Source: a virus. Taken from it: a stretch of DNA of 64,000 nucleotides. The stretch spans positions 1-64,000 of the IMG/VR virus record IMGVR_UViG_3300017605_000212. One strand, 5' to 3'. Below, piece after piece: positions 1-64,000 of this stretch. The position numbers and the translations under genes were made by a program. The notes beneath the pieces were generated by a model, which saw only the letters and a list, made by a program, of their open reading frames with translations, was not told where the DNA came from and did no database searches. Position 1 is the stretch's first letter. Each line of letters starts with the position of its first letter.

Positions 1-1304
1 AGCCGTCCAGACTTTGCCCGAACAAACCGATACCCACCCCCCAGAGCCCTACACAGCTTGGGGCAAGCGTCTCGGTTTATCAGTAGAGTGGGGCCCCCGT
101 TCGTTTGACGGCCCAGCAATGCCTCAACTGCGCGTAGACGCGGTTCAATATCGTTCGTCGGGGCCGGGAAGCAGGGCAAACCAAGACGCTTAAGTACGTC
201 AAAGCAACTTTCCTCAGAATGGGATGACTTGGCAACACCGGCAGGATCACCGACAACTGCGACTTTACACCCCATAAATTTGGATGAGAGGAGAACTGGC
301 CGAAGATGCTGGTTAACATGCTTCTCCAGCCCGATGTTCTCGGCAGCGACCTCTGCATGGACGATAAGTCGTCCCATGTGGTCAGCCTGACAGATGACGC
401 TCCACGGATTTCTGCCAAAGTCTTGTCCGACAATGAGGGGATAACCCGGAATGATATTCGTGTTATCCACGATGTGAAAATCCGACCGGAACGTAGCACG
501 AAACACTGCTGCTCCTGAGGGGTCGTCGCCGTATTGCGCCATGACGTATCGTTTGACCCAGTCACTGTCTTCTCCGTACATTTCAACGAAGCGTTCGTAG
601 TACTTGCGCCCCTGCGCGAGCCGGTCGGGATGGTTGACAGGCAGCTTGATCGTCTTCTCGGTCTGCGGCAGGTAATTAAGGTTTTCTGCCAGCGGCGACA
701 GGCCCGAGGGCTGTTTGAATATCTGCCAATCTTTGGTTGGGTTCTCCATAAATGTGTGCCAAGGCGTCATGTCCGTCGGAAAGTTGGTATCGGCCACCAT
801 CCCAAACCATGAAGGCGTACCCTTGCGTCCGCTGGGGAAGCGACCTAATCGGCCTGAAATTGGAGCAACTACGTCCAAGTTCATTTCGATACATTCCGAT
901 AGCCAAGCGCCCGTAAGCTGCATACTCAACAAGCGGGCCTGATCCTCGCTGTTTTCCAGCGGTATGAATATCCATTCTGACCTCACGCTGCCGAAATTGA
1001 GGTGGAAGGTGTTCTCCGACACCTTCCACTCTCCAAGTCCTCCCAGCCACGACTGGCAGTCTTTAAGGACGGTGTCCTTCAACTGCTTCAATGTTTGTCG
1101 TACTATCGCGAACCGGGTGTAGCTTATGCCGTCCACTGCGGGGGCTTGCTGGATGGAGCGACGCAACAGTTCTATGACACAACCAGTCGTTTTACCGGAC
1201 CCGACAGGTCCGGCAATCAAGCGCCCGAAGGCATCCGACCGCATGAAAGCGCCGATGGTCGGACAGTTGGTGGTGTCGTAGTCTACTACTGCCACTTGAC
1301 CCAT
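1..1304 (-). CDS. terL: Terminase large subunit (partial, C-terminus beyond left edge)
   Basis: This is the packaging motor ATPase/nuclease that cuts concatemers and pumps DNA through the portal. An open frame starts at ATG 1304 and runs 434 codons to the left edge without a stop. Seen directly: Walker A GPVGSGKTT at residues 32-40, a Walker B-like segment ending in SECIEM near residue 135, and nuclease-domain aspartates in VGQDFGRNP near residue 293 and in GDPAG near 350. The last nuclease motif lies outside the window. The start overlaps the upstream phosphoesterase gene by 19 nt in another frame. An alternative GTG lies at 1295. Identification is strong from motif order and from the adjacent small terminase and portal genes. 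Confidence 0.93.
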   Translation of the reverse strand, partial: MGQVAVVDYDTTNCPTIGAFMRSDAFGRLIAGPVGSGKTTGCVIELLRRSIQQAPAVDGISYTRFAIVRQTLKQLKDTVLKDCQSWLGGLGEWKVSENTFHLNFGSVRSEWIFIPLENSEDQARLLSMQLTGAWLSECIEMNLDVVAPISGRLGRFPSGRKGTPSWFGMVADTNFPTDMTPWHTFMENPTKDWQIFKQPSGLSPLAENLNYLPQTEKTIKLPVNHPDRLAQGRKYYERFVEMYGEDSDWVKRYVMAQYGDDPSGAAVFRATFRSDFHIVDNTNIIPGYPLIVGQDFGRNPWSVICQADHMGRLIVHAEVAAENIGLEKHVNQHLRPVLLSSKFMGCKVAVVGDPAGVAKSSHSEESCFDVLKRLGLPCFPAPTNDIEPRLRAVEALLGRQTNGGPTLLINRDACPKLCRALGGGYRFVRAKSGR

Positions 1305-2389
1305 TCCTTCTCACGTTCCGCCTTCTTCTGGCCTTCGAGGTAGACTTGCCAGTGTGCGGTTATCCCATGCTCGGGGTGAACAAACCACAGTGCCTGTGAC
1401 GGCAGGGCCGGTTTCGCCCGGAGAGCGAGCATGGCGTATTCGTCGTATCCCTTGAGGGAGTTATTGCAGATCAATCCCGGGTGCGGGATGTATTGGTGCC
1501 AGTGGCCTATGAGGAGGGTGTCGAAATCATTGCCAATCGCCGCTTCGCTGCGACCCACTTTAATGGCCCCCCGGAGGATTGGACCCAACGCCCCGATGAT
1601 ACCATCACCGCCCTTAACCCCGAGACTATCGCCGTGGGTGAGGAGGAAACGATGGCCGAACACCTTGAAATGACAATCAGCCCCGGGTGGTACGGCGAAG
1701 CGAACGCGCTCATCCTTTCGGAAGTGGCGTTCGAGGTTGCAGTAGATGGACCAGTCATAGTTAGTGAACACCCTCCCCTTCATTCTCGGTTTTCTGGTAG
1801 CCCGCCCATGATTGCCGACCACGCAAGGTACGAAAACACGACCGAATTTATCAGCCAGTTGTTCCAGTCCTGCTGCGATGAGGTCAGTAAGGTCGTTGAC
1901 AGCTTGATGTGGTGTTCTATCGTTGGTTGCCATAAGTTCTTCATGTATGTCGCCCCCGATCATATCGCCTGCGAGGCACACCACAATGCCGGGATAGGCC
2001 ACGTCGGCGCGGCCCATGTGATTGAAACACAAGTCGATGGTGGTGTTAACCAGTCTCTCGACCCGTTTCTTCGCGATTGACGAGTTGAAGCGATTATGCC
2101 CGCCGACTTCGTCGGGGTTGACGACTTCGCCGTAATGCCAGTCGGACCAGATGGTCATTGGTCCGCCGCGCTCGCCGTTCTTCACGCCCTTGCCAGTGAG
2201 CCACGCGGGCGGCTCGGGGGTGTGTTCTGCGAGTTGGAAGATTGTGCGCCGGATACTTTCGGCGGTGTCCTCTTGCAGATGCAGCGTTTTAAGCTGTTTC
2301 TTGAGGTCGTCCAGTTCTCTGTTCTTTTTTCTTATGAGCGCGGCGGCGTCGAGCAGCTTCTCGGCGTCGGTCTTCACGGGCGGGGCCAT
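1286..2389 (-). CDS. Calcineurin-like metallophosphoesterase between terminase genes
   Basis: A 367-residue two-metal phosphoesterase. The full motif set is visible: D-W-H at residues 83-85, GD at 141-142, GNH at 192-194, TH-G-D at 251-254 and GHWH at 295-298. The first 60 residues are a charged, probably coiled-coil extension not needed for catalysis. It lies between the probable small terminase (2-nt gap) and the large terminase (overlap), so it is probably co-transcribed with the packaging genes. Known relatives include DNA and nucleotide phosphoesterases. Its substrate here, perhaps DNA ends or nucleotides, is inference. Confidence 0.85.
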   Translation of the reverse strand: MAPPVKTDAEKLLDAAALIRKKNRELDDLKKQLKTLHLQEDTAESIRRTIFQLAEHTPEPPAWLTGKGVKNGERGGPMTIWSDWHYGEVVNPDEVGGHNRFNSSIAKKRVERLVNTTIDLCFNHMGRADVAYPGIVVCLAGDMIGGDIHEELMATNDRTPHQAVNDLTDLIAAGLEQLADKFGRVFVPCVVGNHGRATRKPRMKGRVFTNYDWSIYCNLERHFRKDERVRFAVPPGADCHFKVFGHRFLLTHGDSLGVKGGDGIIGALGPILRGAIKVGRSEAAIGNDFDTLLIGHWHQYIPHPGLICNNSLKGYDEYAMLALRAKPALPSQALWFVHPEHGITAHWQVYLEGQKKAEREKEWVKWQ

Positions 2390-2391
2390 TT

Positions 2392-3072
2392 CTACTCCTT
2401 CGGTTCAGTTCTTGGCGTTGGAGGGTCAAGGTGTAGCGGCGCTGCGTCTCGCGCCCCTTCGGGCTCTGCTCGTAGCGGCGTTGCGTCTCCCTGCCCTTCG
2501 CGGTTTTGCGGTATTTCTTCTGCCGCAACAGATGGAGCAATCGCTTGTTCGAGGACGATTTTTTCGTTGTTTCCGAGGTTGATGCTGATAGTGATCTTTT
2601 CGCCGGTTCCAGCCTCAGCAGCACGTTCTCCAATGCCCGCAACCTTGGCGAATAGCTTGGCGGCTTCGACTGCTTTGTTGAGGTCTTCATCTTTGGACTG
2701 CATCCGGGCCCCGAGCGTGGGTAGCGCCTCTTCCAAGGCAACAGCGGCCTTGAGCCTCACCCTCTCCGGGGTGTTCGTAGCGGCTTCCCACTCGATTACC
2801 GATGCCTCTAGTGTGCGGCGAAAGTAAGGCATTACCTCGATAGACGCAAACTGAGACTGTGTCAACTTGTAGGCTTTGAGGATCGTGGCCTTGTTCTGCA
2901 TGTCGTACGCGAGTTCGCGTGCCAGCTTGACGATCTGGTTCTCTGTCAGCGTTACCGGCTCGGTAACAACGGGCAGGGCGGCGATTGGGTTGGTGTGCAA
3001 CGGCTCTACCGTGCAGACGCCCAGTTCAAGCGGGGCGAAGCACACGTCACAGCGGGCAGTAAGGTCGGTCAT
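2392..3072 (-). CDS. Probable terminase small subunit
   Basis: A 226-residue protein starting at ATG 3072 with a strong Shine-Dalgarno sequence (GGAGG). It is first in the leftward packaging operon, ahead of the phosphoesterase and the large terminase. It has an N-terminal CxxC pair (CDVC), a helical centre with a putative DNA-binding helix-turn-helix around residues 50-85, and a near-C-terminal GEKITISINLG segment of the kind seen in phage small terminases. The tail is Pro/Glu-rich. Residues VTEPVT are encoded by a copy of the dispersed palindrome. The call rests mainly on position and general features, not on a decisive motif. Confidence 0.6.
   Translation of the reverse strand: MTDLTARCDVCFAPLELGVCTVEPLHTNPIAALPVVTEPVTLTENQIVKLARELAYDMQNKATILKAYKLTQSQFASIEVMPYFRRTLEASVIEWEAATNTPERVRLKAAVALEEALPTLGARMQSKDEDLNKAVEAAKLFAKVAGIGERAAEAGTGEKITISINLGNNEKIVLEQAIAPSVAAEEIPQNREGQGDATPLRAEPEGARDAAPLHLDPPTPRTEPKE
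2951..2967. repeat. Dispersed palindrome copy 1
   Basis: GTTACCGGCTCGGTAAC, two 7-bp half-sites with a 3-nt spacer. It lies inside the small terminase gene and is read there as VTEPVT. It belongs to a 23-member family described under findings. Confidence 0.95.
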
Positions 3073-3168
3073 AGGGGGCCTCCGTGGCTGGGATACGCGC
3101 TAGTCGTTAATTACTCCTTAGCATGTTCCGATTACGGTGCGGCTGTCACACTATCCACCGGGACGCAC
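3073..3168. promoter_or_regulatory. Divergent intergenic region between packaging and virion operons
   Basis: A 96-nt gap between the divergent starts of the small terminase (3072, reverse) and portal (3169, forward) genes. Its centre (about 3105-3140) is less GC-rich than the flanks. Promoters for both operons are expected here from the layout. I could not pick convincing -35/-10 pairs, so the call rests on gene arrangement only. Confidence 0.4.
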
Positions 3169-5487
3169 ATGGCTGACACACTAAGACAATCCGGCGTACT
3201 ACAGGTCATTCCCCCGGCGCAGTTGGAGGCTCAGCTTCAGAAGCGGGCGGACGACGCCGCCGCAGCCGCTGCCCCGAAGCCCCCTGACATTACGCCCCTC
3301 GCTGGGTACATTCGTACACAATTTGAGATAATGCGAAACCACAGAAACACGCAGGCCGGGTGGTCGAACCGCCTGATCGGCGCGTTGCGGGTGTTCAACG
3401 GGCAATATGACCCGACCAAAATCCAAGAAATCCAGAAGATGGGCGGCAGCGAGGTGTTTGCCCGCCTGATCGCCCAGAAATGCCGCGCCGCCTCTTCGCT
3501 GCTGCGGGACATTTACCTCGGGCAAGATCGCCCGTGGGCCCTCAAGCCGCCTACGTCCCCGACCATTCCGCCTGACGTGATGCAGAACATCGACGTTCTG
3601 TTGCAGCACGAGCATACGATGGTGTCGCAGTCCCAAGGCGGGACGCCGCCCTCTGTTTCCGACGCCAAAAAGCGCCGCGACGCCCTTATGAGGAGCGCCA
3701 CCGATGCCGCCAAGAAGAAATCCGCTGCCCAGTGCCGCATCAGTGAAGACAAGATCGAAGACATACTACGCCAAGGTGGGTACTATCATGCTCTTGCCGA
3801 GTTCCTTGTGGACCTCCCCATATTCGTCTTCGGATGTATCAAGGGCCCTGTCGTTAAGATTGTGCCAGAGGTGCAATGGCCACCCGGTGGTGGTCAGCCT
3901 AATGTCGTCCAATCGCCTCGTCTTACGTGGAACCGCGTCTCGCCATTCGACATTTGGATGACCCCGGGCGTTGCCGATATTGAAAACGCCGACGTTATCG
4001 AGAAAATGCGCCTCACCCGCGCCGAACTGAACGACCTGCTGGACCTCCCGGGATACAACACCGACGAAATCCGCGCTGTTCTTGACGAATACGGGCGGGG
4101 TGGCCTCTACGACAACTGGGATACCACGGACGCTGAGCGGGCCGTGCTGGAGAGCCGCGAGAACCCGGCGTGGAACCGGTCCGCAATGATTACAATGATG
4201 GAGTTCAACGGCAATGTTCAAGGCCGTACGCTCCAAGAATATGGCCTCGCGGTCCCCGACGAACTGCGGGACTACTCCGTGCAGGCGTGGGTCATCGGGT
4301 CGCACGTTATCAAGTGTCAACTGAGCCCGAGCCCGCGCAAACGTCATCCGTATTTCATCACCTCCTTCGAGAAGGTCCCCGGCACCCCGGTCGGCAACGG
4401 CTTGACGGACCTCCTTGCCGACCTACAGGAAGTAGCCAATGCCACGTTGCGAAGTTTGGTCAACAATATCTCCATCGCCTCCGGTCCTCAGGTGGTCATC
4501 AACGACGACCGGCTCTCTCCCGAGGAAAATGGCGAGGATATGTACCCTTGGAAGCGCTGGCACACACGCAACGACCCCGTTGGGTCCAATTCACAGGTGC
4601 CCATCAGCTTCTTCATGCCGACCTCGAACGCGCAGCAGCTTATCGCCGTCTTCCAAGAGTTCGTTTCCATAGCCGACGATGTGTCGGCCATACCGAAGTA
4701 CGTAGGCGGACAAGCCAGTTCCGGTGGCGCAGGCCGTACAGCTTCGGGGCTGGCGATGCTCATGGGCAACGCCAGCAAAATTCTACAGACTGTCAGCGCG
4801 AACGTCGACCGCGATGTGGTCGAGCCGTCTCTGTTGCAGTTGACCGACATGATTATGCTCACGGACACGTCGGGCCTCCTCACGGGCGAAGAGAAAATTA
4901 CGGTCCAAGGCGTCAACGTCGCCATCCAGCGCGAGACGCTGCGGCAGCGCCAGATCGAGTTCCTGCAAGCCACGCAGAACCCGGTGGACAGCCATATCGT
5001 CGGGCTCAAGGGCCGCGCGGCCATGCTACGGTCGGTCGCCGCGACCCTCGGTATGGACGGCGAAGAAATCGTTCCGCCCGAGGAAGTCATCGAGCAGATG
5101 GACAAGGAGCAGAAGGACAAGGCGAAAAACGCGCAGCAGGGCGCTCTCGAACAGAAAGTCGAGGAGGGCATCCAAGCTGGCGTCAAGGCGGGCGTTTCCC
5201 GAATTTCGACCGAACTCACGGCGGGCGTCCTTGCCGAACGCGCCCAGTTGCCGGAAGGCAATCCGACGCACTTGGGCACACTCCCGATTGGAAACGGCAA
5301 TGTGCCCCCGGCTGCACCGCACCCGCAGGGAAATACGCCGGGTACTGACTTGCGGCAGATGGCGGCTCACGCGCAAGGTACGAAGCCAAAACGGATGACC
5401 GGTGGCGGAATGTCGCCGCAGGTCGCCAATTTGACCAGTCGTTCGAGAGGACCGGGCGCTCGCCCGATTTCTCCCGGCGTCGGTTAA
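3169..5487 (+). CDS. Portal protein (head-tail connector)
   Basis: A 772-residue portal forming the dodecameric ring at the packaging vertex. I chose ATG 3169 (MADTLRQSG). The frame is open further upstream to 2995 but would overlap the divergent small terminase gene. Its size, the Asp/Asn/Trp-rich core with AW and PYF segments, the region around residues 470-560 (SGPQVVINDDRL, then a Gly/Ser-rich ASSGGAGRTASGLAMLMG) and the charged helical, low-complexity C-terminus fit large podovirus portals. It opens the virion operon opposite the terminase genes. Identification relies on context and general resemblance. Confidence 0.85.
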   Translation: MADTLRQSGVLQVIPPAQLEAQLQKRADDAAAAAAPKPPDITPLAGYIRTQFEIMRNHRNTQAGWSNRLIGALRVFNGQYDPTKIQEIQKMGGSEVFARLIAQKCRAASSLLRDIYLGQDRPWALKPPTSPTIPPDVMQNIDVLLQHEHTMVSQSQGGTPPSVSDAKKRRDALMRSATDAAKKKSAAQCRISEDKIEDILRQGGYYHALAEFLVDLPIFVFGCIKGPVVKIVPEVQWPPGGGQPNVVQSPRLTWNRVSPFDIWMTPGVADIENADVIEKMRLTRAELNDLLDLPGYNTDEIRAVLDEYGRGGLYDNWDTTDAERAVLESRENPAWNRSAMITMMEFNGNVQGRTLQEYGLAVPDELRDYSVQAWVIGSHVIKCQLSPSPRKRHPYFITSFEKVPGTPVGNGLTDLLADLQEVANATLRSLVNNISIASGPQVVINDDRLSPEENGEDMYPWKRWHTRNDPVGSNSQVPISFFMPTSNAQQLIAVFQEFVSIADDVSAIPKYVGGQASSGGAGRTASGLAMLMGNASKILQTVSANVDRDVVEPSLLQLTDMIMLTDTSGLLTGEEKITVQGVNVAIQRETLRQRQIEFLQATQNPVDSHIVGLKGRAAMLRSVAATLGMDGEEIVPPEEVIEQMDKEQKDKAKNAQQGALEQKVEEGIQAGVKAGVSRISTELTAGVLAERAQLPEGNPTHLGTLPIGNGNVPPAAPHPQGNTPGTDLRQMAAHAQGTKPKRMTGGGMSPQVANLTSRSRGPGARPISPGVG

Positions 5488-5542
5488 ACATTTAGCAACG
5501 AGTAGTGTGTAGACACAGAGGACCAGATAGGGGTTTCACGAT

Positions 5543-5983
5543 ATGTCGATTATCTCATCCAAGGACTACGACAAACAGTCCATCCCGGGTATTTTGCGGC
5601 AGGTCGTTGATCGCCTCAATCTCGGTGGAACGGGCGCAACAGGTCCCACAGGTGGAACGGGCGCAACTGGCTCAACCGGCTCAACAGGCCCGACCGGCGC
5701 GAACGGCGCGGCGGGCGCAACCGGCGCAACTGGCCCGACTGGCCACGCTGGTCTTCGCGGACCGGCTGGCGCGGCCACTCCGGGCCCGACAGGCGCAGCA
5801 GGCGCGACTGGCCCGACCGGCGTCACCGGCCCCGCGTTTGGACCGACTGGTCCGACCGGCGCAGTAGGCGCAACTGGCCCAACAGGTTCAGACACTGTCT
5901 TCATTGCTCCCGATGCCGATCCCGGCGTGACTGGCGCGGTGTGGAATGATAACGGCGATCTTCGCGTTTCAGCAGGAGCTTAA
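5543..5983 (+). CDS. Collagen-like virion protein 1
   Basis: A 146-residue protein. It has a 28-residue N-terminal segment, about 80 residues of Gly-x-y triplets rich in GPT and GAT, and a short C-terminal domain ([19 protein letters not shown]). The C-terminal domain is shared with the next gene, so the two are paralogues. Glycine at every third position implies a trimeric collagen-type triple helix. It is probably a surface fibre or decoration on the virion. Its position directly after the portal and before a glycosyltransferase suggests glycosylation of the threonines, by analogy with Bacillus BclA; this is inference. Confidence 0.85.
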
Positions 5984-5986
5984 CCG

Positions 5987-6466
5987 ATGCCCCCGGCACG
6001 TATCAATGTGCCTGTAAATCCTGACGATCAGGGTATTCAGGTCGCTCTGAAAGCCTCCGTCGACCGCGTCAATGCCGCCGACATAGTCGGTGTTGACGGG
6101 CCCGCAGGCGCAGCAGGCGCAGCAGGCGCGACTGGCCCGACCGGCAATACTGGCGCTACCGGCGCAAGCCCGACTGGGCCGACTGGCCCTACCGGCGCGA
6201 TTGGCGTCACCGGCACTTCGACGCCTACAGGCCCAACGGGTCCGACCGGGTCCTCGCAAGTCACGGGACCGGCTGGTCCTAATAGTACGCCGACCGGCGC
6301 GACCGGCCCGACAGGCCCGCGCGGCGCGACCGGCGCACAAGGCCCCAACCCGAAAGAGGTTGACAATCTTTTTATTCCGCCTACAACTAACCCCGGCGTG
6401 ACCGGGCAGGTGTGGAACGACGAAGGCGTCCTTCAAGTATCACGAGGTCCGACACCCGGCGAATAA
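5987..6466 (+). CDS. Collagen-like virion protein 2
   Basis: A 159-residue paralogue of the preceding gene, 3 nt downstream. Residues 1-36 are globular, then about 80 residues of Gly-x-y triplets (GPTGPTG, GATGA), then a C-terminal [19 protein letters not shown] domain matching its neighbour. It was probably generated by tandem duplication. It should form a trimeric fibre. The long proline-rich reading frames on the opposite strand here are mirror artefacts of the repeat. Confidence 0.85.
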
Positions 6467-6499
6467 AAAGACTACCCTAGACCCCACTAGGAGACGGAA

Positions 6500-8476
6500 G
6501 TGAAAATCTGCCTGAACATGATCGTCCGCAATGAAGCGGATAAGATCGCCCGCTGCCTATCAAGCCTCGTTGACCACATTGACTGTTGGTCTATAACGGA
6601 CACCGGATCGTCGGACGGGACACCCGAGGCGATCACGGCGTTCTTCAAAAAGCACAACAAACCCGGATGCCTCCACCATGAGCCGTTCGTCAACTTCGAG
6701 CAGGCGCGGAACGCCGCGCTTACTCACGCCCGCACCGACCCCATTGAATGGGATTATATCCTCCTCTGCGATGCCGACATGTCCCTTGTCGTCAAGGACA
6801 AGGACTGGCGAAAGGCGCTCGCTGGGGGTCAGTCTTACGAAGCGGTACAACGAGGTGGGACACTCACTTATTTCAACAAGCGATTTGTTAAACGTGGCGA
6901 GACCGGCCTCTATCGCGGCGTCACCCACGAGTACCTCGACATACCGTCCAGCGGGTGGGTGGATGGTATTATCTTCAAGGATTACGGCGATGGGACGAAC
7001 CGCAAAGATAAATTTGTTCGAGACATTGCGCTCCTCTTGGACGGACTTCGGACCGAGCCCAATAACGCCCGATACTGGTTCTATCTTGCGTCATCTTACA
7101 AGGATGCAGGCGATAACGAAAAAGCAGCGGAGGCCTACCGGCAACGCGCCCTGATGGGCGGCTGGGACGAGGAAGTCTGGTACTCCCTCTACCAGCGTGC
7201 AATCTGCCTGAAAGATTTGGGCCGCGATGCTGAGTTTATACAGCAGACCATTGATGCCTTTAATCGCCGTCCGACGCGGGCCGAGACGTGCTGGCTGCTG
7301 GCCAACTATTTCCGGCATAACGGCATGAACGAAGCGGGCCTTATGTGGGCCGAGCGCGGCTTGCAAATACCGTATCCGACGGACCGGCTGTTTGTGAATG
7401 ACTACATGTACCGGACGGGGCTCATGGAAGAGTACTCGATCATGGGCTTCTACAACGAGCGCCATCGCCCGTTTGCCGCCAAGTGCTGCAACAAGCTGAT
7501 GCTCGATAAGGAAGGGACCGACGCCTCGCGAAATCAGGCGCGGTTCAATATCTACCACTTCCTCAAGCCGTTGAAGGACCGCTGCAAGTCGTTCAATGCG
7601 AAGAAGCTGGAGGTCGACGTACCAGAGGGATGGGTGCCGCTTAACCCGTCAGTGACAACGTACAATGGGGCGTTATACACGACGATCCGCACCGTCAATT
7701 ATGAGATTGACCACGACGGTCGGTACAACATCGCAGGGCACGGGCCCGAAATCGACGCGAACAATCCGATACGAACCCGTACTCTACTCGCAACTCTCAG
7801 CCCCGCAACTCTTGGGGTTACTGGATATGCACCTCTCGAATTGCCTCCAATGCGCCCGCCCGAATATAAGCTCGTCAGGGGCTTTGAGGACTGCCGTCTC
7901 TTCGAGTATGGCGGCGAACTCTGCGTATCAGCGTGCTGTCGCGAAACAACCCCCGAAGGCTGGTGCGAACAAGTCTTCGCGAAAGTAGGCAAGAACAACG
8001 TCCTCTATGACTGGCACCGCATGTTGCCAGAGACACGCCAACATGAGAAAAACTGGATGCCGCGCGTGAAGGACGGCGAATTGCAGTTCTTCTACCGGCT
8101 GGGCACGGTGGTCGATGAACACGCCAAAGTTATACGGGAGAAGGAGACACCTCTTGCGACTGAGAGAATTAGCGGTGGGTCGCAGGCAATACCATACGGC
8201 AACGGATGGCTCGCGGTCGTTCATGAGGCTAACTTCATCCCGGGCACCCAGCGACGGTATTACCTGCATCGCTTTGTGTGGTGGGACCAATATTCCAATG
8301 TTAGGCGCATCAGTGATCCATTCGTATTCAATGGACGATCCATTGAGTTTTGCGCCGGTATCACGGTCCACCCGAACGGCAAGGCCCTCGTGGTATCCTA
8401 CGGCGTTGCGGACCGCGAAGCATGGATCGGCGTGATTTCCAAGGAAGACGTAGATGGGATGGTGTTCGATGAGTAA
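6500..8476 (+). CDS. GT2 glycosyltransferase with TPR-like centre and propeller-like C-terminus
   Basis: A 658-residue enzyme starting at GTG 6500 behind GGAG. The N-terminal domain is a GT-A family 2 glycosyltransferase: MIVRNEA near residue 7, TDTGSSDGT at 33-41 and the metal-binding DAD at 91-93. Residues about 180-300 look like TPR helices. The C-terminal third (RGFEDCRLF, NWMPR, GGSQA, EFCAGI) resembles the five-bladed propeller of GH130-type glycoside phosphorylases. It sits between the collagen-like genes and a methyltransferase, so it probably modifies virion fibres or host surface glycans. Acceptor and sugar are unknown. Confidence 0.85.
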   Translation: MKICLNMIVRNEADKIARCLSSLVDHIDCWSITDTGSSDGTPEAITAFFKKHNKPGCLHHEPFVNFEQARNAALTHARTDPIEWDYILLCDADMSLVVKDKDWRKALAGGQSYEAVQRGGTLTYFNKRFVKRGETGLYRGVTHEYLDIPSSGWVDGIIFKDYGDGTNRKDKFVRDIALLLDGLRTEPNNARYWFYLASSYKDAGDNEKAAEAYRQRALMGGWDEEVWYSLYQRAICLKDLGRDAEFIQQTIDAFNRRPTRAETCWLLANYFRHNGMNEAGLMWAERGLQIPYPTDRLFVNDYMYRTGLMEEYSIMGFYNERHRPFAAKCCNKLMLDKEGTDASRNQARFNIYHFLKPLKDRCKSFNAKKLEVDVPEGWVPLNPSVTTYNGALYTTIRTVNYEIDHDGRYNIAGHGPEIDANNPIRTRTLLATLSPATLGVTGYAPLELPPMRPPEYKLVRGFEDCRLFEYGGELCVSACCRETTPEGWCEQVFAKVGKNNVLYDWHRMLPETRQHEKNWMPRVKDGELQFFYRLGTVVDEHAKVIREKETPLATERISGGSQAIPYGNGWLAVVHEANFIPGTQRRYYLHRFVWWDQYSNVRRISDPFVFNGRSIEFCAGITVHPNGKALVVSYGVADREAWIGVISKEDVDGMVFDE

Positions 8477-9176
8477 CCCGATTGCGAACCTTGACTGGGT
8501 CAATACGCAGACCAACTCCGCGCTCCAATCCGAGCACGAAGTCGGATACGCCCGCGTCCTCACGCTGGAGGACGGCTACAATTTCCACAACGAGCGGTGG
8601 AAGAACTGGGACAACTACGCGGCACTGCACCATACGTTCCTGCTGACAAGCGCCGACGACCTTATAGTGGACGCTGGCGCTTGCCGCGACCCAAAATACC
8701 CATCGGCATATCTCCCGACGCTGGCCAAGCGCGGCTATCGCGACTTGATGGGTGTCAATCTGGACGAGAAGACGCCGTACAGCTTCGAGAGTGGGGTCGT
8801 GTACCGACAAGGAAACATCGAGCATATGGGGTTCCTCTCCACGAAATCGGTGGCTTTCCTCGCCTGCCTCAGCACTATCGAGCACGGAGTGAATTTGGAG
8901 AAGTTCTTCCACGAGGCTGGGCGCGTTCTCCAGCGCAATGGTCACCTGTTTGTGTCCTTCGACTACTGGAAGGACCCGGTCGATACGCGCGGGATGCACG
9001 CCTTCGGCGTCCCGATCAAGATTTTCGACGAAGCTGACGTGCGCCAGATGGTTGAACTGGCCTACGCGAATGACATGGACCTAACGTCCCCATTCGTGCC
9101 CGACTGCCGCGACCGGGTCGTGAAGTGGATGGGCCTCGAATACACGTTCGCCAACCTTCTCCTCCGTAAGAAATAA
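8469..9176 (+). CDS. SAM-dependent methyltransferase
   Basis: A 235-residue class I methyltransferase. The chosen ATG at 8469 overlaps the end of the glycosyltransferase gene (GATGAGTAA), indicating translational coupling. The glycine-poor SAM motif I is DLIVDAGACRDP at about residues 65-76. An acidic/aromatic motif and ALLEHGV-like post-motif region (STIEHGVNLEKFF) follow. These are features of type 11/12 methyltransferases in glycan biosynthesis clusters. Coupling to the GT suggests sugar O-methylation or modification of the same target. The substrate is unknown. Confidence 0.8.
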   Translation: MSNPIANLDWVNTQTNSALQSEHEVGYARVLTLEDGYNFHNERWKNWDNYAALHHTFLLTSADDLIVDAGACRDPKYPSAYLPTLAKRGYRDLMGVNLDEKTPYSFESGVVYRQGNIEHMGFLSTKSVAFLACLSTIEHGVNLEKFFHEAGRVLQRNGHLFVSFDYWKDPVDTRGMHAFGVPIKIFDEADVRQMVELAYANDMDLTSPFVPDCRDRVVKWMGLEYTFANLLLRKK

Positions 9177-9195
9177 TTTACGCCTTAGCCTTATC

Positions 9196-9225
9196 AGTTG
9201 GAGCCATCGCGATATGGTTCCAACT
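9196..9225 (+). promoter_or_regulatory. 12-bp hairpin upstream of a small virion gene
   Basis: Arms 9196-9207 and 9214-9225 pair over 12 bp with one G-U, around a CGCGAT loop. The hairpin ends immediately before the GGAGG ribosome binding site of the gene at 9236 and follows the methyltransferase stop. There is no T-run. It could be an mRNA processing or stability element, or a translation modulator. Confidence 0.55.
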
Positions 9226-9235
9226 GGAGGCTCCT

Positions 9236-9454
9236 ATGGCCACTAACGAAAAGTCCCACAACGTCGAGTTCGCCAAGGGCGGCAAGACGAAGATGTTTGG
9301 CAAGCAAGCTGCGGGTCCGCAGAAGCCTGCTGACACTGCCCATGACGTAACTGGCGGTGCCCCGGGCGACAAGTACGCCTGCGGTGGCTCCACGAAAATG
9401 TTTGGGTTCGCAGGCTCGCAGCCCGCACAGGCTGGCAAGACCAGCGCCCGATAA
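9236..9454 (+). CDS. Small basic protein with repeated AxGG motif
   Basis: A 72-residue Lys/Gly-rich hydrophilic protein with strong Shine-Dalgarno GGAGG. It contains two copies of an aromatic-A-x-G-G-x-T-KMFG motif (FAKGGKTKMFG, YACGGSTKMFG). The same AxGG motif appears in four large or small virion proteins downstream. Function is unknown. A head-internal or minor virion protein is plausible from operon position. Confidence 0.6.
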   Translation: MATNEKSHNVEFAKGGKTKMFGKQAAGPQKPADTAHDVTGGAPGDKYACGGSTKMFGFAGSQPAQAGKTSAR

Positions 9455-9672
9455 TGTCCTTCGGCTCGATCAAGGGCGGCGGGAAAAAGGGTCCATCACG
9501 AGTGCCTGCGCCGCGCGGCGAGGCAAAATTCGTGCTGGGTTCGCGCCCGTCTGCCTTTCGATCACCGACGCCTAAGGGCATCAAACCCGAGACGCAGAAG
9601 CCCACTCGGGACTACGGCAAACCGGAGAACCTTCCGGGCTTCGACAAAACCGGCCTGACCGGGGAGAGTTAA
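9454..9672 (+). CDS. Small basic hypothetical protein
   Basis: 72 residues, Gly/Lys/Pro-rich with no predicted globular core. It starts by TAATG overlap with the preceding gene, so it is translationally coupled. Not recognised. It is one of four small genes between the methyltransferase and the scaffold-like gene, a typical place for minor capsid or assembly factors. Confidence 0.55.
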   Translation: MSFGSIKGGGKKGPSRVPAPRGEAKFVLGSRPSAFRSPTPKGIKPETQKPTRDYGKPENLPGFDKTGLTGES

Positions 9673-9673
9673 C

Positions 9674-9859
9674 ATGCCCGTGTTCAAGAAACACCTGACG
9701 CCCCTCACGAAGAAGGGCCAGATCGACAAACACGAGGGCAAGGGCGCGAGAGTATTCAAGCCTGCCCCTCAGCAGTCGTTCAATAACTTCGCCAAGTCGA
9801 CGCCTATGGCGAACCCGCAACCGCCGAGCCTTCCCGATACAGACATGGACGGGATGTAA
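9674..9859 (+). CDS. Small hypothetical protein
   Basis: 61 residues, Lys-rich N-terminus (MPVFKKHLTPLTKKG) and Pro-rich C-terminus. It lies 1 nt after the preceding gene, and its stop overlaps the next start. Ribosome binding site GGGGAG. Not recognised; probably disordered. Confidence 0.5.
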   Translation: MPVFKKHLTPLTKKGQIDKHEGKGARVFKPAPQQSFNNFAKSTPMANPQPPSLPDTDMDGM

Positions 9860-10095
9860 TGACGCCAGTTCAGGGGGTGGCGCAACGCGCCGCCTTCCTC
9901 AAGCACGCTGCCCCCAGTGAGTTTGAGGAGTTCGTTAAGGCTTTATCAGCCTATTCGGACCATATCCTACGAGGAGTGATTGCCGCGCCTTCCGATGAAG
10001 TCCTTGTGGCTCAGGGGAACGCGCAAATGCTGCTGAAGGTCGTACAGACGCTAGTCGAGTGCGATAGCCCGAAGCAGAACCGACCCACACCGTAA
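9859..10095 (+). CDS. Small helical hypothetical protein
   Basis: 78 residues, largely helical and amphipathic (FLKHAAPSEFEEFVKALSAY). The start overlaps the previous stop (TAATG). It lies just before the scaffold-like gene, so a head-assembly role is possible. No family recognised. Confidence 0.5.
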   Translation: MTPVQGVAQRAAFLKHAAPSEFEEFVKALSAYSDHILRGVIAAPSDEVLVAQGNAQMLLKVVQTLVECDSPKQNRPTP

Positions 10096-10134
10096 GCCCC
10101 CCAAGCCCCGTGTGCGTCAACAGGAGTTTGAGCT

Positions 10135-11211
10135 ATGACGACCCAGCCCGCCCCGGCTGATCGGGTGGACCCCAATGTCCGTATGCCCGACAGCGTAAGA
10201 GCAGCCGCAGCCAAAGCCGCATCGTTTTACGAACAACCCCCAGCAGACGCGCCCGCAAGCGCGGAACCGGCAAAAGAACCGGCTGCTGAGGGCGTTACCG
10301 AACCGGTAACACCAGCGCAGCCGCCCGCCGCCGCTGCCCCTGAACCGGCGAAAGAACCGGCAGCAGCCCCCGCCGCCCCGGTCCAACCGGTTGAACCCCA
10401 ACAGCCGGAACCCACAGAGCAGGATTGGCATCACCGCTTCCTGTCCATGCAGGGGCGCTACAACGCCTCACAGAAGACCATCGGCTCCTTGCAGGAGCAG
10501 ATCGCCCAGATGGGCGACGAACTCATGCGTATGCAGGGTGCGCTTCAAGGCCAGCCGCCAACACAGGGCCAGCAGCCGGACACGCGGTATCAGAAGCTGA
10601 CCGAGAAGGATGTGCAGGAGTACGGCACCGAGTTGATCGACGTGGTGAAGCGGGCCGCAGCCGAGGTTGTTGCTCCTGAGTTGGAAAGCGTCAAGGCCGA
10701 AAATGCGGAGTTGAAACGGGAGGTTGCCTATACTGCCCGCGAGCGCCTGTTGCAGCATCTGGACACCGCGCTGCCCGAGTGGCGCACCATCAACAAGGAC
10801 CAGCGTTTCCTCCAGTGGCTCAATTTACCAAATGTTTACACTGGGGTGATAAGAAAACAGATGTTGAACCAAGCCTATCAAGCGGCTCATGCCCCTAGGG
10901 TGCTTGCGTTCTTCAAGGACTTCCTCTCAGAGGAACGTGCCACGGGTCATAGCACAACCCCGACGCAGCCAGCGGCCCCAGCGGCCCCTCGCACAGCGGC
11001 GGTCCAGTTGGAAACGCTTGCAGCCCCCGGCAAAGCTCGACCGGCCTCAGGTAACACTGACGCGCCCGCCGACAAACCAGTATTCACTCGTGCCCAGATT
11101 GCGGCGTTCTACGCGGACGTTCGCGCCCAGCGATATGCTGGACGTGACGCCGAGAAGAACCGCCTCGAACAGGAGATTTTCGCGGCGCAGCGAGAAGGGC
11201 GTGTACGTTAA
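10135..11211 (+). CDS. Scaffold-like head assembly protein
   Basis: 358 residues. The first 100 are Ala/Pro/Glu-rich and disordered with repeated EPAKEPAA segments. Residues about 100-150 are a Gln-rich helix, and about 160-210 a long coiled coil (VVAPELESVKAENAELKREV). The basic helical C-terminus ends in EQEIFAAQREGRVR. This architecture, immediately upstream of the capsid gene, is typical of phage scaffolding proteins. VTEPVT near residue 55 is encoded by a copy of the dispersed palindrome. Start ATG 10135 has CAGGAG upstream. Confidence 0.72.
   Translation: MTTQPAPADRVDPNVRMPDSVRAAAAKAASFYEQPPADAPASAEPAKEPAAEGVTEPVTPAQPPAAAAPEPAKEPAAAPAAPVQPVEPQQPEPTEQDWHHRFLSMQGRYNASQKTIGSLQEQIAQMGDELMRMQGALQGQPPTQGQQPDTRYQKLTEKDVQEYGTELIDVVKRAAAEVVAPELESVKAENAELKREVAYTARERLLQHLDTALPEWRTINKDQRFLQWLNLPNVYTGVIRKQMLNQAYQAAHAPRVLAFFKDFLSEERATGHSTTPTQPAAPAAPRTAAVQLETLAAPGKARPASGNTDAPADKPVFTRAQIAAFYADVRAQRYAGRDAEKNRLEQEIFAAQREGRVR
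10294..10310. repeat. Dispersed palindrome copy 2
   Basis: GTTACCGAACCGGTAAC inside the scaffold-like gene, read as VTEPVT. Confidence 0.95.
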
Positions 11212-11248
11212 ACCGGGGACCTAACCGTCCCCACAAATGGAGGGGACA

Positions 11249-12259
11249 ATGGGTATCCCAACCGCAGGATTTCCGGGTGCAACCTCAGGCTCAACGCCTG
11301 CAATTTACCCGGTAGGCTCGACTACCAACGGCCTTCAGGCTTCGGGGTTTATTCCCGAAATCTGGTCGGGCAAGTTGGTCGAGAAGTTTTACGCCTCGAC
11401 GGTCCTTGCTGCTATCAGCAACACGGACTACGAGGGTGAAATCAAGAACAAGGGTGACCGGGTCAAAATCCGCACCAAACCGACGATCAGCATCCACGAC
11501 TACAAGTCGGACGGATTGCTGGGCCTTGACCGCCCGACTGGCGGCACGGTTGAGTTGTATATCGGCAACGGCAAGTACTTCTCGCTCATCCTCGACGACG
11601 TGATGGAAGTCCAGAGCGATCTGAACGTCCTCAGCATGTGGTCGGACGATGCGGCGCAGCAGTTGAAGATCGCTGTCGATACCGACGTGCTGGACGGCAT
11701 TGTCGGCCAGTGCAACGCGGCCAACAAGGGTACGTCGGCTGGCGCGATCACCGCCTCGATCAACCTTGGCGTGAAAGGCACGCCGCTCTCCGTCGTGGGC
11801 AAGAACCCCGACACGGGCGACGTGGAGTTGCTGGACGTGCTTATGCGTCTGGGTCAGGTCCTTGACGAACAGAACATCCCCGAAGAGGGACGTTGGGTCG
11901 TCATGCCTGCTTGGGCTGGCCGCATGATTAAGCAGTCAGAACTCCGTCAGGCGTACCTGTCTGGCGACAGCGTGTCGATGCTCCGCAATGGACGCCTCGG
12001 CATGGTGGATCGGTTCACGATCTACATCAGCAACCTGCTCCCGACCAACGCGACGGACAGCGCGAACTTCGACAGCGGCGAATGGCCCATCTTTGCGGGT
12101 CACGCGCACGGTCTGACGTTCGCCTCTCAGATCAGCAAGGTCGAGACGCTGCGCTCGGAGTTGACCTTCGGTCAAATCCTGCGCGGTTTGCAGGTCTACG
12201 GCTACCAAGTCGTGGACGGCAAGGCGCTGGCGCAGTCGATTGTGACGCCGAACTCCTAA
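11249..12259 (+). CDS. Major capsid protein
   Basis: 336 residues if ATG 11249 is used, with ribosome binding site GGAGGGG five nt upstream. ATG 11237 is also possible. The Gly/Pro-rich N-terminus, central GDRVKIRTKPTISIHDY strand region, VDTDVLDGI helix and late EGRWVVMPAWAGRMI segment match HK97-fold coat proteins of podoviruses. It is placed after the scaffold-like protein, followed by an intrinsic terminator and then adaptor genes, the usual order. The coat assignment is strong from context and general features. Confidence 0.85.
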   Translation: MGIPTAGFPGATSGSTPAIYPVGSTTNGLQASGFIPEIWSGKLVEKFYASTVLAAISNTDYEGEIKNKGDRVKIRTKPTISIHDYKSDGLLGLDRPTGGTVELYIGNGKYFSLILDDVMEVQSDLNVLSMWSDDAAQQLKIAVDTDVLDGIVGQCNAANKGTSAGAITASINLGVKGTPLSVVGKNPDTGDVELLDVLMRLGQVLDEQNIPEEGRWVVMPAWAGRMIKQSELRQAYLSGDSVSMLRNGRLGMVDRFTIYISNLLPTNATDSANFDSGEWPIFAGHAHGLTFASQISKVETLRSELTFGQILRGLQVYGYQVVDGKALAQSIVTPNS

Positions 12260-12283
12260 TCGGGGTTTGTGACAACAAAGAAC

Positions 12284-12315
12284 AGGGCCCGGGGGCAACT
12301 CCGGGCTCTTTTGTT
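12284..12315 (+). terminator. Intrinsic terminator after capsid gene
   Basis: Stem 12284-12292 / 12301-12309 (9 bp, one G-U), loop 12293-12300, followed by TTTTGTT. It lies 25 nt after the capsid stop and would make capsid mRNA the 3' end of an abundant transcript. Confidence 0.85.
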
Positions 12316-12371
12316 ATGCAATCCTTAACCGGTAGTCGTTACCGTACGCGCACCAACCGACGGTGGGAAGC

Positions 12372-12788
12372 ATGAGTACCCTGAAAACAGTGAACGACTA
12401 CATCAGCGACATGCGGACGCTCCTCTTGGATACCATCGCGCCCTATCGCTACGACGATCCGAGCCTGCTTATCGCACTCAATCTGGCCTTCATGGAGGGG
12501 CGGCGTATCCGTCCTGACCTGTTCGTGTTCCACGACGAGGACGGCGACGGGGACGAGTTGCACACCTATCACACGGTCGATAACCGGCCCGTGCCTATGG
12601 AAAAGCCATTTCGGATGGCCTTCGTTTACGGGGCTTGCTCCCACGCCCTAGCCCGAGACCAAGAAGATGTTCAGGACAGTCGTTCTAACTCGTTCATGAA
12701 TGTCTTCTCCTCGGTACTCACCGGCCTGAAACAGGCCCCCGTGCAGGGTGGCACTCCGGGCGGACCTCAGCAAAAGTCGGGGGGCTAA
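12372..12788 (+). CDS. Probable head-tail adaptor protein
   Basis: 138 residues from ATG 12372 with GGGAAG upstream. The frame is open from GTG 12363. The N-terminal half is helical with the pattern YDDPSLLIALNLAFMEGRRIRPD, as in phage adaptor proteins that dock on the portal. The last 25 residues are Gly/Pro/Gln-rich. Its place between capsid and the next adaptor-like gene supports the role. No catalytic motif. Confidence 0.55.
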   Translation: MSTLKTVNDYISDMRTLLLDTIAPYRYDDPSLLIALNLAFMEGRRIRPDLFVFHDEDGDGDELHTYHTVDNRPVPMEKPFRMAFVYGACSHALARDQEDVQDSRSNSFMNVFSSVLTGLKQAPVQGGTPGGPQQKSGG

Positions 12789-12791
12789 CCT

Positions 12792-13424
12792 ATGGCGACC
12801 ACACCTGATATGACCCGCCTCCTGCACCTGCTGGAAATGAAACTCCCGGGTGCGTCGAAGGCCGGTATCAAGGCCGAACTCTACGAGACTGTGAGCGAGT
12901 TCTTCCGCGACAGTTCGTCTTGGGTGGAAAAGATACAGGTTAACGTAGTGGCTGGTACCACCGAGTACGAACTGACCCCCAGCGTTGGGCAAGTGATCCG
13001 CCTGTGGGGCGTCGTCGACGCCAACAATCTTCCTATTGCTGCCGTCATGCCGACGGTCGGCACGCTGCGCCTAGGCTACACGCCGAACCAGAACGCCACG
13101 TTCTTTGCCTACGCCGTTTTGAACGTCACGCTTCCTACAGACAGCGACAAGCTGCCGGTTCTCCCCGACTGGTTGCTGCAACTTTACACGCACGTCATTC
13201 TCGACGGCACCTTGGGCCGCATGTATGGCCAGCCGCAGAAGACGTACACTAACGACCAACTCATGGCGTACCATCTGCGGCGCTTCCGCGACGGCGTTGC
13301 TATGGCCCGCGTGGCCACGATCCGCGCGAACACCGTTGGCACGCAGAATTGGCAGTACCCGAGACAGTTCAAGACCCAGAGCCAGCGCGGCGCGGTGTCA
13401 GTCGGCAATACACAGGGGTTCTAA
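12792..13424 (+). CDS. Probable adaptor / tail tubular A-like protein
   Basis: 210 residues. The N-terminal helical part is LELKxxGA-like and includes ELYETVSEFFRDSSSWVE. A strand (INVVAGTTEYEL-like) with L-x-V turns follows, then the conserved-looking P-D-W-L segment (VLPDWLLQLYTHVILDGTL), then an Arg-rich helix. This domain order is typical of podovirus gp4/gp11-type adaptors that build the neck. It lies 3 nt after the preceding gene. Confidence 0.6.
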   Translation: MATTPDMTRLLHLLEMKLPGASKAGIKAELYETVSEFFRDSSSWVEKIQVNVVAGTTEYELTPSVGQVIRLWGVVDANNLPIAAVMPTVGTLRLGYTPNQNATFFAYAVLNVTLPTDSDKLPVLPDWLLQLYTHVILDGTLGRMYGQPQKTYTNDQLMAYHLRRFRDGVAMARVATIRANTVGTQNWQYPRQFKTQSQRGAVSVGNTQGF

Positions 13425-13425
13425 G

Positions 13426-13803
13426 ATGAGCGACGTAACCTGCGCGGTAGTGGAAATCGAGGTTGCCAACAACGCGACGTTCTTGGATGCGTGGCAGTTT
13501 GGTGACGCTGACGATTTTACGTGGGACCTAGTTGGCCAGAACTTCAAGTTGGAGGTCAAGGCGAGTAGGGATGACGTTTCTGCTCTTTTGTCATTGAGCA
13601 GCGTGGATGGCACGCTAGTGGTGGACGACACCACGGCTCGCATTATCCATGCGAACCTTGACGACAACGACCTTCGGGCGGCTCTACCGGTTGGCGAGTA
13701 TGTCTACGACCTCATCATGTATGACGGATCGGCCCCGCCTGTTCGTATCCGCCTCATGCGCGGCAAGTTCAAGGTGCGCCAAGGCGTAACGGGAGAAGAA
13801 TAA
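13426..13803 (+). CDS. Small beta-rich virion protein
   Basis: 125 residues from ATG 13426, in phase with a frame open from 13225; this start avoids overlapping the adaptor gene. It is predicted all-beta ([27 protein letters not shown]), resembling small tail or fibre-attachment domains. The stop overlaps the following collagen-like gene (TAATG), suggesting the two products are made together and that this one might anchor the fibres. The function is inference. Confidence 0.55.
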
Positions 13804-14600
13804 TGTCCTTCGTAATCTCACCAGCACCTATTGCAGCCATGCCGGTCCGCGTGATTGGCGGACCTACTGGCCCTTCGGGCGGACCGACTGGGTCCACCGG
13901 CCCTACTGGTTTTGGCCCTACTGGTCCGTCTGGACCGCTCGGGACGGGACCGACTGGACCGACTGGCTTCGGCGCGACTGGGCCGACCGGGTACCCCGGC
14001 TTGACCGGCGCAACTGGCCCGGTTGGCGTTGCCGTGACTGGCGCGACCGGACCTTCTGGTGCTGATGGTGGCGCGGGTGATGACGGCGCAACTGGCCCGA
14101 CCGGCCCTACCGGATCATCCGGTGCCGCGTCAACAGTTACAGGACCGACGGGAGACCCGGGTGGACCGACTGGCCCGACTGGGGCTGGTGGACCGACGGG
14201 CTCAGTGGGCGCGACCGGCCCCAGCCCGCTTGCGGATATTACGTTCCTCATTGATGGGGGCGGTGTCGCGATTTCTACGGGCGTGAAGGGCTACATCACG
14301 GTGGATTTTGCCTGCACGATCCTGCAAGCCACGCTGCTTGCGGATCAGACCGGCAGCATCATTGTGGACATTTTCAAGTGTACCTACACAAACTTCGATG
14401 CGGGCTCTACGCACCCGGTGTCAGGCGACAAGATTACGGCATCGGCCCCGCCGACGATCACGTCGACATATAAGTCGAAGGACGCGACACTGACGGGGTG
14501 GACGACTTCTATCGCGGCAGGTGATGTATTGGCGTTCAACGTCAATAGCGTTTCGACCATTACGCGCTGCGCTGTGATGCTTACTGTCCAACGCGCCTAA
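13803..14600 (+). CDS. Collagen-like fibre protein 3
   Basis: 265 residues: a short N-terminal anchor (about 20 residues), about 120 residues of Gly-x-y with GPTGPTG, GATGP and GSxGP triplets, then a 120-residue globular head. The head is clearly homologous to that of collagen-like protein 6 (shared [21 protein letters not shown] and LTGW segments). Probably a trimeric receptor-binding or decoration fibre. It is coupled to the preceding small beta protein. Confidence 0.85.
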
Positions 14601-14612
14601 CCGGAGGGGATA

Positions 14613-15266
14613 ATGGCTATTCCCTCTTTTGTGAACTCGGGCACCCGCAGTTCCACGGGCTTTGGTACTTCGGTTAATCCGGGGTACCCAGCGTCGTGCG
14701 TTGCGGGTAACATCGCCTTCTTGATAATGATGAACCCGATTGCTACCCGTACGCCGAACTGGCCTGCCGGGTTCACTCAGATTTACCTCGATAACGTCCA
14801 TTTTACGTTCGCGGTTGCATACAAAATACTTGCTGGGGGTGAGAGTGGCACCGTAAACGTCTCGTGGACTTCGGCCACTTCAGGCCACGCTTACATGGTG
14901 CAGTACACGGGCAACGTCGCCCTTGCGGCGTGCTTGGGACAGACAAAACAAGATGCCTCAGGCTCCGCTACCAGTTGGAGTTACACGTCTATCGCGACCA
15001 CCTCTAACAACAGTTTGGTGATAGCGTTCTGCGGCGACGGCAACAATAACTACACGTCGATCAGTGCCCCCAGCGGCTGGACGAAAGATTTAGGCGCTTC
15101 TAGCGACTTTGTGATTTCGGCAGGGATAGCTTCATCGGGCAACCAGCCTACTTCGCCATTTGGCGTATCCGGGTTGTCCAACGGCTCGTTCCACAAGACG
15201 TTCCAGCAGGAACTGCGCTCTGTCATTCCGGGCCTGAAATGGTCCCAAACCGCGATGGTGGGATAA
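14613..15266 (+). CDS. Beta-rich virion surface protein
   Basis: 217 residues, Ser/Thr/Gly-rich, predicted jelly-roll-like. Ribosome binding site GGAGGGG. There are no collagen repeats, but it is interleaved with the fibre genes, and a similar-looking protein lies at 18776-19426 (GW and GxSx spacing, aromatic strands). A carbohydrate-binding or fibre-tip role is plausible; no definite family was recognised. Confidence 0.6.
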   Translation: MAIPSFVNSGTRSSTGFGTSVNPGYPASCVAGNIAFLIMMNPIATRTPNWPAGFTQIYLDNVHFTFAVAYKILAGGESGTVNVSWTSATSGHAYMVQYTGNVALAACLGQTKQDASGSATSWSYTSIATTSNNSLVIAFCGDGNNNYTSISAPSGWTKDLGASSDFVISAGIASSGNQPTSPFGVSGLSNGSFHKTFQQELRSVIPGLKWSQTAMVG

Positions 15267-15268
15267 TC

Positions 15269-15397
15269 ATGCCGCAGCCAGTCGGACCCACCGGACCGTT
15301 TATTGTTACCGAACCGGTAACATTTGTGGTTCATGAAGATAGGGAACACACATACTTTTACGTTCGCGCTGATGACCCAAGCGACGACGAGGACTAA
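15269..15397 (+). CDS. 42-residue protein carrying the palindrome
   Basis: ATG 15269 to TAA 15397, 2 nt after the previous gene and 2 nt before the next. It begins with [10 protein letters not shown], a mini collagen-like start, then IVTEPVTF encoded by a dispersed palindrome. It has aromatic strands and an acidic tail (DDPSDDED). Tight packing supports a real gene. It may be a reduced fibre accessory. Confidence 0.6.
15305..15321. repeat. Dispersed palindrome copy 3
   Basis: GTTACCGAACCGGTAAC, identical to copy 2, read as VTEPVT within the 42-residue gene. Confidence 0.95.
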
Positions 15398-15399
15398 CG

Positions 15400-16446
15400 A
15401 TGCCTACAGGAACGGTCGTACAGGTTGAGAATTTTGAGGAGTTGATGCTCTCCATCCTTGGGGCCACTGGTCCTACGGGCGCGGCTGGGCGCGACGGTGA
15501 ATTTGGTGGGCCGACTGGCCCGACGGGTGACCCGGGCTCCGACGGTTCCGAGGGCCCGACCGGCCCTGCTGGTCAGCAAGGCAACCAAGGCCCGACCGGG
15601 CACAACTCGAATGTGACTGGCCCGACCGGCCCGACTGGCGATGCGGGCGACCCGGGCTCCGACGGAGCCGACGGCCCCACCGGGCCTACCGGCGCAACTG
15701 GTGCCGCCAGCACGGTTACCGGCCCGACCGGCGCAACTGGTGCCGATGGTATAGCAGCAGCTACAGGCGCGACCGGACCTACGGGCCCGGGCGTGGGTGC
15801 TACCGGCCCGACCGGTCCTCAGGGGACCGTAGGCGCGACCGGACCGACCGGGCCTACAGGCACCACCGGTCCCACAGGTTCTGCTTCGACTGTTACAGGA
15901 CCGACCGGCAACACCGGCTCAGCCAGCACGGTTACCGGCCCGACTGGCCCGACTGGGCGGCAGGGCATTGCAGGCCCGACGGGCCCCGCTGGCGGACAAG
16001 GAAATCAGGGCGTTACCGGCCCCACCGGAAACACGGGCCCGACCGGCCCCACCGGTGCAGATAGCACAGTGACGGGCCCCACGGGCTTTACTGGCCCTGC
16101 GGGCGAAGTTGCGGCGACTGGCGCTACCGGCCCAACGGGTCCGAGCAATGGCATCACTGGGCCAACGGGCGCAAGCGCACCGTTCACTACGCTCATCACT
16201 AACGTGACGCAGGTAGTCACCGTGACTGCCCCGAGCGCAGGCATATTGGTGGGTAACATCGCGGTCCCCGGTCTGTTGACGACCGATGCCGTTCACGCGG
16301 AGGTGGTTGGCACGGTACCCCTTAACTGGTGTCCGTTCAACTTCTCTTGTAACACGAACGACGTACTGACGATCACATTCCTGAAACTGAAGGCTACCAC
16401 CAGCTTCGGTACCGTTTCGTTGCGGATTACTGTGGTGAGGGTGTAA
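15400..16446 (+). CDS. Collagen-like fibre protein 4
   Basis: 348 residues. There is a 24-residue N-terminal segment including NFEELMLSI, about 240 residues of Gly-x-y (GPTGPTG, GNTG and repeated STVTGPTG blocks), and a C-terminal beta domain of about 85 residues. STVTGPTG interruptions occur in four fibre genes. A stretch of DNA around 16052-16083 recurs almost exactly near 18290-18320 in protein 6, suggesting recombination between the genes. Probable trimeric fibre. Confidence 0.85.
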
Positions 16447-17816
16447 TGCTCATAGGAAAAACAACGCAGGTCGTCAACGCCAACACCCGTCTTGAGGTGG
16501 ACTATTCGCATTTTTGCCAAGCTCACAACGATCAGTTGGCGAGCGTTAACGTCACCGTTGACAATGGTCTGGCGACGATCAGCGACATTGTGATTTCCCC
16601 GAACAAGCACCGGGTCACGTTCCTATTGAACGGTGGTACGGTGTTCGATCAGTTCAACGTCATCATTGAGGCGGGCTTCACTTCAACGGTTATCCGGTTC
16701 GACCACATCGAAGTATCTGTCGTTACGAACGGCGGCACGACCTTTGTCTCTGGCAATGCCGAGACGATGCTGTCAATTATTGGCGCAACTGGTCCTTCTG
16801 GCGCGACCGGACCCGCTGGTCCTATCACCAGCTTCCCCGGGCCGACGGGTAACACTGGCCCCACCGGAAATACTGGACCGACCGGCCCCACCGGAAATAC
16901 TGGACCGACCGGCCCCACCGGAAATACTGGACCGACCGGCCCTACCGGAAATACTGGATCGACTGGACCGACGGGTAACACTGGCCCGACGGGCTCCCAA
17001 GGTATTCAGGGCGTCCAAGGTATTCAGGGCATCCAAGGCGACACTGGTCCTACTGGATTTACTGGCCCCGCTGGTGCGGTTGCCGCGACCGGCGCAACGG
17101 GGAACACGGGACCGACCGGCGATACCGGCGCTCAGGGCGCTGCGTCGACTGTGACCGGCCCGACTGGCAACACGGGCCCGACCGGCCCTACTGGCGCAAC
17201 CGGCGCTCAAGGGGCGGCGTCTACCGTTACGGGTCCCACTGGGGCAACCGGCGCTGGCGGATCGTCTGGATACATGATCGGAGGCTGGATTGGTGTCAAC
17301 GTAGGCACTGTCTCAGGTAATGCGTTCGCCACGCAAGGGCAGTTCTATTACGGCGACCGGTCTATTGATGTGTCGCATGTGCGGGCTATTATTGCCGCGA
17401 ACGGGGCCAACCAAGTCTTCAAGGCCATAATCTGTACGATTGACAGTTCTCACAACATCACGGGGACCGTGGGTTCGTCGACGACGACGTACACCAGCGC
17501 AGGTACTGAGACGGTGCAGACGGAATTTGCTTTCAGCGCCGACGTGACGCTGGCCGCAAACACCCGCTACGTCATCGCGATTGTCCGCACGGACGCCACC
17601 GGCACGACCAATGCCCGGGTGCTTTCTTGGGCTTCATCGCAGGCTCCCGCCGCTGTCGGCCTGCCGTACAATCCAACTCAGTTGTACGCTGATAACTCGA
17701 TGGCCCAGAGGGCGCTCAACTACAACAATACAAGTTCTTCACCGACGAGCGTCACGCTGGGTAGCGGGAACAGCAACGCGCAGTATGCGTACCAACTGCG
17801 GTTCAAATTCTCATAG
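16446..17816 (+). CDS. Collagen-like fibre protein 5
   Basis: 456 residues, the longest fibre. It has an N-terminal beta domain (about 1-100) ending with [13 protein letters not shown], which matches the N-terminal [10 protein letters not shown] of protein 4. About 170 residues of Gly-x-y follow, including four exact 27-bp DNA repeats and GIQG-type triplets. The C-terminal head (about 280-456) is rich in Ser/Thr/Asn. The start overlaps the previous stop (TAATG). Likely a receptor-interacting or decorative fibre. Confidence 0.85.
16866..16973 (+). repeat. 27-bp tandem repeat in collagen region
   Basis: Four direct copies with period 27 starting at 16866, 16893, 16920 and 16947 (unit begins GGAAATACTGGACCGACCGG). 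The first three are essentially identical; the fourth has substitutions. They encode GNTGPTGPT. Copy-number change would lengthen or shorten the fibre in 9-residue steps. Confidence 0.9.
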
Positions 17817-17823
17817 GTGTAAC

Positions 17824-18774
17824 ATGCCATCCACACTCATCCGTGGCGTGTTGACGCCAACCCAGATCACCCAACTTACGGGCCCTACCGGTCCAGATGG
17901 GCCTACCGGCGACGTGGGACCGACTGGTCCACCGGCTGGCCCGACTGGGCCTACTGGCGTGACAGGCTCAACTGGTCCTTCGCAAGGCCCGACTGGGCAT
18001 ACTGGCCCGACCGGACCCACCGGAAATACTGGTCCAGAAGGCCAGTTTGGTAATGACGGCGCTACCGGGCCGACTGGCCCGACCGGCGCTCAGGGCGCTG
18101 CCTCGACTGTGACCGGCCCCACCGGAAACACTGGCCCGACAGGGCCGACCGGCGCTACCGGCGCTCAGGGCGCTGCGTCTACTGTGACCGGCCCAACGGG
18201 GAACACGGGACCGACCGGCGATACCGGCGCGGCAGGTGCAGATAGCGTCGTAACAGGTCCGACTGGTAATACTGGCCCGACCGGCGCTGCCGGTGCAGAT
18301 AGCACAGTGACGGGCCCCACAGGAAACACGGGCCCCACAGGTGCAGGCGGCGCGGCCAGCACCGTTACAGGGCCAACTGGACCGACCGGCGCGGCGGGCT
18401 CGGCGTCTATTGAGTTCGTGATCGACGGCGCAGGCGCGGTCATCACTACGGGCCTTAAAGGCTATATCTACGCCCCCTTCGCTGGAACGATAACGGTGGC
18501 GAGCCTGCTTGCTGACGTGGGCGGCGCTATTGTCGTGAATATCTGGAAATGTACGTACTCGCAATTCGATGCAGGCTCTACGCACCCTGTGGTGGGGGAT
18601 AAAATAACGGCCTCTGCCCCACCGACGATTGCCGCTACCAATACGAAGTCGACTGACAGTACGTTGACAGGATGGTCGAAGACTTTCTCTGCGGGCGACG
18701 TGTTCGCCTTTAACGTAGACAGCGTGACGACGATTACGCGGGTGACGGTGGTCCTAGAAGTAGTGAGGTCATAA
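17824..18774 (+). CDS. Collagen-like fibre protein 6
   Basis: 316 residues from ATG 17824. The same frame is open upstream but overlaps protein 5. There is a short N-terminal anchor ([14 protein letters not shown]), about 180 residues of Gly-x-y with [10 protein letters not shown] and [10 protein letters not shown] blocks, and a head of about 120 residues paralogous to that of protein 3. Its N-terminal anchor differs from protein 3, so anchors and heads have been shuffled. Confidence 0.85.
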
Positions 18775-18775
18775 C

Positions 18776-19426
18776 ATGGCACTCACGTTTCGAGGGGTGA
18801 ACGGTCTTGCGCCCGCAACCAACGTCACGTCACAGAACCCGCCTAAGTTTGCCTCGCAGGCCTCCGGTGATTTGATCTTTACCGAGTGCTTTGTCTCTGC
18901 GGTTCGCACCTTGTCGATCACCGCAGGATGGGAAATCCTGTTTCAGGCCAACAACGGCAGCATGACCTATGGGATTGCGTTTAAGGTCGCGGCCAACACC
19001 ACAGAGACGCCAACTTGGTCGTGGTCAGGCGGGGCCGACACGTTGGGGTCCAATAACTGGGATTTCGCAGGGCAATGGTCTGGCGGACGACCGATTGGTG
19101 CGACCAATTTTACGGGCCCGACAGCGTCCCAAACGACGATTTCTAACACTATCGGGAACATCACGTCGGATGGGGCCGAAGTGGTGGCGTGGCACAACGC
19201 CTTCAATAACCAAACGGTTCCGGTCCCGTCCGGTTTTACAAGTCTTAATAATTTCAGTGGAGCATCAGCCAGCGAACGGGTCAGCAAAAAGACGACGACC
19301 GCAAACCACGGCGACAGCGTAACTGCGACCGCGACTGTGACTACGGTTACTGTGGAAGGTTCTCTGGTCGAAATTCGTATGGCTGCTCCCGTTGCGGTCC
19401 GACCGCAAGTCGTGATTATCCGATAG
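18776..19426 (+). CDS. Beta-rich virion surface protein, second copy
   Basis: 216 residues, Ser/Thr/Trp-rich, resembling 14613-15266 in composition, length and position after a collagen-like gene. Predicted beta sandwich. The last residues (VAVRPQVVIIR) form a terminal strand. Probably a fibre tip or decoration protein; no catalytic motif seen. Confidence 0.6.
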   Translation: MALTFRGVNGLAPATNVTSQNPPKFASQASGDLIFTECFVSAVRTLSITAGWEILFQANNGSMTYGIAFKVAANTTETPTWSWSGGADTLGSNNWDFAGQWSGGRPIGATNFTGPTASQTTISNTIGNITSDGAEVVAWHNAFNNQTVPVPSGFTSLNNFSGASASERVSKKTTTANHGDSVTATATVTTVTVEGSLVEIRMAAPVAVRPQVVIIR

Positions 19427-19435
19427 GAGACTGTT

Positions 19436-20425
19436 ATGGACGTGAGTACCCCTGCTCTCATCGCCGCCAACCAGCAACGCTGGGAGGTGGCCGCGTACAA
19501 CGAACACGCCAAGGCTCTTGCGGCTCGCGTGGCCGAACGCTTGTGTGCCGAGAAGGCCAAGTCCGTGTACCTCGCGCTAGAACATACCACGGGCGTGCCG
19601 TGGTATGCCGTCGCGATGATCCATGAGCGTGAGGCTTCCCAGTCGTGGAAGGCCAACATCGCGCAGGGTGATCCGTGGAACAGGCGCAGCGTTCACGTCC
19701 CGAAAAATCGCGGGCCTTTCAACTCTTTTATCGAAGCTGCTGTAGATGCTTTGACGAACTGTCCTCCCTATGCGGCCCGGTGGAAAGACTGGAGCATGGG
19801 CGGGCTTCTCACGCTACTCGAACTGTATAATGGCGTCGGGTATGAGAAGTATCATAACATGGCTTCGCCGTACATCTGGGCCGGATCGGACCAGTATACG
19901 CGAGGAAAGTACGTTTCTGATGGTCATTTTGACCCCTCTGTGGTTGACAGCCAGTTGGGATGCGCTGTGCTACTTCATGCGATGGCTGAGCGCGATCCTT
20001 CAATAAGCATCGACGGCAGTGTTACCGAGCCGGTAACAGCCGACTTGGACGGCCCTCCCGAGGTGGATGACACTGTTTTTGGTCGCCCCAATGCGCCTAT
20101 CACCACCTCTGAGCACGGGCGCGTGGACCCCGGAAACGACTATTTTTCGTCCCCGAACGTGCCCGATTGGCTGGTGCAGCAGGCCAAATCACCTGCGGTC
20201 CTCCAGACTGGAAAATCGCTGTGGCGGTCCAGAATTGGTTGGGGAACCATAGGCTTAGCCGGGTCTTCGACTGCTACCGCTATGGCCTCGACCCCGTCGT
20301 CGGTCCTCGACCGCGTTAGTCTTCTTGTGCAAAGCCCTATGTTTTGGCTCATCACGCTTAACATTGGCTTAGCAGGTTTCATCCTATACAGGTACTGGCG
20401 CGATCACGGGAAGGGGCGCGGGTAA
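19436..20425 (+). CDS. Endolysin: lysozyme-family muramidase with C-terminal membrane anchor
   Basis: 329 residues. The catalytic domain (about 40-195) matches the phage lysozyme-family pattern: AMIHERE at 60-66 with the probable catalytic Glu, then GDPWNRRSVHVPKNRGPF, LYNGVGYEK, SPYIWAGSDQYTRGKYVSDGHFDP. A Pro/Asp-rich linker containing VTEPVT (dispersed palindrome) leads to a single membrane helix near residues 299-321 and a basic tail. A C-terminal anchor is unusual for an endolysin; it could tether the enzyme in the inner membrane until holin action. It starts the lysis cassette. Confidence 0.82.
   Translation: MDVSTPALIAANQQRWEVAAYNEHAKALAARVAERLCAEKAKSVYLALEHTTGVPWYAVAMIHEREASQSWKANIAQGDPWNRRSVHVPKNRGPFNSFIEAAVDALTNCPPYAARWKDWSMGGLLTLLELYNGVGYEKYHNMASPYIWAGSDQYTRGKYVSDGHFDPSVVDSQLGCAVLLHAMAERDPSISIDGSVTEPVTADLDGPPEVDDTVFGRPNAPITTSEHGRVDPGNDYFSSPNVPDWLVQQAKSPAVLQTGKSLWRSRIGWGTIGLAGSSTATAMASTPSSVLDRVSLLVQSPMFWLITLNIGLAGFILYRYWRDHGKGRG
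20021..20037. repeat. Dispersed palindrome copy 4
   Basis: GTTACCGAGCCGGTAAC in the endolysin linker, read as VTEPVT. Confidence 0.95.
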
Positions 20426-20775
20426 TGTTCGCTTTGAAGCTGGCCTTCGCAGGAGCGTGGTCATACATCTGGCACTGGGGGACCGGTGTCGGCCTGATCG
20501 TCCTCGCCCTCGCGCTGGCCTATTTCACGCAGGCGGTGCCCTTAATTGGCCCGTATTTGGGGCGTTTCCGCAAGGATTTGTGCTGGTTTGCCGTAGCTGT
20601 GGCCGTTCTTCTGGCGGGCCAGTACGTCGGCAGCGAAGACTGCAAAGCGCGGTTCGCTGCCCAGAAGCTGATCGTGAAAGAGCGCGTGAACGACGTTGTG
20701 GACAAAGTAAAGTCAGAGCCGCCGCCCGCTGACGGGCGAGCACCGAGAGACAAGTGGGATAGCCCGGAGAACTAA
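20425..20775 (+). CDS. Holin-like or inner-membrane spanin-like protein
   Basis: 116 residues with two hydrophobic helices (about 15-37 and 52-70) and a charged helical C-terminus (IVKERVNDVVDKVKSEPPP). The start overlaps the endolysin stop (TAATG). Position between a lysozyme and a small lipoprotein suggests a holin, or the inner part of a spanin pair. The two-helix topology favours holin. Confidence 0.6.
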   Translation: MFALKLAFAGAWSYIWHWGTGVGLIVLALALAYFTQAVPLIGPYLGRFRKDLCWFAVAVAVLLAGQYVGSEDCKARFAAQKLIVKERVNDVVDKVKSEPPPADGRAPRDKWDSPEN

Positions 20776-20776
20776 G

Positions 20777-21007
20777 ATGCGGAGAATAGCACTCATAATC
20801 GCCGCAGGCCTGATGCTGGCCGCGTGTGACCCGAAAGACCTCCCGCCCGCGTCCGTTGCCGACATATGCGTCGCACTTATAGGGCCGATCAGCTATAACT
20901 CCACCAACCCGCAGAGTAAGCGGTACGCCGCCTATCTGCTTGCCTTGGACCTCCACCAAAGGAACGAAGTCGGACGCCGCCTCAAGTGTCCCAAGTACAC
21001 CAAATAG
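20777..21007 (+). CDS. Small lipoprotein (outer spanin-like or lysis accessory)
   Basis: 76 residues with a signal peptide and lipobox LMLAAC (cleavage before Cys17), then a mature part of about 60 residues with two further Cys. It lies 1 nt after the holin-like gene. A lipoprotein in this place is often an outer-membrane spanin, but the mature part is not proline-rich, so the role is tentative. Confidence 0.6.
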   Translation: MRRIALIIAAGLMLAACDPKDLPPASVADICVALIGPISYNSTNPQSKRYAAYLLALDLHQRNEVGRRLKCPKYTK

Positions 21008-21016
21008 GAGGGTCCT

Positions 21017-21397
21017 GTGAACATACCGCACATTTGTGCTGCGACCGCGTTGGCCGTGGCATTACTCACCAGCTACGTCATTCCAACCAACCCCGCCACT
21101 GTCACGAAAGAGGCCGCGCCCGCCTGCATGACCGAGAAGGTCGTGATGGGAAAGGTGAAAGGCCAGAAGCCTCGGTTCGACCTGAAAGACGAGGAGTTGA
21201 AGGCTTTTAACGCCAATTTCAAGCAGTCCCAGAACCGCGATGCGCCCGCCCACGTCGACCGGATTATGGTGTGGGGTGAAGGCGAAGGAGAGGACGATAC
21301 GCTTCTGTTCGTTGCCTTCTCCAAGGGCTGCGTCACTAGCGCCCAGTTTATTCCAGCCAACGTGTTCCTGAAAATCTACTACGGGAACCGAGCGTAG
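21017..21397 (+). CDS. Exported hypothetical protein
   Basis: 126 residues starting at GTG 21017 with GGAGGG upstream. A hydrophobic N-terminal segment (ICAATALAVALLTSYVI) looks like a signal peptide or anchor. The mature part has two Cys (CM near 36, KGC near 108) that could pair in the periplasm. It follows the lysis genes. Not recognised. Confidence 0.55.
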   Translation: MNIPHICAATALAVALLTSYVIPTNPATVTKEAAPACMTEKVVMGKVKGQKPRFDLKDEELKAFNANFKQSQNRDAPAHVDRIMVWGEGEGEDDTLLFVAFSKGCVTSAQFIPANVFLKIYYGNRA

Positions 21398-21585
21398 CAT
21401 GTCGTTAACAAAACTTAAAGGCCTTCAGCGTAGCTTGCGCGTGGTAATGGCGGAAAGCGCAAGCCGACCGCTATTACTCTGGTCGCAGGGCCGTGGTCAC
21501 CGTGTGTCGCGTGGAGCGCGAGAGGGTGCAATCGGTACTCCGAACTTCAAGTTTTCCGGGTCATCCCCCAACCGAGGAGCAGAAG
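21398..21585 (+). other. Gap with hairpin and doubtful small ORF
   Basis: 188 nt without a confident gene. A perfect 8-bp hairpin lies at 21433-21440 / 21457-21464 (GCTTGCGC / GCGCAAGC, 16-nt loop). An ORF of 90 codons (21399-21671) starts immediately after the previous stop, but its last third overlaps the next gene out of frame. I do not call it a gene. Confidence 0.5.
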
Positions 21586-21939
21586 ATGGATACGGACGAG
21601 CAGATGCAGAAGGACAAGGCAGCGAGGAAGCAAGCAGCGTCGGACAAGGCAGCGCAAAAGCGAAAAGATGATTTCGCCAAGGCGATTGTCGAAGCCCGCC
21701 TCCCCCCGCCGCCTCCCCCGCCCCCGGCCCCAGTAGCCGCGAAAATCCTGTCTCGCACAGAGCGGGAAATCGAGGCTGGCCGCAATCGGGTCAAGCACTT
21801 CGCCCAGATCGAGAAGGCCCGCAAGGCCCTCCCGCGTCCGAGCGAGAATGAAGGCGGGTCGGTGCCCGTTTTCAGGCCGTCGGATTATGTCCCCAACATG
21901 AGCCAAGGCAAGAACAAGGCCACTTCGCTCAAGGGGTAA
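21586..21939 (+). CDS. Lys/Ala-rich coiled protein with polyproline
   Basis: 117 residues from ATG 21586 behind GAGGAG; the frame is open from 21493. It has a charged helix (DKAARKQAASDKAAQKRKDD), then a run of eight prolines (residues about 40-47), then another basic helix and SYVPN-like tail. Not recognised; the composition suggests an assembly or virion-internal linker. Confidence 0.6.
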   Translation: MDTDEQMQKDKAARKQAASDKAAQKRKDDFAKAIVEARLPPPPPPPPAPVAAKILSRTEREIEAGRNRVKHFAQIEKARKALPRPSENEGGSVPVFRPSDYVPNMSQGKNKATSLKG

Positions 21940-21942
21940 CAG

Positions 21943-24579
21943 ATGCCTGCGTTTAAGCTGGAACAATTCGGCGGGATGCTACCCGCATGGAGCGACCGGC
22001 TTCTGCCGCAGGGACAGGCCGCGTCATCGGAGAACGCTTATCTGTTCTCCGGTGAACTCCAAGGCTGGCGTCAGCCGAAGCTGCTCCGTGCCTTACAGAA
22101 CAGCGCTGCCAAATGCGTCTTCCGTGTCCCCACGGTAACGACGCAGACGGCGGTAGGCACACTCACGTTCCTTGGTAACCCGACCCCCGGTGATACGGTG
22201 GCAATCGGGGAAGAGACGTACCTGTTCACCACTGGCGTCACCAAGGCGTACGACGTGCTTATCAGCGGCACGGCGGTAGAGACAGCGGGCAACCTGCTCA
22301 TGGCTCTGACCGAGGGTGACGGCGGCGGTGACAAATATGGCACCGGCTGTATCAAGAACATTTCAATCTCGCAGGTGGGAGGCGAGTGCTACATAGACAA
22401 CTACGGCCCTAATCCAATTATGTACCTGAAAGCTCCCGACTTCGGCGCTGCCTACAATGGCACCCATCTGGTGGCGAGTAATACATCGTCGATTACGGTC
22501 GGAGCTTTTACCGGGGGCGCTAACGAGACGTTCGATGGCGAGGTCACCGGCGCGGGCGTGTGGCTGGAGTTTGCCGACGAAGATACCGACGTGCTGCGTT
22601 CGCCTGTGGTGGACGACAGCTTCAATCGGTACTACTTCGCGAGCCCCAGCGAGCCGCCCAAATACAACACCTATACCCGTATTCAGAACGAGGATGACCC
22701 GTGGTTGCTCGGGCTGAACCCTCCGGGGTGCGCCCCCACCGTAGAGGTGGTAGGAGGCGGCAGCTTGCAGCAGGTCGGGTTGACAGTGGACGGGGGCGGC
22801 GCGGAAACCGTGATCGCCAACCAATGTGTCCTGTTCCCCTTCACGCCGCAGGGCGCGATGCAGTTGGATCAGGTTAATTTTACCCCGGCCTCGACGCTGG
22901 CTACGGGGCGCTTCCTTGCCGTGTTGTACGATGACGATGGCTCTGGCACACAGCCGGGGCAGTTCCTGAACCGTGGCGAAGGCGTTATCGGCTGGACGGC
23001 TGGCACGGATGCTACTGATACTTTTCTGAACCCAACGCCGCTGCTGGCGGGGGTCCAGTACTGGATCGGCGTCATGTTCGACAATATCATCGACATAACA
23101 ACCGGATTTGGCTCCAATCCTGTCTCCACGTTCTTGCAGCCGTTCGACAACGGCGCTCCCGGCTTCGCGCCTCCTGTGGCTGCTCCCGGCTTCTCGTTCA
23201 AGCTGTGGGCCGACCTGACCACGAGCAGCACTCTATCCGCCCGGAGCTACGTATACACTTGGCTCAGCGAGTACGCCGAGGAGAGCCCGCCGTCGCCACC
23301 CACGTTGCAGAACGGGTGGACGAACGGGACGTGGACCATCGGCCTTTTCACGCCCCCGCCCGACGACTTGGGCGTGGTTCGCAACATCAAGAAGGTGCGT
23401 ATTTATCGCACGATTGCTGCTATTTCCGGCCAGACAGACTACTTCTGGGTGGCCGACGTAGATGTGGGCACAGTGTCGTACGTCGACACTATCAGCGACG
23501 ACATAGTCGCTCTGAACACAATTCTGCCTAGCACCCAGTGGTTCCCACCGCCCCCGGGCCTGCTCGGCATGTGCGTAATGCCTAACGGCATCTTCGTGGG
23601 GTTCAAGGGTAACGAATTGTGGTTCTCCGAACCCTATCGTCCTCATGCGTGGCCCCCGGGCTACGTGATAACCACGGAGTTTCCTATCATCGGCATCGGC
23701 GTCACCGGACAAGCTGTCGTTGCCTGCACGGGGAGCACACCGTACCTCGCGTACGGCGTGAACCCGGGTTCTATGGTCCTGAACAAAATCCAAAACGTCG
23801 AGCCGTGCCTGTCGCGCGGGTCGATCATTGGGAACGATCAGGGAGTGTACTATTGCAGCCCGAACGGTCTCATACAGGTGAGCCCCACGGGCAAAGCCGA
23901 GAACACCACCGAAAGCTGGATCACCCGCGAGCGATGGCGCAAGCTGACGCCGCAAACTGGCCAGCACGCTATCCCGCTGCACGGCATGTATATGTGTTAC
24001 AGCATGACGGATCAGGTCGGTTTCACCATCGACTTGTCGCCGTATGACGCGCAGTCGTTTACCATTTGGCCGCAACCCGGTGGGCACCGTATCGGCTTCG
24101 GCAAAATGACCGTGCCGAACGATCTTCCGTTGACACACATCCAGCTTGACCCGTGGTCAGGCGTTGGCCTCACCATCCAAGATGGCAACATCTACTACTG
24201 GGACTTCCAAGATTTGGCCCCGACGCTGATGAAATACGTCTGGCGCTCGAAGAAGTATCAGCAGACCACGAAGAAGAACTTCGAGGCCATGAAGGTGTTC
24301 TTCGACACCCCGGCTGGCACTCCCGACCAGAGTGCGACGCGGCTGGAGGCCAATACCGACGACGCCGTATGGAACACGCTGGCTACCGGCCAGTACGGCA
24401 TTATACGGGTGTACGCCGACGATGTGCTGGTGACTACCCGGGAAATCCGCACCAACGCGGAGGTCTTGCGTATTCTGTCGGGGTTCAAGGCGGACACATG
24501 GCAGTGGGAAATCGAGGGCATCGTGCCAATTTCTAACATCCAGATCGCTACTAGCATCAAAGAACTGTCGAGCGTGTAA
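21943..24579 (+). CDS. Tail nozzle-like structural protein
   Basis: 878 residues. It opens with a pattern frequent in podovirus tail proteins (FGGMLPAWSDRLLP, then NAYLFSGELQGWRQPK). Many beta strands follow, and a central FNIII-like stretch (YVYTWLSEYAEESPPSPP, KKVRIYRT near 440-500) is followed by a propeller-like region (GVYYCSPNGLIQVSP). It sits between the lysis cassette and internal-protein genes. It probably builds the tail tip or nozzle. Assigned by length, composition and context. Confidence 0.65.
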   Translation: MPAFKLEQFGGMLPAWSDRLLPQGQAASSENAYLFSGELQGWRQPKLLRALQNSAAKCVFRVPTVTTQTAVGTLTFLGNPTPGDTVAIGEETYLFTTGVTKAYDVLISGTAVETAGNLLMALTEGDGGGDKYGTGCIKNISISQVGGECYIDNYGPNPIMYLKAPDFGAAYNGTHLVASNTSSITVGAFTGGANETFDGEVTGAGVWLEFADEDTDVLRSPVVDDSFNRYYFASPSEPPKYNTYTRIQNEDDPWLLGLNPPGCAPTVEVVGGGSLQQVGLTVDGGGAETVIANQCVLFPFTPQGAMQLDQVNFTPASTLATGRFLAVLYDDDGSGTQPGQFLNRGEGVIGWTAGTDATDTFLNPTPLLAGVQYWIGVMFDNIIDITTGFGSNPVSTFLQPFDNGAPGFAPPVAAPGFSFKLWADLTTSSTLSARSYVYTWLSEYAEESPPSPPTLQNGWTNGTWTIGLFTPPPDDLGVVRNIKKVRIYRTIAAISGQTDYFWVADVDVGTVSYVDTISDDIVALNTILPSTQWFPPPPGLLGMCVMPNGIFVGFKGNELWFSEPYRPHAWPPGYVITTEFPIIGIGVTGQAVVACTGSTPYLAYGVNPGSMVLNKIQNVEPCLSRGSIIGNDQGVYYCSPNGLIQVSPTGKAENTTESWITRERWRKLTPQTGQHAIPLHGMYMCYSMTDQVGFTIDLSPYDAQSFTIWPQPGGHRIGFGKMTVPNDLPLTHIQLDPWSGVGLTIQDGNIYYWDFQDLAPTLMKYVWRSKKYQQTTKKNFEAMKVFFDTPAGTPDQSATRLEANTDDAVWNTLATGQYGIIRVYADDVLVTTREIRTNAEVLRILSGFKADTWQWEIEGIVPISNIQIATSIKELSSV

Positions 24580-24580
24580 C

Positions 24581-24958
24581 ATGGGCGCACCTATTTGTCA
24601 TATCGTTCCGCCGTCTACGGTCGTTAACGACCGAACGCAGACGCATGGCCCGCAGATGGCGGAAATCCCCGAGGCCACGGACTTGGCCAGCGCCCTTGCC
24701 GCTATCCGCGTCATGACGGACCTCATCCGACGTTTGTCGAACCAAGAGCCAAAGCGCGGCGGCGGCACAGGCGGCAGCACCAAGCAAAAAGAGCCATCGA
24801 AACCGGGGCGCTACGTAGAGAAGCGTGAGGCCCGCACAGTCAACGAAATTGTAGTCCACAGTAAGGACGACCCGGAAGTTCAGATGACGTTCAAGCGGAT
24901 TGACGGCTTGACGTTCGTGGACAGCAAGACCGGGGAAGAGTGGATTTGGAAGCGGTAA
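24581..24958 (+). CDS. Small hypothetical virion-operon protein
   Basis: 125 residues. There is a central Gly/Lys-rich linker (RGGGTGGSTKQKEPSKPG), and the C-terminal third resembles a small beta hairpin domain (VQMTFKRIDGLTFVDSKTGEEWIWKR). It lies 1 nt after the nozzle-like gene. Function unknown. Confidence 0.55.
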   Translation: MGAPICHIVPPSTVVNDRTQTHGPQMAEIPEATDLASALAAIRVMTDLIRRLSNQEPKRGGGTGGSTKQKEPSKPGRYVEKREARTVNEIVVHSKDDPEVQMTFKRIDGLTFVDSKTGEEWIWKR

Positions 24959-24959
24959 C

Positions 24960-26096
24960 ATGGCCGACGACAACGCCATCCTCGGTCCTGACGGCAGGAT
25001 GATCCAGCTTGGCTGGATGGACGATATTATAGATTTCAAGCTGCCACACGGCGGCTTTGCCGTCCTGCATTACAGCGGCACCGTGAGTAGTTCCAAGGTA
25101 ACAGCCACTACGACAACTGGCGTACTCGATACGTGGCCGTACGGCGCGACGATCCTCAAGCCCGCCCTCCTTGCCGGGAAGTTCATGGAGAACAGCATCG
25201 AGGTTCTCAAGAAGAAGAAACTCGTCGCGAAGTCGTTCGAGCCGTGGAGAAAGCAGACCTTTTTCAGTACGACCGGGAGCACGACATATGACTACCAATC
25301 CGCCACTGTCGTGGCCGGGTTAAAGGGTGCCCCCTTTGCGGTCCGCAACTCTGCGGTAGGCCACGGGGTTCACAGCGATGAAACCTTCATAAATGGTCAG
25401 GCTCAGATTTTGACCGGCTGGGAGCAGGAGTTTGGCTGGGATACCCAGACCGCTATTGAACACATCGGCTTCATGCTGTTCTACTACGACTTCCTCGTCC
25501 AGATCGGCTCTGCCCCGCTGAACGACAACCCCACAAACTGGGACCCGTCTGCCGTTGTGACCGTTCACCCCGTCCTAGACGAGCAGATGGAGGTCCACAA
25601 GCAGCAGGCCGTGGTCCTCGATCTGAACGGTATCAAAGACCCCAAGCAGAAGACTGTCACCATACAGGTTCGCGCCGAGGGTTCCGGGCAGGATCGCGGT
25701 CGGCAGGGGCACTACGTGACCCTTTGGACATACAAAAAGAAGCCTAAGGACTGGGACATTAACGACCTAAATCTGGGCCAGTGGGACCTGTTCTCCAACA
25801 GCGTGCAGGACGCAACCTCGGGTCTGAGCGGGGAAGGCTTCTTCGAGCAGCGGAACGTCTCTACCGGAGCCGTCAATACTGACATTGCCGGTAGCTATGC
25901 CGGGAACAATTTTGAACCGTTCAGGGACGACGGTATCACGTTCCAACTGCCTGATGAGGCTACAGACTATCGGGCGGTATCGGGCCTAGACAACAGCGAG
26001 GACATTCAAGTCGGGGCGTTTCAGCCGACTATCACGGTGACGTTCGTGGTAAATCTGAAGACCATGCAGATCATCAGCGCGACCCGATCCGCTTGA
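24960..26096 (+). CDS. Large beta-rich tail or virion protein
   Basis: 378 residues with aromatic beta strands, no low complexity, and a C-terminal strand run (QPTITVTFVVNLKTMQIISATRS). The start ATG 24960 abuts the previous stop (GCGGTAACATGG). No family recognised. Location between the nozzle-like protein and the ejection-type proteins suggests a tail or head-vertex structural role. Confidence 0.55.
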   Translation: MADDNAILGPDGRMIQLGWMDDIIDFKLPHGGFAVLHYSGTVSSSKVTATTTTGVLDTWPYGATILKPALLAGKFMENSIEVLKKKKLVAKSFEPWRKQTFFSTTGSTTYDYQSATVVAGLKGAPFAVRNSAVGHGVHSDETFINGQAQILTGWEQEFGWDTQTAIEHIGFMLFYYDFLVQIGSAPLNDNPTNWDPSAVVTVHPVLDEQMEVHKQQAVVLDLNGIKDPKQKTVTIQVRAEGSGQDRGRQGHYVTLWTYKKKPKDWDINDLNLGQWDLFSNSVQDATSGLSGEGFFEQRNVSTGAVNTDIAGSYAGNNFEPFRDDGITFQLPDEATDYRAVSGLDNSEDIQVGAFQPTITVTFVVNLKTMQIISATRSA

Positions 26097-26159
26097 GTTA
26101 ACAGTATCTAAAGGGGTTGGCCTTAAGCATTGGGGGCCATTACAATTCGGGGCAGGCAC

Positions 26160-28046
26160 ATGGCCGACAGCTTTCAGTCCAGTTTCAATAGTTCTAGCTC
26201 GTCCTCTGGGTCCTTCATCCCCGATTACCCCCAGTCCGGCTTCCTGATGCAGGTGGCTCAACTGGCCCAGCAGTACGGCCAGCAGACAATGGGCTGGGCG
26301 CTCAACCAGTTCGCCAAGACCGACGCCCTCACCGATAAGGCCATTGACAACTACGTGACTGCCTCTACAAAGGCGATGGAGTTGGCGAACGGCGAGTTGG
26401 ACCGCTATCAGAACGTCTTCCAGCCGCAGGAAGACGCCCTTATCCGTGATGCGAACACCTATGCCTCGGGTGACCGTATCCGACAGGATATGGGCGCTGC
26501 CGAGAGCGGACAGGAACAGGCCTCTAATGCAGCCCGTATACAAGCCGAACAACAGCTTGAGAGCTATGGTATTGACCCGTCCTCAGGACGCTACGCAGCA
26601 CTCGATAGGGTCGCCCGCACTCAAGGAGGAGCAGCGGCGGCAGGCGCTGCGGACGTTGCTCGTAGAAGCGCAGAGGCTACGGGCCGAGGCCTACGCCAGC
26701 AGGCTATTCAGATCGGGCAGATGAAGCCCGCCAATGTCATCAATTCGTTGAACCAATACGCGCAAGACGTGCAGGGGGCGGTCAACGCCGACCTTGCGCG
26801 TGACCAAGTTGGCACGCAACTGCATCAAGCCGCAAATCCCTATTTGAATACAGCCTCTTCGCTAAAGTACCCCCCTCTCGGGCAGAAGTCCCAGAGCCAG
26901 TCTTCGGGCTCCAGCCAAGGGCAGTCCCGAGGTGACAGTGGCAGCAAGGGCGACAAGAGCGGCTCAGACCGCAGCGGTGGCGGCGGTGATCCCGGCGACG
27001 GTAGCGGCGGTCGCGGTCGTATGTCTCCTGCTCAGGAGGCGGCGGCTCTCGGCTACGGCGGCTTCGGCAAGGGCGGCGGTGGCTACACCCACCCCAAGAT
27101 CATGAACCTCGACAAGCTGGGCATTACCAAAGAGGGCGGCGAGCCCGGGGGTGACATTAGTTACGCCCAGCTTCAAGGTATTGATGACGGCGTCGGCGGA
27201 AAATATGATTGGCAGATTGGCACCGACGCGATGATGGGCCCCAACGGCATCCCGATCACGGATACCGACGCGGGCGTCGACGCTTGGAACCAAGGGTTTG
27301 GCGACGTGGGCGAGGACTATTACGACTACGGCCAAGGCACCGGTGGCGACTATTTCAGCGGTGGCGAGGACGACCAGTCGTACTACGACAATTTCGATCC
27401 CACTGCCGACTGGAATTATGACCCCAACGCAGAGAGCGGCGACAACTATTACGGCGACCAGAGCGGCTATGGTTACGACGATCCCAATGCGTCAGGTGAC
27501 TATGGCTTCGATCCCTCACAGTCTTACGACTACAGCGACCCCAATGCGTCAGGTGATTATGGCTTCGATCCCTCACAGTCTTACGACTACGGCGGCGGTG
27601 ACAATACGGCCTACGATACGTCGTACAACGACCAGTCCTATGACACGGGCGGGGACTATTTCAGTGGGGGCGGGGACTATGACTACAGTAGCTACGGCGA
27701 TTTTGGAGGCGATTATGCACGGGGTGGTCCGGTTCGCAGGGCTCCTGCTGCTCGCCGCCCTAGTGTTTCACGCGGTGCGATCCCAACGTCGCCGGATGCA
27801 ACAACGGGAGGCTTTGTGCCCCGTTCGCTCTCACCGTCGCAGGGACGGCAGACAGACGACATTCCCGCGAATTTGAACGCCGGGGAGTTCGTCCTGCCGA
27901 AGGACGTGGTCAAGTGGAAGGGCGAGGAGTACTTCCAGAAACTTATTCAGCAGGCCCGCAAGGCGCGGGTCGGCGCACCCGGCAAGGCCACTCAGGGTAA
28001 ACCAGCCCAAGGCCCAAGTCGGTTTCAGTCAAGGCCGATGAGGTAA
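26160..28046 (+). CDS. Gly/Ser/Tyr/Asp-rich virion protein with AxGG motif
   Basis: 628 residues from ATG 26160; a TTG at 26130 is less likely. The N-terminal 230 residues are helical and Gln/Ala-rich. The centre (about 235-320) is Ser/Gly-rich. Residues about 370-520 are a low-complexity Tyr/Asp/Gly region with a near-exact repeat of DPNASGDYGFDPSQSYDY. Then comes YARGGPVRRAPAARRP, a copy of the shared AxGG motif, and a basic tail. First of the three large ejection-type proteins. The acidic Tyr-rich centre is unusual. Confidence 0.65.
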   Translation: MADSFQSSFNSSSSSSGSFIPDYPQSGFLMQVAQLAQQYGQQTMGWALNQFAKTDALTDKAIDNYVTASTKAMELANGELDRYQNVFQPQEDALIRDANTYASGDRIRQDMGAAESGQEQASNAARIQAEQQLESYGIDPSSGRYAALDRVARTQGGAAAAGAADVARRSAEATGRGLRQQAIQIGQMKPANVINSLNQYAQDVQGAVNADLARDQVGTQLHQAANPYLNTASSLKYPPLGQKSQSQSSGSSQGQSRGDSGSKGDKSGSDRSGGGGDPGDGSGGRGRMSPAQEAAALGYGGFGKGGGGYTHPKIMNLDKLGITKEGGEPGGDISYAQLQGIDDGVGGKYDWQIGTDAMMGPNGIPITDTDAGVDAWNQGFGDVGEDYYDYGQGTGGDYFSGGEDDQSYYDNFDPTADWNYDPNAESGDNYYGDQSGYGYDDPNASGDYGFDPSQSYDYSDPNASGDYGFDPSQSYDYGGGDNTAYDTSYNDQSYDTGGDYFSGGGDYDYSSYGDFGGDYARGGPVRRAPAARRPSVSRGAIPTSPDATTGGFVPRSLSPSQGRQTDDIPANLNAGEFVLPKDVVKWKGEEYFQKLIQQARKARVGAPGKATQGKPAQGPSRFQSRPMR

Positions 28047-28049
28047 CCG

Positions 28050-30698
28050 ATGATAAGCGGACGCGCCAACTGGGCAGGTCGATACCGACCTCAGCGTTCC
28101 ACGCAGGCACCCGCGCCTGCGGGGACAGGCGGGTCTATGCCTCCTCCGGTCGTCAACCAAGGCGGCAGCGTCGGCGGCATTAACTGGTCGCGGACCGGTT
28201 ATGGTGCGCCTCCGATGAGCGGCGGTCGCCGTGGCGGCGGCTTCGGTTTGCCGGTGAACAATCAGGCGATCCCTGACCAGACAAGCCCAATGAGCGCGTC
28301 GGCTCCCCCGTCAGCGGCCCCGGCGTTCAGCAAAGGTGGCCCTGTTCGCAGGATGGCCCGTAACTACGCCAACGGCGGGTTTGTTGACCCGCGCCAGCGG
28401 CGCTCCACGGCCATTGACGAGGGCCCGGAGAATATGGGTGACTGGTTCCGTGCCCAGATGGGGAACGTGAGCAGGTCGCCTATTGGGCAGTTGGCGGGCA
28501 AATATCTTGACCCTGACACCTATCGCACTCCGACCCCGGCCCCGCAGGGTTCGCTGGAGGCCGACGCTGGTATCAATGACATTGCGGCGTTGGGGAAGAC
28601 CGACGAAGTAACAAAGGCAGCGCATTGGTTGCCTAATGAGCGCAGAGGCCCGCCCGCAGATGACGGCTCGGGGTCGCTTCTGCAACAGACCGACGACGGC
28701 AGGGAGCAGTTCAACGGTATGGATTACGCGAACAACTCAACCCCCGAGGACGATAGCCGTCTGCAAGGGTTCATGGAGCAGGTCAACGACCTGTTCAACC
28801 GTACGTACGAGCAGTTTGGGGTCGCCCGTGGCGGCAACCTAGATGAGCAGGGCGTTCCGCAGGCTATGCCCGACGAGCCCGAGGCCGAGGACAACTCACA
28901 AGAGGAAGCCGCCGAGTTCGCTGACGGCGGACCCGTGGAAGACCCAAATGGTAACCCAGCGGAGGAAACTTTCTCAGGAAAGATCAGGCGCGGGTTCAAA
29001 GAGGCCGACGAGAGCCTCGGCAAGGGAGCCGACCAACTGGGCGAGCATATCAAGCGCGTCCTGCCGAAGACCAAGAATTACGCCGAGGGCGGCTACGTCG
29101 ACGACGAGGAACTGCCAGAGGAAACGGGCGCGGTGCCTGAGGACGGCGATGTTACCGGCTCGGTAACAGAGGACTTGTCGGCCCGCAGCAAACAGGCTCC
29201 CGACGACAGCGAGGACACCGTTCTCGATGTTGCTGGACGCGGCCTGAAAAGGGCGGGCTCGTGGCTTGCTGATAAGGCGATCCCCGAGGAGGGTTACGAT
29301 TACATGGGCGGCGTACCCCCGGCGTACCAGACGCAGCCTGCGGCTCGCCCCGGTCAGGTGCCAAAACCCGCTGATCCCAATGCGGGAACATTTAAGATGC
29401 TCGCAGGCGTAGACGCGATGGACCCGCAGGAGTACGAGAAATACGCCGACTTCTACGGCCAGCAGCTTGACCCGCAAGGCCTCATGAGTGACACCGACCG
29501 CAAGGACTTGGTGCTGAGCGAAATCTACAAGAAGAACCCCGACGATGCGAAGCGGGTTCTCCAGCTTTACCGTGGGCGTTTTCTGGGCTACCAGATGGAC
29601 GCGCTTGCTGCCTTTCAAGGCACGCAAGAGAAACCCGCTGACTACGGGCGGGCGGTTGACGACCTCAACAGCATGTTCCCGCACCTGCCGGGTGCCCCCG
29701 CCGTCAAGTTCGTGGCCGGGGCCAACGGCGTAAGTGCAATGGTGATGACCAAGGACGGCATCGAGAACCTGCAACTGACGTACCCGCAGGCGTACAACCT
29801 CGCCAAGCTGAGCCAGTTCGATAACGCCTACCATAAGGGCCTCCCGGCTATTATTGCTGAGGCTATGAAGGGCCAAGGCGACAGCGGCGGGCTCAACAAG
29901 AACTTCCAGCAGTCCGATCAGGGACCGCCACAGGCGTCCGCTGATGAGGCCGCGCAGCAGCAGGCGGCTCAGGCCGCGCAAAAAGCTGATGCGGACGTGA
30001 ACGCCGATACGAAACAACGCCTGCGTCAGGTGGGCGAGGACGCCAAAGTGCGGCGCGAGCAGGCTGAGTTCTACCATGCAGAGGGCCAGAAACTGTTTCC
30101 GTTCGATGAGGCCAAGGCCCAAGATTACGCTGCCGCCCGTATGCGGCAGGCGCAGTTGCAGGAGGGCGTTGAAAGCCGCGAGGGTATTAAGGCTGAAGGC
30201 GGCGTGAACCGGGCTCAGGTTACCGGCCAGAGCCGAGAGCGCGTCGCCGCTACGCGGGCCCAAACCGAGGATAAGAAGATCGCTGCCGCGATGGAGCGGC
30301 TTACGACCGCCGAAGCTGGCAAAATGTCCCGCTTGGTGGAGCAGCACCTTGGCAGGATGGAGGAAGGCCAGCAGAAGCGCGAAGGTGCGGCTGTTGTCGC
30401 TGCCCTCAAAAACCCGGCCAACATCGACGGTGAGGGCGTGAACCAGATGCTCAAGAGCATCGGCATTGACCCGACGAAATTGTATTCGGTCGCGACCGGA
30501 AAGGCCCCGACCGACCAAGTACCCAAGGCTGCTGGCGAAGTCCAACAGCGCGAGGCCGTTCAACCCGGAACAGAGGGGACAAGCCGACAGCCCCTCCCGC
30601 CGAAGCCCGGGTTTGAGGTCGTCAGAAATAAGCGGACTGGTGAGTACAAATACCGCCCGGTCCAGCAGGAGGCTGCTCCAGACGATGTAGCAGAGTAA
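28050..30698 (+). CDS. Large virion (ejection-type) protein with four AxGG motifs
   Basis: 882 residues, disordered N-terminus with FSKGGPVRR, YANGGFVDP, FADGGPVED and YAEGGYVDD, all variants of one motif, in the first 360 residues. Residues about 365-375 are VTGSVTEDLSARSK, encoded at and beside a palindrome copy. The middle (about 440-600) is globular. The C-terminal 280 residues form a long Gln/Ala/Lys-rich coiled coil (REQAEFYHAEGQKLF, RERVAATRAQTEDKK). Probably packaged inside the head and ejected. Confidence 0.65.
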   Translation: MISGRANWAGRYRPQRSTQAPAPAGTGGSMPPPVVNQGGSVGGINWSRTGYGAPPMSGGRRGGGFGLPVNNQAIPDQTSPMSASAPPSAAPAFSKGGPVRRMARNYANGGFVDPRQRRSTAIDEGPENMGDWFRAQMGNVSRSPIGQLAGKYLDPDTYRTPTPAPQGSLEADAGINDIAALGKTDEVTKAAHWLPNERRGPPADDGSGSLLQQTDDGREQFNGMDYANNSTPEDDSRLQGFMEQVNDLFNRTYEQFGVARGGNLDEQGVPQAMPDEPEAEDNSQEEAAEFADGGPVEDPNGNPAEETFSGKIRRGFKEADESLGKGADQLGEHIKRVLPKTKNYAEGGYVDDEELPEETGAVPEDGDVTGSVTEDLSARSKQAPDDSEDTVLDVAGRGLKRAGSWLADKAIPEEGYDYMGGVPPAYQTQPAARPGQVPKPADPNAGTFKMLAGVDAMDPQEYEKYADFYGQQLDPQGLMSDTDRKDLVLSEIYKKNPDDAKRVLQLYRGRFLGYQMDALAAFQGTQEKPADYGRAVDDLNSMFPHLPGAPAVKFVAGANGVSAMVMTKDGIENLQLTYPQAYNLAKLSQFDNAYHKGLPAIIAEAMKGQGDSGGLNKNFQQSDQGPPQASADEAAQQQAAQAAQKADADVNADTKQRLRQVGEDAKVRREQAEFYHAEGQKLFPFDEAKAQDYAAARMRQAQLQEGVESREGIKAEGGVNRAQVTGQSRERVAATRAQTEDKKIAAAMERLTTAEAGKMSRLVEQHLGRMEEGQQKREGAAVVAALKNPANIDGEGVNQMLKSIGIDPTKLYSVATGKAPTDQVPKAAGEVQQREAVQPGTEGTSRQPLPPKPGFEVVRNKRTGEYKYRPVQQEAAPDDVAE
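29151..29167. repeat. Dispersed palindrome copy 5
   Basis: GTTACCGGCTCGGTAAC, read as VTGSVT. The 20 nt downstream (encoding EDLSAR) are nearly the same as those after copy 6. Confidence 0.95.
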
Positions 30699-30703
30699 GT
30701 GCC

Positions 30704-33700
30704 GTGTCGAACAAGGCATACGACGCAGAGTTCAGGAAGGCGTTCGCCTCAGCATTGGCGGATAACGGGGAACTGCAATCTTTTGCCGAAGGAGGCCCAG
30801 TCGAAGACGAGTGGGAAGTAGTAGATGACAGCACAACCACCCTGTCCGCCAAATCAAAAGCCCCCGCAGCGGACGACGACGAGTGGGAACCCGTTACGCC
30901 TAGTCGCGCACAATCGCGGCCTGCTGCGTCCGATGCCGACGAGTGGGAACCCGTTGCGCCTCGTGGCCAGCAACCACCTCAGCGAGTACGAACTCCTGAT
31001 GATGCGCGTCAACCGGGCGCTCGGCCTGCTCCCGAAGGAGAATTAGCGACTATTGGACGGGAGGGCGCTCATGGCGCAGGTGGTATCGCGGGCGCTCTCA
31101 TGGGTGGCGCTGGTGCAGCGGCATTGGTACCGGGTGCAGGTTGGCCTGTCGCTGCTGCTCTTGCTATTGGTGGTGCTGTCGCTGGCGGTGCAGTAGGCGC
31201 TGGCGCACAGAAGCTGGTCGAACGGGCTCTCGGAGTTAACGACGACGAGCAGCGGCAGGTAAACGCCGAAGCCAACCCCATTTCAGCCGAAATCGGCAAG
31301 ATCGCGCCGCAGCTTGCGACCGGGGCCGTGGGCGCTGGTGCTCAACTGGCCAAGCGCGGCATCAACGCCGCTGCGATGGGTGGCCTGACGGCGGTCGAGC
31401 AGGCCTACGAAGGTGAGTTCAACCCCAAGGATATTGCTCTAGCCGCAGCAACCGGCTTCGTGCTGCCTGATGTTAACAGGCTGGGGAGGGTTTTCACGCG
31501 GCCCGGTGAGAAGCTGGGAGCCGCCGCTGCCGCCAAAATTAACTCTCGTGTCAAGGAGGTCGATAGCGGTCTTGATCCCACGTCGGATCAGGGCGAGGAG
31601 ACGCCTACGCCGCCGCCCGCCGTCAAATCTAAGGGCGTGGCCGCGAGTGAAGGGCCCCCGCCCGACATTGCGTTGGAAGGTAACACGGTCAACCCGCGTA
31701 ACCGCGAGCCCGCCAACGAGAAGTACCTCAAAAAGGTCGGCAAGAAGGCCGAAACTATCGGGGACATTTGGGAGGAGGACGGGCTTTCGCAGAGCCAGCG
31801 TACCACCTTGGCACTCAGCCTCCAGAAGACCTCTGGGCGCGAGGATTTCCATATTCTCAATCAGAAAGAGGAGCCGCTTCCACTTCAGAACCAGACGAAC
31901 AAGGTCGCGCTCCAAGAGCCGCCCGGTCCGGCAGACGCCGTACAAGCTGAGGCCTCGGTTGCAGAACCTGCCCCCCGGGGCCCGGAGCCGGAACCGCCTC
32001 GGGCTACCGCTGAGCAGATCGCCGCGCATAACGCGGAGATACAGGCCAACATTGATCGCGCCCAAGAAATGCAGCGGCGGGATACCCCCGGCACGCAGCC
32101 GCCTGTGGAGACTGGGCTGGCTACGCCGTGGCAGCGCGAGTTGGTCAAGTGGGGATACCCGCCCGACATGGCCGCGCAGGTGAAGAACCCGGCTATCGCC
32201 AAAAAGATAATCGACGACTACAAGGCCAAGAACCAAGGCAAGCCGCCTGAGCCTGCCGAGGAAATGCGCCAGCCCATAGAGGACTTCGGGGACCGGGCAG
32301 TAGAGCATCTGGAGAAGGAGCCTGTTACCGAGCCGGTAACAGAGGACCTGTCGGCTCGCGCCAAGCGGGTCGAGGACCAACTTGCCGCTGCCAAAGCCAA
32401 GCAGGCTGAACTGGAAGCCACAACGAAAACTGAGAGTACTTCAGGGGTGCAGTCTTCGGAAGCACCTGAGCAACGGGCGCGTCGGTCGAAGAAAGCCGAC
32501 ATGACCCCGGGCAATATCGACATTGAGGGTGACATTCCTGCCCAGATCAAGGAGCATCTGGCAGACCCGAAATGGGGTAAAGGGGTGACCGGACGCCGCC
32601 CGCTGATGGAGCGCGTTGCCAACCATCCCGATCTGTCCGATGACACCAAAGGACACTTCTTCAATAACGTGCATCGGCTCTCGCCCAAGGCGATTGCCGA
32701 CCTCAATAACACCTATCGACAGGCGGACCTGCGGCCCACCACTGAGAGCGGCAAAGTGGCCAAGTCCGCTGAGGATGCCGCCCGCAAGTCGGAGGCTGGC
32801 AGGCGGGTGCAGCAGGCCTACGATATAGCGATGCGGGAGAGCGAGGCTCTCACGACCTCGCCTACGACGCTGGCCGACCGCCACCTCCAGACCCAGATTG
32901 CCAAGAAAGCGGTAGACAGCGTTCGCGAGCATCTTGCCACGTACAAGCCCGCCGAGAAGGATGCGGCCTACGTCTACATGCGGAAGGCGCAGGCCTTATT
33001 GGCGGGCAAGATTGACCACGGCACGTTCTGGCACGAGACGCAGGCCAACAAGTACCTGTCTCCGAAGGACGTGCGCGAGACTGACCGTATCGCGAGCGAT
33101 ACCCTTGAAACGCAGTCGCGCCCCGAGGCTGGCGAGTTGGCTGATCTGGGCCACGGTGCAACGGACATTACTGGCAGAGCGGCTGAGCATGACTTCGGCA
33201 GCGACAACGAGTATGGCCGGTCGGAACTGCTGACCCCCAAGGACTTGGAGGTCAAGGATACCAACAAGGAAATCGACTTGCTGCACTTGGACAGCACCGA
33301 GGGTGGGCGCGAAATGGCGCAGCAGATGCAGCAGATCATCCACAATCTCGTCAACGAGAAGCCGCCGCAGCCCGGTACCAAGAAGCGCACCAAGTACACG
33401 GAGGAAGCCGAGAAGCTGGTGAAGGACAAAGTTACCGAGCCGGTAACAGACTATGAGACGAAGCGCGTCACGACGAAAGAGGGCAAGAAGGCCCCCATGA
33501 CCGTGAGCAAAGCCTACGACAAGGGTCGCCACATTGAAGTGACCCCCGAAATCGAGGCCAAGTATGGCAACCACTTGGAGGAGGGGGTCGACCCCAAGGC
33601 TGTGGCTGACGTGCGCGAAGCCGACATGAGCGAGGCGGCTCGCAAGGGCGTCTCCGACGCCACTGACAAGGTGGAGAAGCCGCCGCGCAAACGGAAGAAG

Positions 33701-36574
33701 GTCAAGCCGGGTCAGGTGGACACTGAGACGACCCCCGTTCCGTTCGAGAACCTGCCTGCCAAGTTCCTCAAGGACGAGGCTGGCGGCGGTAAGGTCCTCA
33801 ACACGGTGTACCTTGACGCAACGTGGCGCACCAAAGTCAACAAGGCCATGAAGTGGGCCAACGATATTATCGGGCATTGGACCACCGAGCCCGAGATTAA
33901 AGCCGACGCCATTCTCGCCGGGATGCAGTCGTCCACCCACCGGGTGGAAAGCTGGCTCGCGCACGAGTTGGACGCTCGCTTCTATCGCTTCCTCAAACAC
34001 TCTACGCATGAAGATCAACTGAACTACCTTCACACCATCGAGCAGTCGAAAGCGTGGGACAAGGATGGCAACTTCAATGAGACGATGTTCAAGACCGAGT
34101 TGAAAGACGCCGGTCTGTCCGAGAAGCAGTCAGAGTGGATGGCCGACGAGGCTAAGTTCCACAAGCAATTCATGGACCTGATCTGGCAGCACGAGCGGCT
34201 GCTTGGCTCCGAGGCGGACTACGTAGAGAACTACGTGTCGCACATCTTCAAGAAGGAGAAGGAAGCCCGCGAGTACATGCAGAAGTTCATGGACGAGCAG
34301 ATCAAAAAGCACGGCGAGGACTGGTTCACCAAGGGTCGGTCGTTCGACCTATTGAAGCAGGCTATCGACGCTGGGTTCGAGTTGAAGTACAAGAACCCTA
34401 TCGACATTATTAACGCTCGCGCCCGGGCGTCTCTCAAATATCAGCACATCCTATACTCGCTCCGCGAGTTGCAGGACATGGGCGTGGCCACCCGTGTCCA
34501 AGACGCGACCAAGTCCCAGAAGATGACGTGGAAGTCTGAACTGCTTGCTGCTGACGGGAAGCGGTGGCTCATCGCCCCCGAAGTGTCGAACCTTGTTAAG
34601 AACGCCATTACCTCGGTTGGTCTGCGGGACCGCAACGACGTTATCGGCAGCGTCTATCGTGGCTGGATGGATGTTAAGAACACGCTCGTCCCGATCAAGT
34701 TGGGCCTGTCGGGCTTCCACTGGGTCCACGTTGTGCTGAACGTGAACCTCGCAGCCAACGTCGCGCGGGAGTTCACTCGGGCCGCTAACCTGACGAAGGG
34801 TGGCCTTAACATGGCCGAGGCTGCGGAGCGGGCCAAGACGGACGTGAGTTACCTCAACGCTAAGCCGGGTGACGCCTCGTGGTGGGAGAAGACTAAGGCG
34901 CTGGGGACCGGACTTGGGCGAGCGACTAAGTTGAGCGCGGGCGACACGTTGTTCTCGCTGCCGTTCGATAAGTTCGGATACCAAGGCAAGACCGCGCGTA
35001 ATGCGTGGGACACCGCCGACGATAACCTGTCGCCCCTACAGCGGTTCTCGAATAACCTTATTCAGGAGAGCGGCGGCATCCCGCACCGTAACCCGCAAGA
35101 GTTGATGCGCGACCGCAAGTTGATGGATGAACTGTTGGAGGAGGGGAAGTACATTCGCGCCGTACCCGCTGCTATTCAGCAGGGCGTCAAGGTTTCAAGC
35201 GCGTTCATGTTCGAGCATCAAATCCCCAACCTCAAGACTGCCTCGTTCTTGCGGGACGCGCAGGCGCTGTTCGAGCGTCGCCCTGATCTACTCAACAACC
35301 CGGTGCAGCGTAAGGTCGCGCTAAGGGCGATCATGCAGTCGGTGGACAATCGCTACGGCGAAATGTTCTACAACTCGCTGTTCATGAACAAGGTCCTGAA
35401 AGAGAGTTCTATCGGCGCGTTCTTGTCGCTGGGCTGGAACCTCGGTCAGGTCCGTGAGTTCGGCGGCGCTGCGGCCAACCTTATCACCGGTAAGGGACGC
35501 CTTGCAGCGGCGCAGGACAAGTATAAGAACGCGACTGCCCGCGAAGACGTAGACAAGTACACCGCCGCTGAGAAGGGGCTGGGTATCTCACAGCGTACAC
35601 GGTACGAGGCGACTAACAAGGGCGCGTACACGGCGGCTTATGCCGCTATCTCGATGGCATCAGCAGCGGCACTATCTTACGCGCTGAGCGGCGTCTTCCC
35701 GTCAGACTGGAAGGACTGGTTCTTCCCCCGGGTCGGCGGCGTCGATCCCGAAGGACAGCCGCGCCGTGTCACCACACCGTTCAACACTCGCGAGCCGATC
35801 ATGCTCAAGGCGCACATGGACAGCGAGGGCGTTGTCGGCGGCATGGGCGCGTTCCTGTGGAACAAGATGATCCTGAGCCCGCTAGTGGACGCTGTGAAGA
35901 ACCGCGACTACTTCGGTAACGAACTGTTCGACACCAACGCGCCGTGGTACAAGGCGGCGTTCCAACTGGTGGACAGCTTCTTGGGCGAGAACCTAATGCC
36001 GATCACCGGCAGCGGCTATCAGCGCGGTACCGCGCAGGGCGGCTCGCCTCTCAAGACGGCGCTGACCTCGGTTGTGGGCCTCGGGCCAGCCCCGGCGTAC
36101 GTGAACCGGTCACCGCTGCAACGGCGTCTCACGCAGTTGTATAACGAACACGTTGTCCCGCACTCGCGCCCATATGAGGATCGAGGGCCAATGCACGCCG
36201 TCTACAACTGGGCGGTAGGCGAGGAGGCCACCAAGAACCAGAAGATCAGGAAGGCGATGCAGGACTACAATCAGGCGTTCCAGTCCAACGATACTGCTGC
36301 CATGAAGCAGGCGCAGAAGGACATGATCCGCGCTGGCATGTCGCCGGATACGGCACTGCATATGCGCCCCGGTGACGCCGACAAGCGCAAGTTCGCCCGC
36401 CTCGACGTGAAGGACCAGCTTGCCCTATCCAAGGATATGGACGACGCCGACTTCAAAAAGTACGTCCTCCAGAACCCCAAGGTCCACGGGAAGAACCGGG
36501 TCGAACTGCTCCGTTTACGAAAAAGTAGCAAACCGGGCGTAGCGTTACCGACCGGTAACACCGACGAGGAATAG
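30704..36574 (+). CDS. Giant internal virion protein (ejection protein)
   Basis: 1956 residues from GTG 30704. The N-terminus has FAEGGPVEDEWE and repeated DEWEPV. Residues about 120-170 are Gly/Ala-rich and hydrophobic, able to insert in a membrane. Long disordered or coiled sections (about 280-650) carry VTEPVT at two palindrome copies and one VTEPVTEDLSAR shared with the previous gene. The C-terminal half is helical and mostly globular, with an Ala-rich hydrophobic helix near 1642-1668. I see no polymerase, lysozyme or protease motif. Size and position fit the largest podovirus ejection protein. Confidence 0.7.
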   Translation: MSNKAYDAEFRKAFASALADNGELQSFAEGGPVEDEWEVVDDSTTTLSAKSKAPAADDDEWEPVTPSRAQSRPAASDADEWEPVAPRGQQPPQRVRTPDDARQPGARPAPEGELATIGREGAHGAGGIAGALMGGAGAAALVPGAGWPVAAALAIGGAVAGGAVGAGAQKLVERALGVNDDEQRQVNAEANPISAEIGKIAPQLATGAVGAGAQLAKRGINAAAMGGLTAVEQAYEGEFNPKDIALAAATGFVLPDVNRLGRVFTRPGEKLGAAAAAKINSRVKEVDSGLDPTSDQGEETPTPPPAVKSKGVAASEGPPPDIALEGNTVNPRNREPANEKYLKKVGKKAETIGDIWEEDGLSQSQRTTLALSLQKTSGREDFHILNQKEEPLPLQNQTNKVALQEPPGPADAVQAEASVAEPAPRGPEPEPPRATAEQIAAHNAEIQANIDRAQEMQRRDTPGTQPPVETGLATPWQRELVKWGYPPDMAAQVKNPAIAKKIIDDYKAKNQGKPPEPAEEMRQPIEDFGDRAVEHLEKEPVTEPVTEDLSARAKRVEDQLAAAKAKQAELEATTKTESTSGVQSSEAPEQRARRSKKADMTPGNIDIEGDIPAQIKEHLADPKWGKGVTGRRPLMERVANHPDLSDDTKGHFFNNVHRLSPKAIADLNNTYRQADLRPTTESGKVAKSAEDAARKSEAGRRVQQAYDIAMRESEALTTSPTTLADRHLQTQIAKKAVDSVREHLATYKPAEKDAAYVYMRKAQALLAGKIDHGTFWHETQANKYLSPKDVRETDRIASDTLETQSRPEAGELADLGHGATDITGRAAEHDFGSDNEYGRSELLTPKDLEVKDTNKEIDLLHLDSTEGGREMAQQMQQIIHNLVNEKPPQPGTKKRTKYTEEAEKLVKDKVTEPVTDYETKRVTTKEGKKAPMTVSKAYDKGRHIEVTPEIEAKYGNHLEEGVDPKAVADVREADMSEAARKGVSDATDKVEKPPRKRKKVKPGQVDTETTPVPFENLPAKFLKDEAGGGKVLNTVYLDATWRTKVNKAMKWANDIIGHWTTEPEIKADAILAGMQSSTHRVESWLAHELDARFYRFLKHSTHEDQLNYLHTIEQSKAWDKDGNFNETMFKTELKDAGLSEKQSEWMADEAKFHKQFMDLIWQHERLLGSEADYVENYVSHIFKKEKEAREYMQKFMDEQIKKHGEDWFTKGRSFDLLKQAIDAGFELKYKNPIDIINARARASLKYQHILYSLRELQDMGVATRVQDATKSQKMTWKSELLAADGKRWLIAPEVSNLVKNAITSVGLRDRNDVIGSVYRGWMDVKNTLVPIKLGLSGFHWVHVVLNVNLAANVAREFTRAANLTKGGLNMAEAAERAKTDVSYLNAKPGDASWWEKTKALGTGLGRATKLSAGDTLFSLPFDKFGYQGKTARNAWDTADDNLSPLQRFSNNLIQESGGIPHRNPQELMRDRKLMDELLEEGKYIRAVPAAIQQGVKVSSAFMFEHQIPNLKTASFLRDAQALFERRPDLLNNPVQRKVALRAIMQSVDNRYGEMFYNSLFMNKVLKESSIGAFLSLGWNLGQVREFGGAAANLITGKGRLAAAQDKYKNATAREDVDKYTAAEKGLGISQRTRYEATNKGAYTAAYAAISMASAAALSYALSGVFPSDWKDWFFPRVGGVDPEGQPRRVTTPFNTREPIMLKAHMDSEGVVGGMGAFLWNKMILSPLVDAVKNRDYFGNELFDTNAPWYKAAFQLVDSFLGENLMPITGSGYQRGTAQGGSPLKTALTSVVGLGPAPAYVNRSPLQRRLTQLYNEHVVPHSRPYEDRGPMHAVYNWAVGEEATKNQKIRKAMQDYNQAFQSNDTAAMKQAQKDMIRAGMSPDTALHMRPGDADKRKFARLDVKDQLALSKDMDDADFKKYVLQNPKVHGKNRVELLRLRKSSKPGVALPTGNTDEE
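32324..32340. repeat. Dispersed palindrome copy 6
   Basis: GTTACCGAGCCGGTAAC in the giant virion gene, read as VTEPVT. Confidence 0.95.
33431..33447. repeat. Dispersed palindrome copy 7
   Basis: GTTACCGAGCCGGTAAC in the giant virion gene, read as VTEPVT. Confidence 0.95.
36544..36559. repeat. Dispersed palindrome copy 8 (short spacer)
   Basis: GTTACCGACCGGTAAC, spacer of 2 nt, at the 3' end of the giant virion gene, read in another frame as LPTGN. Confidence 0.95.
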
Positions 36575-36577
36575 GTC

Positions 36578-36883
36578 ATGCCATACCGCAAAGTGGGGCC
36601 TGACGACTACGTGTCCCCGTCAGGGAAGCACATAAACGGCAAGCAGAACAGGCTGTGGCACACCCTAGGGGGCCGCTGGCCGGGGGAAACAAGGTCGGAG
36701 GAACCCATGAGTAAGGTTGGAGCCAAGGCGTCGAGAGCCTCGTATGCGAAGGGTGGTCCGGTGCTGGGCCGTACTCGGGACTTCATTAAGGAACCCGACA
36801 ATTTCCGTGAGGACGGGCAGAAAAAGGATTATTCTTCAAAGGGTAAGGGCCCGGGCTCCCGCGAGAACAAGGTCATCAAGTAA
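36578..36883 (+). CDS. Small basic virion-operon protein with AxGG motif
   Basis: 101 residues, Lys/Gly/Arg-rich, with SYAKGGPVLGRTRDF near residues 55-69, the same motif as in the large virion proteins. It lies 3 nt after the giant gene. An internal start at ATG 36707 (MSKVGAKAS) would give the C-terminal half only. Last gene before the hairpin at 36910. Confidence 0.6.
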   Translation: MPYRKVGPDDYVSPSGKHINGKQNRLWHTLGGRWPGETRSEEPMSKVGAKASRASYAKGGPVLGRTRDFIKEPDNFREDGQKKDYSSKGKGPGSRENKVIK

Positions 36884-36909
36884 GCCTCAACCTTTCTCGG
36901 ATACAACTG

Positions 36910-36933
36910 CCCCCTCACCTAAGAGGGGGTTTT
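36910..36933 (+). terminator. Intrinsic terminator overlapping the next ribosome binding site
   Basis: CCCCCTC (36910-36916) pairs with GAGGGGG (36923-36929), loop ACCTAA, followed by TTTT. It ends the virion operon. The right arm is also the only good Shine-Dalgarno sequence for the GTG at 36937, so folding would hide it. Confidence 0.8.
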
Positions 36934-36936
36934 GTC

Positions 36937-37404
36937 GTGCGTACGCGGATCAAGGGTCACACTCGTGGTCTGAGCCGCAGGAAAGTCCGTGAGGCCCTCT
37001 GGTTCTTCGCGGACGAACTGGGTATCAAGAAAGCCACCATCAACCTCAGCTTCTCCTCTGACTTCCCCCGAGGCCCGGGGGCGGAAATGCTGCGCCTGTC
37101 CGCCGCTAAGCGGACGTTCAGTATCAAGTGTTCCACCAAGAACGGCCCCTACCGGACGCTGGAAGACCTCGCCCACGAAATGATCCACGTCAAGCAGTTC
37201 CTCAGCGGCACCCTGACCGAGAGGGGACATTGCACCGCGTGGCGGGGGCAGGTCTACCGAGGCTACGATGTGCGCGAGAACGAGAAATACTGGAACGCCC
37301 CTTGGGAAATAGATGCCTACGGGCGCAGCTATTGGCTCTACAAAAAGTGCCGGTTGCATTTGCTCCGGTGCGGGTATAGGCTACGCAAATGCTCAAAATC
37401 CTAG
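36937..37404 (+). CDS. SprT-like zinc metalloprotease-fold protein
   Basis: 155 residues from GTG 36937. Zincin motif HEMIHVKQ at residues 80-87 (H80, E81, H84), with HCTAW near 98-102 that may provide a further ligand, and an Arg/Cys-rich C-terminus. SprT-like proteins act on DNA-protein complexes in cells; a phage role could be processing of DNA-bound proteins. It is downstream of a terminator hairpin covering its ribosome binding site, so expression probably depends on read-through and unfolding. Confidence 0.75.
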   Translation: MRTRIKGHTRGLSRRKVREALWFFADELGIKKATINLSFSSDFPRGPGAEMLRLSAAKRTFSIKCSTKNGPYRTLEDLAHEMIHVKQFLSGTLTERGHCTAWRGQVYRGYDVRENEKYWNAPWEIDAYGRSYWLYKKCRLHLLRCGYRLRKCSKS

Positions 37405-37619
37405 CCGCTTTCGGCGCGATGGTCGCCCTCGACTTTGCATGGGCGAAGTACACCATCTATTGCGCCGACCGCAGGCCTGCCCATGCCGCTGCTATTGCCA
37501 GCATCATCTTCGGGCTCGGGGCTTACGTGACCCTCACTTACGTGGACGACCCTTGGATGCTGCTCCCGGCTACTGCTGGGGCCCTTGTTGGGACGTATCT
37601 GGCTGTGCGGCAGGCATAA
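37389..37619 (+). CDS. Small membrane protein
   Basis: 76 residues with three hydrophobic segments (about 5-20, 32-50, 55-72). It overlaps the SprT-like gene by 16 nt and, on the other strand, the end of the primase-helicase gene by 50 nt. Last gene of the forward block. Not recognised; might be a late membrane or superinfection factor. Confidence 0.55.
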   Translation: MLKILAAFGAMVALDFAWAKYTIYCADRRPAHAAAIASIIFGLGAYVTLTYVDDPWMLLPATAGALVGTYLAVRQA

Positions 37620-40596
37620 CCGCCACCGGCTGCGTATACGATGCATGGGCGTCGAGCAGTTCCTCCAGTGCGCTTCCCGGTTTCACGTCGATCTGGAAGA
37701 CGTGCTCCTGACCGGAGCCGTATTGCGTTCCTGCTCCCAGCTTCACGAACATGGATTTCATGTTGAAGTGGTCGACCAGCCCGTTCACGATGGGGCGCTT
37801 CATGGTTTTCTTCGTCTCCAAAAACGAGTAGAACTCCGGTCGGGAAAACCTTATGACCCGGCTGTCCACGCAATACTGCACTTGGATGCCGCGTGGGAAG
37901 CGGGCGTCGGGCCACCACAGCGGCTTCACGCTGTTCTTGAGGACCTTGCCGGGGGCCGGGAACTTGTCCGTGTATAGGCTTTCACCCATGTACGCCTTGA
38001 AGAACTGTGTCAGCACCTCCTCAGTATGGATAGCGGTGCCGCCTACTGTGGAGTTGTCCTTCTGTCGGCGGCGGTTCTCATAGAACTGCTTGATGAGGAA
38101 GTCCTTTATCTCCTTCTCGGAGAAGTTGGCTCCGATAGCGTTGGCCAACTGAGCCCCAACGATTATACAGGCCATGACAACGGTCCAGAACCGTTCCGGC
38201 TGGAGGGGCTTTAGCCGCGCGTCCAGTTCATTCTGAACATGAGTGACCAGCTTGAGCATCCCCTCTGGATCGCTGCCCAGCACTCGCGCGTAACGAAGCC
38301 CCATATGGCCAAAATTACTTTCAAGATCAGCAACCAGACGAGTAGCTTCGTGAGTAGGGGTACCGGTACCACCCGGCTGCATCTTTTTGATTTCATATTC
38401 AAAGGTCCTAAGCACGCCAGCGTCCGTCGTCTTCTGGACGCTCTCGATATAGTCGATGAAGCTGTGGTTAGAGCAAATAGTCATGAGCGTATTCCACAGG
38501 CCGCGCGGCTTCGTCTCGGCGTTCACGTTGAGGCGGCTCGCTCCCACGCCTTCGGTGCTGCTAAATAGCACCTTGAATACGTGCGCCTGAATGGACGGAT
38601 CAAAAATCTCGTCCCAGTAGAGCGGCAAGTTGCGGATTTCCTCCATGCGCTTGACAATGGAGCGGGCCGTGGACTGCTGCACTTCCTTGCTCAGCTTGGG
38701 GTGCCCCCAGACTGCCAACCCCGTGGACAACGCGGTGGTCTTACCGCCGCCGCTTTCGCCCCACACGCTCAGCGTAACGCAGTTCTGGCCGGTCAGGGTC
38801 ATGAGCGGGGCAGCGAACGACGCCGCGCAGATTATCTCAAGGTCAGGCCGGTTCCGCCCGCAGAACAACGCCGCTGCCTTGTGCCACGCCGTTGAGGTGC
38901 CGGTCGGCAGGTACTGCTTCCGCAGGTTGCTGTCGCCAACCCCCGCGCTGCTCACGCTCTTGTCGGAATGAAAAATATGGCCTCCGTAGATGAAGCCTGT
39001 TCGGGGGCCTACCCCGTCCTTCTGGTACCACCCAAACGGGCGGGCCTGAATGGAGGCGGCTGCTTCTTGCAGCTTCTGCATGAATGACACGAAAAACTCC
39101 TGTATTGCCCCGATGTACTTCGGGCTGAATAGAACGTCTTGGTCGGACAGGCTGCTGCTGAGTTCGGCGGAATTGGTTATGTCAGTCAGCTTGAGCATGA
39201 CCTCGGTGTCGCTGCCCTTATCTGTGCTCACACGGAAGACGATCCCGGTGGGCGTCTTCTGCATGTATGGTTCCTTGGTCCACTTGCAGCGGAATAGAGG
39301 GATAAGCGGTTGGACCGGGCTGTCATCCTTGTCCTTCTGGACAACTACAACTCCGATGTACCCATCTTGGTCAAAACCGTACCCCCTCGGCAGATCGAAG
39401 ACTACCGGCGCGTTCGTTTTCGGCTGTGTTTGCTGCGCCGCGTGGGCAACGAGCGGGACCGCGAGCGAGAGCGGTGACTTGATCTTGCCGAAGTGCGGGC
39501 AGGTTTTGCAATGGGCACTTCCTGCGGATTGTATAGCACCACAACTTGGCCATCCCAGTCCTCGGCCATCACGCTCTTTAAGTTTTCGGTCCCATAGACT
39601 GTCGGTACTTCCACGGCTATAGCCCGGGTGTAGTCGCCCCATCGCATGAGCAATCGCATTTCCGTCCTCCATGAACGTCGCGGCCAACGTAGTTAGGTTC
39701 CACTCGGGCTGCGCGTAGTCCTTGCCACCGGTCTTTAGTGCGTTCGCCAGCCAAGGGCAACCCTTAAATATACCGACCGGGTCGAGTAACGTGTCGTCGT
39801 ACCCGAGGCCGTCGTCAAGGCTGTCGTCCAGCTTACCAAATGCTGGCCGCTGCCCCCTCAAGGCTCCCATGTCCACCGTGTCAGCGGTTATCGACGCCGT
39901 AACGTGCGGCGCAATCGTCGGCAGAAGCGCCAGAGAAGCGGCAAAATCATAATCGGCGGGCTCCAGATGCAGTAACTTGACTGGCTTGGGCGGGTTAGTC
40001 TTGTGGTTCAGCGTCCCCGGTACGCGCAGTATGCGGACAATGTCGGAGGTTACACCGGCATCGCAGCGGAGGTTGTGTTTGAGTGCCAGAGCCTTGAGCC
40101 CCTCGGCGTAGGGACGCCACTCGATTTCGGTGAGCGGCTTGTCGCTGATCCAGTAGACGTGCAAGCCGCCGCCTGAGGCCACGAGCGCCGTGGGCGTTGG
40201 CAGGCTGGCGTCCTTGCAGAACGTCACGACCGCTGCCACGGCGTCTTCAAGCGTGGCATACCCCTTCGGCGGGTCCTTCACGTCCACGTCGAGCCATAGT
40301 GCCTTGACCGCTGTCACATTGGTGTGGTGGCGCAGCGGCTTGGCCCGTCCCGCACGGTTCTTCGTCGCCTTCTCCTGCGTGGAGAGGCAATAATAAATGT
40401 CCTTGATGACGTTCTTTTTGTTCAGACCCCAGTTCACCGTGTCGATGAACTTCTGGAGGGTCGTAGACGGAACGCCCGACCAAAACTGTTTGGCCGGGTC
40501 GTTCTTGTCGTACAACGTCCAGTGAATGTTAACGTAGCCGGGTTGTCCCCCCGGCCACGCCACAACCCGCGTGAGGAATTGTTGGGTGGCCGACAT
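37570..40596 (-). CDS. Primase-helicase: AEP-like primase fused to DUF927-type helicase
   Basis: 1008 residues. The N-terminal domain looks like an archaeo-eukaryotic primase/PrimPol: WLDVDVKD with Asp103 and Asp105, SGGGLHVYW at 141-149, and RVPGTLNHK near 211-219. A Cys cluster (CGAIQ...C-KTCPHFG) lies near 380-400. The C-terminal half has a DUF927-type helicase core with Walker A GESGGGKTT near 612-620 and Walker B LYWDEIFD near 660. It would unwind and prime the fork for the family A polymerase in the same operon. It is the promoter-distal end of the early operon. Confidence 0.85.
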   Translation of the reverse strand: MSATQQFLTRVVAWPGGQPGYVNIHWTLYDKNDPAKQFWSGVPSTTLQKFIDTVNWGLNKKNVIKDIYYCLSTQEKATKNRAGRAKPLRHHTNVTAVKALWLDVDVKDPPKGYATLEDAVAAVVTFCKDASLPTPTALVASGGGLHVYWISDKPLTEIEWRPYAEGLKALALKHNLRCDAGVTSDIVRILRVPGTLNHKTNPPKPVKLLHLEPADYDFAASLALLPTIAPHVTASITADTVDMGALRGQRPAFGKLDDSLDDGLGYDDTLLDPVGIFKGCPWLANALKTGGKDYAQPEWNLTTLAATFMEDGNAIAHAMGRLHPGYSRGSTDSLWDRKLKERDGRGLGWPSCGAIQSAGSAHCKTCPHFGKIKSPLSLAVPLVAHAAQQTQPKTNAPVVFDLPRGYGFDQDGYIGVVVVQKDKDDSPVQPLIPLFRCKWTKEPYMQKTPTGIVFRVSTDKGSDTEVMLKLTDITNSAELSSSLSDQDVLFSPKYIGAIQEFFVSFMQKLQEAAASIQARPFGWYQKDGVGPRTGFIYGGHIFHSDKSVSSAGVGDSNLRKQYLPTGTSTAWHKAAALFCGRNRPDLEIICAASFAAPLMTLTGQNCVTLSVWGESGGGKTTALSTGLAVWGHPKLSKEVQQSTARSIVKRMEEIRNLPLYWDEIFDPSIQAHVFKVLFSSTEGVGASRLNVNAETKPRGLWNTLMTICSNHSFIDYIESVQKTTDAGVLRTFEYEIKKMQPGGTGTPTHEATRLVADLESNFGHMGLRYARVLGSDPEGMLKLVTHVQNELDARLKPLQPERFWTVVMACIIVGAQLANAIGANFSEKEIKDFLIKQFYENRRRQKDNSTVGGTAIHTEEVLTQFFKAYMGESLYTDKFPAPGKVLKNSVKPLWWPDARFPRGIQVQYCVDSRVIRFSRPEFYSFLETKKTMKRPIVNGLVDHFNMKSMFVKLGAGTQYGSGQEHVFQIDVKPGSALEELLDAHASYTQPVAVMPAAQPDTSQQGPQQ

Positions 40597-40611
40597 TCTG
40601 CATCCTGTTTT

Positions 40612-41625
40612 TTACTTTATTGTTTTGAGCAGGTTCGCGACACGGGCGTTCATCGCCTCGTCCGCTTCTGTCGGTTCTCCTGTGTCCGCGACTGTCTGCG
40701 CTGCGGGCGCTACCGGTGCCGCCTGCATGGGGGCCGGGTTCGCCTGCAAATTGAGGAACCCCGTATTCACCGTCTCGGGCTCCCTCGGCTGGGGCGGTGT
40801 TACCGGCGCGGTAACCTGCGGCTGCGGCGCAGCGATCTGCGGGTTCTGCGGCAGAATACCGATCTGCGGCAGGTGCGGCGTCACGCCGTGCTTGTCGTCG
40901 CCCGTGATGCGAAGGCTCTGCTGGTCCTCACGCAGGGGGAGGATCACCGGGGCCTCGGCGTCGGTCAACGCTTGCAGCGGCTGGAACATCATCTTCGGGT
41001 GCGGCTGGTTCGGGTCGAACTTCACCCGCGTCACGACCGCGTAGTAGGGCCAGCCCATCTTCGTAAGCTGCTCGCCGTAGGTGGCGAGATTGTTCAACGA
41101 CGCAGGTGGGATACGCAGGAACACCGGCTCCATGAGCGGGGCTCCCAACACTTGCTGCGACTGCGACGGCAGGAGGAGAACCGCCAGCCGCTTGTAGTCG
41201 GTGCAGTCGCGGGCCTTGCTGCCGTCTGCGTTGGTGCGCCACGCATTGCGCGGGCAGATGGCGCAGGCCGTTGCCTGCTTGTTGACCACCTCGTCATCCG
41301 GCGTCACGCCGTTGAGCGAAGCGCAGATCGGGCGCATACCCTCGCTGGCGCTCGGATCGTACTTCTCGTAGTACGACTTCGATTTGTTCTTGGCCTGACG
41401 CAATATAATTACGTCGAGGTGATTGGCTGGCGAACCATCGTCGGGGCGGACGAAGGTGTATTTCTCACCGCGCAAGCGCAGCGTCCACACCTTGCCCTTG
41501 TACCCAAGGATGCCATAGCTGCTGCCGATACCCTCGGCTAGGCTCTCCTGCTCTCCGATAGCGCCAAAGGCCTGTGCAGGCTTCTGACCCTTGAAAGCAG
41601 ACATATCAATCAGTTCTTGTCCCAT
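40612..41625 (-). CDS. Putative single-stranded DNA-binding or replication accessory protein
   Basis: 337 residues. The N-terminal 220 are a mixed globular domain with a Cys cluster (CASLNG, CAICPRNAW, DCTDYK) that could bind zinc. The last 100 are Pro/Gln/Ala-rich, ending in a short helix (ARVANLLKTI). A globular part plus a flexible tail, next to the primase-helicase, suggests an ssDNA-binding or replisome hub protein; this is inference. VTAPVT in the tail is encoded by a palindrome copy, and another copy lies 18 nt before the start. Confidence 0.5.
   Translation of the reverse strand: MGQELIDMSAFKGQKPAQAFGAIGEQESLAEGIGSSYGILGYKGKVWTLRLRGEKYTFVRPDDGSPANHLDVIILRQAKNKSKSYYEKYDPSASEGMRPICASLNGVTPDDEVVNKQATACAICPRNAWRTNADGSKARDCTDYKRLAVLLLPSQSQQVLGAPLMEPVFLRIPPASLNNLATYGEQLTKMGWPYYAVVTRVKFDPNQPHPKMMFQPLQALTDAEAPVILPLREDQQSLRITGDDKHGVTPHLPQIGILPQNPQIAAPQPQVTAPVTPPQPREPETVNTGFLNLQANPAPMQAAPVAPAAQTVADTGEPTEADEAMNARVANLLKTIK
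40799..40815. repeat. Dispersed palindrome copy 9
   Basis: GTTACCGGCGCGGTAAC, read as VTAPVT in the preceding gene. Confidence 0.95.
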
Positions 41626-41643
41626 AGGGGGGCTCCATGCGAT

Positions 41644-41660
41644 GTTACCGGACCGGTAAC
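41644..41660. repeat. Dispersed palindrome copy 10 (intercistronic)
   Basis: GTTACCGGACCGGTAAC, 2 nt after a stop codon (41663) and 18 nt before the next start (41625), just 5' of its GGAG ribosome binding site. Confidence 0.95.
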
Positions 41661-41662
41661 GG

Positions 41663-42067
41663 TTACGTGCTTCTCACTCCAACGGATTTAACAGCACTCA
41701 GGTTGCAGCCGGGGGGCAGCGCCTTGTGTTCTTCTATGTACGCCTTGACTGCGGTGCTGTTGGCCTTGCGGTCAAGGAGGTCGAACAATTTGTGTTCAAT
41801 AACGAAACTCATAAACGCCTCGGGGTCGGGCAAAGACGCTTGGTGCTTGACAGTAAGGTACGCCGTGCCAGCAGCCGTCTTCGCTGCGGAAGTACCACTG
41901 GTTTCTAAAAAATTCATTAGCCACGCACCGATTTCATCGCGAGCTTCTGTCCACGCTTTCTTAGCTTCTTCGTGGGCAGCATCCATCTTTTTGATCTGTT
42001 CGCGGATCATGCGGTACTGCTCAATCCGCTGAGCCACGTTCTTGTGTACTGATGTTGCATCACTCAT
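41663..42067 (-). CDS. Helical phage protein of unknown function, recombination cluster
   Basis: 134 residues. The N-terminal coiled coil (about 10-50) is followed by a compact domain with LETSGTSAAKTAAGTAYLTVKH and LPPGC near the C-terminus. This arrangement is familiar from phage proteins of unknown role encoded near helicases and nucleases. It overlaps the SNF2-like gene upstream by 4 nt (ATGA). Confidence 0.6.
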   Translation of the reverse strand: MSDATSVHKNVAQRIEQYRMIREQIKKMDAAHEEAKKAWTEARDEIGAWLMNFLETSGTSAAKTAAGTAYLTVKHQASLPDPEAFMSFVIEHKLFDLLDRKANSTAVKAYIEEHKALPPGCNLSAVKSVGVRST

Positions 42068-43620
42068 GATCTGGCTCCGTCGCGCTTTGCGGTTGCATCC
42101 TCAAACATATCCAGCAGTTGATCTTGCACCTTCTGCTTGCCGCGCAGGAGAGCGTATATCTTTTTCTCCACGGGCGTACCTTGCAGGTGCAGGATTTGCT
42201 GCTTGTGTTTTTGGCCGACGCGACGGATGCGGGCGTTGGCTTGCTCGTAGATTTCGAGCGATGCTGTTGGTCCGTACCATATCACAGTGTCAGCGGCAGT
42301 CAAGGTCACGCCGTGCGCCAGACATTCTGGGTGCGCGAGCAGTACCTTGTATTTCTCGGTGTTCTGAAACAGATGGAATATCTTGTCGCGATTGGGAGTG
42401 CCCCCGTGGACGGTGACGTTCTCGTACCCCTCTTTGTCTAGGTGTTTGGCGAGGCCGGTCAGCGAGTGCCGGAATGGCACAAACACCATCACCTTGCGTT
42501 CAGTGCCCTCCAGTATGTCCATCAGCGCCTCGATGCGCGGCGTTGCATCCAACTCCACATACTCGGGGCTCGTCGTGTAGACCCACCCTTGCGACACCTG
42601 CAACAGCTTGGACATAGCAGCGGCGGCGTTGAGAGCCGTGATCGCCTTGTCCTCCACCATCGTTCTAAATTCGCGAGCCAGCTTGTCGTAGGCCTTGGAC
42701 TGTTCCTTGCTGAGGGGCACGTCGATCACCCGGCTTACCAACTCGGGCAATTCCACAACGTCATCCAAGGCGAAGCGCACGCTGGGTTGCATCCATTTGA
42801 ACGCCTTCTCGACTGCGTCGGGCTTGGGGACCAGCTTGAATTGGCTGATCCGGTTCATCAGGATGCTCTCGGCCTGACGATAAAATTGCGGTACAGTTTG
42901 CGGGGTGACGATTTTGCACTGAGCCCACACGTCAGTAGGCTTATTTGGCATAGGGGCACCAGACATTCCCCATACACAAGAGAACCGTTGGGCGAATTTA
43001 CGCATAGCTTTGCTACGCTGTGAGTTGTTGCGGTAGACCGCGAGTTCATCGAGGATGAGTACGTCAATATCTGTTCGTGCATGGAGGTCTGCCTCGATCA
43101 CTTTAAGGCCGTCGTGATTGATAATGAAAATGTCCGCTCCTGAGCCAGCTAGAGCCGACAACCTTTCGGCCTTCGTACCGTGCAGGACTGACACCTTTCG
43201 GCGTGGTAAGGTAGCAAAAGCTTCGCGGGCCCATACGAAGTGCAGAGTAGATAGGGGTGCCACGATAAGCGCTTTGCCGCAGAGGCCTTGCTGGTATAAG
43301 TAGTCCCATGACCACAGGGCCGTTTTCGTCTTCCCCGTTCCCATATGATTTAATACGTATGCTCGGGGATTTTCTGTGAGAAGGGCGCATGTCTGCCTCT
43401 GCACCTCGAACGGTTGCGCTGCTCCCCAGTCATAGTAGGCGAGCATCGGGTTCGGGGTTTTGTATCCAATGTGACGGAGAAGGTGGCTCTCGTGCAGCGT
43501 GTGCGGCACGACCAAATTGTTACCGCCCGGTAACTCGGGGGCACCGGGGAATAGGTTCTTCGTCGCTGTGGTCTTGGGTATGACCAGCGACTTGTGTTCC
43601 CTTGAGACGACGACGTTCAT
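42064..43620 (-). CDS. SNF2-type superfamily 2 helicase/translocase
   Basis: 518 residues. Walker A HMGTGKTKTA at 92-101, the DEAH-equivalent ILDELAVY with D191/E192, motif III-like WGMSGAPMPN near 225, and motif VI EQANARIRRVGQ near 464. It belongs to the compact SNF2/RapA-like family common in phage replication modules, translocating on dsDNA in repair, recombination or fork restart. ATGA overlaps link it to genes on both sides, including the VRR-NUC nuclease. ELPGGNN near residues 29-35 is encoded by a palindrome copy. Confidence 0.88.
   Translation of the reverse strand: MNVVVSREHKSLVIPKTTATKNLFPGAPELPGGNNLVVPHTLHESHLLRHIGYKTPNPMLAYYDWGAAQPFEVQRQTCALLTENPRAYVLNHMGTGKTKTALWSWDYLYQQGLCGKALIVAPLSTLHFVWAREAFATLPRRKVSVLHGTKAERLSALAGSGADIFIINHDGLKVIEADLHARTDIDVLILDELAVYRNNSQRSKAMRKFAQRFSCVWGMSGAPMPNKPTDVWAQCKIVTPQTVPQFYRQAESILMNRISQFKLVPKPDAVEKAFKWMQPSVRFALDDVVELPELVSRVIDVPLSKEQSKAYDKLAREFRTMVEDKAITALNAAAAMSKLLQVSQGWVYTTSPEYVELDATPRIEALMDILEGTERKVMVFVPFRHSLTGLAKHLDKEGYENVTVHGGTPNRDKIFHLFQNTEKYKVLLAHPECLAHGVTLTAADTVIWYGPTASLEIYEQANARIRRVGQKHKQQILHLQGTPVEKKIYALLRGKQKVQDQLLDMFEDATAKRDGARS
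43519..43534. repeat. Dispersed palindrome copy 11 (short spacer)
   Basis: GTTACCGCCCGGTAAC in the SNF2-like gene, read as LPGGN. Confidence 0.95.
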
Positions 43621-43910
43621 AGTAACGACCGTATGTACGACAATGCTTCCGCAAGTGAAGGTTTATCCTTCACCACGAACACCTTGCCACCGGCTATCTC
43701 AATAGCCGCTTTAGTCTCTATTTGGCGCGGTGTCAACTCCTTCCCCGGCACTTTGGTTTCAATCGCAACGAACTGACCACCAGCGCAGAGGAAGTAGTCC
43801 AAACCGGGCGATCCGTACCCGGTCTGGACTGGCATAAACTTGAAGACGTAGGGCCGAAACTCTTTCAGCCCTTCGTTCACCATGTGTTTAACGCGACCCT
43901 CTGGGGTCAC
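43617..43910 (-). CDS. VRR-NUC domain nuclease
   Basis: 97 residues, a minimal VRR-NUC PD-(D/E)XK enzyme. Glu4 lies in the first helix, GSPGLDYF at 33-40 carries the catalytic Asp38, IETK at 50-53 carries Glu51 and Lys53, and the RQIE helix follows. Such nucleases cut branched or flapped DNA and are often paired with SNF2 helicases in phages, as here by a 4-nt overlap. Confidence 0.88.
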   Translation of the reverse strand: MTPEGRVKHMVNEGLKEFRPYVFKFMPVQTGYGSPGLDYFLCAGGQFVAIETKVPGKELTPRQIETKAAIEIAGGKVFVVKDKPSLAEALSYIRSLL

Positions 43911-44584
43911 GCCACGCCCTCGATCTTGCCCTTGCGGAGCATGACCCAGCCACCGGCTGAAATGATAATCAGCCCCTCATCCACCATCTTGCCCAGCAAG
44001 GTGTGAATTGCTCCCTTGCCGCCCGCTTCAAGGAACTTCTGGTGAAGCACCTTTTTGTGGAGGGCGGTCGGATGCACCTTCGCCAGCACGTCCAGAATGA
44101 TAGTCCGTGCTTTGTTGATACGCTCCGCTTGGGCAGCGGCGGCTGCTTCCCGTTCCTCTTTGGACCGCCACGCACCCTTTTTACGGGCGACGTGGGTGTC
44201 GCCGGTTACCGGCGCGGTAACACCGTTCGGTTTCACCGCGATCTGGACATTCTTGAGGACGACAATGGTGTAACGCTCGTAGGTCGCGCCACGTCCACTG
44301 TTGAACCAGATAATGTCCTCCACGCGCAGCCGCCGCATACCGGCAAGGATCGTCGTCCGAGTGTAACCATACTCGGTTTTCAGGTCCGCTATCAACTGCT
44401 TGAAGTTCTGGTGGTAGTGGTGTCGGAACAGGTACTCCTTGATTACCATGTCGACAGTCACACGCGCCGGGGGTGATACCGCCTGCTTGGGCATGGCGGT
44501 TCTCATTTTGGCCAACGCGGCGGCAACCTTCGCTGCCACGGCGTCGTCAATCATCTTCTGCATCTTGCGATCTGTTTTAGTCAT
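43907..44584 (-). CDS. DNA-binding protein with two winged-helix-like domains
   Basis: 225 residues. The N-terminal helix-rich segment (about 45-110: KEYLFRHHYHQNFKQLI, TRTTILAGMRRLRVED) and the C-terminal segment (about 165-220: HKKVLHQKFLEAGGKGAIHTL, ending in a WVML wing) each read as winged helices. They are joined by a basic linker containing VTAPVT from a palindrome copy. It overlaps the VRR-NUC gene by 4 nt. A possible regulator or replication initiator. Confidence 0.55.
   Translation of the reverse strand: MTKTDRKMQKMIDDAVAAKVAAALAKMRTAMPKQAVSPPARVTVDMVIKEYLFRHHYHQNFKQLIADLKTEYGYTRTTILAGMRRLRVEDIIWFNSGRGATYERYTIVVLKNVQIAVKPNGVTAPVTGDTHVARKKGAWRSKEEREAAAAAQAERINKARTIILDVLAKVHPTALHKKVLHQKFLEAGGKGAIHTLLGKMVDEGLIIISAGGWVMLRKGKIEGVA
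44205..44221. repeat. Dispersed palindrome copy 12
   Basis: GTTACCGGCGCGGTAAC, read as VTAPVT between the two winged-helix-like domains. Confidence 0.95.
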
Positions 44585-44597
44585 CTGGAGTGTGCTT

Positions 44598-45131
44598 TCA
44601 CCTTTTGTGATACAGCCTGTTGATAGGAGACGCCTGCGCGGTCTGCGGCATTGCGTTGCAGTCCTCTGCGGTGTCTTTTGGTTGGAGTTGCTGGAGCAAC
44701 CCGATTTTTGCGAGCAGCGCGTCAGACGGATATAGGTGAATATCGTCCTCGATAATCACCGGGTCTGCACCGTACTGCTGCACAAACACGAATACTTTTC
44801 CGTTGTGGGCGCACACACTCATGTGGGCGGGTCCGTTGTAGAGGCGACCGGGCTCCATGCCGGGGTGCTTCGACGCCTGCGCGGCTGTTTCCGCCATACG
44901 CATACGGTCAAGCAGCGGGCCCAGCATTACGCTACAGTCGTATACCGTTTCCCTCCGCGATGGCGGATCAGGCCGCACTTGGTGCATTATCTCTTTGAAG
45001 TCCATCTTCACGCCTGCTTGGGCAAGCGCGACTATCTCGCTCACCCCCAAGACGTGGCGCGGCGGCTCCGTCGGATGACCACCTATTACATAGGGCTCGG
45101 GGTATTGCGGATCGTAGATGCTGTTGCTCAT
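44598..45131 (-). CDS. Hypothetical early protein
   Basis: 177 residues, mixed alpha/beta, with a Pro-rich N-terminus (YPEPYVIGGHPTEPPRH) and a central beta segment (GKVFVFVQQYGADPVIIEDD). Not recognised. It is part of the leftward early operon with 4-nt overlap to its upstream neighbour. Confidence 0.55.
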   Translation of the reverse strand: MSNSIYDPQYPEPYVIGGHPTEPPRHVLGVSEIVALAQAGVKMDFKEIMHQVRPDPPSRRETVYDCSVMLGPLLDRMRMAETAAQASKHPGMEPGRLYNGPAHMSVCAHNGKVFVFVQQYGADPVIIEDDIHLYPSDALLAKIGLLQQLQPKDTAEDCNAMPQTAQASPINRLYHKR

Positions 45132-45337
45132 GATGCCCTCAGATCGCGTTCAAGAATTGTGATCGGGCGATAGTCCCAGACCGGTTCGCCTAGGTTGTGG
45201 TTACGTTTCCGCAGGCACTTCTCCAGCCACATGACATAGCCGTCCTGCCGGGACCACCTCGGCACCCAGCAGAACATCGGGTGCCAGTTGTCCAGTCGCT
45301 TTGTCTTTTCATCGGGGGTTTCGTATCGCCACCTCAT
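45128..45337 (-). CDS. Small Trp/Arg-rich hypothetical protein
   Basis: 69 residues with seven Trp. It has ATGA overlaps with both neighbours, which supports it being a real gene. No known motif. Confidence 0.5.
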   Translation of the reverse strand: MRWRYETPDEKTKRLDNWHPMFCWVPRWSRQDGYVMWLEKCLRKRNHNLGEPVWDYRPITILERDLRAS

Positions 45338-45546
45338 TGGATGATCCCCAGATTATCCAAGGCCTTTATGGTTGTGACGAGCCCAATTACGAACAGGATG
45401 ACGCAGACAATCACCACCACAGTCCACACCATCACGACTAAACTCGCCAGATACCACAAGAGCATCAGGCCGGGTGCCAGCATCAACGCGATGCCCGTAG
45501 CCAAGGACATTTTGTACCACGTCGAATTTTCAATCTCTCGGCGCAT
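45334..45546 (-). CDS. Small membrane protein
   Basis: 70 residues with two adjacent hydrophobic helices (about 14-35 and 37-58) and a short cytosolic-type N-terminus (MRREIENSTWYK). Overlaps its neighbour by 4 nt. Possible host-membrane factor. Confidence 0.55.
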   Translation of the reverse strand: MRREIENSTWYKMSLATGIALMLAPGLMLLWYLASLVVMVWTVVVIVCVILFVIGLVTTIKALDNLGIIQ

Positions 45547-45547
45547 G

Positions 45548-45799
45548 TTATCTGCTCTCCACTTTTATGTCAACTACGTCCACGCGCTTGTCCGTCACGA
45601 ACATGCCCCCGAAAACGGGCTTGCCCTCGAAGTCTGCGCGGAACACTATGATTTCTCCGACCGTTACAGGGCCGGGTATCCAGCCCCGTATCAAGTCCCC
45701 TTGCTCAGGTCCGCCGCCAGCGATAGCGGCAAAGTGGCACCCATTAGGGTACACCCTTTCCACCTTCTGGCGGCTGACCACTTCAAAGTCTGCGATCAT
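45548..45799 (-). CDS. Small beta-rich hypothetical protein
   Basis: 83 residues, all-beta composition (ADFEVVSRQKVERVY, VGEIIVFRADF), 1 nt from the next gene and overlapping the previous by 4 nt. Not recognised. Confidence 0.5.
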   Translation of the reverse strand: MIADFEVVSRQKVERVYPNGCHFAAIAGGGPEQGDLIRGWIPGPVTVGEIIVFRADFEGKPVFGGMFVTDKRVDVVDIKVESR

Positions 45800-46182
45800 A
45801 GTTTGTTTTTCCGGTTGAACTCCAGCAGGTCGAACTTACGCGCTTGCAAGGCCTTCCTTGCCCGCTCTACGTCTGACGGGTCCACATTGCCCTTTGACAT
45901 AGCTGCTAGGCGCTGCTCCCACTCCCGTATCTCGGAACGTAACTTCCGCCGTTGACGCTTGAGGAAGCGGAGCCTGCCCTCCGGTGTCTCCGCTTGGGTG
46001 GCTATACGCGGCGCGGAGGTCTGAGGCTCGCTTGGCCGAGAAGGCCACGCTGGCCTCACTTCGCCCTCGTGGCGTCGCAGAAATGAGGGTATCGGCTCCC
46101 CCTCCTGCGGCCACGGGCACTCCAGCGCCCAGCGCCGCCCCTCGTCGTCGATGATATGGTCCGCGTGAAACTTCACGGGCAT
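45796..46182 (-). CDS. Basic hypothetical protein with C-terminal coiled coil
   Basis: 128 residues from ATG 46182 with AAAGGA. The N-terminal region is mixed. Residues about 70-125 are a basic coiled coil (RLRFLKRQRRKLRSEIREWE). A palindrome copy lies 23 nt before the start. The upstream ribbon-helix-helix ORF continues across almost all of this gene in another frame. This frame is the more protein-like of the two. Confidence 0.6.
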   Translation of the reverse strand: MPVKFHADHIIDDEGRRWALECPWPQEGEPIPSFLRRHEGEVRPAWPSRPSEPQTSAPRIATQAETPEGRLRFLKRQRRKLRSEIREWEQRLAAMSKGNVDPSDVERARKALQARKFDLLEFNRKNKL

Positions 46183-46396
46183 ATGGTCGTCCTTTCTTCG
46201 GTTTTGTTACCGGCTCGGTAACAGGCTCGCCCAACAGTTGTTGGATCAGCGGTCGAAGCAGGTCCACCTTGCTGAGGTTCAACTCCCTCGCACGGCTATC
46301 CAGCTTGTCCCACAGGGGCCGGTCCAACGAAATTGAAATCGACCTTGGTAGGCCCATTGTCGTGTCGATCCCACGAGTATGATACTTCGTTGCCAT
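45836..46396 (-). CDS. Ribbon-helix-helix DNA-binding protein, C-terminus doubtful
   Basis: The frame from ATG 46396 (AAGGGG upstream) encodes PRSISISLDRPLWDKLDSRA and NLSKVDLLRPLIQQLL, a good ribbon-helix-helix: a polar beta strand, then two helices. Such dimers bind short palindromes. VTEPVTKPKKGRPYAR follows, with VTEPVT encoded by a palindrome copy. Beyond about residue 70 the frame overlaps the next gene for 347 nt and becomes Gly/Ala/Arg-rich junk-like sequence. The true C-terminus may therefore come from a frameshift, or the overlap may be fortuitous. Confidence 0.5.
   Translation of the reverse strand: MATKYHTRGIDTTMGLPRSISISLDRPLWDKLDSRARELNLSKVDLLRPLIQQLLGEPVTEPVTKPKKGRPYAREVSRGPYHRRRGAALGAGVPVAAGGGADTLISATPRGRSEASVAFSAKRASDLRAAYSHPSGDTGGQAPLPQASTAEVTFRDTGVGAAPSSYVKGQCGPVRRRAGKEGLASA
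46206..46222. repeat. Dispersed palindrome copy 13
   Basis: GTTACCGGCTCGGTAAC. Read as VTEPVT in the ribbon-helix-helix frame, and 23 nt upstream of the ATG at 46182. Confidence 0.95.
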
Positions 46397-46517
46397 TGGC
46401 ATCAGCCCCTTTGATTGCTTTCCTTGCTCTGCGCTCACCGCTCTCGATCAGCAGGACCATGAACAGTATGATCCCCACCGCTATCGCAGCGGCCTTGTAC
46501 GGGTTCATGCGGAACAT
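46296..46517 (-). CDS. Small single-pass membrane protein
   Basis: 73 residues from ATG 46517, which overlaps the stop of the nuclease gene (TGATG). One hydrophobic helix at about 8-23 (AAIAVGIILFMVLLIE), then a charged soluble tail. Its 3' third overlaps the ribbon-helix-helix ORF. Not recognised. Confidence 0.5.
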   Translation of the reverse strand: MFRMNPYKAAAIAVGIILFMVLLIESGERRARKAIKGADANGNEVSYSWDRHDNGPTKVDFNFVGPAPVGQAG

Positions 46518-47194
46518 CAGTAACTCCCTTTGCCGTGGTACGGGCAGGTAGTGACGGGGCAGTATCGCTTGCACAGTCGCCCCGGTTGCGGAGGATAGTT
46601 CTGAGTGTTGTGCGCCACGGATAGCGCCTCAACCCTTGGATACATCCCCTTCCACTCACCCGCCACGGCTTTGCGGGTGAACACTATCTCGGTGTTGGTG
46701 TTGTCCTTGATCCAAATGTAGTCCGTTCTCACCATCTGTACGCGCGGGTAATGCACGAACACGCATTGCGCGAGCAGGAACATCTGCGCGTGATCCTCCA
46801 GCACCTTGCCGGTTTTCCAGTCGATAGCCCACGCGAAGGTATCGTCAACACGAAGGGCGTCGGCAATGGTGCGTAGCCATACGTCTTTATCGAACCATCC
46901 TGTCTTTTTGAAGGCCTCGGTGATGGCGAACCGTTGCTCCACCATCAACTTGCCGGGGCCAGCCGCTACAATGTCTACCCACTTCTGGTACTGCGCGAAC
47001 TCAGGCGGCAGCGGAGTGCCAGTCTCCAGCGCGTTCTGCATGACCTTGTGCAGCCGGTTGCCCCAGTCCAACGGGCCTCCCGGTACGACCGCCTCGGCAA
47101 AGTTCTTGAGTATGTCCACCTCGTGATGGCGCTTGGGACACGCTTCGTAGTTCTTCATACGAGAGTAGGACCATGCGAACGGTTTACTTGTCAT
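46517..47194 (-). CDS. Cas4/RecB-like PD-(D/E)XK exonuclease
   Basis: 225 residues from ATG 47194. WSYSRMKNYEACPKR at about 8-22 carries the first Cys. TIADALRVDDTFAWAIDWKTGK near 115-136 holds the catalytic D and DWKTGK. CKRYCPVTTCPYHG at the C-terminus provides three more Cys. Four Cys in this layout suggest an iron-sulphur cluster, as in Cas4 and AddB-type nucleases. It probably processes DNA ends for recombination, replication or host DNA degradation. Confidence 0.82.
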   Translation of the reverse strand: MTSKPFAWSYSRMKNYEACPKRHHEVDILKNFAEAVVPGGPLDWGNRLHKVMQNALETGTPLPPEFAQYQKWVDIVAAGPGKLMVEQRFAITEAFKKTGWFDKDVWLRTIADALRVDDTFAWAIDWKTGKVLEDHAQMFLLAQCVFVHYPRVQMVRTDYIWIKDNTNTEIVFTRKAVAGEWKGMYPRVEALSVAHNTQNYPPQPGRLCKRYCPVTTCPYHGKGSY

Positions 47195-47444
47195 CTGGGA
47201 ACCTCGGGGAGCAGTAGGCCAGCGCGTGGCTCCATGTGGTCGGCTCCCACAGGTCATACTCTGGGTCGCCGCCGTTGTGATCCGCTACATAGACCCATCC
47301 GTACATCGGGACGTGCGAGGTCTTGCCCCACTGAGTGCGGCGCTTAATTCCCCCCCGCTTGCCGACGATCCACGTCCCATCCTTGGGCGCGGTGCCGATA
47401 GGCTTCCAGCGGTTGGTAGTGAGACTGCTGTAGGCGTGAAGCAT
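47184..47444 (-). CDS. DUF551-like small protein
   Basis: 86 residues with the W-x-P-I-G-T-A-P-K-D-G-T signature (RWKPIGTAPKDGTWIVG) at about 12-28, then Trp-rich strands and a second WEPTTW. This signature is common in small phage proteins of unknown function. It overlaps the nuclease gene by 11 nt. Confidence 0.65.
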   Translation of the reverse strand: MLHAYSSLTTNRWKPIGTAPKDGTWIVGKRGGIKRRTQWGKTSHVPMYGWVYVADHNGGDPEYDLWEPTTWSHALAYCSPRFPDDK

Positions 47445-47447
47445 TGC

Positions 47448-47828
47448 TTACGCGACCCAACTAAGGGCGTCCTTTATGCGGAAATGATAGTGGATGCCGT
47501 GGCTGCACGTTTGGGCCTTATCAGGGTTGAACTGATCGGGGTAGACGGTCGTGCCAATCTTGTACTCCAAGCGCGTGCCGCTGCCGTAGACAGCGTTGCG
47601 CCCCACCACGGTTTTCAGTCGCCTGCCTTTTTTGTACCCACGATGCCAGCCCCCGGCCACCTGATAGATAGCTATGACCTTGGCCTCGCTCGCCCGCGAC
47701 TTCCCGGTAAAGTGGACGTGCTTTGCACGAGCGGGAATAGCCAGCCGTACAAGCAGCGGCTTGTAGCCGTGAAGTGAACGGCAGTATTTCCAGCCCAAGT
47801 GGCGCTGGCCTTTTTTGGGTTTCTTCAT
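47448..47828 (-). CDS. Small basic early protein (DUF5758-like)
   Basis: 126 residues from ATG 47828 with AAAGG. The very basic N-terminus (MKKPKKGQRHLGWKY) is followed by an alpha/beta domain ending in TCSHGIHYHFRIKDALSWV, a pattern (C-x-x-G-I/L-H-...-A) seen in small phage and pentapeptide-associated DUF5758-type domains. A palindrome copy is 27 nt upstream of the start. The family link is tentative. Confidence 0.5.
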   Translation of the reverse strand: MKKPKKGQRHLGWKYCRSLHGYKPLLVRLAIPARAKHVHFTGKSRASEAKVIAIYQVAGGWHRGYKKGRRLKTVVGRNAVYGSGTRLEYKIGTTVYPDQFNPDKAQTCSHGIHYHFRIKDALSWVA

Positions 47829-48361
47829 GGTGTACCTTTCTTTGGTGGAGGGGCTGTTACCGGTCGGTAACGCGGTCCTGTGGGTGCAGCAGGCCCGGTC
47901 GCACCGGTCGCACCGGTCGCACCGGGTACCCCGTACCCATACGGGTGCGTCAGCATGTGCATCTTGTATTGTTCCAGCAGCGTTGGGTCCTTCACGATGC
48001 ACTCCATGCAAATGTCGGCCCCCATTAACTTCGTAATGTGGTCGGGGCTCATTGGGTCGTGACAGTAGGCACACTTCGGCTTGTTGAACTCCAGCGCAAG
48101 ATGCACATTGGCGAGCATTTTCTCGCTCGGAAACTCCTTCGCCAATTCTGACCAGCCTATCTCCATACGCGGTATCTTGACGCCGACGACTTCGGCCAAG
48201 TCCTCGCATGTCTTATAATAGGACACCTCGATCAGCCTGCGCTTCACCCATGCCTCGACCGTACCCATGCGAGCGTGTCGCGCTGTTACCTTCGCACCTT
48301 GCTCCATTTCGGCAAGGCGCTTGGCCATGTGGTAGAACTCTTTGACCTTGTTCTCGGTCAC
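47825..48361 (-). CDS. Zinc-ribbon early protein with short collagen-like tail
   Basis: 178 residues. The N-terminal helical region (about 1-90) includes a possible helix-turn-helix. CAYC and CMEC (about 96-120) form a zinc-binding pair. The C-terminus has [17 protein letters not shown], collagen-like triplets unlike any other early protein here, then RYRPVTAPPP encoded over a palindrome copy. Possible DNA-binding protein. The tail may be derived from, or convergent with, the fibre genes. Confidence 0.55.
   Translation of the reverse strand: MTENKVKEFYHMAKRLAEMEQGAKVTARHARMGTVEAWVKRRLIEVSYYKTCEDLAEVVGVKIPRMEIGWSELAKEFPSEKMLANVHLALEFNKPKCAYCHDPMSPDHITKLMGADICMECIVKDPTLLEQYKMHMLTHPYGYGVPGATGATGATGPAAPTGPRYRPVTAPPPKKGTP
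47856..47871. repeat. Dispersed palindrome copy 14 (short spacer)
   Basis: GTTACCGGTCGGTAAC, read as YRPVT in the zinc-ribbon gene, and 27 nt upstream of the next start (47828), just 5' of its ribosome binding site. Confidence 0.95.
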
Positions 48362-48903
48362 TGGATCACCTTCATGCAGTCGATGACATACTTGGCTTGG
48401 GCCGCAGCGTCGTCCGCTGCATCGTGTTCTACCTCAGGCACCGGACGCGGCACATGAGTGCAGGGGCGCAGGGCCGCGAGTGTGCGAATGTCACGCACAG
48501 TACGGAAGCCCCACGGCACCTCCAGCTTGCAGCGCCGGTAGGCGCTCTCCATCAGCGATACGTCAAACGTAGCGCCAAAGCCCCACGGACAAAAGCCGGG
48601 GTACATGTGGTTCTCGATAAAGGCCGAGGTGACACGCAAGGCATCTTGCAGGAGGACACCCTGCTGGGTTGCCATACCCAACCGGGCTTTCTCATTCTGT
48701 TTTAGCCACCACGCAATCGTCGGCCACGTCACTGTCATGCCAAGGTCGAGGCACGATTGCGGCTCTACCGCGATCTTGATGGGCTTTCCTATCTCCCCGG
48801 TCGAAGCGTTGAAGGGGCACAGGCCGATCTGTGTGATGACAGCATCGGGGTGGGTACCCAGCGTTTCGAGGTCTATGCTCAGATCAGTGTATCTTTCGGT
48901 CAT
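48358..48903 (-). CDS. DEDD-family 3'-5' exonuclease
   Basis: 181 residues, RNase H-like fold. SIDLETLG at 9-16 gives Asp-x-Glu (motif I), ATFDVSLMESA near 110-120 gives motif II, and EHDAADDAAAQAKYV near 158-172 gives the HD-type motif III. Resembles DexA/ExoX-like and DUF5051-type phage exonucleases. It may trim ssDNA or RNA during replication or host takeover. Coupled by 4-nt overlaps on both sides. Confidence 0.82.
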   Translation of the reverse strand: MTERYTDLSIDLETLGTHPDAVITQIGLCPFNASTGEIGKPIKIAVEPQSCLDLGMTVTWPTIAWWLKQNEKARLGMATQQGVLLQDALRVTSAFIENHMYPGFCPWGFGATFDVSLMESAYRRCKLEVPWGFRTVRDIRTLAALRPCTHVPRPVPEVEHDAADDAAAQAKYVIDCMKVIQ

Positions 48904-49148
48904 GGATTGCCCTTCCTGACTTCCATCCAGCGACCACTACCTTCGCGCAATTTCTTGTCGAGGTTGTAGTCCCGCAACTCAGCCGTCTCGTACTTGGCCC
49001 AGACCCGCCACTCGCTCCAGTATTTGTCACGCCAGAGCCTCCAGCGGTACTCAATCGTGAAGGGGCGCACCCTCTTTCTGGCACGGCTTCGCGGCTTCCA
49101 CTCATCGGAAGCTACCGCCGCCTTGCCGGGGTCGCCCTGCTTGCTCAT
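48900..49148 (-). CDS. Small basic hypothetical protein
   Basis: 82 residues from ATG 49148, rich in Arg/Trp/Lys (RARKRVRPFTIEYRWRLWRD). Coupled by overlap to the exonuclease gene and to the membrane-protein gene upstream. Not recognised; composition suggests nucleic-acid binding. Confidence 0.5.
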   Translation of the reverse strand: MSKQGDPGKAAVASDEWKPRSRARKRVRPFTIEYRWRLWRDKYWSEWRVWAKYETAELRDYNLDKKLREGSGRWMEVRKGNP

Positions 49149-49342
49149 CAGAACTTTTTCGCTTTGTTCCTGCGTCTGCGCCAGTCCCTGACGAACGCCG
49201 TCGCGACCCACCATAACAGCCAGTAGATCGTGCCGACGCCCATGATCGTGATGAACACTGGCCCCGCGTTGTAGTTCACGCAGAGCCAAACGATGAAGCC
49301 CAGACAGGCCAGTCCGCAGAGGGCGAGGAAGTGGCTAATCAT
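49148..49342 (-). CDS. Small two-helix membrane protein
   Basis: 64 residues from ATG 49342. Two hydrophobic helices (about 3-20 and 26-45) and a highly basic C-terminus (RDWRRRRNKAKKF). Overlaps both neighbours. Holin-like topology but in the early operon; perhaps a host membrane modulator. Confidence 0.5.
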   Translation of the reverse strand: MISHFLALCGLACLGFIVWLCVNYNAGPVFITIMGVGTIYWLLWWVATAFVRDWRRRRNKAKKF

Positions 49343-49796
49343 TGGTCGAACCCCGCGAGATAGGCTTGCCAGTCGCCTGCTCCATTTCGATCTGGAGGAG
49401 GGCGAGAACGCGCCAAGCCGCCTTTGCCATATGGCGTTGGCCGTCAATGTCGAAGCTGCCTCTCTCCATGATGTGCCGTACAATGGTGTCGGCTTGATCC
49501 ATTGATTTCCCCCGCGCCCAATGCAGCGGCTCGCCGGGGTTGTGTTGGTCGTTGCCCGCCTTACTGACACGGGCAACCTCCAGCAGCGCGAGCGGGAAGT
49601 AGTCGAGAACACCGGTGCAAATTGGGTACTCCTTTCGCTCCTTCGGGTCGGTCGGCAGATAAGGCTCCGTCTGCTCGGTCGAAACTTTGGTTAAGTCTTC
49701 AATTCGGCGCGTGTTACCGATCCGGTAACGAGCGGCGGTTTGCTCCGGGCTCTCGCCTTCGCGAGGGGTGTTGGTCAAGAAAACTGCGGGGTTCAT
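49335..49796 (-). CDS. DUF5664-like (dATP/dGTP diphosphohydrolase-type) protein
   Basis: 153 residues from ATG 49796 with GGAG. A longer start at 49868 would add a CxxC-containing peptide but has no ribosome binding site. The C-terminal half has the DUF5664 signature: LDYFPLALLEVARVS, AGNDQHNPGEPLHWARGKS, then DQADTIVRHIMERG and RHMAKAAWRVLALLQIEME. The family includes MazZ-like nucleotide pyrophosphohydrolases, so a role in dNTP pool control is likely. RYRIGN is encoded by a palindrome copy. Confidence 0.75.
   Translation of the reverse strand: MNPAVFLTNTPREGESPEQTAARYRIGNTRRIEDLTKVSTEQTEPYLPTDPKERKEYPICTGVLDYFPLALLEVARVSKAGNDQHNPGEPLHWARGKSMDQADTIVRHIMERGSFDIDGQRHMAKAAWRVLALLQIEMEQATGKPISRGSTND
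49713..49729. repeat. Dispersed palindrome copy 15
   Basis: GTTACCGATCCGGTAAC, read as YRIGN in the DUF5664-like gene. Confidence 0.95.
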
Positions 49797-49877
49797 TGGT
49801 AACTCCATTTGGCGAGGGCACACCTTGGTTGCGTGTGTGTCACGACAATCTAAGCAGTACCACGGCATGGTTGAGGA

Positions 49878-49903
49878 GGACCACCGTATTGCTACGGCGG
49901 TCC
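49878..49903 (-). promoter_or_regulatory. Leader hairpin with GCAA tetraloop
   Basis: On the transcribed (reverse) strand, 49903-49893 pairs with 49888-49878 over 11 bp (one G-U) around GCAA. On the other strand the same position is an A-C mismatch, so only the reverse-strand RNA folds fully. It lies in the 208-nt gap between the DUF4406-like and DUF5664-like genes. The rest of that gap holds no confident gene. Confidence 0.6.
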
Positions 49904-50004
49904 CTCTGGTTGTGGCCCTCAGGAGGACCATTTGCTGGCGTTCCACCAGCCAGTTAGATAGCGGACATTGCCCCGGTCGTGAAGTGGGGTTTTACGCTAC
50001 CCGT

Positions 50005-50355
50005 TCATAGGTAGATAAACTTTAGACCCAGCGCCTTTGCAGTATGCCACTCAGCACTCACGCCAGTGGAGGCTTCCCAACCGGGGAGACACGCGATGGC
50101 TTCGGCATGAGCGCAAATCCACTCAAGGTCCTCACCCAGCGCCTGCCGTAAGGAGAAGTTATGCTCCTTCGCGGCCTGCTCAACACTACCAGACACATTG
50201 CCTTTCGATATATCGGTTCCGTGACGCTCCATGTCCTTCTCAGCGGGGCTGAACACTACATGGCCTTGTTCGCGTAGTTTCGCTGCCGCAACGTGGAAGG
50301 CAGGGAAATTAAACTCAGGGTATCCTCTCATAGGACCCGCAAGGTATATCCTCAC
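50005..50355 (-). CDS. DUF4406-like nucleoside 2-deoxyribosyltransferase-related protein
   Basis: 116 residues from GTG 50355, which overlaps the polymerase stop (AAGTGAGG), with GGAG upstream. Signature IYLAGPMRGYPEFNFPAF at about 3-20, and CLPGWEASTGVSAEWHTAKALG near 87-108, typical of the DUF4406/nucleoside deoxyribosyltransferase-like Rossmann fold. Likely nucleotide metabolism beside the DNA polymerase. Confidence 0.78.
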   Translation of the reverse strand: MRIYLAGPMRGYPEFNFPAFHVAAAKLREQGHVVFSPAEKDMERHGTDISKGNVSGSVEQAAKEHNFSLRQALGEDLEWICAHAEAIACLPGWEASTGVSAEWHTAKALGLKFIYL

Positions 50356-52247
50356 TTGGCTTCTCCATATGATCCACCCACACCCATGTCGGCTGTAAGC
50401 GGAATGTTTTTGGCCCACGATGGCGGGCGGACCATTTCAGTGTGAATGATTTCCTTCGCCTTGTCAACCTCACTTTCGTGGACGATAAACACGAGTTCAT
50501 CGTGCGCCTGCAATACGAATTTGTAGCCCCGGTCGGCAATGCGAAGCGCCGCGTTCATCACCACGATACGCGCCAGCGCCTGCACGATGTTCTCTAGCAG
50601 CTTCGCCCCGTAAATCTTGTGCGTGAACCGCCCGTAGTTATACAGGAGGTCGTTCGTTTCGGGGTCGACGCGCGGCGCGTCATATTGAAGCGCGAGCCCG
50701 TTCGGCAAATCGACGCGCCCCTTTGATATTGTGACCGGGCCAAAGGCTTTCGGTGGCCCCTTGCCTAGCCATGCGGTGGTCAGGAAATTGTCTAGTATAC
50801 TCCACGAGTGTTTGATGCGGTAATTCACCGTGCGATATTTCTCCACCGAGGTCTGGGCCAGTTTGCTGTCCCATCTGCTCCCGAGTGTTAATCCCTGCAT
50901 CCGTGCCGAGGTCACTACCATGCTGTCGAACTTGACCGCGCCACAGCCGTAGCCGAGACCCAGAATAGCGGTCTTACCGATGAACCTTTCAACCTTGTGC
51001 AGGGTCGGGTTTACGTTCATGTTGAAGATGTGGCTCGCCATAATCGCGTATGGGTCCAGCTTCTGGCGAAACTGCTCCAGCAGGCTGTCTTGTCCGCAAA
51101 TCCACGCCACCAGACGGGCTTCTATTTGGCCGAGGTCTGTGACGATCACCTTGTGGTGGGGCGGTGCGACGAGAGCCTTGCGAAGTTTCGACGCGCCCTT
51201 GCTCCCGCGCTCCGTCGGCATGTTCTGCATGTTCATGCCCCAGTCGCCGCTCAGCCGGTGGGTGTGCGCTCCACCGTACCGAAGTGGGACCGGCATCGTG
51301 CCGCCCGAGTAAAGACGCAAGTTACCGTCCGGTAACACGCTCCACGGAAGTTCAGAGATTTCGAGCAGCTTCTTGGCGCGGGTTTCTTCAATAGTCGATT
51401 TCAGTCCCAAACGCGCAGCGGCCAAAGCCTGCACGGAAGGGTTCTCATGTTCGAGCAAGTCCGCCATGAACCGATCCGTCTTGGCGAACGCGGGCACGGA
51501 CCTTCCGCTCGGGCTGGTTTTGTATTCAATCGGCACCCCGAAAGCCTCAAGCAGCACCTTGAATTTGTCGGCGCTCATTACATCGCCGCCCACCACGCCT
51601 GCCTTGGCGAGCAGTTCTCCCTTGTGGATGATGATCTGCTTGAGGTGGTCAGACAGCATTGGCCGGTCAATATGAAAGCGGGGTTGGACCGCGCAGCGCA
51701 GCACTAAGTCCATCACTCTTTGCTCACTGGCCGGAAACATCGGCAGGAGCCGGTCAAAGATAGCAGCGCAAAGGCCCGCGTCGTTAGCCGCGTAGTCGCA
51801 GAACTCTCTCCATAGTCCATGCGCCATGATCTGGTCGCGCCTCATTCCTATGACTTTGGGCAGCGCCCCGGTCTTGCTCCCTAGCTGTAGGTGCTTGGAC
51901 ACGGCATCCAGAGAAAAGCGTGTCAACTCGTGGCCAAGCAGCGCCCGCGCCATACCCATCGCGTCTAGCATACGCTTCGGCACAAAGCCGTAGCGGTATG
52001 CTAGGATGCAGTTGTCGAACAGGGCGTTAAACGTGACTGTGGTGGTGGTGTTGGGGTCGTATTTGGCAAGGAACCGGGGGAAGTCTGGGCCGTCAACGGT
52101 GAAGGGCGTGGGGTTGTCGTCCTCCTTCACCCCGCAGCATATGCACTCAAAGCGAGTGTCAAGAATATAGGCAGGCGGGGGCATAGCCGTTAGGCTATAC
52201 TCCCGACTGTAGTGCGTCTCAAAATCTAGTACAAGCAGCCGGTGCAT
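50352..52247 (-). CDS. Family A DNA polymerase with 3'-5' exonuclease
   Basis: 631 residues. The N-terminal exonuclease has VLDFETHY at about 5-12, TFNALFDN near 72-79 and YAANDAGLCAA near 152-162. The polymerase domain has motif A VTDLGQIEARL near 365-375, motif B-like FIGKTAILGLGYG near 415-430 and motif C QAHDELVF near 578-585. This is the compact phage PolA type without a 5' nuclease domain. Motif A has Leu-Gly where many PolA enzymes have Tyr-Ser. VLPDGN is encoded by a palindrome copy. Coupled to neighbours at both ends. Confidence 0.93.
   Translation of the reverse strand: MHRLLVLDFETHYSREYSLTAMPPPAYILDTRFECICCGVKEDDNPTPFTVDGPDFPRFLAKYDPNTTTTVTFNALFDNCILAYRYGFVPKRMLDAMGMARALLGHELTRFSLDAVSKHLQLGSKTGALPKVIGMRRDQIMAHGLWREFCDYAANDAGLCAAIFDRLLPMFPASEQRVMDLVLRCAVQPRFHIDRPMLSDHLKQIIIHKGELLAKAGVVGGDVMSADKFKVLLEAFGVPIEYKTSPSGRSVPAFAKTDRFMADLLEHENPSVQALAAARLGLKSTIEETRAKKLLEISELPWSVLPDGNLRLYSGGTMPVPLRYGGAHTHRLSGDWGMNMQNMPTERGSKGASKLRKALVAPPHHKVIVTDLGQIEARLVAWICGQDSLLEQFRQKLDPYAIMASHIFNMNVNPTLHKVERFIGKTAILGLGYGCGAVKFDSMVVTSARMQGLTLGSRWDSKLAQTSVEKYRTVNYRIKHSWSILDNFLTTAWLGKGPPKAFGPVTISKGRVDLPNGLALQYDAPRVDPETNDLLYNYGRFTHKIYGAKLLENIVQALARIVVMNAALRIADRGYKFVLQAHDELVFIVHESEVDKAKEIIHTEMVRPPSWAKNIPLTADMGVGGSYGEAK
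51321..51336. repeat. Dispersed palindrome copy 16 (short spacer)
   Basis: GTTACCGTCCGGTAAC in the DNA polymerase gene, read as LPDGN. Confidence 0.95.
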
Positions 52248-52966
52248 TAGAGAGCCAGTGTCAATGATTGCGCCCGTATTTCCACGCCGCTCTTGTGCGT
52301 GAACTTGCGGGTACTGATTTCCAGCTTCATGCCAGCCTTAGCATCATATGTCTTGTCTGGCAATAGCAGGGCACTGGCCACCGTTGCTTGCGTCTCCCGT
52401 ATCAACTCCAGCATGGGACCGATAGGTTGCTTGGGAACAACATAACGCACAGGCTCCCCGCCTTGCAGTTCCTCATGGTCAGGAGCCAACGCTCCCATCG
52501 TAGGCCAGTAATGGCGTACCGCCCCAGCCGTACAGTGGGTGTCCAGCCAGCGCATCGTCTCCAACACGCACTGGAATTGGTCGTGGATAGCCTTGACGTG
52601 ATCCACAAGGTCAACCAGTGGCTTCGCCTGCTGGTGGTTAATCTCCAGCATGGTGTCCGCCGCAGACAGCATCTTGAGGTGATCCTCGTAGTCGATGGTC
52701 AGCGTTACGTCGTCTGTCAGGTCATAGGACACCCACTTGTCGTAAAGCGGGGTAAGCCCATAGGCAGCTTTCAGCCGCTCGATAGTGTCTGCCGCGAACA
52801 GCCAAGGGATAACGTCCTTAGCCGTATAGCGGAAGTCCATCGTCGCGTAGATCACGCGCTTGCACAGCTTCTCGATGTTCTGCTCCGCAGTTGAGAAGTG
52901 CCCACCTAGGACACTGTTGCTGCTTTGCAGATGGTTGAACTTGCGGCGTCGTTTAGGCCATGCCAT
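52247..52966 (-). CDS. Hypothetical protein upstream of DNA polymerase
   Basis: 239 residues, mostly helical. Basic N-terminus (MAWPKRRRKFNHL), then regular alpha regions and a C-terminal beta stretch (KLEISTRKFTHKSGVEIRAQSLTL). The stop overlaps the polymerase start (1-nt). No motif recognised; a replisome accessory role is suggested only by position. Confidence 0.55.
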   Translation of the reverse strand: MAWPKRRRKFNHLQSSNSVLGGHFSTAEQNIEKLCKRVIYATMDFRYTAKDVIPWLFAADTIERLKAAYGLTPLYDKWVSYDLTDDVTLTIDYEDHLKMLSAADTMLEINHQQAKPLVDLVDHVKAIHDQFQCVLETMRWLDTHCTAGAVRHYWPTMGALAPDHEELQGGEPVRYVVPKQPIGPMLELIRETQATVASALLLPDKTYDAKAGMKLEISTRKFTHKSGVEIRAQSLTLAL

Positions 52967-53108
52967 TGTCGTCAGCCTCCATCTTCATTTTGAGTTCAAA
53001 GAATTTCTGGACTAGCGCCTCGTGGTCCCACGGCTTCTCCAGCCGCATGACTTGTCGGTGCGCCCAGATGTTACCGGGCCGGTAACAGGGGTGGCGGAAC
53101 TGTGACAT
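52953..53108 (-). CDS. 51-residue basic protein
   Basis: ATG 53108 (GGAG seven nt upstream) to TAA 52953, overlapping the next start by 14 nt. Begins MSQFRHPCYRPGN, where CYRPGN is encoded by a palindrome copy, followed by an amphipathic helix (ALVQKFFELKMKMEADD). Not recognised. Confidence 0.6.
   Translation of the reverse strand: MSQFRHPCYRPGNIWAHRQVMRLEKPWDHEALVQKFFELKMKMEADDNGMA
53070..53086. repeat. Dispersed palindrome copy 17
   Basis: GTTACCGGGCCGGTAAC, read as YRPGN in the 51-residue gene. Confidence 0.95.
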
Positions 53109-53139
53109 TGAAATCTCCTAATTCTGCGTTGTTTAGGTG

Positions 53140-53403
53140 TTAGCGGTCAGCCGCGACATTGCGGAGTATGTTTTTAACTTTCTCCGTCAATGCGTCCCAT
53201 TCCTCGTCACTAAGATCGAACTGAGCCATAACGAAGCTATCCTCGTCTGATTGCGACCATTCGTAAGCTTGCGGAGCGGGCTTAGTCCCCAAAATCTCAT
53301 GAATGGGGTGTTCCGGGTCGCAAGTGCAGAGGTCTGGCCAAAGCCGACAATGACGACATACGATGCCATCTGCGGTTTCGATTGTTTCGCATTTGAAAGT
53401 CAT
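53140..53403 (-). CDS. Small zinc-binding acidic protein
   Basis: 87 residues. CRHCRLWPDLCTC near 16-28 could bind zinc. The C-terminal half is acidic and helical (FDLSDEEWDALTEKVKNIL). Tight packing supports a gene. Function unknown. Confidence 0.55.
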   Translation of the reverse strand: MTFKCETIETADGIVCRHCRLWPDLCTCDPEHPIHEILGTKPAPQAYEWSQSDEDSFVMAQFDLSDEEWDALTEKVKNILRNVAADR

Positions 53404-53406
53404 GGT

Positions 53407-53559
53407 TCACGGTTTTCCGTATTTGATGATTGACTGAACTTTGGAGGAATAGAACGGGTCTTGCGGGTCTAGTTTCGCGATTTCCTCTTTAACCTCGCGC
53501 CTTGATTCTTCGTCCCATGTGCGGCGATCCATTGGGTTGGGCTGAATATAGAAACTCAT
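53407..53559 (-). CDS. 50-residue hypothetical protein
   Basis: ATG 53559 with strong GAGGAG. Sequence MSFYIQPNPMDRRTWDEESR, then a charged helix and a short basic end (SIIKYGKP). Not recognised. Confidence 0.5.
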   Translation of the reverse strand: MSFYIQPNPMDRRTWDEESRREVKEEIAKLDPQDPFYSSKVQSIIKYGKP

Positions 53560-53584
53560 GGTTTGCTCCTCGCATAGGGGACTT

Positions 53585-53650
53585 TCAGTGGTTGGTCCGG
53601 CATAGCAGCACCAGTAACACAACCACCACGACAATGGAAAGGGCCATCAT
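53585..53650 (-). CDS. 21-residue membrane micropeptide (tentative)
   Basis: ATG 53650 overlaps the stop of the gene upstream (ATGA) and TGA is at 53585. Apart from its last six residues the product is one hydrophobic helix (MMALSIVVVVVLLVLLC). The overlap start is the pattern used by proven neighbours, but length makes this uncertain. Confidence 0.4.
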   Translation of the reverse strand: MMALSIVVVVVLLVLLCRTNH

Positions 53651-53937
53651 CGTTTCACCTCGGCCAGCAGTTCTCCCGCCAGAGCCAGTACCGTGGCCTT
53701 GCGATGGTCAGGGTCCATCAGGTCCGCAATAGGTCCGGTGTATAAGCACCGGTAGGTTGCGTCCCCATGCGGGCCTATCCGTAGGGTAACGCAGTCTCGA
53801 TCTTGTGCGTCCACCCATAGGTTGACCTGCATGTCGGCGGTATGGCTCATAGCCGTCATTCGTAGCCCAGAGGAAGCGTGACCCAAGCGGTGGGCCTCTC
53901 CCCGGTTGCCTTGTACCTCTCCTAAAAATCTAGCCAT
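53647..53937 (-). CDS. Small beta-rich hypothetical protein
   Basis: 96 residues from ATG 53937 with GGAG. Central beta region (MQVNLWVDAQDRDCVTLRI), C-terminal helix (ATVLALAGELLAEVKR). Not recognised. Confidence 0.5.
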   Translation of the reverse strand: MARFLGEVQGNRGEAHRLGHASSGLRMTAMSHTADMQVNLWVDAQDRDCVTLRIGPHGDATYRCLYTGPIADLMDPDHRKATVLALAGELLAEVKR

Positions 53938-53965
53938 TCACGGCTCCTTGACTTGAGAAGGGACA

Positions 53966-54001
53966 CCGTGTTATCGGTTGCGTTACCAACCGATAACACG
54001 G
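53966..54001. repeat. 36-bp perfect inverted repeat, variant of the palindrome family
   Basis: Arms 53966-53980 and 53987-54001 are perfectly complementary over 15 bp (CCGTGTTATCGGTTG) with the 6-nt loop CGTTAC. The arms hold GTTATCG/CGATAAC, a one-base variant of the family half-site. It covers the stop codon of the 54-residue membrane protein gene. No T-run on either side. Confidence 0.85.
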
Positions 54002-54147
54002 TAAGTGGACTTGTCCAGCCGCTCGATAGGTGCGGCACTACAGTCTCGCTTGTCGATCACCTCGATCTTGGATTTGCTGGTGCCTATAGCAAACCAAATC
54101 AGAGCCAGCCAGAAGCATGGCCACCAGAAGCTGAACTTCTCATTCAT
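53983..54147 (-). CDS. 54-residue membrane protein
   Basis: ATG 54147 to TAA 53983. MNEKFSFWWPCFWLALIWFA forms one membrane segment, followed by a charged tail ending RVIGW. The stop lies inside the 36-bp inverted repeat. The start overlaps the stop of the gene upstream by 8 nt. Confidence 0.55.
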   Translation of the reverse strand: MNEKFSFWWPCFWLALIWFAIGTSKSKIEVIDKRDCSAAPIERLDKSTYRVIGW

Positions 54148-54301
54148 TCGCTTCCTCCGCTAGCTTGACCAACTCCCACAGGATTTCCTCATCCTGCTCT
54201 GTCAGGTTCCATTCCTCAGCGCCGATCAATAGCTGTAACGCCCTTGACCTTAGCACCTTGGCAATCACCTGCTTTTCCTCAGGCGTAAAGGGTCTGCTCA
54301 T
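54140..54301 (-). CDS. 53-residue acidic helical protein
   Basis: ATG 54301 (ATGA overlap) to TGA 54140. Amphipathic helices rich in Glu (FTPEEKQVIAKVL, LTEQDEEILWELVKLAEEA). Looks like a small dimerising helical protein. Not recognised. Confidence 0.55.
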   Translation of the reverse strand: MSRPFTPEEKQVIAKVLRSRALQLLIGAEEWNLTEQDEEILWELVKLAEEANE

Positions 54302-54426
54302 TTGTCCTCCTGTCCGTAGCCTGTCTCATCCTCGTAGCCAGTCGGAGCGTAGTGCGTGGCAAACGCCAGCCACACAATCCATGCCGCCGCTGATATTCCC
54401 ACCAGAATTAGCCATCCGGTTTCCAT
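54298..54426 (-). CDS. 42-residue membrane protein
   Basis: ATG 54426 with GGAG eight nt upstream, TGA 54298 overlapping the next start. One membrane helix (WLILVGISAAAWIVWLAFA), then a Tyr/Glu/Gly-rich tail. Followed by two overlapping small genes. Confidence 0.55.
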   Translation of the reverse strand: METGWLILVGISAAAWIVWLAFATHYAPTGYEDETGYGQEDK

Positions 54427-54537
54427 TAACGGCTCCAAATAGTCTGCCTGACCGACAAGTCTAGGCGCATTGGACTTGTTTCACCTCCGCACCGGAATAG
54501 TACGGGCCTCTTGTCGGGGCTCTGTAAAGGGCCAAAC

Positions 54538-54566
54538 GCGCCTGTTACCGGACCGGTAACAGGCGC
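54538..54566. repeat. Dispersed palindrome copy 18, extended to 29 bp
   Basis: The core GTTACCGGACCGGTAAC (54544-54560) is extended by GCGCCT/AGGCGC, giving 13-bp arms around a 3-nt spacer. It lies 4 nt after the stop of the VWA gene and 111 nt upstream of the 42-residue gene. It would be the strongest hairpin of the family. A second weak inverted repeat (54455-54461/54473-54479) lies in the same gap. Confidence 0.93.
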
Positions 54567-54570
54567 AATA

Positions 54571-55938
54571 TCACTCTCGGTTAATACGTTTGATGCGGAC
54601 CACCTCACCCCACGGAAATTCCTTGTCAGTGGTGGAGGCCCAGATCACCGGGAAAGCCGGTTCTTTCTTCGGGAAGGGCTCGCAGTATCCATCGGTGAAA
54701 CCCATGAACACGTCGGGCACGTCCGTCTGCTCTTTCAGCCAGTCAAAGGCCAGCATGACGCGGGTACCCCCGCCGCCGCCCACGCCACGAGACTTGATGG
54801 TCTGCAAGTCGCTTGCGTCGGCCACCTCATCCTCGTGGCATACCTTGGTGTCACCCCACAGGATCGTGATGCGCTTGGGCCGCACGTCCTCGATGATACC
54901 GGCAACCTCGGCAAGGCAACGCTCTAACTCGCCCTTGCCCATGCTGCCAGAGGTGTCACCCCACAGCACAATCCAGCCCGCACCGAAGCCGCTCCTGCCG
55001 GGGCAGTACATGTCCCGCACGATGAAGCGCCTGTCAGGCTTGCGCCAATTATAGCTGCCAGAGCCGACCTTGCGGGCCAACTCCGTGCGGATATGCTCGG
55101 TCCAATCAACCTCAGGCTCCAGTATCTCTTGGAACATGCGTTGAAGGGCACCGCCCATCTTACCTTGTGACCGCTTGTTCTCCAACTCACGGGCCACAGC
55201 TACCTCAACCTGCCACTGTTGCGAATTGCGTTGCTGCGCCTGCTGAGCGTTGCCCGTGCTCTTACCGGGCGACAGGACCATATCAAAGCCCTGCGGGTTG
55301 CTGCCGCCGCCACCGCTACCGCCCTTATTCTGGGGACGTTTCTTGAAAATCTTCTCGTAGATTTCCCACGCCCCTTCCTTGCCTTCCTTGCAGATCGCGG
55401 GGTCATAGATACCGACCTGCTTGCCGTTCAGGTCCTTCGGCATCGAGCCCATGCGACTTGCCACCAGCAGCGCGTTGATGCGGTGGTCCATCGCGGTCTG
55501 GTACTGGTCATTGTCGAAGGGCAGCGGGCCCTTGGTAGGGCATGGCACCGTGCCGCTCTTGGTCAGGCGGTGCATGGTCCGCACGTCGTCGTAGACGTTG
55601 TGTTGTATCTCGTGGATCAGGATGAACACCCGCTCTTTGAGCCCGAACTCAAAGAACGTATCGGGGTTGAGCAAGATGTTCTGGCCATCGGTAGCCGCTA
55701 TAGGCACTAGGCGGGTGAACACCGCCATGTGCCCATGTTTGTTGTCGTGATTTACGAGCAGCTTGTAGAAGATATGCCGGAAGCCCGGTGCCATCCACGC
55801 CATATAGGACATGGTGTCCGCCCAAAGCTGCTTCTGCTTGGGCGTCAAGTCCTCCGGTGTGATAGGGCCGGTCAGCTTGTCCAGTATATCTGCGATCTGC
55901 TCTGGCGTTGCGCCAGCAGGTATCGTGATCTGGGTCAT
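54571..55938 (-). CDS. VWA-domain protein with zincin-type HExxH (CobT/DUF2201-like)
   Basis: 455 residues. The N-terminal half contains a metallopeptidase-like motif HEIQH at 109-113 within a DUF2201-type domain. A Gly-rich linker lies near 207-215. The C-terminal VWA domain has MIDAS DTSGSM at 328-333 and a later TDG. Together with the MoxR-type ATPase two genes upstream, this is the MoxR-VWA (CobS/CobT-like) pair, usually a remodelling chaperone that inserts metals or activates partner proteins. Protease activity is unproven. Confidence 0.82.
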   Translation of the reverse strand: MTQITIPAGATPEQIADILDKLTGPITPEDLTPKQKQLWADTMSYMAWMAPGFRHIFYKLLVNHDNKHGHMAVFTRLVPIAATDGQNILLNPDTFFEFGLKERVFILIHEIQHNVYDDVRTMHRLTKSGTVPCPTKGPLPFDNDQYQTAMDHRINALLVASRMGSMPKDLNGKQVGIYDPAICKEGKEGAWEIYEKIFKKRPQNKGGSGGGGSNPQGFDMVLSPGKSTGNAQQAQQRNSQQWQVEVAVARELENKRSQGKMGGALQRMFQEILEPEVDWTEHIRTELARKVGSGSYNWRKPDRRFIVRDMYCPGRSGFGAGWIVLWGDTSGSMGKGELERCLAEVAGIIEDVRPKRITILWGDTKVCHEDEVADASDLQTIKSRGVGGGGGTRVMLAFDWLKEQTDVPDVFMGFTDGYCEPFPKKEPAFPVIWASTTDKEFPWGEVVRIKRINRE

Positions 55939-56240
55939 TTGTTATCCTTCATTGCGTCCAGCAGGTCTTGGCTGATAGCCGGGGCTTCGCTCGTATCCCC
56001 TGCCTCGGCCAACTCTGCATCGCCCTTGGCTACCACGTCCTCAAGGAACACAAAGTCCTCGTGTCCCGAGAAAAAGTCATCCGAGAATATGGCGATCTTG
56101 GGCTTGATGCCGTCAGCCAGTAGGGCCATGTTCGCAAACGCGCGAGTACCCAACTGCTGCATGATTTTCTTGGCAACCTCGTGCTTATCAAGGTCACCGA
56201 AGTCAACCGCTATCTCTAGCGTGTAGGTTCTCTGGGCCAT
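55935..56240 (-). CDS. Small acidic protein between VWA and MoxR genes
   Basis: 101 residues from ATG 56240 with AGGA. The frame is open to 56351, and an earlier start (MAYRLRLRRRHARM) would add an Arg-rich leader. Beta N-terminus (RTYTLEIAVDFGD), acidic C-terminal helix. Conserved position between the two partner genes suggests it is a subunit or substrate of that ATPase. Inference only. Confidence 0.55.
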   Translation of the reverse strand: MAQRTYTLEIAVDFGDLDKHEVAKKIMQQLGTRAFANMALLADGIKPKIAIFSDDFFSGHEDFVFLEDVVAKGDAELAEAGDTSEAPAISQDLLDAMKDNK

Positions 56241-56363
56241 AGTATCCTGCCTCCATACCTCTCTGGCGAGCCCTGTGTAGACCGGCCCCGTATCCTGCCC
56301 GTTCGCAATCATGCGAGCGTGTCGTCTACGGAGCCGTAACCTATAAGCCATGCGGCCCACCGC

Positions 56364-57482
56364 TCAGTTGCTCAGGCTCGCTATGAGCGACACAAGCTGG
56401 GCGTTCTTGTTCACCCAACTCTGCATCGCAGGCTCATTGATGAGCCCCTTGTAGTCCCTGCGGAGCAGGCTGCTCACGTAAGTCACAGCCATATCCTTCG
56501 GGAAGCGGTTCATATAGGTGATGCACGGGGCAAGGTCGGCCCTTTGCGTCCACCCAGCCAACTCATAGGCCATCAGCATGAGCAGGTCTGGCCGGGTCGG
56601 CACTGGTGTACCGCTCGGATCAGACACCACCTCTGCGTAGCTCGGGAGTTGGGTGCGGAACTCGATATGACCCACTAGGGATTGTGTGGCGGGCATACCG
56701 ATAGTACCAGCCAACCCCTCGATAGTGCGCGGGTCGGTCGGCACCTGTCCCTTGTTCATGTCGGCTTTGACCTGCAAGTAACGGTCAGCCGCCGTAAGAG
56801 TACGCGGGTTGCACCACGGGCCCTGCTCTTTGGGTTCGCTCTCGAACAGGAGGTCAGGATGCGTAGCCGCCCATGCCTTGGTTACAGGCATGACCTGCCA
56901 CTCTTTGCCTTGATAGCTGTACGGCTTGTCCGCAAAGTCCTCCAGCCATACGTTCACATCGCCCGTAACCTTGAGCAGAGTGCGACGGGCGATACAGAAG
57001 TCAAAGTCCTTCGTAACGCCGTAGCGGGAGCCCTTGTTGGTGAAGGCGATACGGATGCTGCCTTGCGGCAGATACCACGGTGGGGTGCCACCGTTCAGGA
57101 AGATTTCCGCGATAGCCCGCTTCACATCGGCCTCGCCCTGCCCGTACTCCTCGATGATGAGCACGAATAGGTCGTACATATAGGCGGGCTTGCCCTCCGT
57201 ACTGATGAACCACAGCGGGCAGGAAGGATCAGTCACCGTAATCATACGGCCACCAATCTCTCGCTCGCCCTTGAACTGATAGCCAATCAAGTCCGGTGGG
57301 GTCTGCGTAGCGGCGAAGATGATCCCCAACCCCACGGTCTTACCGGGATTGTCCAGCTTCGTCTGCTCGTAGATACGGAAGCCCATCTGGGACTTGCCAA
57401 GGCCCGAAGGGCTCTCGACTAGCGATGAGTTGCCCGCTCTGGCGTTCGCCAGAACTTCCGTATAGCACTCACGTAGGTTCAT
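56364..57482 (-). CDS. MoxR/CobS-type AAA+ ATPase
   Basis: 372 residues. Walker A SPSGLGKSQ at 24-32, Walker B LIIEEYGQGE near 107-116, then FTNKGSRYG-like sensor I region near 148-156, and Arg-rich sensor II region later. MoxR-type AAA+ rings partner with VWA proteins; the VWA gene lies two genes downstream. A palindrome copy lies 20 nt before the start. Likely forms a hexamer remodelling host or phage complexes. Confidence 0.85.
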   Translation of the reverse strand: MNLRECYTEVLANARAGNSSLVESPSGLGKSQMGFRIYEQTKLDNPGKTVGLGIIFAATQTPPDLIGYQFKGEREIGGRMITVTDPSCPLWFISTEGKPAYMYDLFVLIIEEYGQGEADVKRAIAEIFLNGGTPPWYLPQGSIRIAFTNKGSRYGVTKDFDFCIARRTLLKVTGDVNVWLEDFADKPYSYQGKEWQVMPVTKAWAATHPDLLFESEPKEQGPWCNPRTLTAADRYLQVKADMNKGQVPTDPRTIEGLAGTIGMPATQSLVGHIEFRTQLPSYAEVVSDPSGTPVPTRPDLLMLMAYELAGWTQRADLAPCITYMNRFPKDMAVTYVSSLLRRDYKGLINEPAMQSWVNKNAQLVSLIASLSN

Positions 57483-57502
57483 TGGTCACCTCTTGGTTGC
57501 GT

Positions 57503-57518
57503 GTTACCGGGCGGTAAC
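57503..57518. repeat. Dispersed palindrome copy 19 (intercistronic, short spacer)
   Basis: GTTACCGGGCGGTAAC, 2 nt after a stop codon (57521) and 20 nt before the MoxR start, next to its AGAGGTG ribosome binding site. Confidence 0.95.
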
Positions 57519-57520
57519 AT

Positions 57521-57754
57521 CTAGCGTCGGATCAGGTAGTACTCGCTCTGCTTGCCGGTGCGCGTCTGGATCAGGCGGACAGCACCCGCTTGATACAGCG
57601 TATAGATCGCCTCGGCCATCGTATCTAACCGCTTGTCACACAGGCGGTCCTCAAAGAGGAAGCCCGTGTGGTAGTGCAGCTTCTCGCCCTTCTTCATGCC
57701 TCTGATGAAAGACTTGAAGGTGTCGATGTTATCGGCTTCGTTAAGTACGGCCAT
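57521..57754 (-). CDS. Small winged-helix-like protein
   Basis: 77 residues from ATG 57754 with AAGGAG; the frame is open to 57832. Helices (DTFKSFIRGM, DTMAEAIYTLYQAGAV) followed by a beta wing (RLIQTRTGKQSEYYLIRR) suggest a winged helix-turn-helix, possibly a regulator. Confidence 0.5.
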   Translation of the reverse strand: MAVLNEADNIDTFKSFIRGMKKGEKLHYHTGFLFEDRLCDKRLDTMAEAIYTLYQAGAVRLIQTRTGKQSEYYLIRR

Positions 57755-57802
57755 CGGTTCACTCCTTGTCAGAACAGCGCTCCTGCTGCTCTGTGAAAGA
57801 GT

Positions 57803-57841
57803 GGTGACCGGTCGGGAGAACCACCAACCCAACCGGTCACC
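57803..57841. repeat. Intergenic 10-bp inverted repeat
   Basis: GGTGACCGGT (57803-57812) and ACCGGTCACC (57832-57841) around a 19-nt loop, in the gap 57755-57888 between two early genes. Could be an operator or RNA hairpin. No gene seen in this gap. Confidence 0.7.
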
Positions 57842-57888
57842 GTATGCGAGCGCAGGACAAGAGGCGATACCCCGCGCTCAAGCACTCA

Positions 57889-58638
57889 TTACGCGACCTT
57901 TGCCTTCGTGGTCGCGGCCTTGGCGGTAGGCAGCGGAGCCTTCGCCTTGGCAATTTCGGCCAACCGTAGGGTCAGCTTCTCGACGGCTTCCTTCACAAGG
58001 CTCGATGCGTCCTGCGCCGTGCCCTGCGATGCCTTGCCGCTAATCAGGTTCTGTAGCGACTTGCGAGCAGCCTGAATGATTTCCTCGCCAGTCGCCATGT
58101 CACCCTTGGCCTTGAAGATGAACTGCTTGAGTTCGTCCTCGGGGATGAGTTGGTCCCGCTTGACCTGCTCACGGGCAAACCGGAGCAGCGTATTGCTCGG
58201 GTCGTCCAACTGCTTCGCAAGCTGCGGCTGAGCCTTCGCCTTGCCGCGCATGGTCAACAGCGTGTTAACCGTCGCCAGAGGCTCGCCCTGTCCGCCCTTG
58301 GTCCAGCCGCCAAGCTGTGTAACCTTGCGGACACAGGCAGCAGCCTTGCGGGCGTTACCAGCCTTGTGATCGTAGATCACAGCGCCGGTCTGGCCCTTCA
58401 CCCAACGCTCGGTCAGCATGTGGGCATCGTCGATGCCAACCCCATGCTTATCGCGGGTCAGGTCGATAGCACCGTGATACCCGCCCTCGATACAGCGGTA
58501 GAGGAACTTGGACCAACTGTCCTTGCCCTTGCCGTTGTCAGCACCGAGCGTCTCGGCTTCCTTGAGCAGGCTATCAAGCGTGATGCGGTTAACCTGCGCC
58601 TGCTGGGCCGGTTGACCTGCGGTCGATTGATTGCTCAT
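57889..58638 (-). CDS. Ala/Lys-rich hypothetical early protein
   Basis: 249 residues from ATG 58638 with GGAGG. The globular N-terminal part (about 18-110) includes KDSWSKFLYRCIEGGYHGA, with basic helices after that, and the C-terminus is Ala/Lys/Pro-rich (KAKAPLPTAKAATTKAKVA), histone-like. A palindrome copy lies 21 nt before the start. Candidate DNA-binding or nucleoid protein; not recognised. Confidence 0.55.
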   Translation of the reverse strand: MSNQSTAGQPAQQAQVNRITLDSLLKEAETLGADNGKGKDSWSKFLYRCIEGGYHGAIDLTRDKHGVGIDDAHMLTERWVKGQTGAVIYDHKAGNARKAAACVRKVTQLGGWTKGGQGEPLATVNTLLTMRGKAKAQPQLAKQLDDPSNTLLRFAREQVKRDQLIPEDELKQFIFKAKGDMATGEEIIQAARKSLQNLISGKASQGTAQDASSLVKEAVEKLTLRLAEIAKAKAPLPTAKAATTKAKVA

Positions 58639-58659
58639 GCAATCCTCCGTTGTTGTCGC

Positions 58660-58675
58660 GTTACCGGTCGGTAAC
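58660..58675. repeat. Dispersed palindrome copy 20 (intercistronic, short spacer)
   Basis: GTTACCGGTCGGTAAC, identical to copy 14, 21 nt before the start at 58638 and just upstream of GGAGG. Confidence 0.95.
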
Positions 58676-58711
58676 ACGCTCCTATCGCGTCGAACAAAAA
58701 CAGCATTACCG

Positions 58712-58933
58712 CTACAGCAGCGGGTTGCTGCGGAACCGTTTGTTGGGGAGAATTACCCCAATGAAAGGCCCTCCCTTGACCGTCACAGGCTCGCGATACG
58801 CCTGCCACAGTTCGCGGAACCCCAGCACTTTGCTGTTGTCCCGGCAATGGTTACGCCGCGCCCCACGGTATGTCGCGTGGTTGCGCGGTGTCTTAGCCGT
58901 GCGCCCAAAGTTGCGCTTTACCCCGATCTTCAT
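58712..58933 (-). CDS. Small basic hypothetical protein
   Basis: 73 residues, Arg/Lys/Asn-rich (MKIGVKRNFGRTAKTPRNH). Start overlaps the upstream gene by 4 nt. Not recognised; probably RNA- or DNA-binding by charge. Confidence 0.5.
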   Translation of the reverse strand: MKIGVKRNFGRTAKTPRNHATYRGARRNHCRDNSKVLGFRELWQAYREPVTVKGGPFIGVILPNKRFRSNPLL

Positions 58934-59133
58934 ATGTCACCCTCATGTCTGGTGTCGTAGAAGGATACCTCTGCGACAAACCCAAAGGCTCCCACCATAA
59001 ACGATATGTTGGGACTGTGATCGCCCCTAAGGCGACAAGTCAAGTCGATGATGAACATAGTACCGTGCCACCGTTGGGCAGCGAACTCTAGCACCTTGTT
59101 ACCGTTAGCGAAGGTGATGCTCTTGCAGATCAT
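58930..59133 (-). CDS. Small beta-rich hypothetical protein
   Basis: 67 residues from ATG 59133, in ATGA overlap with the upstream gene. Beta-rich (GNKVLEFAAQRWHGTMFII, FGFVAEVSFY). Not recognised. Confidence 0.5.
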   Translation of the reverse strand: MICKSITFANGNKVLEFAAQRWHGTMFIIDLTCRLRGDHSPNISFMVGAFGFVAEVSFYDTRHEGDI

Positions 59134-59309
59134 GGGTGGTGCCCTATAGCTGTATCGACCCACACATCGGAGCCGAAGTCTTTCTGTCGAAAGCAGTATT
59201 CAGTGTAGGCAGCGGTGGCACGTTTCACGCCTACCGTTGCCTGCCGGTCGTGCAAGGTATACTTTTGCAACGCCTGCCCCAGCAGATGGATGAGGTCCCT
59301 ATCTGTCAT
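59130..59309 (-). CDS. 59-residue hypothetical protein
   Basis: ATG 59309 overlaps the upstream stop (ATGA); TGA 59130 overlaps the next start. Helical (MTDRDLIHLLGQALQKY), then RATAAYTEYCFRQKDFG and a short C-terminal segment. Not recognised. Confidence 0.55.
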   Translation of the reverse strand: MTDRDLIHLLGQALQKYTLHDRQATVGVKRATAAYTEYCFRQKDFGSDVWVDTAIGHHP

Positions 59310-59560
59310 CGCAACCTCTCGTTACGTAGGGCAGCGTTGTGGGCTATCCGTATAGCCTCGGACAGTTCCTGCCGATAGCGTTTCACGATGCGGGCACGGC
59401 TCTCCCGCTCGTACAGGCTTCCGTACAGGGTTGCCTGTGCAAGCGTTCGCTCGGCATGGTCAAGGCGAGCCTGCGCCGTCAGCACCCCATGCTCCCAACT
59501 CAGGAAGCTGGTAGGGTGGCGGCTCTGCCCGCCTGCGTTGTAGGTCTTAGCCTTGGTCAT
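59306..59560 (-). CDS. Small Arg-rich helical protein
   Basis: 84 residues from ATG 59560; overlaps the upstream gene by 14 nt. Long basic helix (RARIVKRYRQELSEAIRIA). Not recognised. Confidence 0.5.
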   Translation of the reverse strand: MTKAKTYNAGGQSRHPTSFLSWEHGVLTAQARLDHAERTLAQATLYGSLYERESRARIVKRYRQELSEAIRIAHNAALRNERLR

Positions 59561-59849
59561 CGTTGTATCTCGGGTCTGGCCAGTTGAGGTAGCTGGCTCC
59601 CTGTGGATGGGAGAACTCGCGCTCAAGGGCCACGTTAGCAAGCACCTGCTGGCAGGCCTTCTCGTGCATGATGCTCTTGGAGAGGTCCGATGCGCTCTTG
59701 AGCAGCCCCAAGGCTGTATCCACCGCTGTCACGATGTTGCGGAAGGTAGTGGGTTGGGCGTTCATGGTCAGGATAGCCCGCGCTATGATAGCCACCTGAT
59801 CTGCCTGCTCTTTGCGGACAGCCAGCACAGGCGATGCGGTATCGCTCAT
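59547..59849 (-). CDS. Small helical hypothetical protein
   Basis: 100 residues from ATG 59849 behind GGGAGAG; ATGA overlap with the upstream membrane protein. Mostly helical (KEQADQVAIIARAILTMNA). Not recognised. Confidence 0.5.
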   Translation of the reverse strand: MSDTASPVLAVRKEQADQVAIIARAILTMNAQPTTFRNIVTAVDTALGLLKSASDLSKSIMHEKACQQVLANVALEREFSHPQGASYLNWPDPRYNDDQG

Positions 59850-59968
59850 GACAGGCTCTCCCATATCTGCGCGGCCAATGCGGCCAGCACGATAACGCAG
59901 GCGCTGCCTACCATCGCTACCATAACGGTGGCGGCAATGGCGTCATGCCATCTGGTCAGGTTGTCCAT
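59846..59968 (-). CDS. 40-residue membrane protein
   Basis: ATG 59968 to TGA 59846. One strong membrane helix (VMVAMVGSACVIVLAALAA) with short flanks. Overlaps the next start by 4 nt. Confidence 0.5.
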   Translation of the reverse strand: MDNLTRWHDAIAATVMVAMVGSACVIVLAALAAQIWESLS

Positions 59969-60005
59969 GTTCTCGATCCTTTGCGGTGGTCTGGAAACAC
60001 GGAAA

Positions 60006-60032
60006 GCCCTACCCCCGTCGCTGGGGTAGGGC
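60006..60032 (-). terminator. Hairpin between early genes, terminator-like
   Basis: GCCCTACCCC (60006-60015) and GGGGTAGGGC (60023-60032), 10 bp perfect, 7-nt loop. It lies 18 nt downstream of the reverse gene ending at 60050. The following T-run is weak (TTTCC), so termination may be partial, tuning the operon. Confidence 0.6.
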
Positions 60033-60049
60033 CTTCGATCTTGCCAGAA

Positions 60050-60259
60050 CTAGGCGTTTTGTATGTCCCGCCTGTAGTCATTCATGGATTGCAGCGTGGT
60101 CATGCAGTTGCCGATAGCGAGCCCCACGCTCGTGGCATCGCCTATCGCCTCCACTATTTCCTCATCACTCCAGCACTCAACGAGAATGTCCCAGCCATCC
60201 TGCTCGTAGTTCTCGGTGGCGTACTGCCTTACAGCGGTCACTAGGTTAGTCACGCTCAT
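60050..60259 (-). CDS. Small acidic hypothetical protein
   Basis: 69 residues from ATG 60259 with AGGAGG. Acidic centre (GWDILVECWSDEEIVEAIGD). A palindrome copy is 27 nt upstream. Not recognised. Confidence 0.5.
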   Translation of the reverse strand: MSVTNLVTAVRQYATENYEQDGWDILVECWSDEEIVEAIGDATSVGLAIGNCMTTLQSMNDYRRDIQNA

Positions 60260-60286
60260 GGTAGCCTCCTGTGGTGGTTCAACCTT

Positions 60287-60303
60287 GTTACCGGCTCGGT
60301 AAC
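60287..60303. repeat. Dispersed palindrome copy 21 (intercistronic)
   Basis: GTTACCGGCTCGGTAAC between two early genes: 2 nt after the stop codon at 60306 and 27 nt before the start at 60259. Confidence 0.95.
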
Positions 60304-60305
60304 GC

Positions 60306-60554
60306 CTACTGCCACATTTGCAGACGTTGTTGGCGTAATCTGGCCGCTTTCAAGGCATTTTCGAGGTTTTGCATCTTGGTTAAGGCTCGCCACTCGCCGG
60401 TGATAGGCTTCGACTTGGCAGGCGGCGGGCTCGGGTTCTTTAGGCGCACCGTATGGGGCGCAGACACGGCTTCTCGCTCCAGCCGCAGATTGTCCTGTAG
60501 GACTTTCTGCAACTGGAGCGCGATAGCCTCCATGCGTTCCTCAAGCGTGGGCAT
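60306..60554 (-). CDS. Small coiled-coil protein
   Basis: 82 residues from ATG 60554, overlapping the upstream stop (TGATG). The N-terminal helix (MEAIALQLQKVLQDNLRLE) and C-terminal helix (NLENALKAARLRQQRL) are separated by a Pro-rich linker. Not recognised. Confidence 0.55.
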   Translation of the reverse strand: MPTLEERMEAIALQLQKVLQDNLRLEREAVSAPHTVRLKNPSPPPAKSKPITGEWRALTKMQNLENALKAARLRQQRLQMWQ

Positions 60555-60769
60555 CAGGACCTCTGGACGATCTTGAGCAGGTGCCCGTTGTCCGTGACCT
60601 GCCCAGACTTGACCATCGCACCGATGATGGTCTGGTAGGTATCGAGGCTGAGCCCAAGGGGCATCAGCATCGCGTAGAGGTGGCCGCTCGGTACGCCAGC
60701 AGCGCCAGCCTCTCGGATGGCCTCCACGATGGTGCCGAGTACGAGTACAACAGCTTGTTTCTGGGTCAT
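60554..60769 (-). CDS. Small winged-helix-like protein
   Basis: 71 residues from ATG 60769 with strong AAAGGAGG. VLGTIVEAIREAGAAG, then PSGHLYAMLMPLGLSLDTYQ and KSGQVTDNGHLLKIV read as a winged helix-turn-helix. One of the first early genes, so a candidate regulator. Confidence 0.55.
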   Translation of the reverse strand: MTQKQAVVLVLGTIVEAIREAGAAGVPSGHLYAMLMPLGLSLDTYQTIIGAMVKSGQVTDNGHLLKIVQRS

Positions 60770-60798
60770 GTGACCCTCCTTTCGGTTGGTGGTTAGGT

Positions 60799-60852
60799 GC
60801 GAGGCTTCCACTCGCTGCGGCACGGGTCGAACCCGTTGCCTCTGGAGGCCGC
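60799..60852 (-). promoter_or_regulatory. Structured leader of the early operon
   Basis: Several nested stems: 60799-60803/60811-60815 (5 bp, 7-nt loop), 60817-60821/60848-60852 (5 bp) enclosing 60822-60827/60831-60836 (6 bp, CGA loop). It lies in the 96-nt gap before the gene at 60769. It has a partial T-arm look but is not a tRNA. Possible cis-acting RNA. Confidence 0.45.
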
Positions 60853-60864
60853 GAGCCTCCCTGT

Positions 60865-60881
60865 GTTACCGGCGCGGTAAC
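60865..60881. repeat. Dispersed palindrome copy 22
   Basis: GTTACCGGCGCGGTAAC. It supplies the TAA stop codon of the gene above it on the reverse strand (LPRR-stop). Confidence 0.95.
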
Positions 60882-61174
60882 TTGCGGTCGCCCCACCGCT
60901 CAAGCCCGAGCAGCGGGGCAGGATCAGCGTAGTAGTCGCCGTCCATGTGACAGCGGCTGCGGTAGCTTCCGTCGCCCAGTTCAGCAAAGGTGGCGAGGTC
61001 GAGTACGTGGTGCTGCTGGGAGTTGACCGGAGCCTGTATCTCATCGAAGCTGTGGGCTCGGTCGGGGTGGATAAGGGGCTTCTTGTACTGGAGCATGGTG
61101 GTGTGTCCACTGTTGTGGTTCATTCGTCGCCCAACTACCGCGCCGAACAAAACGGGCGCTTTGGGGCTGCACAT
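60866..61174 (-). CDS. First gene of the leftward early operon (hypothetical, start uncertain)
   Basis: 102 residues if ATG 61174 is used. Other starts are GTG 61264 (good AGGAAG ribosome binding site) or ATG 61123. His/Asp-rich (HHVLDLATFAELGDGSYRSR, HMDGDYYADPAPLLG). No family recognised. The stop lies in a palindrome copy. It sits next to the iteron block, so it may be an immediate-early gene. Confidence 0.45.
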   Translation of the reverse strand: MCSPKAPVLFGAVVGRRMNHNSGHTTMLQYKKPLIHPDRAHSFDEIQAPVNSQQHHVLDLATFAELGDGSYRSRCHMDGDYYADPAPLLGLERWGDRKLPRR

Positions 61175-61209
61175 GGAAGTCGTGCCGTCCAAGGGCACCG
61201 AGGTGGTAC

Positions 61210-61224
61210 GCATACATCGTATGC
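61210..61224. promoter_or_regulatory. Operator-like inverted repeat near early start
   Basis: GCATAC (61210-61215) and GTATGC (61219-61224), 3-nt centre, in or just upstream of the first early gene depending on its start. The adjacent reverse-strand TACATATTGT could be a -10 region. Tentative early promoter/operator. Confidence 0.35.
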
Positions 61225-61259
61225 CGACACAATATGTAGTATGGGGTAGGGGCTGGGCG

Positions 61260-61872
61260 CACACCTTCCTAGGCCTGATAGAAATGCTGAAATGCTAGAA
61301 ATGCTGGCATTTCTACGATAATACCTTGGGCTCCTCCATGCCCAACCTTAGAGTTGCCATCATGGGTACCTTACAACCTAGAGTATACAGTTCATTGTTT
61401 GTTCTTGATAATATATAGACAGACCAATGATTTAGCAGTTTAACCTTTCTACCCCGTGGCTGCGCTTCTGCCGGTGAAAGGGTATGGAGGAGGGGGGCAT
61501 GGAGGAGCCAAGGGGTTTTATCGCTGGAGAAAAAGCATTTCAGCATTTCTAGCCAAATTTTGTTCGATTTGCCAGTGGTATCAAGGTCTTATAGAAATGC
61601 TGATTTGTCGGGTAATAATATTGCTAAATCCCGCGTAAGCCCTTGAAAACACTCTAGGTATTAAACCTAAAGTGCTTGAAATGCTGATTATCAAACCTTA
61701 ACACCTTGTTACTGCTCCCATGTGTCGCCATTAACTATACACTCATACCCACTACTAATAGACATATGACAGGTAGCAAGGTGACACGACTGCGACATAT
61801 ACCTATCGGCGTTTTGTTCGGCGCGACAGTGGCACGGCGGCAATCACGCCGACCGAAAATAGGAGAACCATC
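61260..61872. other. AT-rich iteron region, candidate replication origin
   Basis: About 600 nt without a convincing gene and clearly richer in A+T than its surroundings. GAAATGCT(G/A) occurs as direct copies at 61281, 61289 and 61298, with an inverted GCATTTC at 61307, two inverted copies AGCATTTC at 61534 and 61542, and single copies at 61594 and 61678. Regular 8-9 nt spacing at 61281-61306 is typical of iterons. It lies at the divergence of early and rightward genes, where an origin or main regulator site is expected. The binding protein is unknown. Confidence 0.6.
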
Positions 61873-62145
61873 ATGTCAAAAGACCTTGAAGCCCGTCTGG
61901 CCGCTATGGAAGCGGCATTGGCTGCGGCCAACGCCCGCAACGCTGAACTTGAGGCCAAGGCGAATACGCCGCAGGTCATCACGTACAAGGTCAGCGAAAA
62001 GGGAGCCTTGTCCGCGTATGGTTTGGGCAAGTGGCCTTTCACGTTCTACCTTTCGCAGATTGAAAGGTTCGACGGCGACATTGCCAACCGGCAGGCCTTC
62101 ATCAAGGCCAACCGTGCCAAGTTCGCGACCAAGGCGAAGGCCTAA
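61873..62145 (+). CDS. Small conserved-looking protein, coiled-coil N-terminus
   Basis: 90 residues from ATG 61873 with AGGAG. Coiled coil at 4-30 (DLEARLAAMEAALAAANARN), then a compact C-terminal domain (VSEKGALSAYGLGKWPFTFY). This VSEKGALSxYGLG segment is of a kind seen in small proteins of other phages. Function unknown. Followed by a strong hairpin. Confidence 0.65.
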   Translation: MSKDLEARLAAMEAALAAANARNAELEAKANTPQVITYKVSEKGALSAYGLGKWPFTFYLSQIERFDGDIANRQAFIKANRAKFATKAKA

Positions 62146-62155
62146 CCTACACTAT

Positions 62156-62181
62156 CCCCACAGCCCCACCGGGCTGTGGGG
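62156..62181 (+). terminator. Strong hairpin after the 90-residue gene
   Basis: 11 bp perfect (62156-62166/62171-62181), loop CACC, followed by CTTAG. Terminator-like but with a weak T tract. Confidence 0.6.
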
Positions 62182-62186
62182 CTTAG

Positions 62187-62224
62187 CCTTGGCCTAGTGT
62201 CCCCACCGGGGACGCTGGCCAAGG
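62187..62224 (+). ncRNA. Long bulged hairpin, candidate small RNA start
   Basis: CCTTGGCC (62187-62194) pairs with GGCCAAGG (62217-62224), and inner GTCCCC/GGGGAC adds 6 bp, with three more pairs between and one bulge. Downstream at 62406 is a good terminator. The 62182-62450 stretch has no convincing ORF, so a non-coding transcript ending near 62440 is possible. Confidence 0.4.
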
Positions 62225-62405
62225 CCATTGGCCTCCGCGAAGAGGAGACTGTTCCAGAAATATGTAGGACCAAAAAAGGGACCGTTAACCATTTAATAAG
62301 GTATCACGGTGACACTCCCCAGTCTGGACGGGAAGTGGTACCGAAAGGGTCCGCCCTCAACAAGACCTCGTAGGGAAATGGGCGAGGTAACCCTCAGTCC
62401 AGCGA

Positions 62406-62439
62406 CCCCGGCACGGATGTACTGCCGGGGTAACTTTTT
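62406..62439 (+). terminator. Intrinsic terminator
   Basis: CCCCGGCA (62406-62413) pairs with TGCCGGGG (62423-62430), 9-nt loop, TTTTT at 62435-62439. Twelve nt before the next ATG. Confidence 0.82.
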
Positions 62440-62450
62440 GCGGGGGGCAC

Positions 62451-62885
62451 ATGTACTACCTTGTTACCGGAGCGGTAACGCTGGCTCTCCTCGCGGGGGT
62501 CATGAGCGCAGGCGCGAAGACATATGGCGAAAGCCAGTATGGCGGTGCAGACGAGAGCGAGTACTACGCTACGCTTATGCAACCTGATTACCCTTCTACT
62601 TCGTGTTGCGGCGAGGCCGACGTTTACTATGCCGACGAGCAGGAAGAGGGGCCGGACGGCACCGTGATCGCGATCATCACCGACACGCGCCCCGACGAGC
62701 GGACCCTCCCCGACGGCAGGGTCATCAAGCGGCAGCATATTCCGGTGGGTACTAAGGTGTTGGTCCCCAAGTACAAAATGCGGAAACACTACACGCCCAA
62801 CCCCACCGGCCACACCATCATCTTTTTGGCGGGGACCGAGGGGGGTTGGATCGTGTACTGCTACGAGCCTATGCCGCTACTTTAG
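62451..62885 (+). CDS. Exported hypothetical protein
   Basis: 144 residues from ATG 62451 behind GGGGGG. Signal peptide-like start (MYYLVTGAVTLALLAGVMSAGA) in which VTGAVT is encoded by a palindrome copy, probably cleaved after AGA. The mature part has Cys-Cys (SCCGEA) and an acidic Tyr-rich region. Periplasmic or membrane-associated. Overlaps the converging reverse gene by 17 nt. Confidence 0.6.
   Translation: MYYLVTGAVTLALLAGVMSAGAKTYGESQYGGADESEYYATLMQPDYPSTSCCGEADVYYADEQEEGPDGTVIAIITDTRPDERTLPDGRVIKRQHIPVGTKVLVPKYKMRKHYTPNPTGHTIIFLAGTEGGWIVYCYEPMPLL
62463..62479. repeat. Dispersed palindrome copy 23
   Basis: GTTACCGGAGCGGTAAC, 9 nt after the ATG codon of the exported-protein gene, read as VTGAVT. 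Confidence 0.95.
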
Positions 62886-63657
62886 CGCGTACCCGCGCCA
62901 GTTCGCGCGACCGGTCCAGCATATGCTTGCGTAGCTGGTCAAGGTCATCTGAGTTGGCATAGCCTAGCACTGCTGCACCGAGTTCCACCAGATTATGGCC
63001 AGCATACATCGCTTGCTGGATGATCTGGTTGGGTGTGAGGGCGAAAAGGTCCACCCCGCGCACGATCCCCGGTTGCAGGTCAGGGCCCTTCTCGATGGTG
63101 ATCGTCTCACCGAGATTGGCTGGCCGGTGCGACAACACCTGTTCCCCGGCCTTGTTGGCCAAGATACCCGTCTCAACCTGAGGGGGGAGCGGTGCCTTCG
63201 CCACCTTTTTACCTGACCGGCGCTTGTATTTGTCGAACATGATCGTCAACCCTTCGAGGTTGGTCACATGCTGCTGGGCCAGATACGCAACCAGCACGTT
63301 CACCGCCTCGTCGGGGGTAAACGCTTGGAGGACGCCTTGCTGGGGTCCGGCCACCTTGAACTTGTTGTGCAAGTGTGTGACGAACGCCCGCGCCAGTCCG
63401 ATGTACTTGGCGATCTGACTTTCGCTGAGCCCTGTCTCGGCCACGTCGGCCTTGATCCGGGTCACCAGTTCCTCTTGGGTCTGAGGCGTGTCCGTGTTGG
63501 TGCCCACGATGAGGACCACTGCCGCCGAGCAGGCGAGAGTGATCGTCTGGCGCAGGTACCCGGTCGCGTTCGACTTGAACTGGGTCATCGCTTCATCGGT
63601 CGTAATCAGAGCCGTCACCTTAACTGAGGTTGGCTCCGTCTTCTTGGGTCGAGCCAT
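62869..63657 (-). CDS. Putative DNA-binding regulator
   Basis: 262 residues from ATG 63657 with AAGGAG seven nt upstream. The basic start (MARPKKTEP) is followed by a helical region with a possible helix-turn-helix (LSESQIAKYIGLARAFVTHL at about 87-106), a Lys/Arg-rich middle (FDKYKRRSGKKVAKAP), and a helical C-terminus (DQLRKHMLDRSRELARVR). Its own upstream region holds an 8-bp inverted repeat. An early regulator or replication initiator would fit. Not assigned to a family. Confidence 0.5.
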   Translation of the reverse strand: MARPKKTEPTSVKVTALITTDEAMTQFKSNATGYLRQTITLACSAAVVLIVGTNTDTPQTQEELVTRIKADVAETGLSESQIAKYIGLARAFVTHLHNKFKVAGPQQGVLQAFTPDEAVNVLVAYLAQQHVTNLEGLTIMFDKYKRRSGKKVAKAPLPPQVETGILANKAGEQVLSHRPANLGETITIEKGPDLQPGIVRGVDLFALTPNQIIQQAMYAGHNLVELGAAVLGYANSDDLDQLRKHMLDRSRELARVRAKVAA

Positions 63658-63761
63658 TCCTAATACTCCTTGTGTTGAGCGGTCCATAAGCAAGGCACCG
63701 CACATAAGAACGTCGGTGTATAGTAATAGTTTCTTAACGTCTAGGATTATTTCATATGGTG

Positions 63762-63781
63762 CGATCACGTTTTCGTGATCG
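63762..63781. promoter_or_regulatory. Operator-like perfect inverted repeat
   Basis: CGATCACG (63762-63769) and CGTGATCG (63774-63781) around TTTT, in the 263-nt gap between the reverse regulator gene (start 63657) and the forward gene at 63921. The gap is AT-rich and would carry promoters for both. It could be bound by the adjacent regulator. The rest of the gap holds no gene I can support. Confidence 0.55.
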
Positions 63782-63920
63782 AGAGTGTGCAAAAAGGAAC
63801 AGTCGGCCACAAAAAAGACAAATTGGTTCCGTAGGCTGTAAAACTGTAGGGGGGCGATCCTGCCCCAGTTTCTCTTCATTGCTGACGTGCTTAACCCTCA
63901 AGCAAGGAGTTGCTGGCATT

Positions 63921-64000
63921 ATGCCCGACATGGCCAAGAAACAAAAAATCCTCACCAACGTGATCTGCCTCGGCAAGAAAACGCCGCTTACCAAGGCTGA
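63921..64000 (+). CDS. Start of a rightward gene (partial, beyond right edge)
   Basis: ATG 63921 with AAGGAG about 12 nt upstream; a second ATG at 63930. The first 26 codons begin MPDMAKKQKILTNVICLGKK and stay open to the edge. Lys-rich start. Too short to identify. It shows a second rightward operon beginning here. Confidence 0.6.
   Translation, partial: MPDMAKKQKILTNVICLGKKTPLTKA

Follow-up and report, generated by a model that had tools for sequence, protein, structure and literature searches.

The question raised by the 64,000 nt stretch of viral DNA analysed here (the window) is what purpose is served by a perfect palindrome repeated along a phage genome, and what recognises it. The source record (66,172 bp) is podovirus-like and kin of the Rhizobium phages RHph_TM27A and TM29; its source phage is a soil phage. 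The original prediction listed 23 palindromes of the form GTTACCG-N2/3-CGGTAAC, and all 23 coordinates proved to be exact matches. The full record contains 24 exact copies, the additional one (64363–64379) lying just beyond the window. The centre was 3 bp long in 17 of the 23 copies (7-N3-7, 17 bp sites), its first base always being a purine, and 2 bp long in the other six (7-N2-7, 16 bp sites). Each site in the window is a perfect dyad with no orientation. The half-sites had been described as invariant, and no copies deviating at a single one of the 14 fixed bases were found, while only two had two mismatches (spacers of 2–3 bp in both searches). The half-site can be extended to CGGTAACA, an A being the next base in 31 of 46 halves. 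The assertion that chance could not generate such a family also held: the 17 bp form was observed 17 times, compared to none in 100 dinucleotide-preserving shuffles, and the pattern read backwards, used as a control, had no matches in the full 66,172 bp record.

Of the 24 copies, some two thirds fall in called genes. In the window these are the copies at 2951–2967 (centre GCT; called ORF 2392–3072), 10294–10310 (AAC; gene 10135–11211), 20021–20037 (AGC; gene 19436–20425), 29151–29167 (GCT; gene 28137–30698), 32324–32340 and 33431–33447 (both AGC; gene 30704–36574), 36544–36559 (AC; 3′-end of the same gene), 40799–40815 (GCG; gene 40612–41625), 43519–43534 (CC; gene 42064–43620), 44205–44221 (GCG; gene 43907–44584), 47856–47871 (GT; gene 47825–48361), 49713–49729 (ATC; gene 49335–49796), 51321–51336 (TC; the DNA polymerase A gene, 50352–52130), 53070–53086 (GGC; small ORF 52953–53108) and 62463–62479 (GAG; ORF 62451–62885), plus that at 60865–60881 (GCG), which overlaps ORF 60866–61123 at its 3′-end. 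The intergenic copies are found at 15305–15321 (AAC), 41644–41660 (GAC; 19 bp upstream of the start of 40612–41625), 46206–46222 (GCT; 24 bp upstream of a start), 54544–54560 (GAC; directly past the VWA gene), 57503–57518 (GG; 21 bp upstream of the ATPase gene start), 58660–58675 (GT; 22 bp upstream of the start of the gene for a 249-aa protein) and 60287–60303 (GCT; 28 bp upstream of a start). Intergenic copies are enriched about 4-fold (eight, versus 1.9 expected), and in the window they lie 19–118 bp upstream of the next start.

Site density is higher in the early region, as had been proposed: 15 sites are found at 40.8–62.5 kb and eight upstream. Their spacing in the early region is even (16 sites, mean 1,571 bp, CV 0.36), only about one in 10,000 random placements being equally even. 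Spacing was more even than random in most of the genomes tested, and in several relatives the palindromes cover the whole genome evenly; even spacing was not seen in the window's late region, nor in every relative.

These placements could reflect a stoperator-like control in which RNA polymerase is blocked or terminated wherever the protein is bound, so that early transcription is silenced late in infection, the effect that the repressors of Cluster A mycobacteriophages have. The higher density in the early region fits this explanation, as does the enrichment between genes, where sites often lie a few bases past a stop codon and 15–28 bp before the next start; phages also differ in specificity. 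The intergenic enrichment, set against the reading preferred below, also fits transcription control. However, palindromic sites offer no orientation, many copies lie in late genes and deep within coding sequence, and several relatives show the even whole-genome coverage mentioned above. Further, no integrase or repressor family was detected among the proteins scanned (part of the gene set), and a search of bacterial genomes did not reveal the 249-aa protein; there is therefore no sign of lysogeny. Stoperator-like control is thus possible but rather less probable than the reading preferred below.

The near-complete relatives are of two kinds, those with a dispersed palindrome family of their own (8–46 copies) and those with none (seven genomes). 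Most relatives of the window phage have their own palindrome variant, built on the same plan but with shifted half-sites: TTACCG, TTACGG, (T)TACTG, GTTACAG, and GTTACC arms set further apart. Full sites of these variants include TTACGG-N3-CCGTAA, TACTG-N3-CAGTA and GTTACC-N6-GGTAAC; for RHph_TM27A, a cultured phage, about 46 TTAC-type sites are predicted. The search for the pattern in related phages, as originally suggested, thus did reveal sites, but with diverged half-sites, so that the family is wider than GTTACCG. ACCGG-N5-CCGGT dyads in three genomes (G005, G012 and G013) were considered as a further family and rejected, since they are clustered in collagen-like repeat regions. A scan for close relatives using the internal virion protein found nothing. 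Palindrome-bearing and palindrome-free relatives are intermixed on the portal, DNA polymerase and SNF2 trees, with 5–6 label changes, a number near the shuffled mean.

The palindromes co-occur with a block of five early genes (window positions 52247–58638, all on the minus strand). These encode a 239-aa protein (52247–52966), a DUF2201 metallopeptidase-like and VWA protein related to N4 gp25 (54571–55938), a 101-aa protein (55935–56240), an AAA+ ATPase of phrog_1297 related to N4 gp24 (56364–57482), and the 249-aa protein, of an unnamed family (57889–58638). Each block gene was present in 9–10 of the 11 palindrome-bearing near-complete relatives, the gaps falling mostly at contig ends, versus none of the seven palindrome-free relatives. 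A scan made with the ATPase alone retrieved 38 loci, 33 of which had a strong dyad family, the other five being short or weak; the strong-dyad loci included some with only 28–35% ATPase identity and half-sites of their own. This co-occurrence points to a dedicated phage DNA-binding system operating along the whole genome.

The 249-aa protein is the leading candidate for site binding because N4-like phages have the ATPase and the VWA protein, yet lack both the palindromes and the 249-aa gene. It was found in palindrome phages and not in palindrome-free relatives or N4-like phages. Its identity was 52% within a half-site class versus 39% across classes, the contrast being strongest at the start of helix 94–110. 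The structural model is all-helical (pLDDT 88); no Pfam or PHROG family matched the protein, and no DNA-binding fold in the PDB matched the model (best E 0.72). The 101-aa protein, which tracks the half-site classes as well as the 249-aa protein or better, is the second candidate. The 239-aa protein, whose model gave no useful PDB match, was rejected as the binder: it shows no within-class conservation (27% versus 25%), and its HMM had no match in TM27A or in a number of more distant palindrome phages.

The recogniser might instead be a protein of the host, or one that the phage encodes outside the five-gene block, with the block only linked to the sites. Co-occurrence is, after all, a correlation, and a regulator with a Trans_reg_C domain (64446–65063) is encoded directly past a site. 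This regulator was the first candidate binder, but it was rejected since it is present in palindrome-bearing and palindrome-free relatives alike, and a host recogniser does not readily explain the different half-sites of phages with near-identical capsid proteins. An outside recogniser is accordingly unlikely.

At matching positions, relatives of the same class retained the site in 314 of 602 comparisons, while block-less relatives retained it in none of 188, the identity at the site equalling that of the flanks (0.57 versus 0.56). The palindromes are under purifying selection only where the five-gene block is present. A lack of conservation in close relatives, raised at the outset as a possible objection, is refuted for the family, although the window's own positions are poorly conserved: an orthologous site in any relative was found at only three of the six alignable positions.

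In site-free relatives, the alignment across the site is gapless at about half of the matching positions, so that sites arise and decay by point change and not by gain or loss of 16–17 bp units, a possibility that the original prediction had put up for checking. In addition, both arms switch together at fixed positions in other lineages. In one relative (G006), C was changed to G in both arms of all 16 recognisable sites (eight positions); in another (G004), both arms were changed in 11 sites and one arm in two. This coordinated change is tied to the half-site class of the genome, the comparison covering three class-switched lineages only. The numerous identical copies would suit mobile palindromic elements or neutral repeats (REP, MITE or HIP1-like), an idea also put forward in the original prediction, but the gapless alignments, the block-dependent selection and the joint arm switching make it the least credible explanation of all.

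Outside the core, the arms vary independently (422 sites). This bears on the possibility that the palindromes form RNA or DNA hairpins serving as boxB-like, terminator or priming signals, for which perfect arms, a loop of 2–6 bases and the tolerance of differing gap lengths would be suitable. Across the 422 sites, however, no compensatory pairing was seen at flank positions -4 to -1 or +2, and complementarity at +3 was below expectation. The lack of arm covariation outside the core disfavours hairpins, which appear highly improbable.

Another conceivable role is that of centromere-like sites, of the parS or RepABC type, through which an extrachromosomal prophage would be partitioned or its copy number controlled. 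The RepABC plasmids of Rhizobium have 16 bp palindromic parS sites that start with GTT and end with AAC, and the palindromes are likewise sequence-specific. They are, however, dispersed evenly along the whole record and not clustered, no ParA or ParB family was detected among the proteins scanned (part of the gene set), and bacterial genomes gave no match to the block protein. A partition role is therefore improbable.

The explanation we prefer, to which we give an even chance, is that the palindromes are binding sites of a block-encoded phage protein that acts genome-wide, marking or organising phage DNA. The computations establish the site family, its co-occurrence with the block, the selection acting on it, the joint switching of the arms, their independence beyond the core, and the even spacing; the existence of a binding protein, its identity and its effect are inferred from these results. 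The palindrome would be a double-stranded DNA site, each 6–7 bp arm being read by its own subunit or domain. The binder, most likely the 249-aa protein, would come from a mobile block of early genes, be expressed early and occupy sites every 1–3 kb over the entire phage DNA, acting on the whole genome and not on single promoters, and the AAA+/VWA pair would perhaps load or remodel it. A more ambitious version, which we hold only tentatively, is that a transferable module (a new all-helical DNA-binding family plus the AAA+/VWA pair) coats or partitions the genome at evenly spaced, self-specific sites, the specificity having been repeatedly re-coded genome-wide. If so, dozens of sites would follow each re-coding and each lineage would label its own DNA.

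The original prediction was right in recognising a real, non-random family of phage sites, and stoperators were a sensible nearest idea, but it missed the closest precedent. This is provided by the Cluster O mycobacteriophages (Corndog, Catdawg), whose 17 bp TGTTCGG-NNN-CCGAACA dyads (∼31–34 copies) are dispersed, denser in the leftward early region and partly within genes; reported in 2015, their function was left unexplained (PMC4351075). The two families share 7 bp invariant arms, a 3 bp variable centre, tens of copies, and a dispersed, early-denser and partly genic distribution in apparently non-temperate phages. They differ in sequence and host phylum; moreover, none of the five block proteins was detected in Catdawg (50 kb searched with the block HMMs), whose sites are clustered (CV 1.1) and not even as here, and neither family-wide specificity switching nor a gene block has been reported for Cluster O (PMC4351075). 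The same plan is now seen in a phage clade unrelated to these, in which dozens of relatives can be compared. With a gene block whose presence varies along with that of the sites, and with lineages whose entire set has changed specificity, the puzzle becomes testable: candidate proteins are few, the site variants are defined, and palindrome-free relatives serve as natural controls. Such lineages would also document something seldom recorded, a DNA-binding protein changing in step with dozens of its sites.

Cluster A stoperators resemble the palindromes in that a single phage-specific binding site recurs at many dispersed positions, but they lack symmetry, have the orientation of transcription and serve a lysogeny repressor that binds as a monomer (PMC9283540), whereas the window sites are orientation-free dyads and no lysogeny genes were found among the scanned proteins. 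Microbacterium Cluster EG phages have 18 bp inverted repeats, likewise with a 2 bp centre and ahead of starts (14–22 bp before start codons), but these number only 8–10 and lie in short intergenic regions near the right end of the genome (PMC7302621). The N4 gp24/gp25 pair of the Schitoviridae is homologous to the block ATPase and VWA/metallopeptidase proteins, yet four N4-like genomes (first 50 kb) had no dispersed dyads and no 249-aa gene. Cluster K start-associated sequences lie at translation starts, whereas most window copies lie within genes. Finally, matS, the palindromic site through which MatP organises a large DNA domain, has an RNY centre. No MatP homologue was detected; the purine that begins the window's 3 bp centres recalls matS, but the sequence differs and the relatives favour YNR-like centres.

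All 23 copies of the palindrome GTTACCG-N2/3-CGGTAAC in the original prediction were found at the positions assigned to them, with a centre of 3 bp in 17 and of 2 bp in six; a 24th copy lies past the window, at 64363–64379 of the 66,172-bp virus record. The half-sites had been described as invariant, and indeed one-mismatch versions of the 14 fixed bases were absent at 2–3 bp spacings. Since such copies were absent, and neither the reversed control pattern (in the 66,172-bp record) nor shuffled sequences gave a single match, the set is sharply all-or-none. The arms are weakly extended to CGGTAACA. Genes contain roughly two thirds of the 24 copies; those between genes show an enrichment of about four-fold. 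Spacing in the early region of the window was more even than random (CV 0.36, P = 0.0001), as it was in two relatives (G007, CV 0.53, P = 0.003; G023, CV 0.45, P = 0.003); the direction was towards evenness in 12 of 12 genomes, several of them not significant individually. The 3-bp centres of the window's 17-bp sites all begin with a purine, and relatives prefer YNR-like centres. Equal halves at +3 were below expectation (139 versus 175 expected).

The closest cultured phages are the Rhizobium phages RHph_TM27A, TM27B, TM29 and TM3_14A (capsid 67%, portal 57% identity). Their gene order resembles that of the window, where virion genes run rightward and an early half encoding a DUF927 protein, an SNF2 helicase, DNA polymerase A and nucleases runs leftward. 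The window's exact palindrome is absent from TM27A, which has about 46 TTAC-type sites, mainly GTTACC-N5/6-GGTAAC; several (8332, 20436 and 33749) lie 2–4 bp ahead of a start codon and overlap the likely ribosome-binding site. Capsid-protein alignment against IMG/VR gave more than 500 relatives, 80 of which were kept, and whole or large contigs from 23 of the fetched records formed the comparison set. When related phages were searched for the pattern, as originally proposed, de novo dyad searches showed that in the majority one dispersed dyad dominates, sharing the plan but using its own half-site: TTACCG (G001, G002, G003, G009 and G010), (T)TACTG (G004), TTACGG (G006), GTTACAG (G007) and, with wider gaps, TTACC (G018) and TTACT (G019). 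These searches found no such family in seven near-complete relatives (G005, G008, G012, G013, G015, G016 and G017), whose strong dyads were mainly CCGG/GGCC repeats, in collagen-like gene regions where examined. The exception, G017, has six TTAC-N6-GTAA matches whose common half-site is limited to that core. Collagen-like repeat genes (15400–18774 in the window, and in relatives) give rise to many dyads of the CCGG/GGCC type, spaced by 5 or 14, which mimic a palindrome family.

Clustering of all predicted proteins revealed a block of five gene families accompanying the sites: a 249-aa protein (57889–58638), an AAA+ ATPase (56364–57482), a 101-aa protein (55935–56240), a DUF2201/VWA protein (54571–55938) and a 239-aa protein (52247–52966). 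Each family was present in 9–10 of the 11 site-bearing genomes and in none of the seven site-free ones. Site-bearing and site-free phages were interspersed on the portal, polymerase and SNF2 trees, with 5–6 changes, near the shuffled mean; the capsid tree showed three. Given this interspersion, it appears that the block was acquired or lost along with the sites on several occasions. Searching with the ATPase alone returned 38 loci, 33 with a strong dyad family, some of these at just 28–35% ATPase identity; half-sites included ACCT-N4-AGGT, TACTC-N3-GAGTA and TTACGC-N5-GCGTAA. One locus (L317) had a weaker dyad signal, and five others were short or had just 1–5 sites.

At matching positions, sites were intact in 314 of 602 comparisons with same-half-site relatives and in 0 of 188 with block-less relatives, where conservation was no better than that of the flanks (0.57 versus 0.56); these comparisons and those of arm switches share ancestry and are not independent. 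All 16 recognisable sites in G006 (8 positions) had both arms switched to the base characteristic of that genome. In G004, the switch affected both arms 11 times and a single arm twice; 10 'kept' cases apparently came mainly from one position, not a proper site. Examples from one position are TTACCGTGGCGGTAA, TTACGGTGGCCGTAA and TTACTGTGGCAGTAG. Six of the window's own sites were alignable and just three had an orthologous site in any relative, so this set has turned over. The idea that copies come and go as 16–17 bp units was disfavoured: in block-less phages, roughly half of the corresponding positions could be aligned without gaps, making the sites look unlike inserted units. A hairpin would have its arm-flanking bases paired; across 422 sites, pairing at −4 to −1 and at +2 did not exceed chance, at +3 it fell below that level, and a hairpin role was therefore rejected. 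A slight excess at +1 may reflect a mixture of true and chance sites.

The 249-aa protein is the leading candidate for binding the sites. Its family occurs in nearly all site-bearing loci extending far enough upstream, and a pattern scan of 84,980 bacterial and archaeal genomes did not find it. It matched no Pfam or PHROG family; its predicted structure, all-helical with pLDDT 88, matched no PDB fold and just two viral predicted structures. Its largest extra divergence between classes (genomes sharing one half-site) falls at the start of helix 94–110, with identity of 74% within class and 45% across. Such class structure was sought in the 239-aa protein and not found; it is present in the 101-aa protein, which remains a second candidate binder. 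The first 50 kb of each of the N4-like phages Pollock, VBP32, RHph_X2_28B and YH6 contained the ATPase in all four and a detectable VWA gene in three; dyads and the 249-aa gene were in none. The window's ATPase and VWA pair (54571–57482) is of the N4 gp24/gp25 type, though the phage's capsid and portal matches are not N4-like.

The even, genome-wide and orientation-free distribution of the sites, inside and between genes, argues that their role concerns the phage DNA as a whole, which they would serve to mark, organise or protect; the main rival is that they may act as roadblocks controlling transcription. Cluster O mycobacteriophages carry about 34 dispersed copies of TGTTCGG-N3-CCGAACA, denser in the early region and of unknown function (PMC4351075). 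In 50 kb of Catdawg, 31 copies of this dyad were confirmed and none of the five block proteins was found; the likeness is one of design and does not extend to gene content. A smaller version of such repeats, intergenic in location, is found in Cluster EG phages (PMC7302621). Cluster A stoperators, unlike the window's sites, are asymmetric and oriented (PMC4351075; PMC9283540).

Several other genes were noted. The 1008-aa protein at 37570–40596, with DUF927 as its sole Pfam domain, is the counterpart of TM27A EVB29_077, whose label 'putative integrase' looks like a misannotation. An N-terminal dATP/dGTP diphosphohydrolase domain (PF18909) is encoded at 49335–49796, and a 367-aa protein matching phrog_284 (exonuclease), at 1286–2389, occurs mainly in palindrome-bearing relatives. 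A 205-aa regulator (64446–65063 of the virus record, G000:C1; 9446–10063 of the fetched locus L121), whose Trans_reg_C match is weak, has a copy of the palindrome 67 bp upstream and is conserved in relatives both with and without palindromes.
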